Below are positions 1-64,000 of a DNA stretch of 64,000 nucleotides, piece after piece (position 1 is the stretch's first letter; every line of letters begins with the position of its first letter). This stretch comes from Gracilaria domingensis (lineage: Eukaryota; Rhodophyta; Florideophyceae; Gracilariales; Gracilariaceae), in assembly GCA_022539475.1 (NCBI GenBank), contig VCMS01000106.1:62001-126000 (forward strand), in the 5' to 3' direction. A program made the translations under genes and the position numbers. A model generated the notes under the pieces. It was given only the letters and a program-made list of their open reading frames with translations, was not told where the DNA came from and did not search any database.

Positions 1-1582
1 ATATTTCGAACTATACTTTGAAGAACTACCTCACAAGTCTACTGCCCAAAGAAGTTTGAATAGCAGGTGGCAGAACTCAATAAGCGATTCCAAGGCGGCG
101 ATATCTTCAAAAAAGAGTGCAGTAGAGGTGTTGCTGCAGATGGATTTTCGGAGTAGGCGCGATCTGTTTGGGAGAACATTCGTGCACTTTAGAAGCTTGA
201 TATTCCATCACAGAAAGAAATGCTGGCTTATGTTCGATGTGAACAGATTGCAAAAGATGTGTTCTTCATCTTTGAAGATGCAATCGCTCCCCTCAAAGAG
301 GACCTGCTACCCGCGGATCGCTCAATGCCCTCGATTGTTCCTGTATTTTTCAGCTCTTTGCTAGAGAATTTTGATGGAGCTTTGAACAATTACATTGAAG
401 GAGCTTCACGTTACTCGAAAACGGTCGCTCACATGAAGGCAGAGGAGGTTCGTGCCCACCTATCATCCGAGTGCAAGATGTTGTTTGATGGTCAAATTAC
501 TGCCGCACACAGATGCGGCCGCGAAACAGTTTCAAGAGATCGTGAACTATCGAGAGAACGGAACTGTATCCGAACGGTGGCTGAACTGGAATCAGAACTC
601 CAGGAATGCTACAGAAAGAGCTATGAAAATGTTTGATGATGCCTGTACAACAACGATACTTCACGGAAGTGTTTCAGATTCGTCCGAAATGAAGTTACAT
701 CCTCTTGGGTTCGCTATCACTTCGTCCGCAGTGACTCGTAAGAGGCTTCAATAGACTTTAGACACTGAGCTCAAGCGCGAGACGAACACGGTACTTTCGG
801 AGTCCAAGACGCATTGCTTGGAGACTTTCCAGTCAGAGTTTAAGGCTCCGATGACCATTGTGTTGGAGAGCGTTTCTGACGATCTATGGAGGTGAACATC
901 TGAGGTTGCAGATGTATCTTGGGAAGCCACAGTGAAAGAGACCAAGACTGTGTATGGTGAGAGGGGACTTGCATTGGAGGTGGAGCGGATGACGAATTTG
1001 GAAGATTAACTGAGGAGCGAGTGTCATAATTCCGCTGTAAGCGATATCAGGACTGCTTTCGGTACTCCATCCAACATGCTTTTGAGATTGATGAAGCGCT
1101 TCGAAGGTGCGTTCCACTTTGACGAAAGAGGTGTACCAAGGCATTTTGCGTCGAATGAGGATATCGAGGCTTTGTTCGTTGCTGCGCGGGAAAGGGGGGA
1201 AAAGCTTGCCAATTTGCTAGCAGTGGGGTAGTTGGAATGTTCGCTTGCAACTACCACTAATACGGCCAGCCGCAACCTGGGCAAGAAAGATAATCAGATG
1301 ACAATAATCGACTCGAACGCGAAGGCAGACCTAAAGGAAAAACTGAAGCGACAGAGCGGGGCGATTTTCATGGAGGCAAAGTGTGCGCAGTGGGCTGCAA
1401 GAATCAAAACCAAGGTTCCCATCTGACTTATCGGGGTACTATTGATTCTCGGTTGGAACGAGTTCATGGCTGTGCTGCGAAATGCCATAGTGCTAATGCT
1501 GACGATTATTGCTTTGCCAATTGTGTACGTTGGTTATACACTAGACGCGCCAAACTGGTTTCATCTGGTACAAGAAGCATAG
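1..1582 (+). pseudogene. SEY1/RHD3-like ER-fusion GTPase, C-terminal part, decayed
   Basis: C-terminal two thirds of a dynamin-like GTPase of the SEY1/RHD3/atlastin group, which fuses ER tubules; the GTPase domain would lie before the window. Visible hallmarks are IPSQKEMLAYVRCEQIA near 202-250, a helical-bundle segment with FHFDERGVPRHF near 1110-1145, and the membrane-hairpin signature GWNEFMAVLRN near 1453-1485, followed by a second hydrophobic stretch ending around 1582. The family normally has this bundle followed by two transmembrane helices and a short tail, and the order is kept. It is broken: TAG at 190-192, a frameshift near 510, then in one frame TAG 752, TGA 893, TAA 1007, TAG 1229 and TGA 1424. 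No introns are needed to align it, so it may be a retrocopy or an intronless gene. Family assignment is strong; loss of function is directly visible. Confidence 0.82.
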
Positions 1583-1947
1583 TTAAAGAAGACGTGAGAC
1601 GTAAGAGTGTTCTTGTTGGGTCTATGCCGTTTATGAAAGTCTACAACCCTTAGAGGCAGCACAGTTCCCGGTGGCAACGCAGAGAGCAACTACGACGGAG
1701 TTCAAAGACAGCGAGTGCGGAGGCGCACCAAAATTTTGTGGGAAGCCGTAATTTGAAAGGACGACAAACGACACGGACAAGAGTGCTACAGATTTATCAT
1801 AAACGCGAAGAGTAGGCTCACAAGAGAGAACAAAGCACAAGCCTTCATATAACCCGACTTGTATATATTCGTATTGACGAAAAAGATCCTACGACATGTC
1901 ATTACGGCCCAACGACATCCCTAACCCAATGAAACACGTGATAAGAG
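1583..1947. other. Intergenic, no gene seen
   Basis: Sequence between the SEY1-like remnant and the converging SAP-like gene. I see no coherent protein or RNA gene; the first part may be the degraded C-terminal tail of the SEY1-like protein. Confidence 0.4.
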
Positions 1948-3449
1948 CTACGGGTCGTCATCCATACAATCACCATCGAGACCTTGCTCCTTCACAATCT
2001 TTCTGAACTTTTTCAGCATATGACGGTGGCTTTCTTCAAGAACTTCAACTAGTTCTGCGTCATTGACATCACGAGCGCTCTTAATTAGGACGGAATTCTC
2101 CGCCAGAGATTTTGCCAACTTGACTCGATTGTCAAATTTACTGCTCTGTTCTCTTCAACAGAACACTTACGACCAGTACCCCTCCCATGGTCGTCCTTTG
2201 AACGTTCGTGTGCCATATGTTCTTTGAGCATTGCAGTCTGCTCCTCACATATCGCATGCGACCGATTAACCACTTTTGATATCTCGATAAACTCCTTCTG
2301 GCTGCCGCTGTTTCTTGCACTTGATGCCCGCCGATATGCACCACTAGCCGCATTGCTAAGCAAATCACTCCCTAATTGTCCTTCTTCAATGCCTCCATCG
2401 TCTTCTTCCACCAGCTTAGAAAACGTGACGGGAAAATCCTCCGCTTCACGATCTGTTCCAATACGGGACACAATAAAGAATACATACATTCGCTTTGACT
2501 CCGCATCGAGCTCACCAGAAGGAAGATATCGCAGAAATTTTGGAAAGTTAGTCGGATCGTTTTGCCCAGACTTTGACCAATTGGTCCTCGCCTTTGTGAC
2601 AAGTGCCTTTACAGACTCGTATTGCTTCTTCAGAAGCGCTGCTCCACGGTGAAAAGTGGGCAGTTCATTCGAGTTAACCTCATCGAGACGCCCACTGAAT
2701 GATTCTTTCGATTCCACTGCGGCATTGTTGAACCGGTGCTCAAGTGGCATCCAAAACGAATCTCGAGTGCAACGATTGTCTAGCTCCATCCTCGTTAACG
2801 TTTTACCAGTTGCATTCTGGAGCGCAATTCTAGACTGTTCATCGTCTCTGAGTATAACCATCAAGCGAGCGAATTCATTAAGACAAAAGTACGGATCCCT
2901 TTCGTTGTCCTTCTTCTGGGTCAATGGGAACTCTGACTTTTCCTTACTTTCGTCTATATAAGCTCGAATTGATTCTACTACCTTCTTGCGATCCTTAACA
3001 TTCATCATCTTCAGAAAGGCTCCCACTGATGGCTGCAGAGAAAACTCTTCGCATCGCGCTATTGCAGCAGTTTCGTAAGACAGAAATGGTTGTAGTTTTG
3101 GACTTAAAGTTAGATTGTCACTTACGATGATATCGTCTAAGCTTCGTATATGAAAGAAAAGAACTATGGAGGAGAGAAGTTCGTTTTGCTTTCGGTTGTG
3201 TACAGTGAGGTTGACCTCCTTGCAAATTTCTTTTAGTTCCTTTGCTTTCTTTCGGAGGAGGAACGAATGCAAAGAAGTTATTCGGGATGGCTCGCGAAAG
3301 GAGGGCTCATCGTATGGCGAGACGGTAATTGCGGACGAAGGACCCCCACTGTAGGAATCTCTTTGTGCTAGTGTGGCAGGAGCGGCGCTTGTGACGGGGC
3401 CGTTCAAGCTGTTTGCATATTGGAATGGAGCTGAAGAAGCACCAGGCAA
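1948..3449 (-). CDS. Hypothetical protein with SAP-like helix-extension-helix
   Basis: An open frame of 454 codons (3449 down to 2085). Residues about 60-95 form a SAP-like helix-extended-helix (LRKKAKELKEICKEVNL then KQNELLSSI), a fold used by chromatin proteins to bind AT-rich DNA. A central region around residues 195-300 is rich in aromatic and charged residues (CLNEFARLMVILRDDEQSR, FWMPLEHRFN) and could be a DNA-binding or transposon-domesticated domain; I do not recognise it. Just before the stop the frame appears shifted: about 2140-2160, a shift by one base opens a conserved-looking helical tail (SLAENSVLIKSARD, KKFRKIVKEQGLDGD) that ends at a TAG at 1950-1948. So the gene is either mildly broken at its 3' end or genuinely ends at 2085. 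Function unknown; DNA or chromatin binding is inferred from the SAP-like segment only. Confidence 0.5.
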
Positions 3450-4582
3450 GCGTGAGGAGGGGTGCTTGCGGGGACTACGTCGTACAATCGGCGGTGTGCC
3501 ATTTGTAACTTGGCTCTCGTGCGCTATATCGTACAGAAGGCAGGAAAGGGCGCAGCATAGAGGGGAACGTTAGGAGCGTTCAACATCGGCAAGCTGTATA
3601 ATCGGAGATGTGGCGTACCGTAATTATGGTGCTTACGTGTAAGCAATGCACCCTGGCAACTACGGTAGTATGCGCGCTACAACAACGACATGTTTCGCGG
3701 TCCTTTTTCAAAAGTGCGCGGCCCGGAATTCAAATGATTGGGAATGCGTGAACCAAATGTAGGTTCGTGGTTTGCTACAGGCTCTGTTCTACAGTACGAT
3801 GACCCAAGAATGTATTAAGAGGGGCGGTAACGGGCGAAGGCCAGTTGTGTTGTGTTTCACCAATCATTCCCCGATCACGGTTCTGCTCACGGTCTGTTTA
3901 GACACCGCCTAAATCAGTAGTTCTATTTATATTGACCAGTATTATCCGAAGCACGTTGACAACGTGTGTAAGTTTTGAACAAACCCGTTCTGGTTTCCAT
4001 TTGTAGACTGTTTGACTCCATTTGATATGATCTTTTTCATTCAATCACTGATTCTATATTTGTTTGATTCCAGAAATGTGTTTTTTGTTGTATACTGTTT
4101 TTGTTTGGGGCATTAAAGCAAAGATTTTCGGGCACTCCTGTTTTTGTTCTTTCCTACGTTTTGTTTATTTGGCATCCATTTTTTTCATTCGTTTCGCATT
4201 GAAAACATAATTCATTTGTCCGAGACTAATAATTACAAGCACTATATTCATCTGCATCTGCCTGTGATATTGTTCAAAATGGTTCGTCGGCGGATAATAC
4301 TGTGGCAGCAACCGTGCCTTGCGGTTCAATACCGCGGTCTTCGCGTCAGCATTGCTCACTCGGAGGTCCTTGGCAGCGCTCCAGCGCGAACTCGGGAGCT
4401 CGCGCTGCTCCGGCGCTCCGCACGAAGACAATAAACAAGAGGTGGCCCAGACGCCAGCCTGAAAAGGAGAGGGAGCCACAACAGACGGCCCACAGTTCTA
4501 CTCTTCTCGGTTCCCGATCCCTTGCCTTAGCCGCGCGGCGAGCCCCTGACGGCTCCCGAGATTCTGTAGCTCTGCGCTTGCG
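3450..4582. other. Non-coding stretch between SAP-like gene and copia element
   Basis: Presumed promoter side of the SAP-like gene and leader of the copia element. It is T-rich from about 3900 to 4260. I looked for a long terminal repeat matching sequence after 9898 and for a tRNA primer-binding site and could not support either. Confidence 0.35.
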
Positions 4583-5924
4583 ATGCTGACGCCTCCTTTA
4601 GTTACGGGCCCAGCTGCAGGATCCTCAAAACCCTTTGTTCTCACAGACCCATCGATGTTCAATCCTGAAGACGATCTGCAGGAATACCGAAGAGATGTAT
4701 CTCGCTGGGTTGGAACTATTCAAGCGGCTGCCAAGAAAGGAACTGACAAACTATACAAAACGGTCTTCGCTACTTTGGCCAGGCACTTTCATGATCGTGG
4801 ATTACCGCCAGAGCAGAAGTTCATCGTGGACCAATCGCAAGCTAAGGGCCGCATTGATCTTAAACAAGAAGACCAAATTGAAGACTCTCTTCAGATATTG
4901 ATTCTTATTGCAGTAGATTCACCGATTGCTGTTGTCACTTGCTTGAAATCGTCCTTCACCGATGTGATTCAATGCACTCGTCGTCGTAATGAAGACCTAA
5001 ACGCCTTCATTTCACGTGTTCGTGGACGTGCAGACGATCACTTGATGCATATTGAATTGTCAATCTCTTCTCAAGTAAACGAAGTGCTGCCCATCACTTT
5101 TCTCAACAATGCGAACTTGAGTGAAGAGACTCTGACCAATGCCAAGCTTCAACTTGTGGCCTTTGGTGAAGCAAGATAAAGAGAAGAACCGGATTCTGAA
5201 GTGTCGATCACTAAGAGTTCTAACACTTTCACCCTGGAATTATTCGATAAGGTAACGGCACTGTTCAACGCAGATGATGCTCTTCCGCAGGCTTCCGACA
5301 ACGCTACTATCGTTCGTCGCAAGGCTACAGATCTGGTTGCCGTACACTGATGTGATCAACTATCTAAGCGAGAAAACTGTCGAAAAAGACCAGTCCCGCA
5401 ACATGTTCTCCACCGGCCCGAGGTGCAAACTGCACCTTGATGACGCCGTAAAAGTTGTTCACAATCTAACGTTCACTTCAAAGAAGACCAATAAGTCATA
5501 TTTGAAATCGGATATCGACAATATGGTCAACCACTGAGTGCAACAGTCTATAGCTGCCTTTGAGAAGCGTCAAGATTCTCAGGGTGACTCTCCTACTTCC
5601 GCCGACATCCCCAATCGCTCCGGGAGAGGCCAGAACTCATCTAGAGGTCGCAAACCGAAAAAGCGTCATGCAAACCGAACTCCAGGTTACTGCTACAGAG
5701 AGTATTCCCGTTATAGTGCACCCTTAGCACAGTGCATTAGCGATATGGTGCACCCCTCAACGACCCTCTGCAAAACAGAATACGTGTACACGTGCGAGAC
5801 ATGGCTAGTGCGATTTTCTCCTAAATTGAAGGCCATATCCTCCAAAACAGTTGAGATCGTTCAAGATCTGCTTATCGATTTAAGGACATGCTATCGAGAA
5901 CAGAGTGTCACTCGCGCAGAGTAA
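4583..5924 (+). pseudogene. Copia gag-like region
   Basis: First frame of the copia element. The 198-residue opening frame reads as a capsid-type helical domain (EYRRDVSRWVGTIQAAAKKG, then a conserved-looking RRNEDLNAFISRVRGRADDH). It stops at TAA 5177-5179, and coding continues in other frames to about 5924, including an Arg/Ser/Gly-rich basic stretch (RSGRGQNSSRGRKPKKRH, about 5608-5670) where a nucleic-acid-binding zinc knuckle is expected. A convincing knuckle is not visible. Translation probably started at ATG 4583. Capsid assembly and RNA packaging are known for the family; here the gene is inactive. Confidence 0.65.
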
Positions 5925-6581
5925 ACGCATTCAAACTGTACAGGACGTCTTAATGAAACAATCGTTCAACAGTGCATGTTGAAGTACGGGATAAGCAGGC
6001 GCACAGCCTACAATAATATAAGTGGTGTGATTGGGTCGCTGTTCAAAGATGTTGACATTTTCGCGCAGCAATCAGGACTGGATGCTCTCTGAAGTTTCTT
6101 GAAGCTCGCGAAGCGTGGTGTAGTGAACGTGCACAGCGAAGAAGTTTGCAAGCATCAGCGTCAGACTCTGTGTGGAAAACTATCAATTAGACTTTGTTTT
6201 CCCTTTAGAATGCACGACTGTTAAAGTGCACTTAGATCCTCTCTTACACGAGGGTGCACTGTATCGGGGGGGTCGACTGTATGAGTGCGGTTCAAAAAAC
6301 GCACCTCCGCGGCAGCTCTGACTGCCAGAGGCCCTCTCATGAAACAATGCGTCTGCGAAAGGAAAAGAAAGTCGCTGGTAAGGATCCATCATCCAATAAC
6401 GAGGATACGGATTTTCGGAAGGGCTCCAACTTCTTCCAGCTCAGTCATCTCTAACTGCAGTGGAAGGAGATTTTTCAGACCTAATCCCATCGCTTATGGA
6501 CCCGACCAATCGTCGACCCTGGATGCCCAAGAAGCGTTGGTGCCCTCTCCACGATTTTGCATCTCTGCATCTCTCTAGGAA

Positions 6582-9500
6582 TTGAGCTTTCCCTCCAACA
6601 GCTGGACTGAGACCCGTTCTTGCATGGATTTGGTGAGTACTGCACGGACGCGCAGCCAGTCTTTGACATCTGGAAACTCCTTGGCAAAGATGAAAATGGA
6701 GTCAACTTTCAAATACCTTTTTATGTCGTCGAAGGCTCAGGACTCATCCTCCTTGGTAACGATATCCCTTCCCGTTCCAACCTCCTTGGCAATGCAAACG
6801 AAATTAGAGTGCCTCCCGGAGTAATTGGCAGCGAGAGAGACCAAGCCCTTCTCAGAACATGCCATGTAAGCAATGACCTAGATAAGCGAACCAGGCTTCT
6901 TTTTGTGCCCTTCAATACCACCTCCAGAAAGGCGCTACTCGCAGCACGGAAAAGGCCCTCAGTCAAGGTTCGAGCTCATCGAGCACGAGGAATGCTTGGC
7001 TAAGCGCTTGCACCTCTACACCCATCTGCGTCTGCGCGAAATGAAGAAGATTTGCGCACGAGCTGGTGTCCTCACCAGGACGCTCAAGGCCCTTCTACAG
7101 TCTGCATTCCACTCCTGCAGTTCCTGAGCAAGTACTGGGGGACCCTTCTCCTCCCGCAAAGTCTCCTTTGCGCGACTTGTTAAGACGTTCAATGAACAAG
7201 GGAGCTCGACTTCATGTTCGTAGCGAACTTAGGCAATCTTCTCATACTGTGCATGAAGAATGCAGGCACGGGCCTATCGGTGGCATGGATTTCCTTCTCT
7301 AAAAGCATGAAAAAGGCAGCCCGCAACTTCAGTCTTCGTTAGAAAATGGTGCATGGCCGTCTTGTTGAAGTCTCTGTGCACCCAGAATTCGATTGCGGCA
7401 AGTTCAAGGCTATTTATGCGAACCAAAACATCACCTTTGCGCCCAGACCAGCCCGGCGACATAACAAAATAGAAATTGTGGCGTCGTAGAACGAAGCCAT
7501 AAGGTCCTTCATCCAGAAGTTATTGAAGGAAAGACATTTCACGTCCTGGGGATGGCAGCAAACTCCTTCCGATCAGAAGCTAGTCGCCAAGTCAGCATTC
7601 TTCAAGAACATCCTCCTTGGTTCCAAGTTTCTTTCCAGCTGCGAGCTAGCAAGAGGCAACAGGCTATCCCTGTGCGGTCTCGCTAAAACTCGAATAGATG
7701 ATGAGCTTGTGTCCGCATACCACGAAAGGTCCGCTCGTCGTGGCCTCCTTCTCTTTCTGCGCACAAAAGACGTCAAACACTTGGACACGACCCTTTTGAC
7801 CCAACGCAGGCCTGTGTACTTCCTCAAGAAGGGTACCAAAAGAGATCAATGGTATCCAGGCTTCGTCAAAGAAGTATTCCAGCACTTCGTTATCGTCTTG
7901 TCTACTGAAGACCTCCGTAGTTACTAATACGCGGTGCATACGAAGACCTCAGATTGCGGCCTCGCTCCCCTCTTCTCTTAGAGCTCGAGATAATCGAACT
8001 TGGCTGTCCAAGCTCCCAGAGACGGAACGAGAGAACGTCGATAACCCACAGTATAACGATGAAGAGCCGGACAATACGCTTCTTCGCATAATCACCGACC
8101 CGCTCCTGGACGACGACATTGACTTCGGATCCCAAATCGCGCAGTGGAACGACCATCCACACAGCTCCGCCTACCTCGCGAACAGTATCCCTGCTCAGCC
8201 CTTCAATGCACCCTCCAAGGACATAGGGGACTATTTAGAAGCTGGTTACCCACCCTCAGTCCCTCATCTGCAAACAGCCACGCAGACTATTCTCAAGGAA
8301 CTGTACGAGCGCTTTAGGAACGAACCTCTAACCGAGCATCGACTGCAGTGCGCTTCTCGTCGGCTTTTGGACGAGGCAATTGAGAAGGAAAACCAAAGCT
8401 ACCGAGAACGAGAGACGTACCAAGCTGTACCGATTCGAAACTTGCCGCGAGGAGCCAATCTCATCTCATCTCATCATTTTTTCGTGATTAATCACGACGT
8501 TGAGAGCAACTCCTACAAACTAAAGTGCCGTCTCGTTCGACATGGAAAGAAGGACAAAGAGAAAGACTACCTTCGTTCGGACTCTTCAACAGCCAAATTC
8601 GCAATGATTCGCTTGCTCCTATCGCTCGGCTAACTATACCACTCTTCCATCTCCGCGTTGGATGGCAACTCGGCGTACCTCCAAGCCGGAGAGGTGTAGC
8701 GGGACATTTACATCAGTCGCCCGCGAGAATGGCAGGACCACGTCGACGAAGTCTGGAAGCTCCTAGCTCCAGCATATGAACTCGTCGAATCTAGACGGCT
8801 ATGGCAACTGTACTTTGAAGAGTTGCTCCTCGGGCAAGGTTTCGTGACCGTACCGGGCGTACTACAACTCTTCCTATGGTGTGGATCAGACAAACGTCGC
8901 CTGATTCTAGCCAAAGTAGTGGACGACATGATATTCCCGGAGAGCCATCCTTCGGGCAGAAGTTCCGCCAGCAGCTCGCATCCAAATTAGACGTCGGAAG
9001 GGTCTCGGATGGCAGCGACATTGTATTCAATAGAGTGTTCATTATGCAGCGTCCCGACTTCAGCATATCTTTGAGCATTGACGAGTTCCTCCCCTCAATA
9101 ACTCCCCTACCGCTTTCGCAGACAAGGAGGAAGGAAGACGACCACCCGTGCGCGCCGCAGGAACTCAGACAGATACAGAGCCTCACAGAAAAGTTAAACT
9201 TTCTAGGCCACGTAATTCTTCTACAGGCCTCCTTAGTCGCCAGCATGCTCCAGCAGAATATCTCGAAGGCCTAATGGGAGCCACATTCGCCAGCTCAACC
9301 AAGCGCGTGCCCACATAAAGTCCCAGACGCCACAGCTGCTGTACAAAGCACCCGAATCACCAGTGTCAGAAGCCGACCTCCGCGCTCACGTGCTCTCGTT
9401 CAGCGACGCCGCCTCGGGCTGACCAGGTTCTTGTGTGGCTTCGCTTATCCGGGAGACGAGCACACAGTCTGCGATTTCGTAGACAGGAAGAGCTCGAAAC

Positions 9501-9898
9501 AAAGTCGAGTGTCCTTCTCCTCCGCCAGCGCAGAAATACTTACTCCTCTTCAGACGTCAGACTGGTTCATACACTTTGCCAAGACCTTGCCTTACATTCT
9601 ACACCGGTTTTGCAAGGCAAAACGGCCAATATCTCAAATGCTCGACGGTTACTTTGGGCTCTGCATCACGATCTCGACACTACATGATCAACGAGACTTT
9701 CGCGTAAAACCTACTGTTGCACGGCTCCGGAATTCCTTCGAAGCGAAAGAGATTAATTCTCTAGAATGGATCCCAGGTCCAAAGAATCCGACCGAAGCAC
9801 TTACGAAGATCAACCCGCATGCTTTGAAGAAGCTCACCAACATAATAGTCACAGAAGCTATACTTGCCGACGTACTAGAGCCCATCACTCCAACGTGA
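6582..9898 (+). pseudogene. Copia pol: protease, integrase, reverse transcriptase, RNase H
   Basis: Protease: LILLGNDIPSRSNLLGN, typical of the second half of retropepsins, around 6735-6790. Integrase: the zinc-binding and DDE core can be read across frames between 6990 and 7930 (LHLYTHLRLREMKKIC near 7009; HPEFDCGKF near 7379; a reading rich in RPARRHNKIEIV near 7442). Reverse transcriptase: about 8000-9270, with YKLKCRLVRHGKKDKEKDY at 8517-8570, VWKLLAPAYELVES near 8749 and the catalytic box as VVDDMI near 8920. RNase H: 9431-9898, ending WIPGPKNPTEALTK, the usual copia C-terminus. At least a dozen frame breaks. The family copies its RNA into DNA and integrates it; this copy cannot. Confidence 0.78.
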
Positions 9899-10447
9899 AC
9901 GGTTCGAACAACCTTGACCTCAAGCTTTACTCATGTTCTTCTTAGACTTGCGCGTTGCCCTCTTCGCGGACCCAATCATCGTCCTCCCAGATCTGCCCCT
10001 ACCACTGGCACACTCTACCTGTCAAAGCTCGATCACTCGGAAAGATTCCTTCTGATCACCAACGCAGCATCGAAGTGCTTCGACGCATGCACGCAATGCG
10101 TACTGCTCCATGCAATCCAGTATGTGTGGCTGATCCATGTCGATGCGCACCACATGGTCCACGTTCCTCGAACGCAACCGCGCAAGAAACAAACTGGAAC
10201 TTTGTGCCAGGACCCAGCCTTCGTAGCTGTCTCACTGCTCCATATCCAGAGCAACTCGGCGGAGAAAAACGTTGGGGAGGCTTTTGATCACCCATTTAGC
10301 TGCATTTGAGAACGGAAGCATAGCAGGCACGTTCTGATGGAGAACGCTTTCCTTGGCCTTTTCTTCGCCAACGGTTGGTGCAAGTGCATTTGCGATAGCC
10401 CCTTAAATGCACATATTAGGCGTCATGCCTACGAGCATCTTTTCGTC
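9899..10447. other. Sequence after copia pol, nothing recognised
   Basis: Would be expected to hold the polypurine tract and 3' LTR of the copia element. I see no repeat of it before 4583 and no gene. Confidence 0.35.
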
Positions 10448-11239
10448 TGTCTCTTTCAAACACTAGTTTTTGGCGAGGGTCGTCTTAAAAGTGACAATGG
10501 TCGTCCAGTAAAATTTGTGAAAAATATCGAGATCAATTATTTCAAAATTTGGAGATAATTGCGTGGGACCAGAATCGCTGTGCAGTAAAGACTGGTGGGT
10601 TTTCCGCTCTTGCTAGTTCCTTAGTCGAGCGCTACCTGCAAGGTACTTCGCGAAGTCTAGGTTCAGTTCCCATTAAGATGCCCATTACACGTTACCTTCT
10701 GCGAAATAATACCCTATAACGCATGAAATAGTGGTCCTAGTACAAGTGATGCCCATTCTACACTCGTACCATTTGCGCAGTTGCGTACGTGACTGCACTC
10801 GGGTTGCTCAGTTATTTGCGTGCTTTGTCAACCACGTTCGATTCGCTGGCACCCCTACGTTCGCATCAGAAGTCATTTACCTGTATAGGCAAGCAGAAAG
10901 TATCCACAAGTTAGTCAATGTCCCATTGGATACATTTCAAATGCGATGGAACGTGCCATTGATAAATTAAAACATAAACGTTGCGCTAGAAAAGTCGAGA
11001 GACCTAGTGAATCACAATAAAAAGACGAAAGAAGGAGATCGGTTAGATTAGCAACAATCTATTCATCGTAAATTGCGAAAGATGGCGAAGCGAGAACTCA
11101 CAAGCAAGGAAACCAAAAATGCCCATGCAACAAAAGTAACGCATGATGCAATACAAGAGAGACCAGCCTATGTCTCAACCAAGTCAAGCAGAATCGCAAA
11201 CGCACGAAAAGAAGTACAAGACGCTAAATATGAACCTAT

Positions 11240-11640
11240 CGCGTAAGCCAGTCAACCAAGATAGCCAATAAAGCAAAATCAACGTATGGCGCGGGAAGAG
11301 AGAAGAGCCTAGGACGCAACCGAGTCAAACAATATCGCCAATGCCCCAAAAGTAACGCAAGACGCGACAAGAGAGAGAGACTATCCTATGACGCAACTTA
11401 GTCAACCAAGAACGCCAATGATGAATCAATCCCGCAAGCCAGTCAACCAATATCGCTAATATACTAAAAGTGGCGGAAGACGCGAGAAGAGAGAGAAGAG
11501 TCTATGGCGCAACCAAGTCAACAAAGATCGCCAGAAAACCAAAAGTAGCGCAAGATGCGAGAAGCTAGAGAAGCCTATGGCGCAGCAAAGTGATCCAAGA
11601 TCGTCAGTAGAGCGTGATAAGTTACACGAACAGTCAGAGA
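11240..11640. repeat. Degenerate minisatellite, unit about 70-80 bp
   Basis: The landmark GCAACC(A/G)AGTCAA or a close variant recurs near 11246, 11314, 11393, 11433, 11508 and 11581. The spacing is mostly 68-79 bp. Each unit also contains AGTAGCGCAAGA(T/C)GCGA and AGAGAAG motifs. Copy 2 has only about one equivalent unit between its two 149 bp repeats, so the array seems expanded in copy 1. Confidence 0.65.
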
Positions 11641-11822
11641 TCGATCTTGAGAGACGAGATGAAATTAGTCGCGTACTTACTTTCGTCTTGAATGTCGGAA
11701 GAAAAACAAGGGATGTACGTGAAAGAGTGGTTACCTTCGATTCCATGTGAAGCATGAAAGACAATGTGGGGAGCAAGACGTAGAACAACATAAAACATAC
11801 CGTAGGCATAACCGTTTTAAAC

Positions 11823-11896
11823 GTTCGATCCTTTCAAATCGCTTTCCTATGGTAGGTTCGAACCTACCATAAGAAAACGATGTTAAAGGATCGAAC
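11823..11896. repeat. Long hairpin, 36 bp arms with 2 bp loop
   Basis: The left arm 11823-11858 and right arm 11861-11896 are inverted copies with about four mismatches. The inner 24 bp (TATGGTAGGTTC and its complement) is a perfect palindrome. It lies upstream of the transposase of copy 1 and is absent from copy 2. Confidence 0.8.
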
Positions 11897-12588
11897 GTCG
11901 CCGTATTTGAACTAACAGAACGAATTGGAGGGTGAAAACGGGAACCCAAAGCTTATTTCCTGCCAATAAATGTCGTGTAGCGCGAAAAAACGTGGTGAGG
12001 ATGGGTAAGTTTACAGCGAAGATACGTAGAAGGATATGGAAGAACGTACGAAAAGACTCCACGGAATAGGCCCTCATCCATGATTAATGCAGTGAGATAC
12101 GGATGATGTCCGCTTCATGGAGAAGTTTATTAAGCGGACATGAAGCGAACCTCATTCTCTTTCTCCGCTCTCTACTTCATAGCGAGTGCGAGGCGAAAAA
12201 ACCTACGACGGAGCGGAGTAAAACGCGAGGATGTGAATGGAACGGATCACGACAGTAACAGAAGTTCGGACATCGTTCAGGCGGCGGCGGCGGCGCAAAG
12301 AAGAGATTTATTTTATTTTTCTGTGCGAGATTGGACAGGTGTACATCGTACAACGTTCCGAAACCACAGGTTTCTAACCAATGGTAGACAATACGAAAAT
12401 TACACCCTTGTGTTGAGTTCGACGTGTATCTACGTTTCTATTTGAACGAGAGCACGTTCTTTTAAGCTCAAAATATATTCTCGGCCCTCAGCTTGACGTC
12501 GATCTTGACTGCCGCCCGACCTCCTTCTCTCCACAGACGACCTTCTTTCGCCGTCGTTGTTATCGTTTTACTTTCACTCTTGCTTTTC

Positions 12589-15500
12589 GTGGTCTACTAC
12601 TGTACAAATAGGAAGCGTTAGTGCACGTTCGTTACTGGTCGAGAGGTGTTTTCCCTTCAACAGCATGTCAACCATTCTCCTTTTCGTCTGAGAGCCACTC
12701 GAGATGACGATAATAGGCAGGCCATTCGAAGAAGCAAGCGTCTCAAGCTTTCTGCGACGGCAGCAGCTGCCGAATCTTCCGAAACGGTCACTGCCCCTTG
12801 TCGCCTCCCGGAGCCTCCGGTATCCGATGACATCCTTGAACTCATTTCGTGCGCCACTCTCATTCCGGACACTTCGCATTGTGCTTCTCCTTCCCCGCGT
12901 CCCGCTGCATTAGAGCGAGAACACGGAAGCAGTTCGCGCCCAGTGCCTTCTGAGGAGGCCCTCGGTGATTTGCATATGGATTATCTCACGGTTTGTATGG
13001 CTTCAGTAGCTTGCAACCTCGGTCATCCTGAAGCAGACGAGCTAGCTGGGCTACTTCGGGACCCGCGATTCTCGCAAAAGCGATTCAACGAAACCATGGC
13101 AAGTTCGAAGCGCTGTGCAGAAGTGAAGAACGCCATTTTCGAACGATACGCCTCGAAAGACGGTATCAATCGAAGAACTGTCTCGCCAGAAGGAGGTAAA
13201 TTCAGCGCCACCCTCTACACGAGAGACCCCGTTCATGCACTTGTGAAACAGTCTAGTTGGCGGACAACGAAAACACATTCTTCCACCCTATAACTCAGAC
13301 TTACTCCACGAAAATATCGCACCCCATGTCCGGCTCTCTCGCAAGAGATGCCACCTCAAAACTTAAGGAAATGGTGATGGGCTCTTTGGATAGTAGAATG
13401 GTGTCGTACTCCCAAAAAATAAGTTACAGTGAATCTTTCGTAGGTCTTCTGCAGTTATACACCGATAAGTCTTCAACAACTTTAAAGCAAACATCGGTTA
13501 CTGCCAATTCTCTTCACCTCATATTTCTCAACTTCTCTGACGAGCTACGCCGTAAGTGCATCCATGATGACCTAATAGTAGTGGCATATTTTCCTACCGC
13601 ACTGGTCGAGGTTTCTGCTTCTGAAGCATCTCTTCGTCATATCTTGGAGCCGGTTCTAAATGTCATGCAGAAAGTTTTTGAGTTCATCGGCGAAGAGGAA
13701 CTAAGTCGAGTGTGCAATCTTCTGCCTGCAATTTATGGTGCGGATATTACTGAGGCTAAGGACATTCTGTCTAGTCTTCATGGGACCAAAACGGAAAGCC
13801 CGTGTCATAGATGCAAAGCCCCTCTCTCATCTTTATGCCGTCATGTTCCCACCTCATTCAACGGACGTTCTCAAACGCACACAAGAAGCACCCGAAAGAC
13901 ATACACAGCTATCATACAACATGCACAGAAAGACGAGGCGAAAAGACGTCCACGTCGTGGGACGAAGAGGGAATCTCAGGCGGATACTCTGATGCGTTAA
14001 AATTCCATGTCTCTTATTCCTGCGTTCCTTGAAACTCCCATAAGCCTTAGAATGATCCCGGGATTTTCTCCATACATTCTGTTCTCATTCGAACCGTTAC
14101 ACAATTTGCATCTCGGCATCTCGAAGCTGATGAAATCGGCCACAATCGAGAGAGACTGCAGGCAGACACCCTTTGCACCACAATAGGAAACTCTGCGTCG
14201 CGTTAATTTCGAACGATACGCATCCAACTTTCGAAGCATTCAAACGCAATTCTAGCGGCGATAGAACGCGATTCTCATGCCGGTTTACATATAGATTTCT
14301 CTACGCAGGAGAGAGGCAAATCTTTGATGGTTATCTTTGCGAAAGACGGTCTCCGTGGAATGCCGGAGGCCAAAAACTACAAAGCTCTTGACTTGGTCTT
14401 CCCCTTCATAGCAGCATTCTTTGACATATGCTGTGAGGAACAGCACGTTGCCCTAATCACAACAATTTTGACTTTCGAGTATATTCAGATACAATCGTGA
14501 CCCGTATTGGACTGAAACGTCTCTTTTTTATTTTGATTCGCGGATTGAAGCCTTCAAGTGTTACGCAACAATTTCTGGCGGATCTTCATCCCTCCAGACA
14601 GAGAACTCTGAAGCTTTATCTTCTCGATCATCTCGTGGACGATATTCGTCTTCTGAGAAGTATCAAGTACTACAACGCAGGCATATACGAATATTCACAC
14701 CTGCTTTTCAGAGACACTACAAAAAGACGTCCAGAAGAACCGCAAAGGCTGTGGAGGAGAGTATTCGCTCCATTACGCACGGACATGTTCGAAAGCAATG
14801 GAATGGCAATACTCCTGATCAGCGTAATTCAAATTTACCAGGAACTTCCACACAGCTCCCTCTATTTGCAATGAGAGGGCATTTTTTCACTTTACGAGCT
14901 CTTCAACATTGTGTTTCAAGTATTTCCAGTTCAAGAACATGGACTGCTGTTAGAACGTTGTTCTCAAGTACGGACACAAGGTCGATTCTTGACCAAATTG
15001 GTGAACAGGCCCTTTCTAATTTCCTCAGTTCGTGAAAGAAGCAGTAGATGAACCCTCTACTACATACTTCACAGAAAAGACAACGATAACTCTGGTGAAT
15101 TCGGCCCTCGTGAAAGGCGGTTTCTTTCCGACTCTTGAACACTTCGATTCGTCTTCTAAGGCACTTAAGCTGGGACGACCCAAAATACCCCATCATCCAA
15201 CGAGTCTTCGCTTCTCCAGCATCTGGTCCAAGTAGAAAGCCAAAGTTTTCCACTGTATTGGTAAGCGGAGAAGATTCAGACACTTGGGTTGCCCAGGTAG
15301 TCGCTCTGATTCGAATATCTCTCTTTGATTCTGCACTTACCGCACCAGAGATGGCATTCGTCCAGTATGTCGGGGTTTTACCCCCCGCAACAGACATCGA
15401 CCACATATTGAAATGCATATCTTTACGGTGGGCTACAAACGATGAAAAGAACCACACTCTTCCGTTCCCTCGTCATTCCAAAGCGGAGACTATCGTAGAG

Positions 15501-15689
15501 TTAACTCCTTGGTACGGGATTGTTCCGGCTTCTGCACTACAGGGAACTGTCCATGTTTTTCGCTCAAACTACCCTGCTCCACCTCTTTGTCGTCCAATTC
15601 AATGGTTTCAGCACCGATTCTACATCAATCGATTCTATCATGATTCAGATGAAGGACCAACTGAGCACGTTGATTTTGTACAGCCTTAA
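12589..15689 (+). pseudogene. Plavaka-like transposase, copy 1
   Basis: Transposase of the CMC (CACTA/EnSpm-related) group, Plavaka-like. Landmarks shared with copies 2 and 3 and with the family: an N-terminal C2H2-type finger (lost here); LHLIFLNFSDELRRKC with the following VAYFPT strand near 13510-13600; then EAKDILSSLHGTK and a CHRC knuckle near 13752-13815. Broken from the first codon: the ATG of copy 2 is GTG here (12589), there is a TAG at 12619, a one-base deletion near 13255 relative to copy 2, and further shifts after 14000 and 14490. The stop TAA 15687-15689 overlaps the stop of the converging second gene in the tetranucleotide TTAA. Transposase identity is inferred from motif order, not from a catalytic triad I could place. 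Confidence 0.72.
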
Positions 15690-16918
15690 ACATTAAGGGC
15701 TTCATCCTCTACATGTTCACCTTGTGGTGCTTTTTCTTGTGATCCTGTGCTACTTCCGAAATCGTTCATGTCCATTTCCTTGAACTCCATATCCCCTTCC
15801 TCGCATTCAAAGACGAAACAATCGCTAATAGACCCCAATCTTTGGCTCACACTATCCTCATGTGCCACAACCTTAGACACGAGGGGCTGCAGGCTTTCTC
15901 CAGTTGAAATATGAGATGTAGGTCAGGTATAGCTTTGATATAAATCCTGCAGAATGGCTAAAAAATGGATGCAATTCTGATATAGGTTTGGTATAAAGTT
16001 CTTTTTGTTACCATATTTGCATGAGTCTCACACAAGGCTGTGATATACTATGGATAAAGTTCTCAAATATTTGCTAACCGTTTCTGATCCCTAAAATTTC
16101 AAAATATATTACGTTTATATCGATCCTGTGTGAAATAAGAACGACAGACTATCGCAACAATACCATACTTTATATCACAGACCCTATAAGAAAAAGTTTC
16201 AAAATTTTGAACGTACCATGAAGGCCATCGGATGTTGTAAACCCTCACATTACGTTCATTACGCCTTCTGCGCGACCTCCATTTTGGCATGGTGCACATT
16301 AAATTATCAATTTTTTCAATTTTGTGAATGTCATATGAGGGTGTGCTGAGGTTGGTCTTATTGCGTGGTACGCTGTTGTGAGTGCGTTATGGCACTCGCA
16401 CTATCCTTTCCCACTCCTTCTACGCTCACAGAACGTTCCATTTTGGGACCCTAAATGAGGTCATAGGAGGCGATTTTGATCCTCCATTCCACCACATAGT
16501 GCGCACCTATTTTTGAAAAATCATCCAATTTACATCCGCGCGTAAGCCGCAAGCCACAAAAATTTCTTATCGGGAGAAGTATTGCATACCATCAAACCTG
16601 TTCCATAGCTGAATCCATTCAGTATCAGTTCTTTGCTTTGCCTGTATTGTAGGTACGTCGTACAGGGATATTCATTCTATATCAGTGCTATACCTCAGAT
16701 TTACACTGGATTTCTGTGTCCACCCTTGGCACAGCTCCTAACTCCAACTCTCGTGCGTGTCGTTTTCCACGGCATCCTATATTAGATGAATTGGGTCTCG
16801 TACGAGCTGCAACGGCCCCCGTTCTGGGAAGAGGGGAAGGTCGAGGAGTAACTCGCCCATGCGACATCTCTCGATTTCTGATTGTCTCTCTCCCTTGTCC
16901 GGACCTATCTTTAGGCAT
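15686..16918 (-). pseudogene. Second gene of Plavaka-like copy 1, interrupted and internally deleted
   Basis: The start is probably the ATG at 16918; the basic N-terminus runs to LELGAVPRVDTE at about 16711. The 0.8 kb nested element occupies 15900-16709. Coding resumes at 15899 with LQPLVSKVVAHEDS and ends with CEEGDMEFKEMDMND and a TAA at 15688-15686. Compared with copy 2, about 1.45 kb of coding sequence is missing between HEDS and VSQRLG; short similar sequences at both edges suggest a deletion by microhomology. The product in copy 2 is a roughly 0.6 kb-codon coiled-coil protein of unknown role. Confidence 0.6.
15900..16709. mobile_element. Nested 0.8 kb terminal-inverted-repeat element with target duplication
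   Basis: The left end CCAGTTGAAATATGAG... and right end ...CTCAGATTTACACTGG are inverted relatives over about 45 bp, sharing GGTATAGC and TGATATA subterminal motifs. It is flanked by TTTCT on both sides (15895-15899 and 16711-16715), a 5 bp target duplication with one extra A at 16710. Copy 2 keeps the empty site at 25868-25880, where VDTE runs straight into RLQPLV. The interior (15950-16680) is AT-rich and I see no gene, so it is a non-autonomous element. Superfamily not assigned. Confidence 0.75.
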
Positions 16919-17390
16919 AATACGTCTGTGTTCTGCAAAGTGGAATATAGTCTGTTCGCTTTGGAAACTAAGCTAGTTTTGGGGCTATTTGGGGCGCGCG
17001 AGGGGGTAGCAGAGGCTGGCACTCAAAAAATTAAGAAATTTTGGAATATTAAATTCCATCTCGCGCAGTTTAGTTCTTGGGTCCCCTACTTTTTGTAGAG
17101 GTTCTACTTCGCCGCACCACCCCATTCACTCTTTTCCGCGACCCTCTCTCAAAACTGCACTCGTGCTAGTTTGACTTTCCATTTTCTCCCATGTCGCAAT
17201 GCCAATCGCAACTCATCCCACCTCAATCATCCCATCACTTCTTCCCAGTCCACACCACCCCCGCTATTTACCCATTTCTCGCTCATCACGCGTTTCGCAT
17301 CCTCTCTCTCCGTCTCCGCAAACGTCATTTTGTAGAAGTCAGGTGGACAACCCTCCCCCTTCTCGTATACCCGCCTCGCCCAAAACGGCT
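16919..17390. other. Non-coding junction between copy 1 and the coiled-coil gene
   Basis: No convincing gene. The plus-strand proline/serine-rich frames from 17191 onwards are antisense readings of the coiled-coil gene. Confidence 0.4.
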
Positions 17391-18317
17391 TCACATCCCT
17401 CCCATCCTTCTCTCCTCCTGTCCCCTCAGAATCCCCTTCGCAGCCCGCGCTACCTCCGCTGCACTCCTAAACCCAGTCACCAACGGAGCTCCGACTCCCT
17501 CCCGCCGCACCTCCTCCACCACCTTCTTCATCTCCTTACGCCTCTTCTTCAGACGGCTCTTCCCATCCCCAACCCCACCACCCTTTGTCTTCGGTGTAAC
17601 AGGAGACCCCTTCTGCACCGTCACCCTTCCCACACTTCCCTTCTCCGTCTTTCCCTCCACACCTCCTTTCACCGTCTCCTCTTCCACCAATCTTTGCCTC
17701 TTGCACAGCTCCTTCACCTCCTTCTCCAGCACGTCCAAACTCTCGTTCACCCTATTCTCCTCCCGCAACTCTCCAACCTCCTTTCCCGCACACTCCACTA
17801 TCCCATACACATGATTTCTCATCTCCACTCCCAATACCGACAACGAATTCCGCAGGCTCGAAATCGCCTCAACCGAATTACCACTACCACCCCCACTCAG
17901 CACCACACCGCCCATTTCCGTTACAATCTCCACAATTCCATCGTCCAGTTGCTCCTTCATCACCAACCCCAACATCCCCACTCTCGCCTTCATCTCCCTC
18001 ACAAACCGCATCTCCCTGTCACCCTCTCCGCCCCCACTCTCTATCTGGTCTCCAACCTCTAACTGACTCAGATGCACCGCACCCCTTCTCTCCATTGCGA
18101 CCCCCTCCACCTCCAATTCTACCCCCTTCTCCACCTCATCACCATCCCCTCTCCTCGCCTCACACTTCTTTCCTTCATCAGCCACTTCCTTCTTCTGCGA
18201 CATGCAACCAGCCGCCGTAATCACGTCCTCTTCCCGCTTTGGTGACGGCGTCTGCGGTACGTCCTCCCCCTCCAACAGCGCCAACAGCTCCTCATCCTTC
18301 ACGTATCCGTTGGACAT
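17391..18317 (-). CDS. Coiled-coil protein with VTP/GFRS motifs (paralogue at 44443-45112)
   Basis: An intact frame of about 308 codons from the ATG at 18317-18315 (MSNGYVKDEELLALLEGEDV); the longer reading from 18413 adds a leucine run that looks like leader. Acidic N-terminus, then a helical region (about residues 105-240) with LRNSLSVLGVEMRNHVYGIV and VLEKEVKELCKRQRLVEEE, predicted coiled coil. Then a basic C-terminus with KSRLKKRRKEMKKVVEE, a likely nuclear localisation signal. The C-terminal GSPVTP and GFRSAAEV have counterparts GTPVTP and GFRSVPK in the gene at 44443-45112, so I take the two as distant paralogues. Function unknown; it could be an accessory protein of a mobile element or a repeated host gene. 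Neighbours are the end of Plavaka-like copy 1 and an epimerase fragment. Confidence 0.5.
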   Translation of the reverse strand: MSNGYVKDEELLALLEGEDVPQTPSPKREEDVITAAGCMSQKKEVADEGKKCEARRGDGDEVEKGVELEVEGVAMERRGAVHLSQLEVGDQIESGGGEGDREMRFVREMKARVGMLGLVMKEQLDDGIVEIVTEMGGVVLSGGGSGNSVEAISSLRNSLSVLGVEMRNHVYGIVECAGKEVGELREENRVNESLDVLEKEVKELCKRQRLVEEETVKGGVEGKTEKGSVGRVTVQKGSPVTPKTKGGGVGDGKSRLKKRRKEMKKVVEEVRREGVGAPLVTGFRSAAEVARAAKGILRGQEERRMGGM

Positions 18318-18674
18318 CTTCAGAAGAAGAAGTAGTAGTTGGATCGAAGTTTCCGCTGCGATACAGTGCAATCGAGCTAAACTGTGCTGTCCACCCCTAC
18401 TATCCAACCACACGGGCTATATCCAGCACCATGATTGTCCCTGTTTCCCTCATCCCATTTCCAGCCAAAACATCTACTGTACACCTTCGCACCTTCCACT
18501 ATTTGAGCGCCACCTCTCTGTCTCCTCTTTCGCGCTCACATAATCCCCACCCACCTCGCCTCGACCGGCGATATTTTTCTCTTCCACCATAACCCCACTC
18601 GATGGTTATAGCAAAACAGGAAGATATTGCCAGTGGAGGCAAGCTAGGGACTAGTGATTGTACTTAGAGTTGCT

Positions 18675-18926
18675 CACCCTCTGTCTCGACTGGGGGCATG
18701 TTCTTCTTCCGTCACATCCTTTGTGGGTTGTGACAAAAAAGAATATGTCACCACTCGACACCGGATGGATAACAATGGTAGCATGTAAAGTAGTTCATCC
18801 TCCCTCTCAGCGTCCACTGGGGATATATTGATGTTCTCTCACATCCTTTCCCGGTTGTGATACAAGAGAAATACATCTCCAATGGAGACGGAGAATATAA
18901 TCGTGATAACACGTAAAGGTAACAAT
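18675..18926. repeat. Two diverged tandem units of about 125 bp
   Basis: Unit 1 (about 18675-18797) and unit 2 (about 18798-18926) share the order CTC(G/C).CTGGGG, TCACATCCTTT, GGTTGTGA, then a purine-rich block and ACACGTAAAG or GCATGTAAAG. TCACATCC and GGTTGTGA give each unit a small internal inverted repeat. It lies 3' of the epimerase fragment. Confidence 0.55.
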
Positions 18927-18968
18927 GTAATAAACAATAAATTTATGCTACTATCTCTAACCAACCTT

Positions 18969-19283
18969 TCAAAAACCAGCTATGACATGAGCTGGGTTAC
19001 TCGAGCCAAAGATGGCAGATCCTGCAACTGAAATGTTTGCACCGGCCTTCACTACTCCTTTCACAGTACTCATTCCAATACCCCCATCCACCTGTATCCC
19101 TATTTTTGGGTACAACTCCCTTGCATGTCGCACCTTATCAATAACACCCTCCATAAACGCCTGTCCTCCAAACCCTGGCTCCACCGTCATCAACAATAAC
19201 ATGTCTACAACTCCTTCCTTCATAAGTGCTTCTACGACCTTTATAGACGTATTCGGGCGCAACCCAACTCCATCCTTTTAATT
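18969..19283 (-). pseudogene. Ribulose-phosphate 3-epimerase, C-terminal fragment
   Basis: Last about 104 residues of the pentose-phosphate and Calvin-cycle enzyme that interconverts ribulose-5-P and xylulose-5-P. The TIM-barrel signatures are exact: MTVEPGFGGQAFM (metal and phosphate loop), QVDGGI (catalytic aspartate) and AGSAIFGS (phosphate-binding helix). The frame ends at a normal position with TGA after VIAGF. It opens abruptly with KDGVGLRPNT right after TAA, preceded by no recognisable upstream barrel strands, so only a 3' piece is present. The 5' edge could be an exon border or a transduction breakpoint. It has few or no substitutions at key residues, which suggests recent arrival. 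It lies between transposon remnants, so capture of a host fragment is the likely origin. Confidence 0.85.
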
Positions 19284-19674
19284 ATGGCAATCCGAGTGAA
19301 GCTATAAAACCCGTTCACGTCATTTATGAAGCCAAAATGGCTCCTTTCATCCTGTATTCAAGCTCCCCGTAACTCGTACTTTACAACTACTTTACAACTC
19401 AGGTTCGAAATCAGTTTCATTCATTGTACACTTTCTACTCTTCCACCTACTTTTCATAAAACATCATCACACTTTGTGGCTTGTCGTCTCATACAAGCCC
19501 TATCATTCATTCAGTACAATCACATATCATACATTTCGCTCACTTTCACAAAGTGAACCATGTTCCCGTTCTGCGCTTCCCAACCGTTTGTACTTAAGTA
19601 TCACTCTTTACCCCAGCAGTTCTCCGCCCCATCTTCCATTTTTATCGTCACACAAGAATAATCGAACACTTGCA

Positions 19675-20226
19675 ATGAACTCCCAGTCCGACATGCCTCC
19701 GACTCCGCCTCCGAGTCCCAGATACTCTGACGTTCCTCAGGCCTCATCTCCCGCCCGAAGGACTCGGGCCGTTATTGTTGGAAGGGGGCGTATAAGTACC
19801 ACGCTGGCGAACGAAGAAGATACGGTCATTTCCGCACACGAATTCTGCAGCATGGCTGCTACCTCTCATCTTTCTGATGTACCGATGCTAGTTTGTGGAA
19901 GAACGAACACCCTGGAGACCGTAATTCAGGCTTGTTCTTATTCGCTCCAAGAGAATCTCGTTTTCTTCCAGAATGGAGACATCATACCATTGGTTTCGAA
20001 GCTCGGTGTGGACAAATGTTGAAAAGTTGTCCTATACGTTGGTGTCCCCTCAAGAAACGCAGCTCCGCAGGATGGTGTCACTCCTCAAAGTCCGGATGGT
20101 CTCACTGTCGCAACAGCTATTATGAGAAGCTCGTGTGGCTATCAGCGTTCAACATCGTCGGGGTGTCAATGGTTTAGAAATGCTCTTGGAATTTGTTTCA
20201 AGTGCTACGATGCCCGTAATACTTAG
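19675..20226 (+). pseudogene. Hypothetical protein, in-frame TGA
   Basis: A frame of 183 codons from ATG 19675 with a single TGA at 20020-20022 after LVSKLGVDKC. The reading beyond it (KVVLYVGVPSRNAAPQDGV and a C-terminal CFKCYDARNT) looks as protein-like as the part before. Proline/serine-rich N-terminus (PPTPPPSPR), then a compact region with AVIVGRGRIS. A CGA codon turned into TGA would explain the stop. I do not recognise the family. It converges on the minus-strand ORF at 20279-21310. Confidence 0.35.
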
Positions 20227-20278
20227 CTATGATATGAGATCTCAGTAATAAAAGTGTCGTATATATCTCAATACTCTT

Positions 20279-21310
20279 TTATGATTCATGGTGGTTTTTA
20301 TCATGCTGCTTTTCCTCGTAGCCGTACAACAGAGCCACCAACATAATTGTCGAAGGTACATCCTCCACGCTTTCGAACAGGTTGTGTACTCCACCCGAGA
20401 TACAATCTTCTTTGACGTGAACGCCGTATACGCCTACCTCATGCAAAGGCCCGTCGCTCAAAGCACTTCCGAACGTCACGACGTTATCCGTATCAATAAA
20501 TCTCGGTTCATTATCCACAAGATTTTCTCCTCCGCTTCCTTTTGTGTATCGCTTGTCCACAATTTCGCAACTTTTATCGCCGGGATAGATAACAAACGCA
20601 TCCATCTTCTGCAACAGGTCCCCAATAGCAGAATCCACTTCTTCTCTCCACTGCCACAGTTTGTTGTACACGAAATTGGGAAGGCCACTATCACTTCTGG
20701 TCTCCACGAACCCCTTGTCATCATCATTCACAATACCATGCCTCCTATTCAAATCCCTTGCCAGGAACAGTAGTCCGTCAACAGTGTGATCAAGGGTGTG
20801 ATCATTGAATGCACCCTTAATTTCCCTCTCGTAAGAGAAACGCAGGAAAGCTCCATGATTCGCCGAGACACCAAACTTATAGTCTCCGAGTCCTTCCATT
20901 TTCCCCTCCACGTCACCCACATCACCCCCTGTGACAAGTCCGAAACCAACACGTTCGTCAATGAACTTCATACACTTCACAACTTCTTCTGGAATTGACT
21001 CTCCTTCTCTTCTCAACGTTCCATCAACGGAACTTCAGATACCGTAACCATTGGCATATATGAACTTAGAAAAGGTATTGGGTGAAATTTCCGCCAAGTC
21101 TCTCTGTTCCTCTGCCATTTTTCCTGATACAGTCACCATACTGCCACAAGTACCGCATAGACAGGAACTGTATAGACTTCTCAGTTTCATACTTCTCTTA
21201 AAAGCAACCTTAACTGCAGTTTCAGAAATGTTAGGACGCTACATGTTCAATTGCGAATTGACTGGTGCCACCAATGATGTTAACGATACCGAGCATTTGG
21301 CATGTTTCAA
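20279..21310 (-). pseudogene. Hypothetical protein downstream of the R1 dioxygenase gene
   Basis: A 245-codon open frame (21016 to 20279). Coding-like sequence continues upstream in another frame to about 21310 (VAFKRSMKLRSLYSSC, CGSMVTVSGKMAEEQRD), with a stop and a frameshift. The C-terminal part holds FLARDLNRRHGIVNDDDKGF and WREEVDSAIGDLLQKMDAF, acidic and helical. No motif that I can place. It lies on the same strand 145 bp after the R1 dioxygenase stop, so it may be another gene of the module; no counterpart is seen next to R4. Confidence 0.35.
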
Positions 21311-21454
21311 TTAGACGCAACTGGACCAAAGACGTTTGACATTTGTTCAATTACCAGCCTGCCGCACCTTTTATATGTTCATATGTATAGCCTTGTAATA
21401 GTATACTACTCTTAATACTCGCAAGACACACATAATTTACTAATCATCTCATTC

Positions 21455-22404
21455 TCATCCACTTCGAGGCGCTCGCAGCCTCATTATTGGCAAATCGTCA
21501 TCACTACTACTCTCGAGCACTTCGGTTCTACCGGCGTCCGCTTCCACACCAATCTCCACGACCACTTGGTCTTCGTCCATGTCAACCGCCCCACCCTCCT
21601 TATCGGACAACAGTTCATCCTCCGCCTCCTCCTTCTCGTCACCATTGACAAACGTGGGTCGGAAATCCCGCACCCGATGAACAGCATCAGGTAGTGCGTA
21701 GCACTCTGGTACCATGTACATGTGGTATCTAACCAGCAAATCCATAGACTCGGGCCTATCCACCTTGTCCTTCCCACTTGCTCCAGCATGTGTCACATCA
21801 CCACGGCCCACGAATACAGAGTACGGTGGGATGATTATCGTCTTCGCTGGATACACCTCCGACATCACTCGCAACTGTTGGTTGTTCATCCCCACCAGTT
21901 GATGGCTTCCAGCGCTCACCCAGAGAGAGAAGCCCTCTTTCCCAGAGGCCATTACAAAGTATCCGGGGTGGCCAGTATTCATTGTTTCCTTCGTAACCAG
22001 ACCACTGAAGTCGGTGTGCAGCGTCTGGCGCTTGCACTTTCTCGTCGTTTCCAGAAATCGACCACCAGGTTTCGGAGTGTACATCTTCACAGCTTACCTT
22101 TCATTGTCTCATAGTCCCAAAGCCGCAGCAATTGTACCCATTCGAACATCAAGTAAAGCACGCGACCTTACAACCCACCTGAGCTCCTCATTATCCTCCG
22201 GCTTCTCCACCGTACCCAACGTGTTGACATAACCCCCACCTCAAATGGTCCATCGCTACCGTCCTTTCATCCTTCATCATCGTTGATTATTTGAACAAAC
22301 GACTTATGTTCCTCCCCTTTCCGTGTATCCGGCATCGCTCCATACTCACTCTCGAAGAAGTCCACCAACTTCCCCGACACATCTCCGAACTCCCGAACTT
22401 CTTC
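21455..22404 (-). pseudogene. R1 2OG-Fe(II) dioxygenase-like domain, 3' part of ParB-DO gene
   Basis: Direct continuation of the 987-codon ORF after a frameshift at about 22405 (EEVREFGDVSGKLVDFFESE), another near 22250, and two in-frame stops (TGA and TAA) about 22110-22125 where the R4 paralogue reads QDNKQP. The 211-codon frame from 22090 then carries the double-stranded beta-helix signature: HTD at residues 25-27 (HxD iron ligands), the distal histidine in GDVTHAGA (H101), and R121 in VRYHMYMVP in the 2OG-arginine position. H, D and distal H are kept in R4, whereas the arginine is Cys there. The family oxidises nucleic acids, proteins or small molecules; the ParB partner makes DNA the attractive substrate, but that is inference. 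Acidic C-terminal tail. Confidence 0.68.
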
Positions 22405-22407
22405 CAA

Positions 22408-25371
22408 CTATTCCCATTGAGGGACACCATTATCCGTCGCAAAGCCATCAAGCACGCAATATCCATTCTGCCTTAGCTCAGCTTGCATTCGGCCGAAGAG
22501 CATTTGCCCAAATTCGTCATGCTCCTTCGCAGCAACCCACAGCACCTCTTCATCATCCATACCTGTCGGTCGAGTACGAGGATACTGCATACCAAATGTC
22601 TCCGCCCGTAGACGATGTTCAGCCCTTGCAGCGTGCCAAAAGAAAAGATGGTGTACATCTCTGAGATTCGAGACACTTAGCAGCTCCGACCTATGTCCCT
22701 TCGGCAAGTGAATGACTCTGAGCCAGGGGTCCTTGTCCTCAACTACGTTCTTCCCTTGCCATTCCTGCGGTCTCAGCCTGGCATACCCGCACCATGATGG
22801 GTTCGGTGGGCCATCATATGGGTCTCCTCGAACAAGTCCGTGCTCCTCAGATTCCGAAAGAGCTGTAGGTAACTCGTCATCAAATGACCCCCCACCTGTC
22901 TCTTGCTGATCGTCTGGCGCAGCATCTTTCTCGACGGTGACAACCCGTGGAACTGTCACAGAAAGAAGCTCATCGTCATCCACAAATGCAGAACTGCCTG
23001 CGTTCTCTGCATTCGCTCCCTCTCCCAATGCCACGAACTGAACCTTCATCGACCTTCCTCTCAGCACATGTTCATTTAGTTGAGACATCATGTCATCCGG
23101 TGTCATGCTGTTCAGAGTAGATCTCATCTGTTGTGTGAAAGTCTTTCTCCGTTTCTTCCTCGGCAGAGCCCGCTGTTCTTCTTCAGAGCTATCCAGAACT
23201 TCTATGGCACCTCGATTTCGGCCGTGCTCAATTTCCCTATAACTCACCTGCGCCCGTTCTCGTGCACTTCTTCGCGGCTCCCCTTCTTCACTGGCAGATG
23301 TTGCAGCAGCAGCAGCGGGAGTCCTCCTCTTCGTCACGGACTGCTTCACTGGTGCGGGGGGCGGAATTACCTTGAGCATCGTCGGCAATCGATTCTGAAC
23401 GGAAGTCGTGGCAGTTCTAATTGAGTTCGTCCTGCTCCGAACACGCGGCAATGTGTTGAAGTTCACAACTTGTCCCAAAAGGAACTGATACACAGCTGCG
23501 TTGTTGTCTGGGTCTTCAACGTCATCTTCATTGGATGGAGCAGAAAGACTGACTTCGCGTTTCAGGAACACTTCCATGGACTCTTCCTCGTTCCGTTCAT
23601 TCCTCACTGCTCGAGCCGCGCGGAACAGAGACACTGCTCTATCATAGAAGAAACCTCGAACCTCCTCAAAGCTTTTCCATTGCTTTGTCTTCGTCGACTT
23701 GCTTTTCAATAGAAACATCTGAAGACAATTAAGAATGAAGGAAAACTCCTCGGCATCCAAAACATATAGCGGAGTATGGGACAGATGTGTGAGACCTATG
23801 TCACTCACAGTCTCACATATATCCTCGAAATGGGCCAGCATTCCCTCACGAGACATGAGTTGCAGGGCGACATTGGCATATCTCAGATACTGACGCTCTT
23901 GCACAGTCCCAATCAGTTGGCTCTCCTTCAACACTTCTGTCACTTCTGCAGGATCCACGTCTGCCGGCGTCACCCCCTCAACATCTTCAATTAGAATGGC
24001 GACCACACTAAGTATAGAGTGTATCTTGTCTCCAAACATCATCCTTCGCATGGTACTCGTCGACTCATTGAGGTACGCAGCAACACATAACAATTCCTTC
24101 ATCCCAATGGGCCTCCCATCTCTTCGTATCAGCAGATTGCAACGCCAAAACTTGGCTAATCGCTTCCACTTCGGTGCACCAGTTGCTACTAAATATTGTA
24201 TAGCTTTCAGACGATGCAAACCATCTACAATGAAGCACTTCTTCGTTAGGCGTCCCTTGTCAGTATCCCTCTCTCCCGTAGTAGCATCTTGTAAGGCCAC
24301 CACTGGAGAACCCATCGACTGCAATATCCCCCGCTCCTCCATACTCTTCACAAGGGCTTCAACGTGGCGTTTACTTACTCCACGGAGTAAATTGGGCGGA
24401 GTGTCCACCAGAGTGATGTCAACAGTAACAACAACCATCCGGTACTGATTGAGGTTCACCTTTGGTACCTTCTGACGAATTCGTCTGTACGTCTTGCTCC
24501 GAGTAGGTGTCCCTTGTGTTCCAGACCGCTCGCCAGAAACACTTGAACGTGCCATTTTTGCGGACAGAAGCACAACGTCATCGTCCTGCTGTTCCGCAGT
24601 TTCTGGTGCAGTTTGGGGTACAGATGGACCAGCTCCTTGTGCGGATTGCGCATCCGCGTCTGGAAGGGGAGCTTTCATGATCTCATCTTCCTCCTCTTGC
24701 ACAACCGTCCCCTGCTGAACCGTCTGTTTCGACGCAGAAGATCCCCTTGTGTCGACGGTCTGATTCATCGCAGCAGATGCCCTTTTCGACGCAGTGGACT
24801 CCGTAGTGGAGGTAGACTTTGTTTGACCTGTCCGCTTCGTAGCTGGGGATGCTCTCGTCTCCATAGACCGCTTCGCAACAGACGACGGACCTGCCCGCGG
24901 AGGTGCTACTGATGCGCTACCTCTCGGTGTTGATGAACTTCGAATTGGCTCCGTGCGGCTTGTCGGCGTCATCACCTCACTCATAGCGCTCACCGTTCCT
25001 CGCTTCGACGCCGGAATGCTGGCTGCCACCGGTTCCATCATTTTCTCATCCCAAGGAGCGGCCGTCCAGAGATCCTGGATATATTGTGGAAGATCCAGGC
25101 CCTCCGCCCGGTAAGGGTAGAACGTCTGACCGCTTCGACTGATGAGAATATTATGAACCACCACAAGACCTGGGTCCAATTGCTTCCCGTGCAACTCGCG
25201 GCGTAGAACACTTCCAATTCCGTGCAACAACGCTTCCCCGACTATCACCTTTCCTTCATTCTCAATATCCATCTGCAGCGAAACCCGCATTCCACCTTGC
25301 AACAATCGAGTGCTCCGCCGAGTGCGAGTAGTCACGCTTTGCGTACGCTTTCGAACACGAGTTGGCTTCAT
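22408..25371 (-). CDS. R1 ParB-like domain protein, N-terminal 987 codons of the ParB-DO gene
   Basis: Open from ATG 25371 to TAG 22408. Residues 1-120 are a conserved N-terminal domain (KVIVGEALLHGIGSVLRREL, GQTFYPYRAEGLDLPQYIQD) also present in R2. Residues 120-300 are a low-complexity Ser/Thr/Pro linker. Residues about 310-450 resemble the ParB/Spo0J N-terminal domain: VEALVKSMEERGILQ, the signature IVDGLHRLKA (381-390), and CVAAYLNES. In bacteria this fold binds CTP or acts as a nuclease and serves DNA segregation. A helical middle follows, then a linker with acidic SIM-like IEVLDSSEEE, and a conserved block WLRVIHLPKGHRSELL. The last residues, LRQNGYCVLDGF, begin the dioxygenase domain that continues in 22404-21455. 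The ParB assignment rests on pattern, not on a search. Promoter: TTTAAAAGG about 80 bp upstream. Confidence 0.66.
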   Translation of the reverse strand: MKPTRVRKRTQSVTTRTRRSTRLLQGGMRVSLQMDIENEGKVIVGEALLHGIGSVLRRELHGKQLDPGLVVVHNILISRSGQTFYPYRAEGLDLPQYIQDLWTAAPWDEKMMEPVAASIPASKRGTVSAMSEVMTPTSRTEPIRSSSTPRGSASVAPPRAGPSSVAKRSMETRASPATKRTGQTKSTSTTESTASKRASAAMNQTVDTRGSSASKQTVQQGTVVQEEEDEIMKAPLPDADAQSAQGAGPSVPQTAPETAEQQDDDVVLLSAKMARSSVSGERSGTQGTPTRSKTYRRIRQKVPKVNLNQYRMVVVTVDITLVDTPPNLLRGVSKRHVEALVKSMEERGILQSMGSPVVALQDATTGERDTDKGRLTKKCFIVDGLHRLKAIQYLVATGAPKWKRLAKFWRCNLLIRRDGRPIGMKELLCVAAYLNESTSTMRRMMFGDKIHSILSVVAILIEDVEGVTPADVDPAEVTEVLKESQLIGTVQERQYLRYANVALQLMSREGMLAHFEDICETVSDIGLTHLSHTPLYVLDAEEFSFILNCLQMFLLKSKSTKTKQWKSFEEVRGFFYDRAVSLFRAARAVRNERNEEESMEVFLKREVSLSAPSNEDDVEDPDNNAAVYQFLLGQVVNFNTLPRVRSRTNSIRTATTSVQNRLPTMLKVIPPPAPVKQSVTKRRTPAAAAATSASEEGEPRRSARERAQVSYREIEHGRNRGAIEVLDSSEEEQRALPRKKRRKTFTQQMRSTLNSMTPDDMMSQLNEHVLRGRSMKVQFVALGEGANAENAGSSAFVDDDELLSVTVPRVVTVEKDAAPDDQQETGGGSFDDELPTALSESEEHGLVRGDPYDGPPNPSWCGYARLRPQEWQGKNVVEDKDPWLRVIHLPKGHRSELLSVSNLRDVHHLFFWHAARAEHRLRAETFGMQYPRTRPTGMDDEEVLWVAAKEHDEFGQMLFGRMQAELRQNGYCVLDGFATDNGVPQWE

Positions 25372-25830
25372 GTTGAACAGCTATTGCAGTGAAAGGTGTA
25401 TATCAACAATACGCTAGCTCTGGACGATACGACAACGGAGGCGAGCCTTTAAAAGGCGACTTACGCTGGGCACCCCCGCTTTCGGCAGCTCCTCCCAGCG
25501 CACTGCCAGTCTCGTCCGTGTCCTGTCCGTGGCCGCTCGCACACTGATTGTACGCTTTAGAGTCGTGGAGTTCGCGCAATGATGACTCACGCGAGCAATG
25601 GTCGCGTTCTCTAATCATGCTCTTCAAATGCTTTGCATAGTAGTCAAGAGTACACTCATTCACTTCCATGTACAGCCTACTCCCGCAAATACACATGGAC
25701 AGCAAGGCCAACGTACCGGCGGCCGGGTGTAGCGAAATCACTGCGGGGCGGCGTGTTTTGGGAGGTCCCGGGAAGGCGCCGGAATGTCGCCAGAACGTGC
25801 CCGCGGGCAAGAGGGGTCGGTCGTGTTAGG
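25372..25830. promoter_or_regulatory. R1 spacer: ParB-side promoter block and half of a palindrome
   Basis: 25437-25540 is the promoter block also found on both sides of the R2 spacer (GGCGAGCC, then TTTAAAAGG, then CTCCTCCCAGCGCACTGCC). 25752-25830 is one arm of the large spacer palindrome (GAACGTGCCCGCGGGC ... GGTCGTGTTAGG). Sequence switches to Plavaka-like copy 2 at 25831, exactly where the second arm should begin. The divergent MT-SET gene expected here is missing. Confidence 0.7.
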
Positions 25831-27522
25831 AAGTTGGAGCTCGGAGCCGTGCCAAGGGTGGACACAGAACGCCTGCAGCCTCTCGTGTCTAAGGGTATGA
25901 CACATGAGGATAGTTCCGATAACGAAATAACACCGAATCCTGCGGCATTACCGGGGCCTCTCGCCGAAGAGGCTAGGGAAATACCGGAAGATTTCCACAC
26001 TGGTGTGAAATCAACCTGTATGAACAGACGTGATATTTTAAATGAACTGAATTGCTTGAAAGAAAAGGTTAAGACGCTACAAGAGGACTTGATGGTTGGG
26101 GGTATTCTAGTGAAGGTCGCCCAAGAGCAGAGTACGGCTTTGAAAAAGAGGCTTGAAGAGAAGGATCTAGTCATTGAAGGGCTAAGAGGGGCACTGAAAC
26201 AGGAGAGAGATAGGAGTACACGTGCTGGTGAACCTGGGCAGACAGGTCGAAAGAAGCATAAAATTGAGGTGTGCGACGAGTTTCGAGGGGTTGCTCGAGC
26301 AGTGTATAACAACATGCTGACGTGGGCAAGGAGAGAAACAAGTGAGCTATGGCTCGAAGGTGAGTCGCTCACCCGAAATTGGGGTAACCGTGCCGAGAAG
26401 GTGGAAGACGCAACTGAGAGTGGGGAAGAGCTTATTGAGCCGGAGGAAGGTGGTTCATACATGGTTCCTAAAAACCCCGTGGAGCTCTTGGGCAGTTTTG
26501 GCATGTTCACACCGTCGGTAGAGGGGGTGCCAGATGCTTTGCTGAAGAAAATGGTTGAAAGCGAGTTGAGGGAGTTGAGCTGGGAAGGTATTAGAAAAGC
26601 ATCTCTTACCGACAGGTGTATACTAGAACTTTGTGCAGATATGTGCCTTAGGCAGAGAATGCGGCAGACCATGAGTGACGTCGTGGGCGTTCGGAAGAGA
26701 AATACGAGGGATAAACTATTTCTGCTCCTGGGGTACGATCTGATTTGGAGAAGAACAAAGCTGGTAGAAGAGAATGCTGACGAACTCACAATGCAGTTGA
26801 AGGAAGCGCAGGAGAACATACTGCGTCTTGACGAAAATGGTGTACCGAACACTTCATGGTGGAGGAAAGCCCCATTTGTTCGTCTAAAGTACTCCAATGC
26901 GGACAATGTCGAGGATATGCCGACGGAAGATCAAGACTTGTTCTTCCGAAACCGTGTCGGGGTACAAGTACTGAAGGAGTTTATTGGGTATGATGTGGAA
27001 GACAAGGATACGGGCACCTTTTTAGATGGCACAATACTGTTGCTCGCACGTTTGGACGCTTGGGTGTTGACGGTTGTGAGCCTTCTAAGTACGGATGTGT
27101 CAAGGGGTGGCCAGAGACAGAAACTGTTTACAAAGACGTTTGCCGAACTGCTACCTCTGTGTTTAAAGAATGTTCTGGGGGATGTTAGGCAACGTGTCTT
27201 GAGGACGAATTCCAGCGAGTTTCATAATTTTGGAACGACAACGGAAGATTGGACTAAGGTTCTTGGTAATGACATGAGAGAGGCTACATTTGGATATCGA
27301 ATGCCGTCGAACGGAAGACTTTACCTTACTGTGAGAGAACAATTTTTTATTGACAGTGTGAGCTGAAGATTGGGGTCTACTAGCGATTGTTTCGTTGGTG
27401 AATGCGAGGAAGGGGATATGGAGTTCAAGGAAATGGACATGAACGATTTCGGAAGTAACACAGGATCACAAGAAAAGGCACCACAAGGTGAACATGTAGA
27501 GGATGGAGCCCTTAATGTTTAA
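25831..27522 (+). pseudogene. Second gene of Plavaka-like copy 2, coiled-coil protein
   Basis: An open frame through 27366 (the M at 25897 is the first plausible local start, but copy 1 shows the frame extends upstream, so the true N-terminus is cut off). Residues from about 26030 form a long coiled coil (LNELNCLKEKVKTLQEDL, LKKRLEEKDLVIEGLRGALK), followed by a helical domain with SLTDRCILELCADMCLRQRM and LPLCLKNVLGDVRQRVL. A TGA at 27364-27366 interrupts it; copy 1 has CAA there, and coding continues as CEEGDMEFKEMDMND to TAA 27520-27522, conserved with copy 1. The gene converges on the transposase with stop codons overlapping in TTAA. Not recognised; by position it resembles the accessory DNA-binding proteins of other CACTA-related elements, but this is only analogy. 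Confidence 0.6.
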
Positions 27523-30500
27523 GGCTGTACAAGATCAACGTGCTCAGTTGGTCCTTCATCTGAATCATGATAGAATCGATTGATGTAGAATCGGTGTTGA
27601 AACCATTGAAGTGGAGGACAAAAAGGTGGAGCAGGGTAGTTTGATCGAACAACATGGACAGTTCCCTGTAGTGCAGAAGCCGGAACCATCCCGTACCAAG
27701 GAGTTAAGTCTCCGCTTTGGAATGACGAGGGAACGGAAGAGTGTGGTTCTTTTCATCGTTTGTAGCCCACCGTAAAGATATGCATTTCAATATGTGGTCG
27801 ATGTTTGTTACGGGGGGTGAAACCTCGAAATACCGGACGAATGCCACCTCTGGTGCGGTAAGTGCACAATCAAGGAGAGATATTCGAATCAGAGCGACTA
27901 CCTGGGCAACCCAAGTCTCTGAATCTTCTCCGCTTACCAATACAGTGGAAAACTTTGGCTTTCTACTGGAACCAAATGCTGGAGAAGCGAAGACACGTTG
28001 GATGATGGGGTATTTGGGTCGTCCCAGCTTAAGTGCCTTAGAAGACGAATCGAAGTGTTCAAGTGTCGGAACGAAACCGCCTTTCACGAGGGCCGAATTC
28101 ACCAGAGTTATCCTTGTCTTTTCTGGGAAGTATGTAATAGAGTGCTCATCCAGTGTTTCTTTCACGAGACTGAGGAAAGGAGGAAGGGCCTGTTCACCAA
28201 TTTGATCAAGAATCGACCTTGTGTCCCTACTTGAGAACATCTCTCTAACAGCAGTCCATGTTTTTGAACTGGACATACTTGAAACACAATGTTGAAGAGC
28301 TCGTAAAGTGCAAGAACGCCCTTTCATTGCAAACCGAGGAAGCTGTGTGGAAGTTCCTGGTAAACCTGGATTACGCTGGTAAGGAGTATTGCCATTCCAT
28401 TGCTTTCTAACATGTCCGTGCTCAATGGAGCGAATAGTTTCCTACACAGCCGTTGCTGTTTTTCGGGACGTCTTTTTGTAGTGTCTCTTAAACAGCAGGT
28501 GTGCATGTTCGTATATGCCTGCGTCGTAGTACTTGATACTTCCCAGACGGCGAATATCGTCCACGAGATGATCGAGAAGATGAAACTTCAGAGTTCCCAG
28601 TCTGGAGGGATGAAAATCCGCCAGAGTCTTTGTTGCGGAACGCTTGAAGGCTTCAATCTCCAAACTAAGACACAGGAGAGAGCTTTCAGTCCAGTACGGG
28701 TCACGATTGTATCTGAATAAGGTCGAAATCAAGTCCGAGTACTGAGAGAAAACGGTTGTGATTGGGGCAACGTCCTGTTCTCCACAGCATATGTCAAAGA
28801 ATGCTCCTATGAAGGGAAAGACCATGTCAAGTGCTTTGTAGTTTTTGGCCTCCAGCATTCCACGGATACCGTCTTTCGTGAAGATAATATTCAAAGATTT
28901 GCCTTTCTCCAGCGTGGAGAAATCGATATGAAAACCTTTGGCAGGAGAATCGCGTTCTATGGCAGCTAGAATTGCGTTTGCATGGTTGAGGAGTTGGGTG
29001 CGTATCGTTCGAAATGAACGCGATGCAGATGTTCCTATTGTGGTGCACAGGGTGTCTGACTGCAGTCTCTCGATTGTGGCCGTTTTTATTAACTTTGAGA
29101 TGCCGAGATGCAAGTTGTGTAATGGTTCGAATGAGAACAGACTGTATGGAGACAATCCCGGGATCATTCCAAGGCTTACGGAAGTTTCGAGAAACGAAGG
29201 AATGAGAGATATGGAATTTGAACGCATCAGAATATCCGCTTGAGATCTCCTCTCTCTCGCACGACGTGGACGTCTTTCCGCCTCGTCTTTTTGTGCATGT
29301 TGCAAGATAGCTGTGTATGTCTTTCGGATGCTTTTCGTGTGCTTTTGAGAATGTCCGTTGAATGAGGTGGGAATAGGACTGCATAAAGATGAGCGAGGGG
29401 CTTTGCATCTATGACACGGGCTTTCCGTTTTGGTCCCATGAAGAATGGACAGAATGTCCTTAGCCTCAGGAATATTCGCACAATAACTTGCAAGCAGAGG
29501 ATGTCACACTCCACTTAGTTTGTCTTCGCCGATGAACTGAAAACCTTTCTGCGTGAGATTTAGAATGGGCTCCAGGACTTGACGAAGAGATTCTTGAAGG
29601 ATTTGCATCCTGGACTCGCGTAGAGACTTGCTAGAAACGAATGGCATTGCGTCTGCTTCAGATGCGGAAACCTCGATCAGTGTGGTAGCGAAGTATGCTA
29701 CTACTGTGAGGTCATCACGGATACACTTACGGCGAAGCTCGTGGGAGAAGTTGAGAAATATGAGGTGAAGAGGATAGGCGGTAACCGATGTTTGCTTTAG
29801 AGTTGTTGAAGACTTATCGGTGTATACCTGCAGAAGACCTACGAAAGATTCACTGTAACTTATTTCTTGGGAGTACCACACTATTCTACTATCCAAAGAG
29901 CCCATGACCGTTTCCTTAAGTTTTGAGGTGGCGTCTCTTGCGAGAGAGCGGGACATGGGGTGAGATATTTTCGTGGAGTGGGTCTGAGGTATAGGGTGGA
30001 AGAATGTGTTTTCGTTGTTAGCCAAATGAAGCTGTTTCACAAGTGTCTGAACGGGGTCTCTCGTGTAGAGGGTGGCGCTGAACTTACATCCTTCTGGCGA
30101 GACAGTTCTTCGATTGAAACCGTCCTTTGAGGCGTATCGTTCGAAAATGGCGTTCTTCAGTTCTGTACAGCGCTTGGAACTTGTTATGGTTTCGTTGAAT
30201 CGCTTTTGCGAGAATCGCGGGTCCCGAAGTAGCCCAATTAGCTCGTCAGCCTCACGATGACCGAGGTTGGAAGCTACTGAAGCCAGACAAACCGTGAGAT
30301 AATCCATATGCAAATCACCGAGGGTCTCCTCAGAAGGCACTGAGCGGGAACTGCTTCCGTGTTCTCGCTCTAATGACGCGGGAACCGGGGAAGGAGAAAC
30401 ACAATGCGAAGTGTCCGGAATGGGAGGGGCGCACGGAGTGGGGTCGACGATGTCCTCGGACACCGGAGGCTCGGGAAGGCGACAAGAGGCAGTGACCGTT

Positions 30501-30688
30501 TCGGAAGATGTGGGCGCGGGCGCGGAAAGCTTGAGACGCTTGCTTCTCCGAATGGGCCGGCTATTGTCGTCTTCCAGCGCTGCTTTCAGACGAAACGGGC
30601 AATGGTTGACATGCTGTTGAAGAGATAAGACTCCTCGGCGAGTAACGAAGGGGCACCCACGCTTCTTATGTGTACAGTAGTAGACCAT
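27519..30688 (-). pseudogene. Plavaka-like transposase, copy 2 (nearly full length)
   Basis: Start at ATG 30688 (MVYYCTHKKRGCPF), chosen because the C2H2-like finger CTHKKRGC-x12-HVNHC begins there and copy 1 aligns from the same codon; the upstream reading to 30784 is probably leader. One continuous frame of about 995 codons to 27704 with TGA at 29506-29504 and TAG at 28444-28442 (copy 1 has GAG). Then a 10-nt deletion relative to copy 1 shifts the last 60 codons. Landmarks: LHLIFLNFSHELRRKC, VAYFATTL, EAKDILSILHGTK, SPCHRCKAP, LFSFEPLHNLHLGISKL, LKFHLLDHLVDDIRRLG. The order zinc finger, LxFLNFxxExRRKC, HGTKxxxPCxRC fits Plavaka-type transposases. Catalytic residues not assigned. Confidence 0.75.
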
Positions 30689-31098
30689 GGGAAGAAGAAC
30701 TGAACGAGATACGACGACAAAGACTGCAAGGGAAGGGCGTCCGAAGGGAGAAGGAGGTCGAGCGACAGTCAAGATCGACGTCAAGCTGAGAACGGAGAAT
30801 ATAATTTGAGTTTAAATCACGTGCTTCCGTTCAAAAAGGAACGTAGGTACACGTCGACCTCAACACAAGGGTGTACTTCTCGTATTATCTACCACTGGTT
30901 ATAAACCTGTGATTTCGCAACGTTGTAGGCTGTACACTTGTCCAATCTCGCATAGAAAAATAAATCTCTTCCCTCCGCCGCCGCCGCCGCCCGTCCCACG
31001 TCCGACCTTCTGTTACCGTCGTGATCCGTGCCATCCTCGCGTTCTACTCCGCTCCGTCGTACTTTTTTCCGCCCTCGCACTCGCCACGAAGTAGCGTG

Positions 31099-31183
31099 CG
31101 GAGAAAGAGAATGAAGTACGCTTCATCTCTGCTTAATGGATTCCATTAAGCGGACATGAAGCGTACCTCATTCTCTTTCTCCG
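31099..31183. repeat. Hairpin, 41 bp arms, upstream of copy 2 transposase
   Basis: Arms 31099-31139 and 31143-31183 are inverted copies with a few mismatches (CGGAGAAAGAGAATGA and its complement at the ends) and a 3 bp loop. Copy 1 keeps mainly one arm near 12134-12175, so the palindrome has been half deleted there. Confidence 0.8.
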
Positions 31184-31374
31184 CCCTCGTCGGACGCCTC
31201 CATAAAGCGGGCAGCATGCGTATCTCACGGATGTATTCCGTGCAGTCTTTCCGTGCAGTCTTTTCGTACGTGCTTCCATATCCTTCTACGTATCTTTGTT
31301 CTAAACTATCCAATCCTCACCACGTCTCTTCGCGCTCTGCGACATGTAAACGGCAGGAAAAAGGCTTTGGGTTA

Positions 31375-31896
31375 CTTTTGCGAGTTACTAGGTCCCTCGA
31401 CTTTTCTAGCGCAACGTTTCTGTTTTGTTTTATCAATGGTACGTTCCATCGCATTTCAAATGTATCCAATGGAGCATTGACTAACTTATGGATACTTTCT
31501 GCTTGCGTATACAGGTAAACGACCAATTTCATTTCGTCTCTCAAGATCGATGTCTGACTGTTCGGGATAGGCGATTCTGGTGCTTGGTTGGGACATAGGC
31601 TGCTCTTTCGTTGATCGCATCTTGCGGTATGTTTGCTGCATGGGCATTCTTGGTGTCCTTGCTTGTGAGTTCTCGCTTCGACACCTTTCGCGCTTTACGA
31701 TGATGGTGGGCTGGTAATCTAACCGATCTCTTTCCTTCTTCTTCATTCTTTTGCGAGTTACTAGGTCCCTCGACTTCTCTAGCGCAACGTTTCTGTTTTG
31801 GTTCATCAATGGTAGGTTCCATCGCATTTCAAATGCATCCAACGGAGAATTGACTAACTTATGGATACTTTCTGCTTGCGTATACAGGTAAATGAC
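31375..31896. repeat. Two direct repeats of 149 bp, 224 bp apart
   Basis: 31375-31523 and 31748-31896 share GCGAGTTACTAGGTCCCTCG through TGCGTATACAGGTAAA with few differences. Copy 1 has one inverse copy at about 10873-11013. Confidence 0.8.
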
Positions 31897-31933
31897 TTTT
31901 GATGCGGACGTAGCTCACGAGTTGCAGGTGCAG

Positions 31934-32094
31934 GTTCCTCAAGTAGGGAACCATGCATCTGGGCATGGTTCCCTACATGAGGAACGGAGAGGATGAGGCG
32001 CTTCGCGCCTCATCCTCTCGGAGTGCGTATTTGTTCTACCGATACAGCACTATGGTGGAGGTGCAGTCTGCGGCATCTGCCGCAGATTGCACCT
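31934..32094. repeat. Cluster of three adjacent hairpins
   Basis: Hairpin 1: 31934-31955 with 31964-31985. Hairpin 2: 31987-32000 with 32006-32019 (perfect 14 bp arms, CTTCG loop). Hairpin 3: 32059-32075 with 32078-32094. The arms have different sequences, so these are three independent palindromes placed end to end. Not protein coding. They lie between the direct repeats and block A of copy 2. Confidence 0.8.
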
Positions 32095-32520
32095 ACACCC
32101 GCTCCATCATGGGGAAATGGTACATGTAATATAGCAAAGTAGTGGTTCGCAAAAGCGGTCGATAGAAGAATAGATACGAATAAAACGGTATGATTTCATA
32201 ATGGGCATCATCTGTACTAGCACCAGTATTCCATGCGTTGCAGGGTATCATTCCGCAGAAGGTATCGTGTAATGTGCACCTTAATGGAAACTGAACCTAG
32301 ACTTCGCAAAATACCGTTCAGGTAGCCCTCGACTAAAGAACTAGCATGAGTGGAAAATCCACCAGTATTTACTGCACAGCGATTCTGGACGACCCAAGCA
32401 ATTATCTGCAAATTTTGAAATAATTGATCTCGATATTTTTTCAAAAAATTTACTGGACGACCCTTGCCAATATCTGGACGACCCTCGCCAAAAACTAGCA
32501 TCTGCAAGAGACAGACGTAC

Positions 32521-33257
32521 GATTCATAGCGACCTTAGTTTCAGAAGAAAGGGAGGGACGTGACGATCTTAATAAATTAAGGTTCTCACGACTTTTGATC
32601 ATTGTCCTTTGTTGTCCAGATACACTGCGCGCCCTAACGAGCCCCCCAGTAGCTCCGGTCTTCGATATCCTCGGGGGACGTGAAGTTTTTGGTGTAATAC
32701 GAACCTCTTCAGTTTCAGTTGTCATGCCCTCCTGTCTTGACCCGCTGGGCCGAATTACCTCCTCCTCTTGGGGAGCAGACACAGATGCACGATTTACATT
32801 ATCGGCAGTTGACAGAACGACATCGTTCGCTCATCCACGAATGATTGAGGCACTCCCGATAGATAGGCGAGAGGATACTGCAGAAAGACGCCCACTGACT
32901 TTCTCATTCGTCGTGGACGATTTCCGTTTAGAACGTTCGGTGCTTGTAGTCTGATTCGTATCATCTGATGCTCTTCTATTCTGCTGTACAGCCTTGTTCC
33001 GCTGCGTACTTTTTCGCTTTCTCGGCGTTACACCTATGATGTGGAGATAAACAGGGTAAGGAAACGAAATAGTTGGAGAAGTGGGGAGTTCATGTTTCAG
33101 ATATTCCGAGAGACTCCGTAGACCCTGAGTTTTGGAACTTGAGGTGCGCAATGTTCGCAAATATCGCCGTTACGAATAGATGAAGAGCTCCAGCGTTCAA
33201 TGCGGATTCCAGGCAGCTACAACATTCAGAAGCATATTGATTCGGTACTGCAATCAT
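32521..33257 (-). pseudogene. Ser/Thr/Arg-rich remnant, possibly ParB-DO N-terminal linker
   Basis: Minus-strand readings 33160-32831 and 32782-32521 give a basic, Ser/Thr-rich protein (GVTPRKRKSTQRNKAVQQN; SSTTNEKVSGRLSAVSS) preceded by GLRSLSEYLKHELPT, reminiscent of GLDLPQYIQD in R1. It may be a piece of another ParB-DO linker or a C-terminal extension after the R2 SET domain. The match is weak, and the frame is broken by at least one stop. Confidence 0.25.
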
Positions 33258-36200
33258 CTATTGCTCCAATGTCAGAGCCCATTCCCAGGCGTACTGCTGT
33301 CCGTAGTTGAAATACAACTCCTTGTCCCTCTCCATATCTCTTACTGATCTACAACGAACTAGAGTGTAGTTAGAAAGGTCGGACTTAAACCGTATCACGC
33401 ACTTCGCTTCCACCATCTGCACATTGGCACTTCGAGTCCTGTTGGAACGTGGCTGCGATAAATCGGGATCCCCGGCATGATATCCGGGGTCTTTAATGTA
33501 GCCCTCGATACGAAAAGGCGCCGGGATAATGTAGACTTCGCTCTCCTTTCTATCCTGAGCTTGTCCTGGCCTGTTCCTCAGGTGCAGAAACTCCGAAACA
33601 GTCACAGTGATCATCATGGAAAACGACTTGTACCGAACAGCAGTTGCTCCTAGACAGCCACCTCCATACGTTGAGTGTCTTTCATTCCGGTTCGCCAGAT
33701 CCGTGTGTACCAAAGTTCCACAAGAATGACAGTTAGTTTCCCGAGCCAATATCCTATGTTCCGTCAACACCCCCCTACCAGCACGGGGATGTCGAATCTT
33801 AGAAGATGCCACATGTAAGCGATAGCGATTGCTGTCAATCCAGCATATGCATATCCATTAGATTCAGAGCTCCTCGGTACTACTGGTCCCAAAGATCGAC
33901 AGTATGCTGCCCACATTTGTCGACAAACCCCCAGTCCTTCCAGTATCTTGCTCGGAACTGTGTAATATGTGCAGGCATCACTTGGTACTGGAGGTATCCA
34001 AATGGAGGCTCCCATTCAAGCCGAGTTCGGCCCCGATTTGGAACCCGTCTATAACTCGTTGACGCAGCTTCCACCACCTGCTGTTCAACCACGATGTCAT
34101 TCTTCCCCCCACGAAGAACTTCGGCCATAAGAGTCGTTATTTCGTGATTCGCATGGCTGAAACATGGCGTATTGCTCTCGCACCCCAAGAACGTGCTATG
34201 CTTGTCAGCAATAGGCACGCCATACCCGTAGAAATCGTTCCCGCGAATATTTCCAAGAAAAGATCATTCGGTCTTGTGAACCGACATATCAACTCTTTCA
34301 TCAACTCCCTGGACTTCTGCTCCGGTGTTATGTTCTGCGTACTTGCTACTAAACTACCAGGCTCATGTACCTTCCATGTCAGCCACTCCCCTCTCTCGTT
34401 TTCGGCACGCGGTCAATTACATTCGTAATTGCCGGGAAATTAGAAGGAATGAAATTGATCTCCTCAAATGGAGTAAGAATGGCTTTCTCCGATGCTCGCA
34501 ATCCATGATCTACCACATAAACGCCGTGCTCCGTCACGGGCTGTATCCCAAACTTCCGTAGATTCCCGCCAACACTACTTCGATCCCGGATGAAGACCAG
34601 TGGATTGCTATCTTCTTCAAACGAAGGCATGCGTTCTGGCTTACCTTCGCTTCCACTATCATCTCTCGTACTCGCCGTTTCTGAGAGTATCCTGTGTCAA
34701 GCATGAAACTGTGCCACGCCACAGAATATAATGAAGTGCCTACACGACCGAAGCGCGGAACTTTTTAAGTCTGCCGTATTGATCATGCCATTCTCACTGA
34801 GGACATCGTGAGCACTATTCCGTTTGCTCCACTTGCTTCAAGTGTTAAAGGGAGGGTCTGTTAGGATAAGCTGTGCCTAAACCCATAAAATCTCACTCTG
34901 ATTCACAAACGTCTCATGTGTGTGCCTCAGGTTCTTCATGTAACAGTTGTACGCTACAAAGTGCGACTTTATCATCTCCTTCCAGACCTTGATCATATTC
35001 ATTCGAAGGAGACTGGATATCTCCTTCATGGGCGGCTCAATACCAGTCTTCTGGATGTTGGACCCAGCAACGGGAGATTAATGCTCCGCACGATGCACCG
35101 GCTTCTCGAAGTCGTCGCTATCGGAGCTCACGAAGTCCATATATTTTCGACAAGGTAGGCTTGGGGCAGATTTGGTCGAAGAAGGTTCGGCACTACCGGA
35201 AGTCTTAGGAGGTTTAGTCAGTTCAATATCGGGTTTTGCGTGAATGCCCATATTGAACCCTCCCGCATGACGCATATCCTGTATCGGCTTCCATAGCAAG
35301 TCCGAAAACTTCTGAAATCGTGCAAGCAACTCACTAGAATCAGAACCAGATACGGTATCCATTCGTATCTCTGAAAATTCCATTCAGTTCGTCATCTGAT
35401 CAACCCGCAAGCTATAAAGACTATCCTGGGTGCATATGGTTTCGAGGTCTGTGAAAGAACCCTTAGCCAGTATTCGGAGGTTTGTATCGCATTCATCGCT
35501 CAAGATCTCCACCGATCCACTAGTACTGCTCTGTGGCACATTCGTGTGTTGATTCGAGTACTCTGGGTTGGCGGGGCATAACCAGACTCCCGTGTCACTA
35601 GTGCTGTATACTCCAACGTCTGCATATTTATGTAAATGTATAGTTTCACCATGTGCTGAGCGTTCGTATATCCAAGATGATCCGCAAAAGAACTCCATGC
35701 CCATACGACCTCGCTGATGGCAAATCCCAGTTGATCACAGTCTTCTTTGGAAAACGTCGTAAAAGTGGCTATGTACACAGATGGAGCATGGCTCACTTTT
35801 CGTTTCTTTTTCGCTTGTGTCATCTTTATCCTTCTGATGTTGTCGTTCTCTCCCACTATGTGGCCGAGGTATGATAAGTACATAACGATTTTGAATTGAT
35901 TCACAGCTGTTGATGGGATAAACACTGTTTTGTTCCAAACCTGCTTATTCTTGTTCATGAAATAAGCAACCAGGCATCGCACCGGTAGGTAAATACACAT
36001 ATCCATAGAGAGAAGGAAATAATCGCGGAGTTTCTGGTCTTCATCCCCGTCCTTCTTGTCAAGAAGCTTCGTTACAAGATATCGTTGCTCCACAGGTTTG
36101 TTATTCACAACACTCTTTCGCAGCTGTTGCAGTGTCAAGTTCTGCAGGTTCTTGGAGTTAGTGGTCTCCTCAAACATCTTCCTTGCCTCCGGAATATCCC

Positions 36201-36387
36201 TATAGGTCCCGGCGCAGAACTCTATTAGCCCTCTAAACCCGACGTCTCGTGGCCGATCAGGGCATTCATTGCTGTTTGCCAACGCATCGCGAAGAACCAA
36301 GAAAAGTCTGACATATACATGGAAAGCCGGAGGCGGAGCACTCATCTCCATAGTATGTATCTCTTCTCCATCATCGCTGGAATCCAT
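33258..36387 (-). pseudogene. R2 MT-SET gene: helical N-terminus, amino-DNA-methyltransferase, SET-like domain
   Basis: Start ATG 36387. N-terminal domain of about 270 residues (VYVRLFLVLRDALANSNE, DYFLLSMDMCIYLPVRCL) shared with R3 and R4, function unknown. A frameshift near 35600 and stops near 35384 and 35080 follow. Methyltransferase motif IV reads LILTDPPFNT at about 34835, a DPPF catalytic tetrad; downstream is FLGCESNTPCFSHA at about 34165-34205, matching FIGCERDEQCFAHA of R4. This gives the permuted order motif IV then I. A linker with GRTRLEWEPPFGYLQYQV precedes the SET-like domain at 33812-33258: PAPFRIEGYIKDPGYHAGD, then KELYFNYGQQYAWEW, the C-terminal SET motif. At least five frame breaks. 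Divergent from the R2 ParB-DO gene across a palindromic spacer. Enzyme class inferred from motifs in two paralogues. Confidence 0.66.
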
Positions 36388-38579
36388 CGTTTCAACGCAA
36401 GCAACGGAGGCGAGCCTTTTAATGGCGACTTATGCTGTGCAGCCCCGCTTTCGGCAGCTCCTCCCAGCGCACTGCCAGTCTCGTCCGTGTCCGTGTACGC
36501 TCGCTTCTGAGGTCGGTATCCGAGTCGCTTTGAGCGGGTGCGATAGCGTCGCGTGTCAGCCACGTCGCGATTCGGAGCTATTGCAAAGGTCGCGTATTGT
36601 GCTAATAGTCGCCGATCAAGTGGATGTGAAGCGCTAGTTTTGTCTAGTTTGATATATGTGCTCGGCGTGTGCAGCGAAATCACTGCAGAAAGTGCGAGGG
36701 GGCGTGTTTTGGGAGGTCTCCGGAGGGTTCCAGAATGTGCCCAGAACGTGCCCGCGGGCGCGGGGGGAGGGGGCGCCGGTCGTGTTAGGGTTGGTACTCT
36801 AACACGACCGGACCCACGGCCCGCGGGCATAAAATCGCACATTTTTCAAAAAATCGGCCAGAACGTGCCCGCGGGCAGGGTATTTCAGTCGTGTTAGGGT
36901 ATCTACCCTAACACGACGGATCCCGCCTCCCCACCCGCGGGCACGTTCTGGCCACATTCTGGCATCTTCCCGGAACCTCTCAAAACACACCAACTGGCAC
37001 TTCTCGCAACCACCGCGTCATTTCAGCGCACCAAACCGTCTTCTTCATCCTCCAAACGCTCCCTAATTCCCACGCGCACCACAAGTGCTGGAGAGAAGAG
37101 GGTGGTGTCGAGTGTCAAGGATGTGGGGGACTGCATGCATTCTGCGCCGTGTTCGACGACGGGGGCTGACGCACTGGATGCACCGCCGATGGCGATGGCA
37201 TGCGCAGGCACGGAGGGCTCCCCTGGCGCAGCAATACTTCAGGGCGCCATCGAAAGTAGTCTTGTCTAGTCTTGTGGTAAGCTATGAAACAACTTTTATA
37301 TTTCAGTAAACTAATCTTTACGCCAGTCATCGACTGCAAACGACGCAGTTTCATCCTGGAGCCATAAGTTCGTTACGGGCATGCAGCCCATCGAAGGGCA
37401 GCCGCTGTGCTCGCCAGCCACCGCGCGCGACAACAGCCTCACTCCGAACCCACGACACCGAGGGCTGCTGACAACAGGGTGTGAAGGGAGTTGCAAACGC
37501 GCTTCACACCCTTCTGTACGTTCTCTCCCTCTCGTCGTACCACCATTGTGCCACAAACACAAAGCGTCACAGTTCGCAGCCTCTATCGCGCCTCGTCTGC
37601 TCCCGGAGATTCTGTAGTGGGGCACCTCCCTGGCGCGCTCCCCGGTCAAGTGTTATGCTGCAAAATTGCAACTGCCTGGTGCATATACTGCAGGTGGCCT
37701 TGATCAAGACAGGAATGGGGACTACTGTACCAGGCTACTCAGCGAACAGAGTAGTGCCCTGCTCGCTGAGTAACCCTCTCAGTCTACCATTGAGTGGTTT
37801 ACATCCATGCTGCAGCCTGTAGAACAGGTGGAAACCATTGAATGGTACAGATTCGGCCACTGATTCAGTGAGGTGTAGCTCGTCGGAAGGGATATGGTGA
37901 TCGCAGAGAGAGTAGGTGTGGTGCGCGTGGGAATTAGAGAGCGTTTGGAGGATAGAGAAGACGGGCTGGCGCGCACAGGTGACGCGGTGGGTGCGAGAAG
38001 TGCCAGGGGGCGCGTTTTGGGAAGTCTCCGGAAGGCGCCAGAATGTGGCCAGAACCTACCCGCGGGCGGGGGGTCCGGTCGTGTTAGGGTACCTACCCTA
38101 ACACGACCAATCCCTCACTCCGCCCGCGGGCACGTTCTGGCCACATTATGGCACCGTCCTTAGACCTCCCAAAATACACCCCCCGGTACTTCCCGCAGTG
38201 ACTTCGCTACACCCGCCGGCCAGTACGCTAACGCCGCTTTCCACGTGTATTGGCGGGAGTCGGCTGTACATGTATGAGTGTACTTTTAACTACTATGCTA
38301 GTATTGTGAGCACTTGAAGAGCACGATTAGAGAGCGCTACCATTGCTCGCATGAGTGATCGTTGCGCGTACGGCACCACTTTAATGCGTACAATCAGCGT
38401 GCGAGCGGCCACGGACAGGACACGAACGAGACAGGCAGTGCGCTGGGAGGAGCTGCCGAAAACGAGGATTTCCAGGGTAAATCGCTATTTAAAGGCTTGC
38501 CACCGTTCTTGTATCGTCCAGAGCGACGGTATTCTTGATATACATCTTTTACTGCAACAGCTGTTCGACATGAAGCCAA
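36388..38579. promoter_or_regulatory. R2 spacer with symmetric promoters and palindromes
   Basis: The same promoter block stands at both ends in opposite orientation: 36404-36493 for MT-SET and 38413-38506 for ParB-DO, each with GGCGAGCC or GGCTTGCC, a TTTAAA-type TATA and the CTCCTCCCAGCGCACTGCC segment. Between them are palindromes P1 (core 36777-36811), P2 (36856-36953) and P3 (38014-38174), all centred on GTCGTGTTAGGG/CCCTAACACGAC and bordered by GAACGTGCCCGCGGGC. Smaller hairpins occur near 37476-37514, 37735-37773 and 37785-37853. No gene seen. Confidence 0.75.
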
Positions 38580-39684
38580 CTCGTGTTCGAAATCGTACGC
38601 AGGCGTGATTCCTCGCACACGACGGAGTACTCGATCATTGCAAGGTGGAATGCAGGTTTCTCCGCAGATGGATATTGAGAACGAAGGAAAGGTGATAGTC
38701 AGGGAAGCGTTGTTTCATGGAATTGTAAGTGTTTTACGCCGCGAGTTGAACGAGAAGCAATTAGACCCAGGTCTTGTGGTGGTTCATAATACTCTCATCA
38801 GTCGAAGCGGTCAAACGTTCTACCCTTACCGTGCGGAGGGCCTCGATCTTCCACAATACATCCAGGATCCCCGGATGGCCGCTCCTTGGGATGAGAAAAT
38901 GATGGAACTCGTGGCAGCCAGCATCCCAGGGTCTAAGTAACGAACTGTGAGCGCAATGAGTGAGGTGATGACTCTGACAAGCCGCACGGAGCCAATTCGA
39001 AGTTTATGAACACCGAGAGGTAGCATTTCAGTTGCACCGACGCAGACAGGTCCGTCGTCTGTTACGATACAGACTACAGAGACGAGATAATCCCCAGCTA
39101 CGAAGCGGATAGGCTGAACAAAGTACACCTCCGCTACGAAGCCCACTGGGTCGAGAAGGGCATCTCCTGCGATGAATCAGACCGTGGACACAAAGGGATC
39201 TTCTGCCTCGAAACAGACGGTTCAGCACAGGACAGCTGTGCAAGAAGAGGAAGATGAGATCATACAAGGTCCTTTTCCAGACGCGGATGAGCAATTCACA
39301 CAAAAAGCTGTTCTATCTCCACCCCAAGCTGCACTACAAATTGTGGAGCAGCAGCACGATGAAGTTGTGCTTCTGTCTGCAAGAATGGAACGTTAAAGTC
39401 TTTCTGGCGAGCGGTTTGGAGCACAAGGGAAACCTATTCGGAGCAAGATGTACAGACGAATTCATCAGAAGGTCCCAAAGGTGAACCTCAATCACTACTG
39501 GATGGCTGTCGTTACTGCTGACATCAATCTCGTAGACATTTCGCCCAATTTACTCCATGTAGTAAGTTAACTCTACGTTGAAGCCCTTTTGAGGAGTATG
39601 AAGGAGCAAGGGATATTGCAGTCGATGGTTTCTCCAGTGGTGGAGCTACAAGATGCTACTACTAGAGATAGGGATACCGACAAG
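38580..39684 (+). pseudogene. R2 ParB-DO gene, truncated inside the ParB-like domain
   Basis: Begins at ATG 38580 with MKPTRVRNRTQ, loses one base near 38615 against R1, and then follows R1 closely (KVIVREALFHGIVSVLRREL, GQTFYPYRAEGLDLPQYIQD). After a stop at 38938 the Ser/Thr linker and the QEQ-rich part remain readable in pieces, then VALLRSMKEQGILQSM-like sequence and ELQDATTRDRDTDK at 39640-39684, where identity with R1 ends before the IVDGLHRLKA signature. The dioxygenase part is gone. The next sequence is the tail of the R3 MT-SET gene on the other strand. This is the closest relative of R1. Confidence 0.7.
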
Positions 39685-39699
39685 AGACAGAGCAGTATA

Positions 39700-40412
39700 C
39701 AATAAACCGGTTCTACAACACTTTGCACATCATATTCTTCGCGTCCGACAGTATGTACAGGTATAACATACTCTCGACGTCCCAAACATGCATCGTTCTC
39801 TCCACAGCAAATCCAGTACGTTGACATGTATTGTTTCCAAAGTTACTAAACGACTCGAGGATTGTACTACGAACAGCACCCTTCGCCACACGTTTTTTTG
39901 CTCTTCGCGGTTTCCTTTTTTCTCCATATGTGTAGAAAGCTTGAAAGATATAAAAGAAGACCGAAGCGAGTTGGTCGAAGAATTGTTCTGAAAAAGGAGT
40001 CCGGCTGGTTCTTCACAGAATAGGAGATCGCCCTGATGAACGTAGTCAAATAACAACGACTCGGTAGGCTTTCAGCGGACCTGGAAAGCATCATGAAGAA
40101 ATCTCTCGTACGAGTATCTGAACTGTCATCCGTAATATCCGGTAGCCTGCATACGATGTACACCTGCTCCAAAGGTTTCCTTCCAACAACACAGTCTCTT
40201 AGATCTTTCACGGTGAAGTTCCTAACGTTCCGGGACTGTATTTCATGCTGAAGGAACTCTCGTGCCACATCCAGATGTTCGTGCTTCTCGGCGGCATACT
40301 GCACAATAGCGTGGTAACGAGGATCTCTAGGCTTCGAACTGGCGTCCAACTCATTGCCGTATTCGTCTCCTAACGCAAAAAAGAGGTTAGCCGTTCGATA
40401 GAAACGAAGCAT
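39700..40412 (-). pseudogene. R3 MT-SET gene, N-terminal domain only
   Basis: A frame from ATG 40412 (MLRFYRTANLFFALGDEYGN) through 39867 aligns with the N-terminal domains of R2 and R4: DPRYHAIVQYAAEKHEHLDVA, then YLSSFLHIWRKKETAKSKK. After a frame shift near 39870 it continues to about 39710 (STILESFSNFGNN, GFAVERTMHVW), matching ATFTTFSKED and GFAISEVVWAW of R2. The methyltransferase and SET parts are absent, lost at the junction with R2. Confidence 0.65.
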
Positions 40413-41216
40413 GGTGTCTGTGTGCGTATTGTCCTTTACGATGTAGTCACGTTTAGGCTGAGATGTTTAACTCGCTTTCTGCGCAAAGAGGAGCGGACGT
40501 AAAGAAAGAACGGTATTACTTGAGCCTCAATAGGTGTGAAACACCCCGCTTATACGAACGCCAGCGATGAAAACGCAATATGTGCTGAACAACCGCTAAA
40601 CTCAACAAAAACTAACTGTTAGGTCTAAATAGAAGCCTACTGAGATGATCTATCTCGGAACGTGTAAGGCTTCGAGAACAACTTGTACTCAACCGTTCAT
40701 TGCGCCCATCCGCGGTCCGAAATTGCCCTGGCTGCCAGGGCGGGCGCTCCGACGAGTTGGGCACCCCGCAAATCGCACCGGTTCAGGGGGGTGCCCAGCT
40801 CGCCTTGGCGCCCGCCCTGGCGGTCAGGGCACATTCGGACCGCGGGTTGGAAAATTCAACAATCTTATTTCATGTTCCGTTTCCCGTACGAGGGATATCA
40901 AAAAGGGCATTACACGCGAATGGACATGAACGAACGTATGTAATACAAATGAAGCCATGTTCAAGTACTTGAACAAGAACTCGCGTTAACAGTTGTATTC
41001 AAACTAAGTTCTTGCGAGAGGATCCTTAACGTCTTACGGGTATTCTTGTTATAACGCTGACCCTTAGCGTACCTGAGGTGTTATTATCAGGTTAATTCTC
41101 TGCTGGCACAGTGCATTGGAAGAAGCTGCCAAAAGCCGGGGTGTCTATTGTAAGTCGTGCGCAGAAGCAATTGAAACACATACCTCAGCATCGTTACTCA
41201 GAATCTGTAACATACC
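40413..41216. promoter_or_regulatory. R3 spacer with a large hairpin
   Basis: Divergent spacer between the R3 genes. It contains an inverted repeat with 57 bp arms (40711-40767 and 40788-40844), GC-rich, ends CGCGGTCCGAA, loop about 20 bp, arms roughly 85 percent identical. Its sequence is unrelated to the R2 palindromes, so the structure is conserved while the sequence is not. No gene. Confidence 0.75.
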
Positions 41217-43880
41217 ATGGTCAACGCGCGCCGCAGGTTTCGCCGCACGATCACCACGGGAAAGGTATCCCAGTCTGGCGAACAGATAATTCCTGGTTTG
41301 GCGGTGGATTTTCTCGTCGTTGTAGAAAACGTGGCCAAAGAGGTTGCTCGCCATTCGACTACGTTTGACGATAATGGCAGTTTGAAGACATCCCTTTACG
41401 GGTCTGAGCTGGAAGCCGATTGTGTCGTGATTCATCTCACTGAAATCATAGGTGATGAAAGTCTACCCTATCCCTATACGTTTGGAGCGGTCGAGGGACC
41501 CCCTGCGACGTTGGGTGATATACTTAGATCTGGGACGTACGCATGGGATAGGGAAATGTTCAGACCTCGCCGTGCCTCTCAGCGTGAGGACCGTAATCAA
41601 CAACAGCGGGAGCACATCCCGTTTCTGTTGCAGGTCCAGTGGAGCGTGAGCCTCAGCATGACTCGACTGCTGAATTGGGCAATGTGAAGGAGAACATTCA
41701 TGTCATCGGCAGCTCGGATGAAGAGGTTGCGGAGGTGAAGAGACCAAAGAGGACGCGAATGAAGCGTAAGAAGAGTATCTTGGACCTCAATATTAGCTCT
41801 ATGGACCTCACCGACTACACTCAGAGGGCAGTAACAATCGATATCACCCGCATAAAGAAACCCGAGCAGACCTTCCGTGGTATCAGTGAAAGTCAGAAGG
41901 GAGACTTATCCTAGCAAAACATGTTGTCATCGAATCATCATGAGGCGGTAAATGAAATTGATGTCTTTAAATAAAATGTAAGGGCACTTTCGAGGAGTTT
42001 AATTTCTTCAGAAAATCACAGTCATGGAAATGTAAGTGAAACAAAAACTTAATTATTTTCAATGACGTTGGTCATATTACCTTACCACACCCGTCATCTT
42101 CTCTCTAAGTCTACTGAAAACCATTTTAGGTTTCCCTTAACGACTTTTGCCTGGGTTAATTGAGAACTTTAGGAAGCGTGGACTGCTTGGTGCGTTTGGG
42201 CTGATGCGTGTGACAGTTGTTCGTGAGATTGACATGAAGAATGCGTTGACTGATGAAGACACAGTGTTTGTAGACTGACTGCGTTCTAGTGGATGGACAC
42301 CACCGTTTGATGTCATTGCTGCATATTCTAGAGCATTAAAAGGTCCGTCGATGGAAGACTATAACCAAGAGTGTGAGAGTCATGCTTTGAAGAAGAACGG
42401 ATGGGCAGCATGTCAGGGCGAGCAAGGTGTTGAGGCTTTGCGCAGTCCTCAATGAGGAGAGTGATGCTTTGTTGAAGATGAGGTTTGCAGACAAAGTTCA
42501 CTGTACTGTGAGTCTCATTAAGATTCTTGAATGTGCACATTCAATATCTGCGTCAGAACTCGACTTTGAACAAGTTGCACAATGGCTGCAAAGCAGTAAT
42601 GTGGTATCGGACGCTGAGAAGAAGCAGTACGTGTGGTATGCAGACCTTGCTTTAAAGCTCGTGAATACTCCTGGTATGGTAGAGAGGTTTGAGCACATGT
42701 GCGAGCATAATTCAGAGATAGGACTCACTCACTTCTCATACACAGAGTTATACAAACTGGAAGCTCACGAGTTTTGGTACGTTATGGAATTCATACGCCA
42801 TCTTGTGGTGAAAGATCCCAAGAACTATGGAACTATGCTTGGGTCATATTCGAAGATGTGCGCACATTTTTTTTCGGTAGGGCACTTGCAATATATCGGG
42901 CTGCCCCTACGGTCGGTGCTGAAAAGAAGCTGATCCTTGAGGACTTCTTCAAGAAAGCGTGCAGAATTTATGGAGATAGTAGTCCTCTGATTCCGGTTTC
43001 AGAGTTTGTTTTCGGGCAGGCTGTCTGTCAATCTAAGGATCCTTCCTCGTCGAGCTGTTCGCGAAGAATCGATCCAGCGAAGCGCCAATATGGTAAGAAA
43101 TAGGTCTCGTTTTTTCTTCGGCATTCAAAGTTTTACAGCTTCCAAAACGAAGCCTGGTTCTAGAAGTGCTCAGCCACCATCTTCGAGAACCACAAAGAAC
43201 AAAGAGAAAGCTGATGATGATGATGGGTTCGTGGTTGATTTAGGGGGAGATGCTGGACCCCCGGGTGTGCGAAGAATGCTGAAAGTGGCAGCTAAGTGGA
43301 GCACCAACTCCGGCCCCGGAAAAAGAGGGTTACAGAAGTGGGTGAAAGCTAAAGGAGGTGCTCTTCATCCTTTATAAGAAATAGAGAAGGAGATGGAGTC
43401 TGACGAAAAGATACAGCCATTCCAAGCCCCCCGTAAGAAGCGCAAATTTTCTCTTCTATCCAAGTTTGTGGACTTGTTTCGGAAGATGAACGTCGATGAC
43501 CTTATGAGGGAAATAAACGAAAATGTTATGAGCAAGAGGGGGGTTAAGCTGATGGTGATGGAGGAGGACGAGAGCGCGTTTGTCGATAATGAAGAAATGG
43601 AGGAAAGTGAAGCGGAAACGCGCCGGGTTTCGATGATGAGAATCCAGAAGAGCTTCCGGAAGAGGAAAGCTAACTGGCGAAGGGAGAACCGTATGGTGGA
43701 GGTGAATAACCAGCATGGTGTAACTTGACGGTTGTCTGTTCAAGCCGATAGGTGGGACAGAATCACATTGCCAATGGGGGGTCATGGCTGAGAGCGAATC
43801 ACGTGGCTGCAGGACATCTGTCTGAGCTATTGACTGAGGATGATTTACAAAGTGTCTATCACGCTTTGTATTGGCTCATC
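41217..43880 (+). pseudogene. R3 ParB-DO gene, diverged, 3' truncated
   Basis: Starts ATG 41217 (MVNARRRFRRTITTGKVSQ). N-terminal domain with PYPYTFGAVEGPPATLGDIL aligns with YPYRAEGLDLPQYIQDL of R1. A frameshift near 41640, then a linker with SIM-like HVIGSSDEEVAEV, then MDLTDYTQRAVTIDITRI. The ParB-like domain is split by an AT-rich insertion at about 41914-42150; beyond it LIENFRKRGLLGAFG aligns with LVKSMEERGILQSMG, and VFVD-stop-LRSSGW stands for FIVDGLHRLKA. The helical middle is long and well kept (42427-42870: LLKMRFADKVHCTVSLIK, SEIGLTHFSYTELYKLEAHEF). WLRANHVAAGHLSELL at 43786-43830 is the last match; the dioxygenase domain is missing after about 43880. Confidence 0.68.
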
Positions 43881-44442
43881 TGTGTTCTCTTTTTGCTAGT
43901 TGAGTGCACTGGAACACGATTGTCGGACGAAATTAGTCAAAATATCTGCAAAAATTGGGTATGGGGCTATTTGCAAGCAATTAATTTCAATCTTATGTAT
44001 ACTACCCTTTCATGTACTAGAGCTTTTTCTGCATTTAATGCAGAACAGTTGACGTACGCCACGATTGCTAGTATATGTTCACGAAATGAAAGTATCACAT
44101 GTATTATTCGTCGTCATGTGAGAACATCATGTGATGTCCACCTGTGCCGCCATATTTACGTTCGTTAATTTTCTGCAAATACTTTAGAATAGTCATCATT
44201 ACTACCACTGTCTAGTACAACATTCACCTTATGGAACCCCGCGCATGCATCTCGCCACCCCCATACCACTTCAAGTTGCATCCTACTTACAACAGTCCAC
44301 CGCCACCACCCTCCTCTATCTCCGCATCTGCAAAAGACAACGGCCCAAACCCTGTAGCCATATCATCGCCCCCTTCCTCCTCCTTTTCCTCTTCCTCTAC
44401 ATCCTCCCAGCTCCACTTCTTCTAATATCCCACAACGCTGCT
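43881..44442. other. Non-coding, junction after truncated R3 gene
   Basis: Identity with ParB-DO genes ends near 43880. The remaining stretch holds no coherent ORF; 44231-44440 is a proline/serine-rich reading antisense to the coiled-coil gene's 3' side. Confidence 0.4.
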
Positions 44443-45112
44443 TCACTTCCACACCGGCTTCGGAACAGACCTGAACCCAACCCTAGTAGTATTCTTCTTC
44501 TTCTCCATCTTCTCCTTCGTCTCCTTTCCAACCTTCGGCTTTACTTCATCCTTCTCCACGTCTAGCTTCCTCCCCACGATTGGCCTCTTCTCCCCGTACT
44601 TTCTCTTTCGGCCCCTCTTCCTTCCTCCATTACCCGCAACAATTTCATCTTCACCCAAACTCTCCGTCGCCGGCACAAAGTTCCTCGCGTTCTCATCAGC
44701 ATGCACACTAGCCCCATCGACCCCGACCCCGACCCCGATGCCGTTCATAATCCTCAGCGTAGGAGTCACCGGAGTACCTCGGACTTCACTTACATCCTCC
44801 CGCTTCTCAATGAATTCCTTCAGCTTCACCTCCAGCTCCTGCACTCGACCCATAAACGCCTTTTGCCCGTTCTTCAATCCCTTCAGCTCCCTAGCAACAA
44901 ATCTTGTGACCTTCTTCGTCAGTCGACGCACGTCCTCACCAATGCGGGTCCTCATCGCCACTGCGCACCCCAGCATCGCCATCGACCACCAGTACAGCTC
45001 ATCTTTGTCCTCTTCCTCATCTTCCTCGGCAAAAATTCTCTTAATCTTCTTATGCGACCTCTCCCCATCGCAAGGATCTCACGGCCACTTCGCGTTCGAA
45101 TGAGACTTGCCG
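44443..45112 (-). pseudogene. Coiled-coil protein, paralogue of 17391-18317
   Basis: The frame from ATG at about 45112 (MSGKSHSNAKWP) has one TGA 12 codons in, then reads ERSHKKIKRIFAEEDEEE, a basic stretch and an acidic run. A helical part follows (LTKKVTRFVARELKGL, VQELEVKLKEFIEKREDV), then GTPVTP and a lysine/arginine-rich C-terminus (GGRKRGRKRKYGEKRP) ending GFRSVPKPVWK. The arrangement and the GTPVTP and GFRS motifs recall the protein at 17391-18317. Likely nuclear; function unknown. The single stop would need only CGA to TGA. Confidence 0.45.
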
Positions 45113-46020
45113 CTCATAATCGGATTTCAATGAATTGGAACGTATCGGAAGGAAGAAGTGAAAAGAAACGAAAAGGGAGGAAACCGACGGGAACGGGAAC
45201 GGAGGGGAACGGAGACAGAAGGGATCAGAAACGGGAGAAGACGAAACTCTATCCGTGCGTATGCGCTCCGTGAAACTACCACGGCACGAAAAACCTGTCC
45301 TGTATGTACGCGCTTTTACCACCACTGCCCAGCACCCGTTCTGATCCCTGTGAAGCATTGTTTTTCAAAAACAATTTCATAAATCCTAGTCCAATTTACC
45401 CGTTTTCAACGGCCTCCCCTCTTCCTGTTACCAATTCATCATCATCCATGTACCTTATTCCTTTACCTTATTCCTTACTTATATCACCGTCTGTGTTCCC
45501 GTTTTGCAATTTTCCAGTCCGAAAATGCTAGTTTCGAAATGCTAGTTTTTCATATGTTAAATTGCACTTTCTGTAGTTTCCATTCGGAGGAAAGACTAGA
45601 GAAAACTAGGACTAATGAATGATTTTGAGGTATGCTAAAGTATGCTATGCTTTTGATACTAGACATCAAAAACTAGCAAGTATGAAAGATGGCAGAACCG
45701 TACTTCCAGTCCTCCACTTTTGCAAGTTCTCTAGGTGAGTGGGACCATTCGGGTGGTCCACCAACAGACCACATGGGAAGCCCAGAGAGAGGAACAGTCT
45801 GGATCGAACGCAGCCAGCCTCCGAGAATACTACGGCTGGAACATACATTTGCTGCAGTACCCATGAGCATCACCACCGCAACCGCATATCCTCATAACAC
45901 CATGAGCAAACCCAGAACTCATCTTCACAACTTCTTCATCCGCTGTTGCATGTAACCTCTTCCTTCGCACAGTCCATATACCTCAATCGCATCACCGCAG
46001 AAAGCCGTAAACGGACGCAA
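45113..46020. other. Non-coding, nothing recognised
   Basis: Upstream side of the coiled-coil gene. AT-rich in the second half; short ORFs do not look coding. Confidence 0.35.
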
Positions 46021-46556
46021 AGTTAGTAGCCATACTCAAACCAACCAAGAAACGTCTCTTCGATACCTGAACCTCTTACCTCTCCATCTCTTTGAGTCCC
46101 AATCACAATCCACAGAGTTGCATCGCAGAACGGCACAGAAACACACACTGAAACACAGATAGTACCCACAGCGCACACATAAGCCTTTCAATGCGATATC
46201 TACCTACCTTTTCAAATCCTCCAGTTATCGTATCCAAAATCACCTTCACGTTCCTATTCAAGAATCAAGACTCCGCAAGAAGCAGCAGATTAGTAGCCAT
46301 ACTCAAAACAACCAAGACACGTCTCTTCGATACCTGCAACTCTTACCTTTCCATTTGTTTGAGTCCCAATCACCGTCCACACACTTTCATCGCGGCACCG
46401 CACAGATACACACACTGAAACACAGTTAGTACCCGTAGCGCACACACAACCCTTTCAATGCGATATCTCCCTACCTTTTCAAATGCTCCAGTTAACGTAT
46501 CCAAACACACCTTCACGTCCCTATTCAAAAATCAAGACTGCGCAAGAAGCAGCAAG
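46021..46556. repeat. Tandem duplication, two units of 267 bp
   Basis: Units about 46021-46289 and 46290-46556, both with TTAGTAGCCATACTCAAA, CGTCTCTTCGATACCTG, CCTTTCAATGCGATATCT and AGAAGCAGCA in the same order. It is followed by a 48 bp repeat near 46650-46720 (CACATTCACCCTCCA twice). Confidence 0.85.
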
Positions 46557-47811
46557 GAGACACACAGTTAGCAATCAGATAACACACACGAACTTCTTGA
46601 TTCATTCGTGTTACATACTTCTCCATGTCTTACAGTCCGCTCATGAGACACATTCACCCTCCACTGCTTCACAATCTACCCTCAAAGCCTCTTAATGCGG
46701 CACATTCACCCTCCATTGCTTCACGATCCATGTCTTCTAGAGTTTTGACCCATGTTGAATACCAAAGTGAACGTGCCCGTTCCTATTTAACATGGATCGA
46801 AAATCTGCAAGCAGTAATTGGACACACAGTTAGTACATATACAACAAAGGTAAAACTCTCCTCGATAAGTTATTGTTACATACCTCTCTATGTCTTCCAG
46901 CCCTGATAATGTGACACCTTCACAGTCTACCGCTCCACCATCTACCATCAACGCACCCCCTGTGCCCCAGTTTCCAATCCAATTCAATGGACGACCTAAA
47001 GTTCACTAAGCCAGAAGTAAAACCAAACCCAGCTGTTAGTCATTCGAACCTCGCTAATTGAGTTCTACAAGCGTCTCCAGGGAGATTTGTAGTACATTTC
47101 TCACTCGAACCGCTCTAAGAGCGTAATTGGCGGCGTACCTTACGAACGCGCACATGCATTCCTAAAACCTTTGCTCGCTCTCCGTAAATCGCTCGCGTCA
47201 AACGGGGTCAGCAAGAACTAGATCCATAAAAACCGTAGATAGAGTGTAAACTGTACCAGTATGTCACTCGCATAATCTGCATAGTAGTCTTTCGCTCGTT
47301 ATTCGTACATCGCTGGCATCTAACTAGGTCAGTAACAAATAAGATCGCAGTAAGAGTCTAAACCGTTACGTGTTTCACGTACCTGTAGGGAACTCGCATG
47401 ATCTGGAAGATAATGTGTTGCAGAGAAGAGCCATGATCAGAGCTCACATAACACTGGTCAGGCCCATCCCATTGCACTTTCTTGACTTCTCCAGTGCAGC
47501 ACTATCTACATCTAGCGTAGAGTTCACGACGACCGTAAAGTATTGGCTCAAAAATTTAGGAATGTTTTCAGTTTTTCACACTCCCTCCCCTCCTAGACCT
47601 TCCCATATCATATCGTTATGTACGTAAACCATCACGTGCATGGCGCCGATTCGAATCTCCCTATATTCTCCCCCACACGGTACGGCAACAATTTCCTACA
47701 AGTTGCAACTACAAGTTGCAACACTGCAGCTTAGACCTCCGCTCCTCACCTCCAACGTTCCAACCAACCGCCTCCTCCCCCCCAACCCTCATCTCCCCGC
47801 CCTACTGCATC
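46557..47811. repeat. 5' non-coding region of copy 3, inverse of 62769-63850
   Basis: No gene. From about 46740 onward it is the inverse of the copy 4 leader (landmarks ACCCATGTTGAAT, CGGTACGGCAACAA, CTTTCTTGACTT). A small inverted repeat around 46750-46790 (CCATGTTGAAT and ATTTAACATGG) is found in both copies. Confidence 0.65.
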
Positions 47812-50800
47812 ATGTAAATATGTTGCTTCCCCCGCTGTGCCTTTCACACACACTCTATCGCCTCCCTTGCGCAACATCAGAAACGTTGCAGGCACCGGCA
47901 TGAACCAAACCCTTCTCTCACTCCTGCTGCCTCCCGCGGTTCCCTCTTCACCCCCGAACGAAACGTCGCCGACTCGGCAGTACCAAACCCTCTCTCTATT
48001 CTCCCTCCAATCGCCCCTCCGATAATGTAGCACTCGCCACTGACGAACCGTATGAAGAACAGCAGCTCGCTCTCTCCGTACGTTCTTCTGACGCAGCGCA
48101 TCTAGCTACACCACAACCCCCATTCAATTCTCAGTCCCTCTCCGTAGGTTCCGGTCATGCCCTCTCTCCGCCCGCTTCAAGTGATAACGTTCACAATCTC
48201 GTCACATGCATTTCCTCCATCGCCACGAAACTCGGAAAGCGCTCCGCAGACGAGCTTATCAACATTCTCAGGCAGTCCAACTTTCCCCTCTTTCTTTTCC
48301 AAACCCCCATCACCTCCGTTTCTGAGTGTCTCAAACTATAATCCAAAATACTTGAAGATACCATGAGCTCCATCGGCTTTACCTCCACTACCATTCACGA
48401 AAACGACCGTCAGTACTCTGCCACCCTCTATTTCAAGGACCCCATTCAAGTCCTTCAACAACAACTTCGGCTATCATCTCATGAGAAGGCCGTCTTTCAT
48501 CCAATTCACCACGCCTCCCGTACAGGAACCGACGCATTTGCGCTTCCAATGGACTCCAAAGTCGGACATAACGTCGTTCCCGCTCTGAAAAAACACATCG
48601 GACATTCTCCAAACCAAGGAGTCATCTGGCATGATCCCACCACTACTGGTATAGACTCCTTTATCGGCATGCGTCAACTCTACTCCGTTAAGTCCTCCAC
48701 CACTCTAAAAAGCTCCTCTGTCACATCATACCCCCTCCATATTACGTTTCTCAACTTCAAGGACTGCTTCCGCAGAAAATGTATCACATACCACCACACT
48801 GTCGTTGGATACATTCCCACTCCCTTTACATCCTTCTTCCCCGATTCTTCCTCCACCGACACCGACTCTTTGGAAATTGGCCCCTTGTCGTCGAACATAA
48901 CTCGCGTTGTGTGCATGGAGCTCGTCCAGAAGTCCTTGGAAACTATCCTCAAACCTCTGTACGACATATGCAAAAAAGGCTTCCCCTTCAGAGACGCCAA
49001 GGGAGTCCTTCGTCATTGCCATTCCATCATCGCTAACTATAGCGCTGACAATCCCGAAGCAAAGGACATTCTCGCTGTCCTCCACGGCACGAAATCAAAC
49101 AAGCTCTGTTCATAGATGAATTATCCCTCGTTCACAACTCAACGTCTATAAAGCCATTCTCAACGAGCGAACTGTATCCCACACCTCCGAAACGAGAAAG
49201 AAGCACCAAGATCTACTTGCCGGCGTTGAACAGGCTCTGCTCTACCGCAGACCCCGAGGGGCAAGGACCCTGAAAAATGAAGCTGTTGAACTACTCCAGA
49301 CTACCTCCTTATCCAGCTACAAGTCCTTTCTCGAATCATTCCCTATGCTCAATGTTTCCGAGTTGCTCACTCCTTACTCAATCTTCTCCTTCGAGCCCCT
49401 TCATAAATTTCATCTCGGAATCTTCAAACTCATCAAACCCGCCTCGATTGAACGCCTCAAGTCCGATTCGCTTCACACTTCTGTTGGTTCTCAGGGAAAC
49501 CCGAGGTCTTTCAACACCATTCGAACTTCTATTCTAAGCCACGCCAACGCCATTTTCGCCGACATTGAGCTCTACTATCCGGCACCCGGACTTCAAATTG
49601 AGTTCTCCTCATCCGAAAAGGGAAAATCTCTCAACGGTTTCTTCACGACAGACGGCATCAAGAGTGTATTGGAAGCCAAAGACTACCGTTCCCTTGATAT
49701 AGTCTTACCTTTCATTGGCGCCTTCTTTGACCGCTGTTGTGGTGAGGAATTCTCCGCCCCTATTACCACCGTGTTCACATCCTAGTTTGACCTCGTCAAC
49801 AACGTCCTTCGCTACAGTACCACTCCAGAATGGACTGAGCATCGCATAGATGCGTTGGAAACGATGATCAAGAACTTCAAGTTGCACACAGTCTCCATTC
49901 TCGGCCCGTACCAAGCCTTCAACTTTCGTACTCTTAAGTTCCACCTCCTTGATCAAATCATTCCAGACATACGGCGATACGGAGGCCTGCACTTCGGCGA
50001 TGCAGGGGTGTGCGAACATGCTCATCTTCTCTTCAAGAACCACTATCGTCGAACTTCTCGAAGGCGAACTACAGCTCATAAGGAAACGGTGAACGCCATT
50101 CAAGAGTCGCAGGCTATTTGCAATCCCCTTCGGTCAGGAATCAATTCTCTGTCTCCTTCAACTCTCGCAGCCTTTCCATCAACCGCTTTCCGGCCATCGT
50201 TCGCGACGATAACTCCTTCTCACTCTTTGACATCATCATAGTTGACAAGTACCTATGATCCCATCCACATGTATCTTCTTCGGCTCTGGCAGAACTTTTC
50301 TCGAAAACCACACTGCAGTTCATCAACCAAATATCTCGCGACGCTCTCACCTCCTTCCGCACCTTTTGTGTAGAAACTATTCAACAGCTGAGGAACCCTC
50401 ACGACATTAAACTCACTGTCGTTAATTTTGCATACGTTCTTAGCGGCTTCTGCTCCTCTCTCTATGATTACGATCGGGATCTTCGATGCATAAGACTGAA
50501 AAAGCCCGATGTACAACTATGTGAACGCATCTTCGCTACGACCCCCTTCGGACCTTCCAAGTTGCCTAAGTTCTCCACGGTTCTCGTGCACGGAACACCC
50601 CCTCCCAACTGTACGTTTTCCACAGCGTTGGTATGCAAAGTATTTGCATTGCTTCGCGTCAGGGACAAGACCTTAGACAAATCTGAACCGGAGCTCGATT
50701 TCGTTTGTTTCTTCGAAATGACAGAGCCCTTGGATAACGTTGATGAAACTCTGAACTGTATATCACTCCGTTGGGCCACCGACGAGCATGATCACACCGT

Positions 50801-51029
50801 GCATCCAAGTACGTCAAGGATGAAACCTCGTTCTGCTACGGTCTCTCCTTGGTTCGGGCTTATCCCGTTCTCTTCAATCAAAAACTCCATACACGTCATT
50901 TGCCAAAACTACCCTGCCCGACCATTTTTTCCTCCCCTTCACTGGAAATTCCATCGTTTCTACATTAACAGATTCTATCGTAACCCTCGAGCCTACATTC
51001 ATCATGCTCGTACTACGGAACATTCTTAA
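47812..51029 (+). pseudogene. Plavaka-like transposase, copy 3
   Basis: Opens with ATG 47812 immediately followed by TAA (TAC in copy 4), then ICCFPRCAF and HQKRC, the C2H2-like finger CCFxRC-x12-HxxxC shared with copy 4. Later KLGKRSADELINILR aligns with NLGHREADELIGLLR of copy 2. The longest clean frame, 48363-49115, holds LHITFLNFKDCFRRKC, VVGYIPTP and EAKDILAVLHGTK; 49345-49785 holds YSIFSFEPLHKFHLGIFKL; 49855-50110 holds LKFHLLDQIIPDIRRYG; 50562-51029 is the C-terminus with YPARPFFPPLHWKFH. At least six stops or shifts. Same family as copies 1/2 but in a separate subfamily. Confidence 0.72.
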
Positions 51030-51041
51030 CATAAACTGTTC

Positions 51042-52307
51042 ATGTCCTTTAGATATTCTCCTCCTCGTCTTCTATCTCGTGCTCATCGTCCACGCCTCTC
51101 CCGTCTAGTTCCCTACCTTGTTCTCAGACATTTGGATTACAATCGATCACATTATTTTCTCGTATTTCATCGATTGCTCTTACAGGGGAGTATACGCGAT
51201 CCCGTAGGTGACAATACCCAATATAGCAATCCAATACGGCTCCAAGATGCTGCAGAAGCTCACATTCGTGGGGTGCAAACTCTCATCACTCGCGAACTGC
51301 ATAATGAGCTCAATGAGCTCTATGAAGTACTACATGACACACCCCGTCACAAAAGTATTCTGGAGCAACCACCCTTTACTCACGCTATTCGAACTCTCCC
51401 AGAGCTTTCGAACTATATAAACCAGTCAAGATTCTACTCTCGGAATCCTCTCAGCATGCTTTCGCCACCTTGAATGGTGTTATTTGCATCATTGTCAACT
51501 GTATCCATATGTGTGCTTTACGGTATCATCAAGCCCGTCTTGGTCCAAGAGCTTCAATTCAAGCACTTCTCTCGTCATGCTTAGCTAGGTTTCACCATTT
51601 TTTATAGCATTCTGAAAACCATGTTACAAATTATTCTCTTCGACCTCGCCTTTTCCCTACATGCCCCAAGGTACGGTACCCTTGCTCTTGGACCGATGAT
51701 TACTTCGCACATGACGAGCGCCTCCTCCATATTGAGGAATAAATACTTGGATATAGCGGTCGGTGGCCTTTTCGCTCTCAATCTCTCCATTTTCTTGACC
51801 TATCAACTTCGTCCAACCCTCTCCAATCTTATAGAATCTGCCAGAACAGCCTTTATTACGTTTTTTCCAGGTGGCTTTCTATTCGGCCTACTCACTATCG
51901 TCGTGAGCACACTCTCTATATACTTTTCTACAGGCAACACCTTTAACAACGTTGCACGGCTCTCGCGTCGCGTAAGAACTTGATGGGAAAGGCTCTGTAT
52001 CTACATCCGTTGTGTCCTACACTCCTTCAAAAAGGCTGTCTTTTTCCGTGATGTACTGCTCTCCATCAGAATGTTTTTGAACAGAGTGCTCCCAGTATTC
52101 TTCGCCCACACGCTTTCTGAGTCGCAAGAACCACCAGCCTTTCGTATGTACAGAGGCATCCCCCCTTTTCTTACAAACACCGTATTGGTTGCCCTTTTCC
52201 TGTGTGCGGGTATCGTCAAGCACGAACGACGAGTTAGCTTCAAGAGGTACTTGTGTGCACTCAGAGAGCATCCTAGACCCAAGAATCGGCATCTATTTAA
52301 GAAATAA
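51042..52307 (+). pseudogene. Multi-pass membrane protein downstream of copy 3 transposase
   Basis: One reading frame of 422 codons from ATG 51042, 12 bp after the transposase stop, with only three in-frame stops (TGA 51471, TAG 51582, TGA 51981) and a natural TAA at 52305-52307. The N-terminal third is soluble with a helix (TLITRELHNELNELYEVL). Then about four hydrophobic segments: VLFASLSTVSICVLYGII, YLDIAVGGLFALNLSIFL, FFPGGFLFGLLTIVVSTLSI and FLTNTVLVALFLCAGIV. No family recognised. Tight spacing to the transposase suggests it belongs to this transposon subfamily, although an adjacent host gene remnant cannot be excluded. Confidence 0.5.
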
Positions 52308-52542
52308 TTGAGACATTAACTACGATATTTACTAGTAGTAAATAGGTAAAGAACAAACATTTAACTCCTTCTTAATGAAGTCCCTTTGTGGAAACATATG
52401 GAGCATATATATAACACTTCTGATATAGGTTTTTACACAAAACAAAAATCAATATCTTGAACAACAACAAAACTTTGTAGCGACATCTCTTGATACCTAC
52501 TGGTCTACTACATTATCATAAACTCATAAATTCTTCGCTCGT

Positions 52543-55500
52543 TCAGTTCTCCCGGCCATCCCCTGTCCTTTCCTCCATCCCCTGCACTTCATAGTACTCG
52601 TCTTCTTCATCGCTGTCCCCTTCCTCGACCATCAACTCATCCTCTTCGTCCTCGTCCTTCTCATCCTCCACCAATTCTATGTCGACCTCAGAACCATCTG
52701 TGTTGTCGTTCATTCCCATTAGGTCGCCTTCTTTTACAAAAGTCGGTCCAAACGCGTGATTCAGATGAACTGCATCTGGCAAACTGCACTTCCCTGGTAC
52801 CATATACATATGGTAGCAAAACAGTGGGATTTTCGGAGACCTTCCATCTTTAGTGTCCGCACCTGCATGAAAGGCATTCCCCCTCCCAGTAAACACAGAC
52901 ATAGGTCGGACAAAGAACTTCCTCACAACCATTCCTCGTGCCAACCTTTCAAACGCCTTCGCTGTTACAGCAAAGTGACTGTAAGATCCTTCACATATCC
53001 AAAGTAGGAACGACACAGTTCCGGAGACCATCACAAAGTACCCCAGGGTTTTCCCCTCCAGCTTGTCTTCGTTTGTCAAGTTCTCGAAGTCGGTATGTAG
53101 TTGCTGTCGCTGGCAAGCGGCTCCGGTACATAAGATTCTCCCTCCGATCTTCGGTACATACATTCTGTCATTCGGTTGCTTGTTGTCTTGTAGCCCCAGC
53201 GTCGCACATATCTGACCAAGCCGAGCATCTAACAACGCCCTCTTCTTCACAAGCAAATGCGTCTACGGTCTAGTTTCCATGTCGTGCACTCTACCCCTTC
53301 TAGTAGTCATGTACCTTCCATTGTCCACGTTGATTATAGAACTCCATTTAGTTCGATTCTCTGGAACCCTGAGGTCTGGGGCTTCTTCGAAACATTTTTT
53401 TGAAGAAATCCAAAAATTCGACGCTTACATCCCCATCGATGAGCTTGCTGGGACTTTCAAGGCCAGTTGGTAGGAACTGCTTTCAACAATTTGAACCAGA
53501 AATCCCCCCTCGTAGGGTCCTTCGTCTGCTTTCTTCAGACCCGGGGGTAGAATTTCCGGGACTGTGTCGTCGAAAAGATCCGCGTCTCCCCGCGTCTCAA
53601 CATTCGGAGCTGAATCAGAGTCCGTATCGCTGTTGAAGGAGATTTGGTGAGCTTTGAGGAACCTTTTGACCCCTTTCCCTCCGAGCTTAGGCAGATGATT
53701 GATGACGAATGTTTCATCTCGGGGCACTTCGCTTACTTTCGCCTTCTTTTGAGACTGGGGTTGTTATCGCTCATCGTCTTCCTTCGTCGACAACTTCTTC
53801 TGGTGCTTCTTCTCAACCCCGCACCACTTGGCTGCACTAAAACCAGGCCCCTTTTAACTTCCTGAACGTCGTTCCCGGCATTCTACGCCTTATCACGTTT
53901 AGAACGCGACGTCCCAGTATCCGGTTTAGTGAATTGGGTCGTAAACATGGTCGTCTTTCCCCCTCCCGCCGTAGCAGACAGCCCCGCATTCGAATTGAAA
54001 TCCATTCCGACGGACGTCTTCAGCTTTTTACGACCATAAGCCCCCCTTCTCGATATCTTCCCGCCCCAAAGCTTCTTTGTCGCTGCAGTTTCCAGGCGTG
54101 CGGCCTGTGTCGCAACATTTTCACGAAGCTGAGTTTCTCAAACGTAGTGACTTCAATCTGGATCTCGTACACTTACAGGGTGAAATCGGTTTTGTCCTCA
54201 TCCATAGAAAGAACACATCACTGGAGATACATGTAATACCATTTTCATTACACTCCCGACACAAATTTTTAAATGCTTCAGTAATCGAGGACTCTTAGTC
54301 ACCTTCAAATCCATATTCGCAAACCTCGATAGATGCCTGATATGGTACTGGCCCATGATTCCGCATACACTTAAGGGACCCGCTACAGTGGTCATTGTCA
54401 TGTTGTTCAACACTTTCTTCTCCTCTCTAACCATCGCAGTTATAAAGGATACAATGGAATGAGACTTGTCGGCGAAGTTCATAAGTCGGGCCTGCTTCAG
54501 TCCATCGTTCAAAGCATTACCCAGGCTCAGAAGCTCCTTCGTGTTCATCCTTGGTCCATCCTTTCTCCTCCGTAAGGAAACGGTAAGTCCTTTACACATT
54601 TTCCTTATCTTCGCATCATCCTAACATAGTTCTTTGAGTGCCACAAGAAGATGAGCTCCATCTATGAGGATACTCGAAAGTTTCAAATGATTGCCCTCCA
54701 CCATCTCCCTCTCGGACTTACCCGTGACCAAAAAAGCAACACTCATTGTTCTAAGGGTCTGGAAAACCCTTTCCTTCGAATCCCGGCCTTCAGAGCTCAA
54801 CATGCTCCCGAACTGTCCCTCTCACAGTTGCGTCCGGGATTTCGATTAGGTAGATGTCCACCTTCACCGATTCGTACTCATAATTATCCAAGTTGAATCT
54901 GGGCGTCGCCAGACTCATATCCACGTCATCCGAAGGTAATTCATCACCTTCATAGAATAGTTCATTGACGTTTTCAGCCAAGCTCTCCTTCACCAAGACA
55001 ACGTCATCATCATCCACTTTATCCACATCCACAACTTCCATCCTAGCTCCACTGCCATTCCCAGCCATTGCAATCGCTTCAGCAGTGCTATTTCTCGACA
55101 ACCCAAACTGCGCATTCATCGTTGGTTGCTTCCGTAATGCAGAGACCGCACTCTTTGTAGTTAGGCTCAATTGTACAGTTTCTATCTCTGTACCACCCTG
55201 GTCTTGCTTCGATGGAGTTTTAGGCACAGGCCCAGGCGCTGGGGGCCGTACTTTCCTTCTCCCTTTGTTCTCCTGTTGTTTGCCTGATGTTTTGGACTGG
55301 GCTACGTGAGGTGGAAACCGCTTCTAACTCGGTATACGCGAGAGTTTCGGTGTTTCTGACATACGCACTGGTTTCCGTCCTGTCGTGGACGCTGCATTGG
55401 TATCCCTTGACTTCTTAATGAGCACCTGCGACGTGGTGTTCTGAACGGTCTCAGCCGAAACCATGAAGTTCAAGTCTCACGCATAGAAACCCATCTTGAT

Positions 55501-55950
55501 TAAGTGCGCAATGATCTTCGGAATGGAGTCTTCATCCGCACACTTAAATGGATGCCGTTACGGTGTATGGAGCTCCCTGGATACATCAGCTCGCCACATA
55601 CCGACTATATGCTCTCCCGGGTTCCCTTCCAGTGTGTGACAATGCATTTGTCTTTGATAGTCTTTGCCGTCGCCGGCAGACTCAATGGCCAACACGTCAG
55701 CTGTGACAATTGCGACCTTGTCCCTTCTATTTTCTGCGATAAGAAGCGTAACTTTTTCCCCCGGTGCGGGCTTTGCATTCCCCAGGTTAGAGCTCATAAT
55801 CGTCTCCGGATTCTTTGCTTGCTCACTACTATTCTTCCCTCCTTCTTTTGTCTTCTTCGCACTTCGAAGTTGGGGCGGGATGGGGTTCCGAACTTTCTGC
55901 GGCTTTCGGGAGCGCCTCATCTCCGGGTTCCCCAATCCTGTTGGCTCCAT
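52543..55950 (-). pseudogene. R4 ParB-DO gene
   Basis: N-terminus at 55950 (MEPTGLGNPEMRRSRKPQK) with a conserved-looking block RRDKVAIVTADVLAIES. Linker, then 55227-54790 with acidic SIM-like MEVVDVDKVDDDD and the ParB-like start VKVDIYLIEIPDATVRG; SILIDGAHLLVALKE at about 54640-54690 stands for FIVDGLHRLKA. Next is the helical middle (MNFADKSHSIVSFITAMV). The 53256-52543 frame is the dioxygenase domain: HTDF, a GRGNAFHAGA distal histidine, YHMYMVP, then an acidic tail. The 2OG-arginine position is Cys. Several frameshifts separate the parts. Most complete ParB-DO copy paired with a complete MT-SET gene. Confidence 0.66.
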
Positions 55951-57634
55951 TATATAGCGTGTTTGAGTGTACCTTCGTCAAAAACCTATAAAGATGGATG
56001 CAGAGCAAAGCGGTAATCGTATAATGTCCTGCTCACGTCAGCAAACGGCACACACGCTCAGTTTGAACATGGTACACGCTTCGCTGTCGGTTAAAGTGTC
56101 GCACCCGTTCGTATCGCAGATTTGTAGTGCAGCTCGGTGAAACGCTCACGTGAACATTCGCGTCACTTTCAAAGAGTGGTACAGGCAGTTAGAGATAGTC
56201 TAGAAGGCTTAGATGTATACCAGACAACATGATCAACCCTCACGGTTTCTGTCTGGTACCCTCCTGGGGTAGCCGGATGCAACATGTTCAGACCGCCGTC
56301 TGGACCGTGGTCTGAACACGTCGAATCTGGCCACTCCGCCACCCTACGGGGGGTGGGAAAGGAGGTTGTAGGGTACAAAGTAGAGCTGAGTAGAGCTATG
56401 CAGAGCACATTTGTGGTTTAACATCGCAGTTTATACGTATCTACTCAGAGAAAAGGAACCAATTTACGCGGATTTGGTTTAATCGAAGTTCAGTTGGAAT
56501 GCGGAAGATCACAGCCATTCGAGAATGAGGATAGTGGTTGCAGCATCAATGACAATTGCACTGTTATTATGATCATGGCTGTGTGTCGTGGAAGCAGTCT
56601 GAGAAGGACCTTCATCAGGTTTAGTGGCGGGCTGCGAATGTACAGATCGTGTCATTGACGTGTTCAGCTCTTGGTTTGGGTGCTAAAAAATGTGTTGATG
56701 CTGCATCATCAACACGGGTTGAGCGGGAAAGTGCAATCCACGCAACATGCGCTAGCTCGTATAAAACTGAGCGCCTGAGACAGACATCCAGCCCGGCGAT
56801 CAATATGTAACGCAGTCGTTAGGCATACCGAGATCAGCAGCAGCGATCAAGTTGGCTGCGTCGTCAAGGCAGCGCTATTATGGGTGTTTGCGCCTTGCGA
56901 CGGTCGTCTTCATTACGTGAAAGGCAGGACGGACGCTCTGGCGAGAGGGAATGTGAGAGCTGTAAAACTTCATGCTCGCTACTACATTGGTATTACTAGA
57001 ACGGGGAGTGGAAATACCTAATCCGGATGTTGCTCCGGACGCTCTCGTTGTTGAGTGCGATGGATGACGATGGCGTCTGGAAGTCTTGCGTCCTTGCAAT
57101 GCAACCGCTCTTTGGTTGGGCGTCGGCGTTCGAGCGCAAGCAGCGAAAGTGGATGCGGAGAGCGTACGGGAGATTTGTATGCAGCCCTATGATGGCGGCT
57201 ACGAGAGATAATGATGTGGTTAAAGCCGGTCAGAGGCGAAGAACGGCGAATCTAAGTCGTATAAGAGCATATCTGATCTGCCGCATGCACGCCACAACCC
57301 CCTGTACACGTGGTGTGGTGCTCGGTTCCACAGTCTCCAGACCACGGTCTGGACAGGTGGCATCCGGCCACCAGGGGGCTCACTACTAGACGTGATTCTA
57401 CACAAGTCCGCGTACTACACCCGCTCTCGCAAACCTGTTCACACCCCTCTGCATACGACAAACACCCGCTTAAATACCAATTTAGAATAAGGTTTCATCA
57501 CCACCGTCTTCTACGCTTTCGAGAAATTTTCCAGCGGGTTTCATCGACACCGTGTATTCCCCTTTCGCGAGTTCTTGTGAGAGTTACATGGCGCCCGTCG
57601 GAAACAGGCCCCCCGTTGTCTTAACAGCAGAGCG
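55951..57634. promoter_or_regulatory. R4 spacer with inverted repeats
   Basis: Divergent spacer of 1.7 kb. 56260-56303 and 57337-57381 are inverted relatives (landmarks CCTGG, GCCGGATGC, CAGACC), each containing its own small palindrome (AGACC..GGTCT); 56286-56317 is a hairpin by itself. Another hairpin is 56692-56715 (GTGTTGATG/CATCAACAC). Neither sequence matches the R2 palindromes. No gene seen. Confidence 0.6.
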
Positions 57635-60600
57635 ATGTCAACTACCGCATCTTCCGTTGCATCTACGGAGTCTAGCTCCGGTGAGAACGATATTATGGCG
57701 ACGTGGTTCCTCCGTTTGTTCAGCATACTTCTAGAGCTGAGAGACTCGTTTGCGGCGTCTCGAGCCGTCATTGGTTCCCCTCGTCATGTTGGATACACGG
57801 CTCTCGTTGAGTACGCTGTCGCAAACCGTGCCAGTCTGGCTTGTGCACTGGAATTTCACACGGATGTAACGAAGAGCACTTACACAAACTATACGCCGCA
57901 GGAGCTGGTGAAGATATGTACCCATGTTAGGTTCAGAAGTCGGGTCTATAAGTATGTCCGTATCATTGATGTGGATGACTGGAGTCAGGATCGTCGGCTG
58001 AGGGATCTTTTTGAATAGAGCTTGGCTGAGAATGTGGATGGCATGAATTCTTTTGCGGAGCGTGTGTTCTGGAATGACTTATTCAAAGAGCATGGTCCCG
58101 GATCCAACCAGACGAAGAAAACTACCTTCTGGATTGAGCCTGCTACTCGTTTTCAGCAGTTGCTCTATCTATCCATAGTGAAGCGTATCACTATGGAGAG
58201 GCCACTCTCAGTTGCGAAGAAGGCAAAGACTGCAACTGGTTCTCGGAGACAGGTGCAGTTTGTCGATGGTTTCGTCATGTCAAACCAAGGGCACAAAAGG
58301 CAGATGGGTCATGCTGTGCAAATGGTATGTCTAGGATGGGATTCCTTTGCTTCCAATCTTGGATTTCGTGACGCAGAACAAATGCTTTTACCGTTTCTTG
58401 CCATGGAGAAAGCGACGCTTTCTTTCGCGAAATTGAGTCCCGTGCTTCTGGATAGAGCCCAGCATTGGTGTTCAAAACATTGGGGATCGAATTGAAGCCC
58501 ACTACAGAGGTCAACGCTACTGTGCCTTGGGTTCACACTCTTTCGGATGATATCGATACCAAACTAAGGGATTTGTCGAAAGAGTTCCTGTCCGATTTGA
58601 ACAAGGTTGTCTTAGACGGATTTCTGTACAAAATGTCCGCTACTACCAAGTGGGAACTGCTGGAAGGCTTTCAAAGGAAACTTTGGACACGGTTACTATC
58701 TCGTTTTGATGCTTTCTACTATGAGTATTTGGCTACTCTTCGTACTGCTTTGTCCATCTCAACCTGAGAACTTCCCAGCAGGCATCCCATGGCCACTCTG
58801 TCAGGACATCAGGAAGGAAGCAACACGGTCACGGTGAAGATTGAGGATACGGTTGCGGTACAGAGAACCATTTCCTCCAGACCAACGGCTAAGGCACTGG
58901 GTAAAACATCCGGTAAAACATCCGGTGCAGATCGGAGTCCAGTGGATGTCATTGTAATAGAAGACACGGATGATGATGATGATGGAGCGCACCCTCTTTC
59001 TAATGTTACTGATGGTATTCTTCCACCTCACGACTTTGGCGATGTAAGGACGAGGAAGGCTCTCAGTCTGGTCAAGAAGAACATGGAGCAACAGTTCTAT
59101 ATGCATCGCGTTGGTTATGAAGAGATAGTGGAGGCTCATGATACACTGTTCCCTTCCAATAATTCCCTAAAGGGCAATTTTCGACTCTTACTCACGAACC
59201 CACCATATGGTATACGCAACAATGAGCATGATGAGCTTCTCGATGAAGATATGGTTAATACTGCAGAAATGATGGCCTCAATGCTTCGCTCTGGCGGTCA
59301 TTTTATATTGTTCTGCACTATCGAACAGTTAGCGGACTGGGAAGAGATTCTACGTGAGCACAAATCGGAGAATGCAGTGGGGAGGCAAAGAGATTCGTTC
59401 TTAGTCGACCCCAAACCGATGCAATTCATTCGATCTCGTACGCACACCTTGAAGATCCCCGGAAGGAACACAACACGGTTGTTCTCTACAACCGAGTACG
59501 CCGTGCACGGAGTCCGGAATGAAAACGCGTTCGAGGAGCAGAAGGTGATGGTGAACTACAAAACTTTCAACTACGTTACCACGCAGTACCCCGGGCATTA
59601 CTCCATTATCGATCAGGCTCCACATCTGGAGGCTGGTGAAGGACTCCGTCGGAGGGTAAAGAAGCGTTCCAATATACACTCGGTTCGGGTTCGCCCCAAA
59701 CAGAAACCGAGGGCACTGCCGAAGGAACTCATTGCAAGGTTCTCAAATCCCCGGTATGTTGTGGTTGATCCCTATAGTGGAACATTTTCCGGTGTCTTGG
59801 TATGCATGGAGATGGAAGAGCCCCGACGCTTCATTGGATGTGAGAGGGATGAGCAGTGCTTCGCCCATGCTGAACAATGCTGTAGTGATGTATGCGAGGA
59901 AGGTTTGGCGTAACGAGTTCAACGCAAGAATAAGTGTCGGTAATGAGATCGTACAAGCCTCTTATTTAGTACAGACAAAGTTCCCGGAAGGCAAGCAAAG
60001 AATCTGGCATCTATGGACCGCACCGAAAGGATTCCCGCCATACCAATTTTTCCCGTTTCATATCAATTCCTACATCGCACCTTTTTGGAGAGAACCGAGT
60101 CTCATCGCGTAGCAAAGGGAGAAACTGGTGCGCGAGTGGCCTCTGAATCTCCAAGGCACATTAGAGACCATGGATGACAGAGTTTGCTCGCTGCTGAAGC
60201 AGAAGGTTTATGGTTTTACAGGAAGAAATATCAAACACCCCATAAGTCAAGGTATAGTGTTCAGTACTAGATCATTCTCGGAAGGAAAGGTTGTTGGGTA
60301 CTTCTATGGGACATTGGTATATCATGACATAAGACGACGCAATGAAACACAGATGAAACACGGACGCGGAGTGCTCGGCGCCAGCGTTTCTCGTTTCAGG
60401 AGGTATTGCATGGAAGTGAAGCTGAAAGGGCAGATGTACAGCACGCTTTCTCACCATGATTCCGAATTCAATACTGCGATTGCCTGGGTAGTACCCGCTC
60501 CTTTCTGTATATCGGGCTATATCAATGATGCTTCGTACCGAGATGAGAACGAAGAGAAGGATTTGGCCGAGATGGAGCCTTACCAAGGCCGCTTACCAAA

Positions 60601-60757
60601 CGTCATTATTCGACAGCCCTCTGAGCACCAAGCTACCACATTGGGTACACTCGCAAGCTACAGACTACTGTTGGTGACGGCTACAAAGGATATTCATGAA
60701 CTCGACGAACTGTACGTGGACTATGGACCCAGCCATCCATGGGAGAGGTATTTGTAA
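57635..60757 (+). pseudogene. R4 MT-SET gene, most complete copy
   Basis: N-terminal domain 57635-58495 (LRLFSILLELRDSFAASRA), interrupted by TAG 58016 and a shift near 58480, then TGA at 58765. Methyltransferase frame 58789-59913: a SIM-like VIVIEDTDDDDD, motif IV LLLTNPPYG (NPPY at residues 137-140), GGHFILFC, and at the C-terminal end motif I as VVVDPYSGTFSG (residue 327 on) with FIGCERDEQCFAHA. Motif order IV then I is that of beta-class N6-adenine/N4-cytosine DNA methyltransferases. A shift near 59890 leads to the linker 59900-60110, TAG 60109. The SET-like domain is 60128-60757: GRNIKHPISQGIVFSTRSF, GYINDASY, IHELDELYVDYG. A natural stop follows at 60755. Confidence 0.7.
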
Positions 60758-61305
60758 CTCTCCCATTCTTTATAGTTTGACGTAGTACAAACTGTTGTGG
60801 TGCATTTCATAACTACTGCGTCTTTTATTGAATTAATTCGTCATTCTAGTAAACCTATTGTTGCAAGAATCGACAACGTGGCACGAGGACACATTGTGGT
60901 GCTAGGCAAAGAGCTACTAAGAATATTCCACAGCGATCAGAACTACCACCTCAAAAGTAATACTTCAGAACGAACACCTCACACCCAGGAGGCTGGAACA
61001 AGGAACAGAGAACTTTTATCATGAACGGACCCGACAGATAGACCTGGTATATGGAACATAGCCAATGAAAAGTACGGCCATGGGAAATGTGGAAAATTGG
61101 TATGAATGTCTGCCACAGGAATGTAACAGCTCACTCAGGGCTCAAGAACCACTGAAGTTCTCAACCATCTGCTGCCAAGGGTTCAAAAGCTTCTCCCCTT
61201 CCACTTTTTCACCCCACGCTACGAGCAGAACTCCAGAAGCCTCCGTTTTCCCACTCCATAATCCGAACATAATCCCTTCTTTTTCACACGATTCTGAAGC
61301 GCAAA
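60758..61305. other. Non-coding after R4 MT-SET gene
   Basis: No gene or repeat recognised. Could include the 3' end of module R4. Confidence 0.35.
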
Positions 61306-61858
61306 CATGGCTCCACAAAAGTCCAGCAACGCGGACGACCGGGAGACGAAGAGATCCCAAACAATCCCGCGATATGGTATTTTCGTAGCTAAGCGCAAAA
61401 ACCCTCCGCCTGCCGCGACCCGAAGAAGTACTTGACGACGAGCTCCCCGCGTCGGGCTTACTGGAAAGAAGTCTGGTTCGAAGTCAGCCCTCCGGTCTTC
61501 GAAGGCAAAACCGAACCGAAGCTGGGTGTTAGTAGGACCATAACGGAAGTGACAGAGAGCGAAGTAGTGTTACCACATCACAGCTCAGTGGGAGGGCCGG
61601 TTACACGACACAAGGCTAGAGGAAGTGCCAAGAATCATCGATGATGCAAATTTGGAAGAGAATGTTGCCGAGAGACGTACGAGAGCGAAAGAAACACGGG
61701 CAAGAAATTTGAGAAACAATGTCATCGAAGAAGTGTTGGGCAGACATGAAAGAGCACTCTCACCTGGTAGGACAAGGCGCATTACAAAGGATTCCATTGA
61801 ACCTCTAAGTAGTAGGGACGAAAAAAAAGCCGATAATATACCGCCCGCTATGATGTGA
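61306..61858 (+). pseudogene. Basic helical protein fragment cut by copy 4
   Basis: ATG 61306 opens MAPQKSSNADDRETKRSQT, basic, with a stop or shift near 61434, then EVWFEVSPPVFEGKTEPK and, after another shift near 61640, a charged helix VAERRTRAKETRARNLRNN. Coding-like sequence ends where Plavaka-like copy 4 begins at about 61850. Not recognised. Confidence 0.3.
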
Positions 61859-62768
61859 CATCATCACAGGAGCTTTTCAGCGTGATGGAGGACTTATCGG
61901 AGTATAGTTGAAGCATGCCGATGAAGGAGTCTATATCAGTAGTAGTGGGATCATGCCAGATGACTCCTGGATTGGGAGAGTGTGCGATGTGCTTTTTGAG
62001 AGCGGAAACGACCTCACGTCCGAGTTTGGAGGCCATAGGATGCGCAAATGTGTCTGTTCCAGTGCGGAAGGAGTGGTGAATTGGGTGGAAGGAGGCGTTC
62101 TCATGGGATTTAGGGGATGTTATTGTTGAAGGACTTGAATGGGGTCCTTGACATAGAGGGTGGTAGAGAACTGACCGTCTTTATCGTGATGGTGGAGGAG
62201 TTGAAGCCGATGCAGCTCACGGTCTCCTCAAATATTTTGGAGTATAGTTTGAGACACTCAGAAGCGGAGGTGATGGAGGTTTGGAAAAAAAGGGGGGAAA
62301 GTTGGACAGCCTGAGAATGTTGATAAGCTCGTCTGCGGAGCGCCCCGAGTTTGGTGGCGATGGAGAAAATGTATGTGACGAGATTGTGAATGTTATCACT
62401 TGAAGCGGGTGGAGAGAGGGCATGACCGGGACCTACGGAGAGCGACTGAGAATTGAATGGGGGTTGTGGTGTAGCTAGATGTGCTGCGTCAGAAGAACGT
62501 ATGGAGAGCGCGAGCTACTGTTCTTCATACGGGTCGTGAGTGGCGAGTGCTTCATTATCGGAGCGGCGGTTTGAGGGAGAACAGAGAGAGAGTTTGGTAC
62601 TGCTGAGTCGGCGACGTTTCGTTCGGGGGGTAAGAGGGAACCGCGGGGGGCTGAAGGAGTGAGAAAAGGGTTTGGTTCATGCCGGTGCCTGCAACGTTTC
62701 TGATGTTGCCCGAGGGAGGCGATAGAGTCTGTTTGAAAGCCGCAGCGGAGGAAGCAACAGATGTACAT
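61855..62768 (-). pseudogene. Plavaka-like transposase, copy 4, N-terminal part
   Basis: ATG 62768 starts MYICCFLRCGFQTDSIASLG, followed by HQKRC: the C2H2-like finger intact here and damaged in copy 3. Frame breaks occur near 62475 and 62300; RSADELINILRLSNF, then readings equal to HENDRQYSATLYF and HSPNPGVIWHDPTTT, and finally IGMLQLYSDKSS before the breakpoint. The catalytic and knuckle regions are lost. Useful mainly as the best template for the N-terminus of this subfamily. Confidence 0.7.
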
Positions 62769-64000
62769 GATGCAATAGAGCGGGGAGAGGAGGAGGCGGG
62801 TGGTTGGAACGTTGGAGGTGAGGGAGCGGAGGTTTAAGGTGCCGTGTTGAAACTTGTAGGAACTTGTTGCCGTACCGTGTGGGGGAGAATATAGGTAGAA
62901 TCAAATCGGCTCCATGCACGGGATGGTTTTCGTACACCACGATATGATATGAGTACGTCGAGGAGGGAAGAAATTGTGAAAAAACGGAATAGTAACATTC
63001 CTAAATTTTTGAGCCCATACTTTGCGGCCGGCGTGAACTCTATACTAGACCTAGATAGTGCTGCACTGGATAAGTCAAGAAAGTACCATAGCACGGGCCT
63101 GGCCAGTGTTATGCGAGCTCTGATCATGGTCCTGCTCTGCGACACATTATCTTCCAGATCATGCGAGTTCCATCCAGGTACGTGAAACACGTAACGGTTT
63201 CGACTATTACTGCGATCTCATTTCTTGCTGACCTGGTTCGATGCAAGCGATGTACGAATAACGTGCGAAAGACTATTATGCAGATCATGCGAGTGACATA
63301 CTGGTACGGTTTACACTCTATCTACGGTTGTTTTGGGATGTAGTTCTTTCTGACCTCGTTTGACGCGAACGATTTACAGAGAGCGAGCGACGGTGCTATG
63401 AATGCATGTGCGCGCTCGTAAGGTACGTCGCCAATTACGCTCTGAGAGCGATTCGAGTGCAAAATGTACTACAATCCTCACTCGAGACGCTTCTTGAACT
63501 TAATTAGCGAGGTTCTAATGACTAACAGCTGGGTTTGGTTTCACTTCTGGCTTAGTGAACTTTGAGTCGTCCATTGAATTGGATTGGAAACTGTGGCACA
63601 GGGCGGGGCGTTGAGGGTAGATAGTGGAGCGGTAGGCCGTGAAGGTGTCGCATTATCAGGACTGGAAGAAATGGAGGGGTATGTAACAACTACGTATCGA
63701 GGAGATTTTTACCTTTCTCGTATGCGTACTAACTGTGTGTCCAATAACCGCTTGCAGATTTTCGATCCATGTTGATTAGGAACGGGAACGTTTAATTTCC
63801 TATTCAACATGGGTCAAAACTCCAGAAGCTACCATAAAGGTATGATGCACTTTTGCAATGTACTGAAAGTCTTCAACCTTTTCAGTACATTAGAACAGTA
63901 CATCGTACCTTCATGGTTGTGTGTGTGCTGTGTGTACTAAATGTGTGCCAGTTTGGTCGTGTTGCGATGTGTGGAAGACTGTGGCACAGGAGGTGTTGAG
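62769..64000. repeat. Leader of copy 4, inverse of copy 3 leader
   Basis: No gene. Inverted relative of about 46740-47811. Holds the CCATGTTGA.../...TCAACATGG inverted repeat near 63768-63820 and runs off the window. Confidence 0.6.

Follow-up and report, generated by a model that had tools for sequence, protein, structure and literature searches.

Genes encoding a protein with a ParB-like region and a putative dioxygenase domain (ParB-DO) and a methyltransferase-SET fusion (MT-SET) recur along a 64,000-nucleotide stretch of the red alga Gracilaria domingensis (contig VCMS01000106.1, positions 62,001 to 126,000; hereafter, the window). The first-pass annotation interpreted four such places (R1 to R4) as a selfish or repeated head-to-head unit carrying its own writers and erasers of methylation. 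This raises the questions of what exactly is repeated and what the two proteins might do for it.

Element architecture and genome-wide copies

A family of large Plavaka (CACTA-like) DNA transposons of the cut-and-paste kind carries the ParB-DO/MT-SET pair as conserved cargo. In the 77.9-Mb red-algal genome, the landmarks followed a constant order, namely left end, a HAD-like gene (-), ParB-DO (-), MT-SET (+), the gene g3 (+), transposase (-), and right end. Each landmark gave 40-150 scored matches out of 557-1,640 candidates, including 150 for HAD, 117 for the R4 MT, 97 for the Plavaka transposase, and 46 for ParB-DO (the left-end query started 15 bp inside the terminus). Order and orientation among listed neighbours were kept in 18/18 left-HAD, 15/15 HAD-ParB, 13/13 ParB-MT, 19/19 MT-g3, 18/18 g3-Plavaka, 7/7 g3-right, and 2/3 Plavaka-right pairs, and a divergent upstream ParB-DO was found in 10 of the 11 further MT-SET copies sampled. 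The exceptions to the head-to-head pairing were R1, C264, and, judged by spacing, C50, which lay outside that sample; one of the two genes was lost in these copies (for C264, in the stretch sampled) and, again by spacing, in C158. Complete copies are expected to span approximately 22 kb from the landmark spacings, whereas R1 measures 15.6 kb with deletions. Copies were numerous, and some were almost identical.

The Plavaka transposase profile PF18759 matched three window copies at 1.2e-6 to 2.1e-14 (28.2, 28.4, and 53.9 bits against a cut-off of 26.3), two further frames of broken copies stayed under the cut-off or gave no match, and other copies contained transposase frames of 1,100 aa. An exact CGTCTGT terminus was present at 17 of 20 sampled ends, the flanks of which differed by eye except for one common to copies C26 and C45. 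R1 carried terminal inverted repeats (CGTCTGT at both ends, with agreement at 13 of the first 17 positions). A 2-bp target duplication was found in two of three cases (TA at R1, GG at C45), and the flanking bases of the C570 pair differed. Because the termini (CGTCTGT..ACAGACG) match neither fungal type given in the excerpts of PMC12730594 (TGT..ACA for PlavakaA and CATCA..TGATG for PlavakaB), we classed the family as Plavaka-related rather than as PlavakaA or PlavakaB.

High copy number, constant gene order, defined termini, a target duplication, and an empty site strongly supported the earlier proposal of a selfish repeated unit. The two-gene pair itself is not that unit; the annotation had overlooked the Plavaka transposase, g3, the HAD gene, the termini, and the nesting of R1 in R2. 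A host gene family at a single locus was ruled out by copy number, termini, and the empty site.

Nested and broken copies in the window

The R1 element (16923..32517, +; 15,595 bp end to end, MT-SET deleted) is bounded by CGTCTGT...ACAGACG and the TA duplication and lies nested within the g3 gene of R2; alignment to copy C28 recovered the empty site without gaps. Between its left end and the HAD gene lies a left-hand ORF of 341 aa (17391..18416, -), coiled-coil-like by eye and matching no Pfam family, in an interval about 1.85 kb shorter than in other listed copies. The HAD-like gene (PF08282; 20279..21034, -) scored 1.1e-4 (22.5 vs 20.9 bits), and its usual nucleophile Asp appears replaced because motif I reads S-V-D-G-T. 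As had been noticed, R1 retains the ParB-DO half of the pair. A 990-aa ORF covers the ParB-like region and linker (22408..25380, -), and the DO part with its HTD...H motif lies in another frame (21455..22093, -; aligned with R4 and C81). Downstream are g3 (25615..27366, +; no Pfam match, homology to the g3 of other copies from ~25790), a Plavaka transposase in three broken frames (27704..30811, -; PF18759 1.2e-6), and a right subterminal region with four palindromes (31128..32094).

R2 flanks R1 in reverse orientation. Its right part (10444..16922, -), identified by blastn against R1, tblastn, and the terminus CGTCTGT at 10444, holds a degenerate Plavaka transposase (12469-15491, +; tblastn, blastn vs R1) and a C-terminal scrap of g3 from 16712. 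Beyond R1, tblastn with the C28 copy recovered the N-terminal part of g3 (32519-33133, -) and a degenerate MT-SET (33282-36417, -; 87.5% by blastn, with SET under the cut-off at 0.017). The inter-gene gap (36430..38570) contains three long palindromes (36776-36811, 36885-36920, and 38077-38108) and is followed by a degenerate N-terminal part of ParB-DO (38605..39688, +; blastn), where homology stops at 39688. The MT-SET remnants and the ParB piece at 38605-39684 thus form the divergent pair that had been described. The ParB parts of R1 and R2 are close (74% at the protein and 85% at the DNA level), and R3 and R4 are distant.

In R3, a relative of the N-terminal, non-catalytic part of MT-SET (39867..40466, -; 39894-40406 by tblastn; 27-29%) faces pieces of a ParB-DO relative (42280..43874, +; 32-35% to R1). 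Only these parts were detectable, and the divergent pair proposed there was not confirmed as described; tblastn recovered no MT, SET, or DO part.

The divergent pair of R4 was confirmed by a broken ParB-DO (52543..55971, -; ORFs, tblastn) opposite a broken MT-SET (57302..60757, +; MT frame 58768-59913, SET frame 60113-60757). The MT matched PF01555 at 4.7e-14, and the SET domain scored 6.6e-4, just under the Pfam cut-off (20.5 vs 22.4 bits). To the left, an ORF (44443..45078, -) has a relative left of ParB-DO in copy C12. A fragment of another R4-type element, comprising a Plavaka transposase and right part (46734..51026, +; PF18759 2.1e-14; 87% to 63828-61865), is probably nested inside R4, judging from spacing. 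R4 continues with the start of g3 (from 61065, +), whose homology to copy C157 stops at 61846, and a Plavaka transposase fragment (61869-62382, -). All window copies were broken, with the exception of the ParB part of R1; long-frame copies, in which MT and SET both pass Pfam, were found elsewhere in the genome.

Domain content of the cargo proteins

Long-frame MT-SET proteins matched PF01555 (N6_N4_Mtase) at 7.9e-15 and SET at 1.5e-7 in Pfam. The SET domain exceeded the cut-off of 22.4 bits in three long-frame copies (32.2, 28.2, and 23.1 bits) and fell under it in the window copies R2 and R4. PDB matches were DpnA (1.6e-8) and CcrM (1.1e-6) for MT-SET, and the nearest chains for SET were those of KMT2A, only at 0.006. 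The MT carries DPPY or DPPF (NPPY in the broken R4), followed by D.YSGTFS or DMFAGTFS; we take the DPPY-type motif to be motif IV, preceding motif I. By domain and motif order, the MT is predicted to be a beta-class, N6-adenine-type DNA methyltransferase. PADLOC likened it to type II methyltransferases (2.8e-12) and returned nothing beyond methyltransferase-type matches and one 'mad2'. The writer role assigned earlier is supported at the level of domain evidence, and the eraser role remains putative.

Stop-free ParB-DO frames reached 1,308 aa among the genomic matches. The label 'ParB' drew on a weak PHROG ParB-like match (5.8e-4) and a GLHR motif seen by eye, but the region matched no Pfam ParB family, nothing in NCBIfam, and nothing meaningful in PDB. 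For the label 'dioxygenase', the HxD...H motif stood, with R1, R4, and the C81 copy sharing HTD and a distal H, but no profile agreed. No Pfam family matched the DO region up to E = 10, and thus it is not TET/JBP by sequence; a PDB profile search with the DO alignment also gave nothing up to E = 10, and single-sequence searches gave chance-level matches.

Selection on the cargo

Between subfamilies, dN/dS (NG86) was 0.11 for MT-SET (1,092 codons) and 0.13-0.15 for ParB-DO (677 and 519 codons), at a dS of 2.0-2.6 that is near saturation, the most distant pairs lying beyond computable dS. Close copies gave 0.45-0.91, and recent copies look almost neutral. Both patterns, constraint between subfamilies and near-neutral ratios among close copies, agree with a selfish unit, and the codon comparisons showed that MT-SET and ParB-DO have both been constrained over the long term.

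The near-neutral ratios of close copies and the existence of deletion derivatives would fit passive cargo, captured genes without function for the element. However, the ratios of 0.11-0.15 between subfamilies already disfavour this explanation, as does the same pair in the same orientation down to ~32% MT-SET protein identity, and we regard it as improbable.

Possible roles of the cargo

On balance, we lean towards the cargo of a selfish Plavaka element that escapes silencing by marking its own chromatin. MT-SET would methylate adenine in element DNA and lysine in nearby histones, and the element would thereby write its own chromatin state. ParB-DO may be directed to the element, most likely via the inter-gene palindromes specific to each subfamily; its oxygenase-like domain may remove or alter a host silencing mark. 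Jointly, these activities could keep the element transcribed and transposition-competent despite host silencing. Counting against this reading are the almost neutral recent copies, the near-saturated dS between subfamilies, the cargo losses, the palindromes missing from the R1 gap and reduced in R4, palindrome sites with no listed landmark close by, termini unlike either fungal type, the DO without a profile, and the weak ParB match.

Long palindromes occupy the gap between ParB-DO and MT-SET and differ by subfamily. We found 1,358 and 100 genomic sites for them, against 0 for backward controls. Of the 50 listed C12-type sites, 39 were positioned upstream of an MT match, for the most part at either of two constant distances, and 11 had no listed element landmark nearby; the same was true of 14/19 R1-type clusters. 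R1 has no gap palindromes, and R4 only one of 24 bp. A search of the window against Rfam at gathering thresholds gave no match. In ParABS systems, ParB binds palindromic parS sites, usually together with ParA. Possibly, though we would not expect it, ParB-DO loads on the palindrome arrays in a parS-like manner, spreads, and builds with MT-SET a private chromatin domain (adenine and histone methylation plus oxidative removal of a host mark), which each subfamily would recognise as self. The palindromes could instead be used by the transposase, in replication, or by a dimeric regulator of any kind.

A direct service to transposition is likewise a minority prospect, in which adenine methylation of palindromes or ends would time cleavage or the expression of the transposase, and element DNA would be organised or nicked by the ParB-like domain. 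Palindromes in the inter-gene gap and near the right end of R1, the long-term constraint on both genes, and the nicking activity of the Bacillus cereus ParB-adenine methylase fusion Bce_0392 (cited in an excerpt of PMC5512222) point this way, but the SET domain is left unexplained, and R1, having lost MT-SET, nevertheless inserted or persisted with intact termini (the deletion may precede or follow insertion).

A conflict system resembling restriction-modification, in which a ParB/GmrS-like nuclease and a protective MT target rival elements or act as an addiction module, is doubtful. The type II-like MT, the divergent arrangement, and a match to GmrSD_N (0.02) would suit it, but that match is far under the Pfam cut-off (15.5 vs 33.2 bits), and ParB-DO drew no PADLOC match up to E = 1.

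A remnant of a giant virus or virophage, suggested by multi-gene cargo in long frames including a DNA methyltransferase, is extremely improbable given the Plavaka transposase, the inverted repeats, the 2-bp duplication, and IMG/VR scans in which none of 39 and 1 pattern matches was confirmed as an MT-SET or ParB-DO relative; an endogenous virus was set aside on this result. Among bacterial and archaeal genomes scanned with MT-SET, none of 12 pattern matches was confirmed. The two scans run with one protein each would pick up only close relatives.

Relation to known elements

Fungal TET+ Plavaka and KDZ transposons (Kojima 2025, PMC12730594, in excerpt) provide a precedent. TET+ Plavaka elements share the Plavaka-type transposase, inverted repeats, and 2-bp target duplication, and the fungal oxygenase-type chromatin cargo is thought to counter silencing. 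That cargo is TET/JBP, whereas the red-algal DO is oxygenase-like only by motif and matches no profile; the red-algal element adds an adenine-type MT-SET and palindromes, and the excerpts mention neither MT-SET nor ParB. A second precedent comes from oomycetes: according to the same excerpts, Phytophthora HarbingerS and MuDR transposons encode SET histone methyltransferases, a feature in common with the SET predicted here, but belong to other transposase superfamilies and are not mentioned with a SET-DNA methyltransferase fusion.

In Amoebidium, giant intron-poor repeats that hold several genes are likewise flanked by a Plavaka transposase; the cargo named is tyrosine recombinases, whose hits were confined to remote lineages, dinoflagellates or red algae for example, and MT-SET/ParB-DO is unmentioned in the excerpts (PMC11244446). 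Bdelloid rotifer N4CMT, as excerpted in PMC8885841, is likewise a bacterial-type beta-class amino-methyltransferase fused to a chromatin domain and acts on eukaryotic DNA, but it is a host gene with SPPY (4mC) and a chromodomain, whereas the red-algal MT-SET is element-borne with DPPY/F and SET. Phage ParB-methylase and polyvalent proteins also combine ParB-like domains with N6-adenine methylases in mobile elements; in bacteria these form one protein (PMC5512222, in excerpt), whereas in the red alga the two domains belong to separate, divergently oriented genes of a eukaryotic DNA transposon, and each has a further domain attached. Among the papers listed by term searches of the open-licence PMC literature, at most 40 per search, none described MT-SET or ParB-DO as Plavaka cargo.

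If the self-marking reading is true, a transposon in red algae would combine writers for DNA bases and for histones in a single protein, beside a possible targeting and oxidising protein. The many, partly near-identical copies and the subfamily-specific palindromes therefore make self-recognition and transposon adenine methylation directly testable in a cultivable seaweed.

Structure and copy number of the element

In the genome searched (77,892,253 bases in 680 contigs, including the window, C106:62001-126000), a Plavaka transposase gene adjoined the modules that pair a ParB-DO gene (ParB-like region with a possible dioxygenase part, DO) with a divergent MT-SET gene (amino-methyltransferase with a SET domain) (PF18759, 1.2e-6 to 2.1e-14). 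Pigment-protein genes point to a red-algal host, probably Gracilaria: 10 of 12 matches to phycobilisome families fell on one contig of 179,836 bases (C680), and the phycoerythrin alpha chain had PDB 1eyx, the R-phycoerythrin of Gracilaria chilensis, as its best match, whose rank for the beta chain was fifth. All four units (R1-R4) proposed for the window in the first-pass annotation were present. Facing ParB-DO and MT-SET genes had been described for R2, R3, and R4, and pieces of both were found, although only non-catalytic parts were recognisable in R3; R1 retained a long ParB-DO frame, as described. The R4 methyltransferase matched PF01555 (4.7e-14), with its SET part just under the cut-off. 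The suggested search for intact copies recovered long MT-SET frames elsewhere (1,121, 1,118, and, on contig C171, 1,055 aa), with MT and SET both above cut-offs, and, on C81, a 1,308-aa ParB-DO frame.

Own-genome searches gave at least 117 matches for the R4-type MT (557 first-look candidates, 110 scored), 56 for the R2-type MT-SET (1,059 candidates), 46 for ParB-DO (1,359), 75 for the gene g3 (1,640), 97 for the transposase (1,133), 150 for the HAD gene (887), 40 for the left end (647), and 41 for the right end (627). Because only the best candidates were scored, these counts are lower bounds, the absence of a landmark among the matches listed carries no meaning, and not all matches are independent because some contigs look duplicated. 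Identically scoring pairs in the R4-type MT search (C84/C505, C324/C571, and C36/C460) may represent alternative haplotypes or duplicated contigs in the assembly, and copies would therefore be partly double-counted. Among the matches listed, order and orientation were consistent for left end-HAD (18/18), HAD-ParB (15/15), ParB-MT (13/13), MT-g3 (19/19), g3-transposase (18/18), g3-right end (7/7), and transposase-right end (2/3), and g3 and the transposase were spaced by exactly 2,157 bp in 13 of their 18 listed pairs.

A complete copy was estimated at about 22 kb from landmark spacings, and 22.9 kb separated the listed ends of the C570 copy. R1 (16923-32517, 15,595 bp) splits the g3 gene of R2. 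The proposed check of ends and target duplication succeeded here: joining the R1 flanks with one TA restored a g3 sequence that aligned over 293 bases, without gaps and at 85% identity, to the uninterrupted gene on C28. The same two bases (GG) also bordered the C45 copy on either side, and the bases flanking C570 were unequal (AA, AT); thus, a target duplication is visible in two of three pairs. The motif CGTCTGT was exact at 17 of 20 sampled ends and one base off at those of C158, C411, and C24. Flanks of the sampled ends were dissimilar by eye, except for one common to C26 and C45, which are probably duplicated contigs.

R1 lost its MT-SET gene through internal deletion, since the start of the MT-SET region runs straight into g3 sequence. 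Its left end-HAD interval was 2,882 bp, versus 4,725-4,756 bp in the other 17 listed pairs. At least 40 left ends matched at 97% identity or higher; because a listed ParB-DO lay within 9 kb of only 2 of the 40 listed, shorter, non-autonomous derivatives are possible. On C158, HAD and transposase were only 4.2 kb apart.

Co-occurrence and selection

The annotation had asked whether the two genes always co-occur head to head. To reduce bias, we read 11 stretches upstream of MT-SET copies, taken top-down from the R2-type MT-SET match list. Set aside were copies for which a ParB neighbour was listed, the previously read C28, and C50, where a HAD-MT spacing of 2.1 kb suggests loss of ParB-DO. Ten contained ParB-DO on the expected divergent strand and C264 lacked it; some sampled copies were near-identical to one another, and the C211 match reached only 48% identity, adjoining a run of N. 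Larger regions chosen for an MT match (C157, C12, C28, and C233) all contained divergent upstream ParB-DO pieces (4/4).

For MT-SET, comparison of the C12 subfamily with C157 (63% identical in protein) gave dN 0.27, dS 2.56, and a ratio of 0.11 (1,092 codons); the ratio between C12 and a further sequence, L003, was 0.09, and the more distant C171 type gave no computable dS. The ParB-DO ratios were 0.15 (519 codons, C157) and 0.13 (677 codons, R4), all between-subfamily values being rough because dS is near saturation. Close copies gave NG86 ratios of 0.45-0.80 for MT-SET (six comparisons) and 0.91 for ParB-DO (two), and YN00 ratios of 0.48-0.99 for MT-SET and 1.10 for ParB-DO (C81-R1), some inflated by untrimmed frames with shifted tails. 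This is the pattern of genes required during element multiplication, with constraint relaxed after insertion.

Predicted protein functions

The MT motif order is that of the beta class; the longer frames carry DPPY or DPPF, the broken frame of R4 carries NPPY, and the closest solved structures were DpnA and CcrM. PMC8885841 associates DPPY with N6-adenine and SPPY with N4-cytosine. The SET domain exceeded the cut-off in three long-frame copies, its closest PDB chains being KMT2A at only 0.006. The ParB region matched a PHROG ParB-like profile (5.8e-4) and, below the cut-off, GmrSD_N (0.02). HTD...H was kept in three DO sequences, and profile searches with the DO region returned no match.

The HAD gene matched PF08282 (1.1e-4). 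The motif I nucleophile of HAD proteins is normally Asp; SVDGT stands at motif I in R1 as well as in C28, so the element HAD may be inactive. Ser occupied the Asp position in the element gene, and a second HAD frame adjoining the C28 copy, 48% identical, had Asp (window 20279-21034 and L036:283-1110).

Palindromes between the divergent genes

When each arm had to have 12 or more paired bases, with a spacer of at most 4 and at most one mismatch, the 64-kb window contained eight palindromes: three in the R2 divergent-gene gap, four right-subterminal in R1 (31128-32094), and one right-subterminal in R2 (11843-11876). The right subterminal palindromes of R1 and R2 are unrelated and are possible transposase-binding sites. 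R1 has no gap palindrome because its gap is deleted, and R4 had one of 24 bp. The C12 gap held two palindromes that share a core, a perfect one of 76 bp and another of 46 bp; C233 had two, each with a single mismatch, C28 had one adjoining a run of N, and C157 had a shorter, different one, with another where its SET gene ends. None was found in the short upstream stretches of C81 (250 bases) and C171 (200 bases).

Genome-wide, with at most two mismatches, we found 1,358 sites of the R1 type and 100 of the C12 type, and none for backward controls. Among the first 50 C12-type sites, 39 lay no more than 4 kb upstream of an MT match (in 32 cases the distance was 1,555-1,585 or 2,050-2,078 bp), 11 were unassigned, and 20 pairs were spaced 494-498 bp. 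The first 50 R1-type sites fell into 19 clusters, each holding one to six sites, and 19 of the 31 spacings were 103-114 bp; the place of this type in the element is based on the 5 of 19 clusters with a listed landmark within 8 kb. R1-type clusters elsewhere repeat at about 110 bp. By eye, the R1-type palindrome is nested in a longer dyad with outer arms of approximately CCCGCGGG and GGCCAGAACGTG (window 36700-38200), and its core includes TTAGGG, possibly by chance.

In the copies read, palindrome sequence varied by subfamily, with symmetry and place retained, as expected of a site co-evolving with a dimeric binding protein. Its ParB-like region would make ParB-DO the first candidate binder. 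Where the host genome is silenced, a DNA transposon would gain by marking its own chromatin as active or private. The predicted MT-SET activity could write on DNA and histones simultaneously, and the palindromes could anchor ParB-DO, which could alter a host mark; we infer each of these enzymatic steps, and palindrome-based self-recognition is a possible reading.

PMC12730594 describes fungal TET+ Plavaka elements and oomycete SET+ HarbingerS/MuDR elements; therefore, transposons with chromatin enzymes are already known. The giant Plavaka repeats of Amoebidium, described in PMC11244446, differ in cargo from the present element. Among the matches listed in term searches of open-licence PMC papers, none described MT-SET combined with ParB-DO in a Plavaka element or palindromes between cargo genes.

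Additionally, the window contained a 494-aa open frame (2085-3569, minus strand) whose sole Pfam-type match, DUF3800, was under the cut-off, ORFs resembling, by eye, Ty1/copia-type retroelement fragments (4550-9898), and a 267-bp unit in two tandem copies, 89% alike, adjoining a truncated Plavaka fragment (46023-46554).
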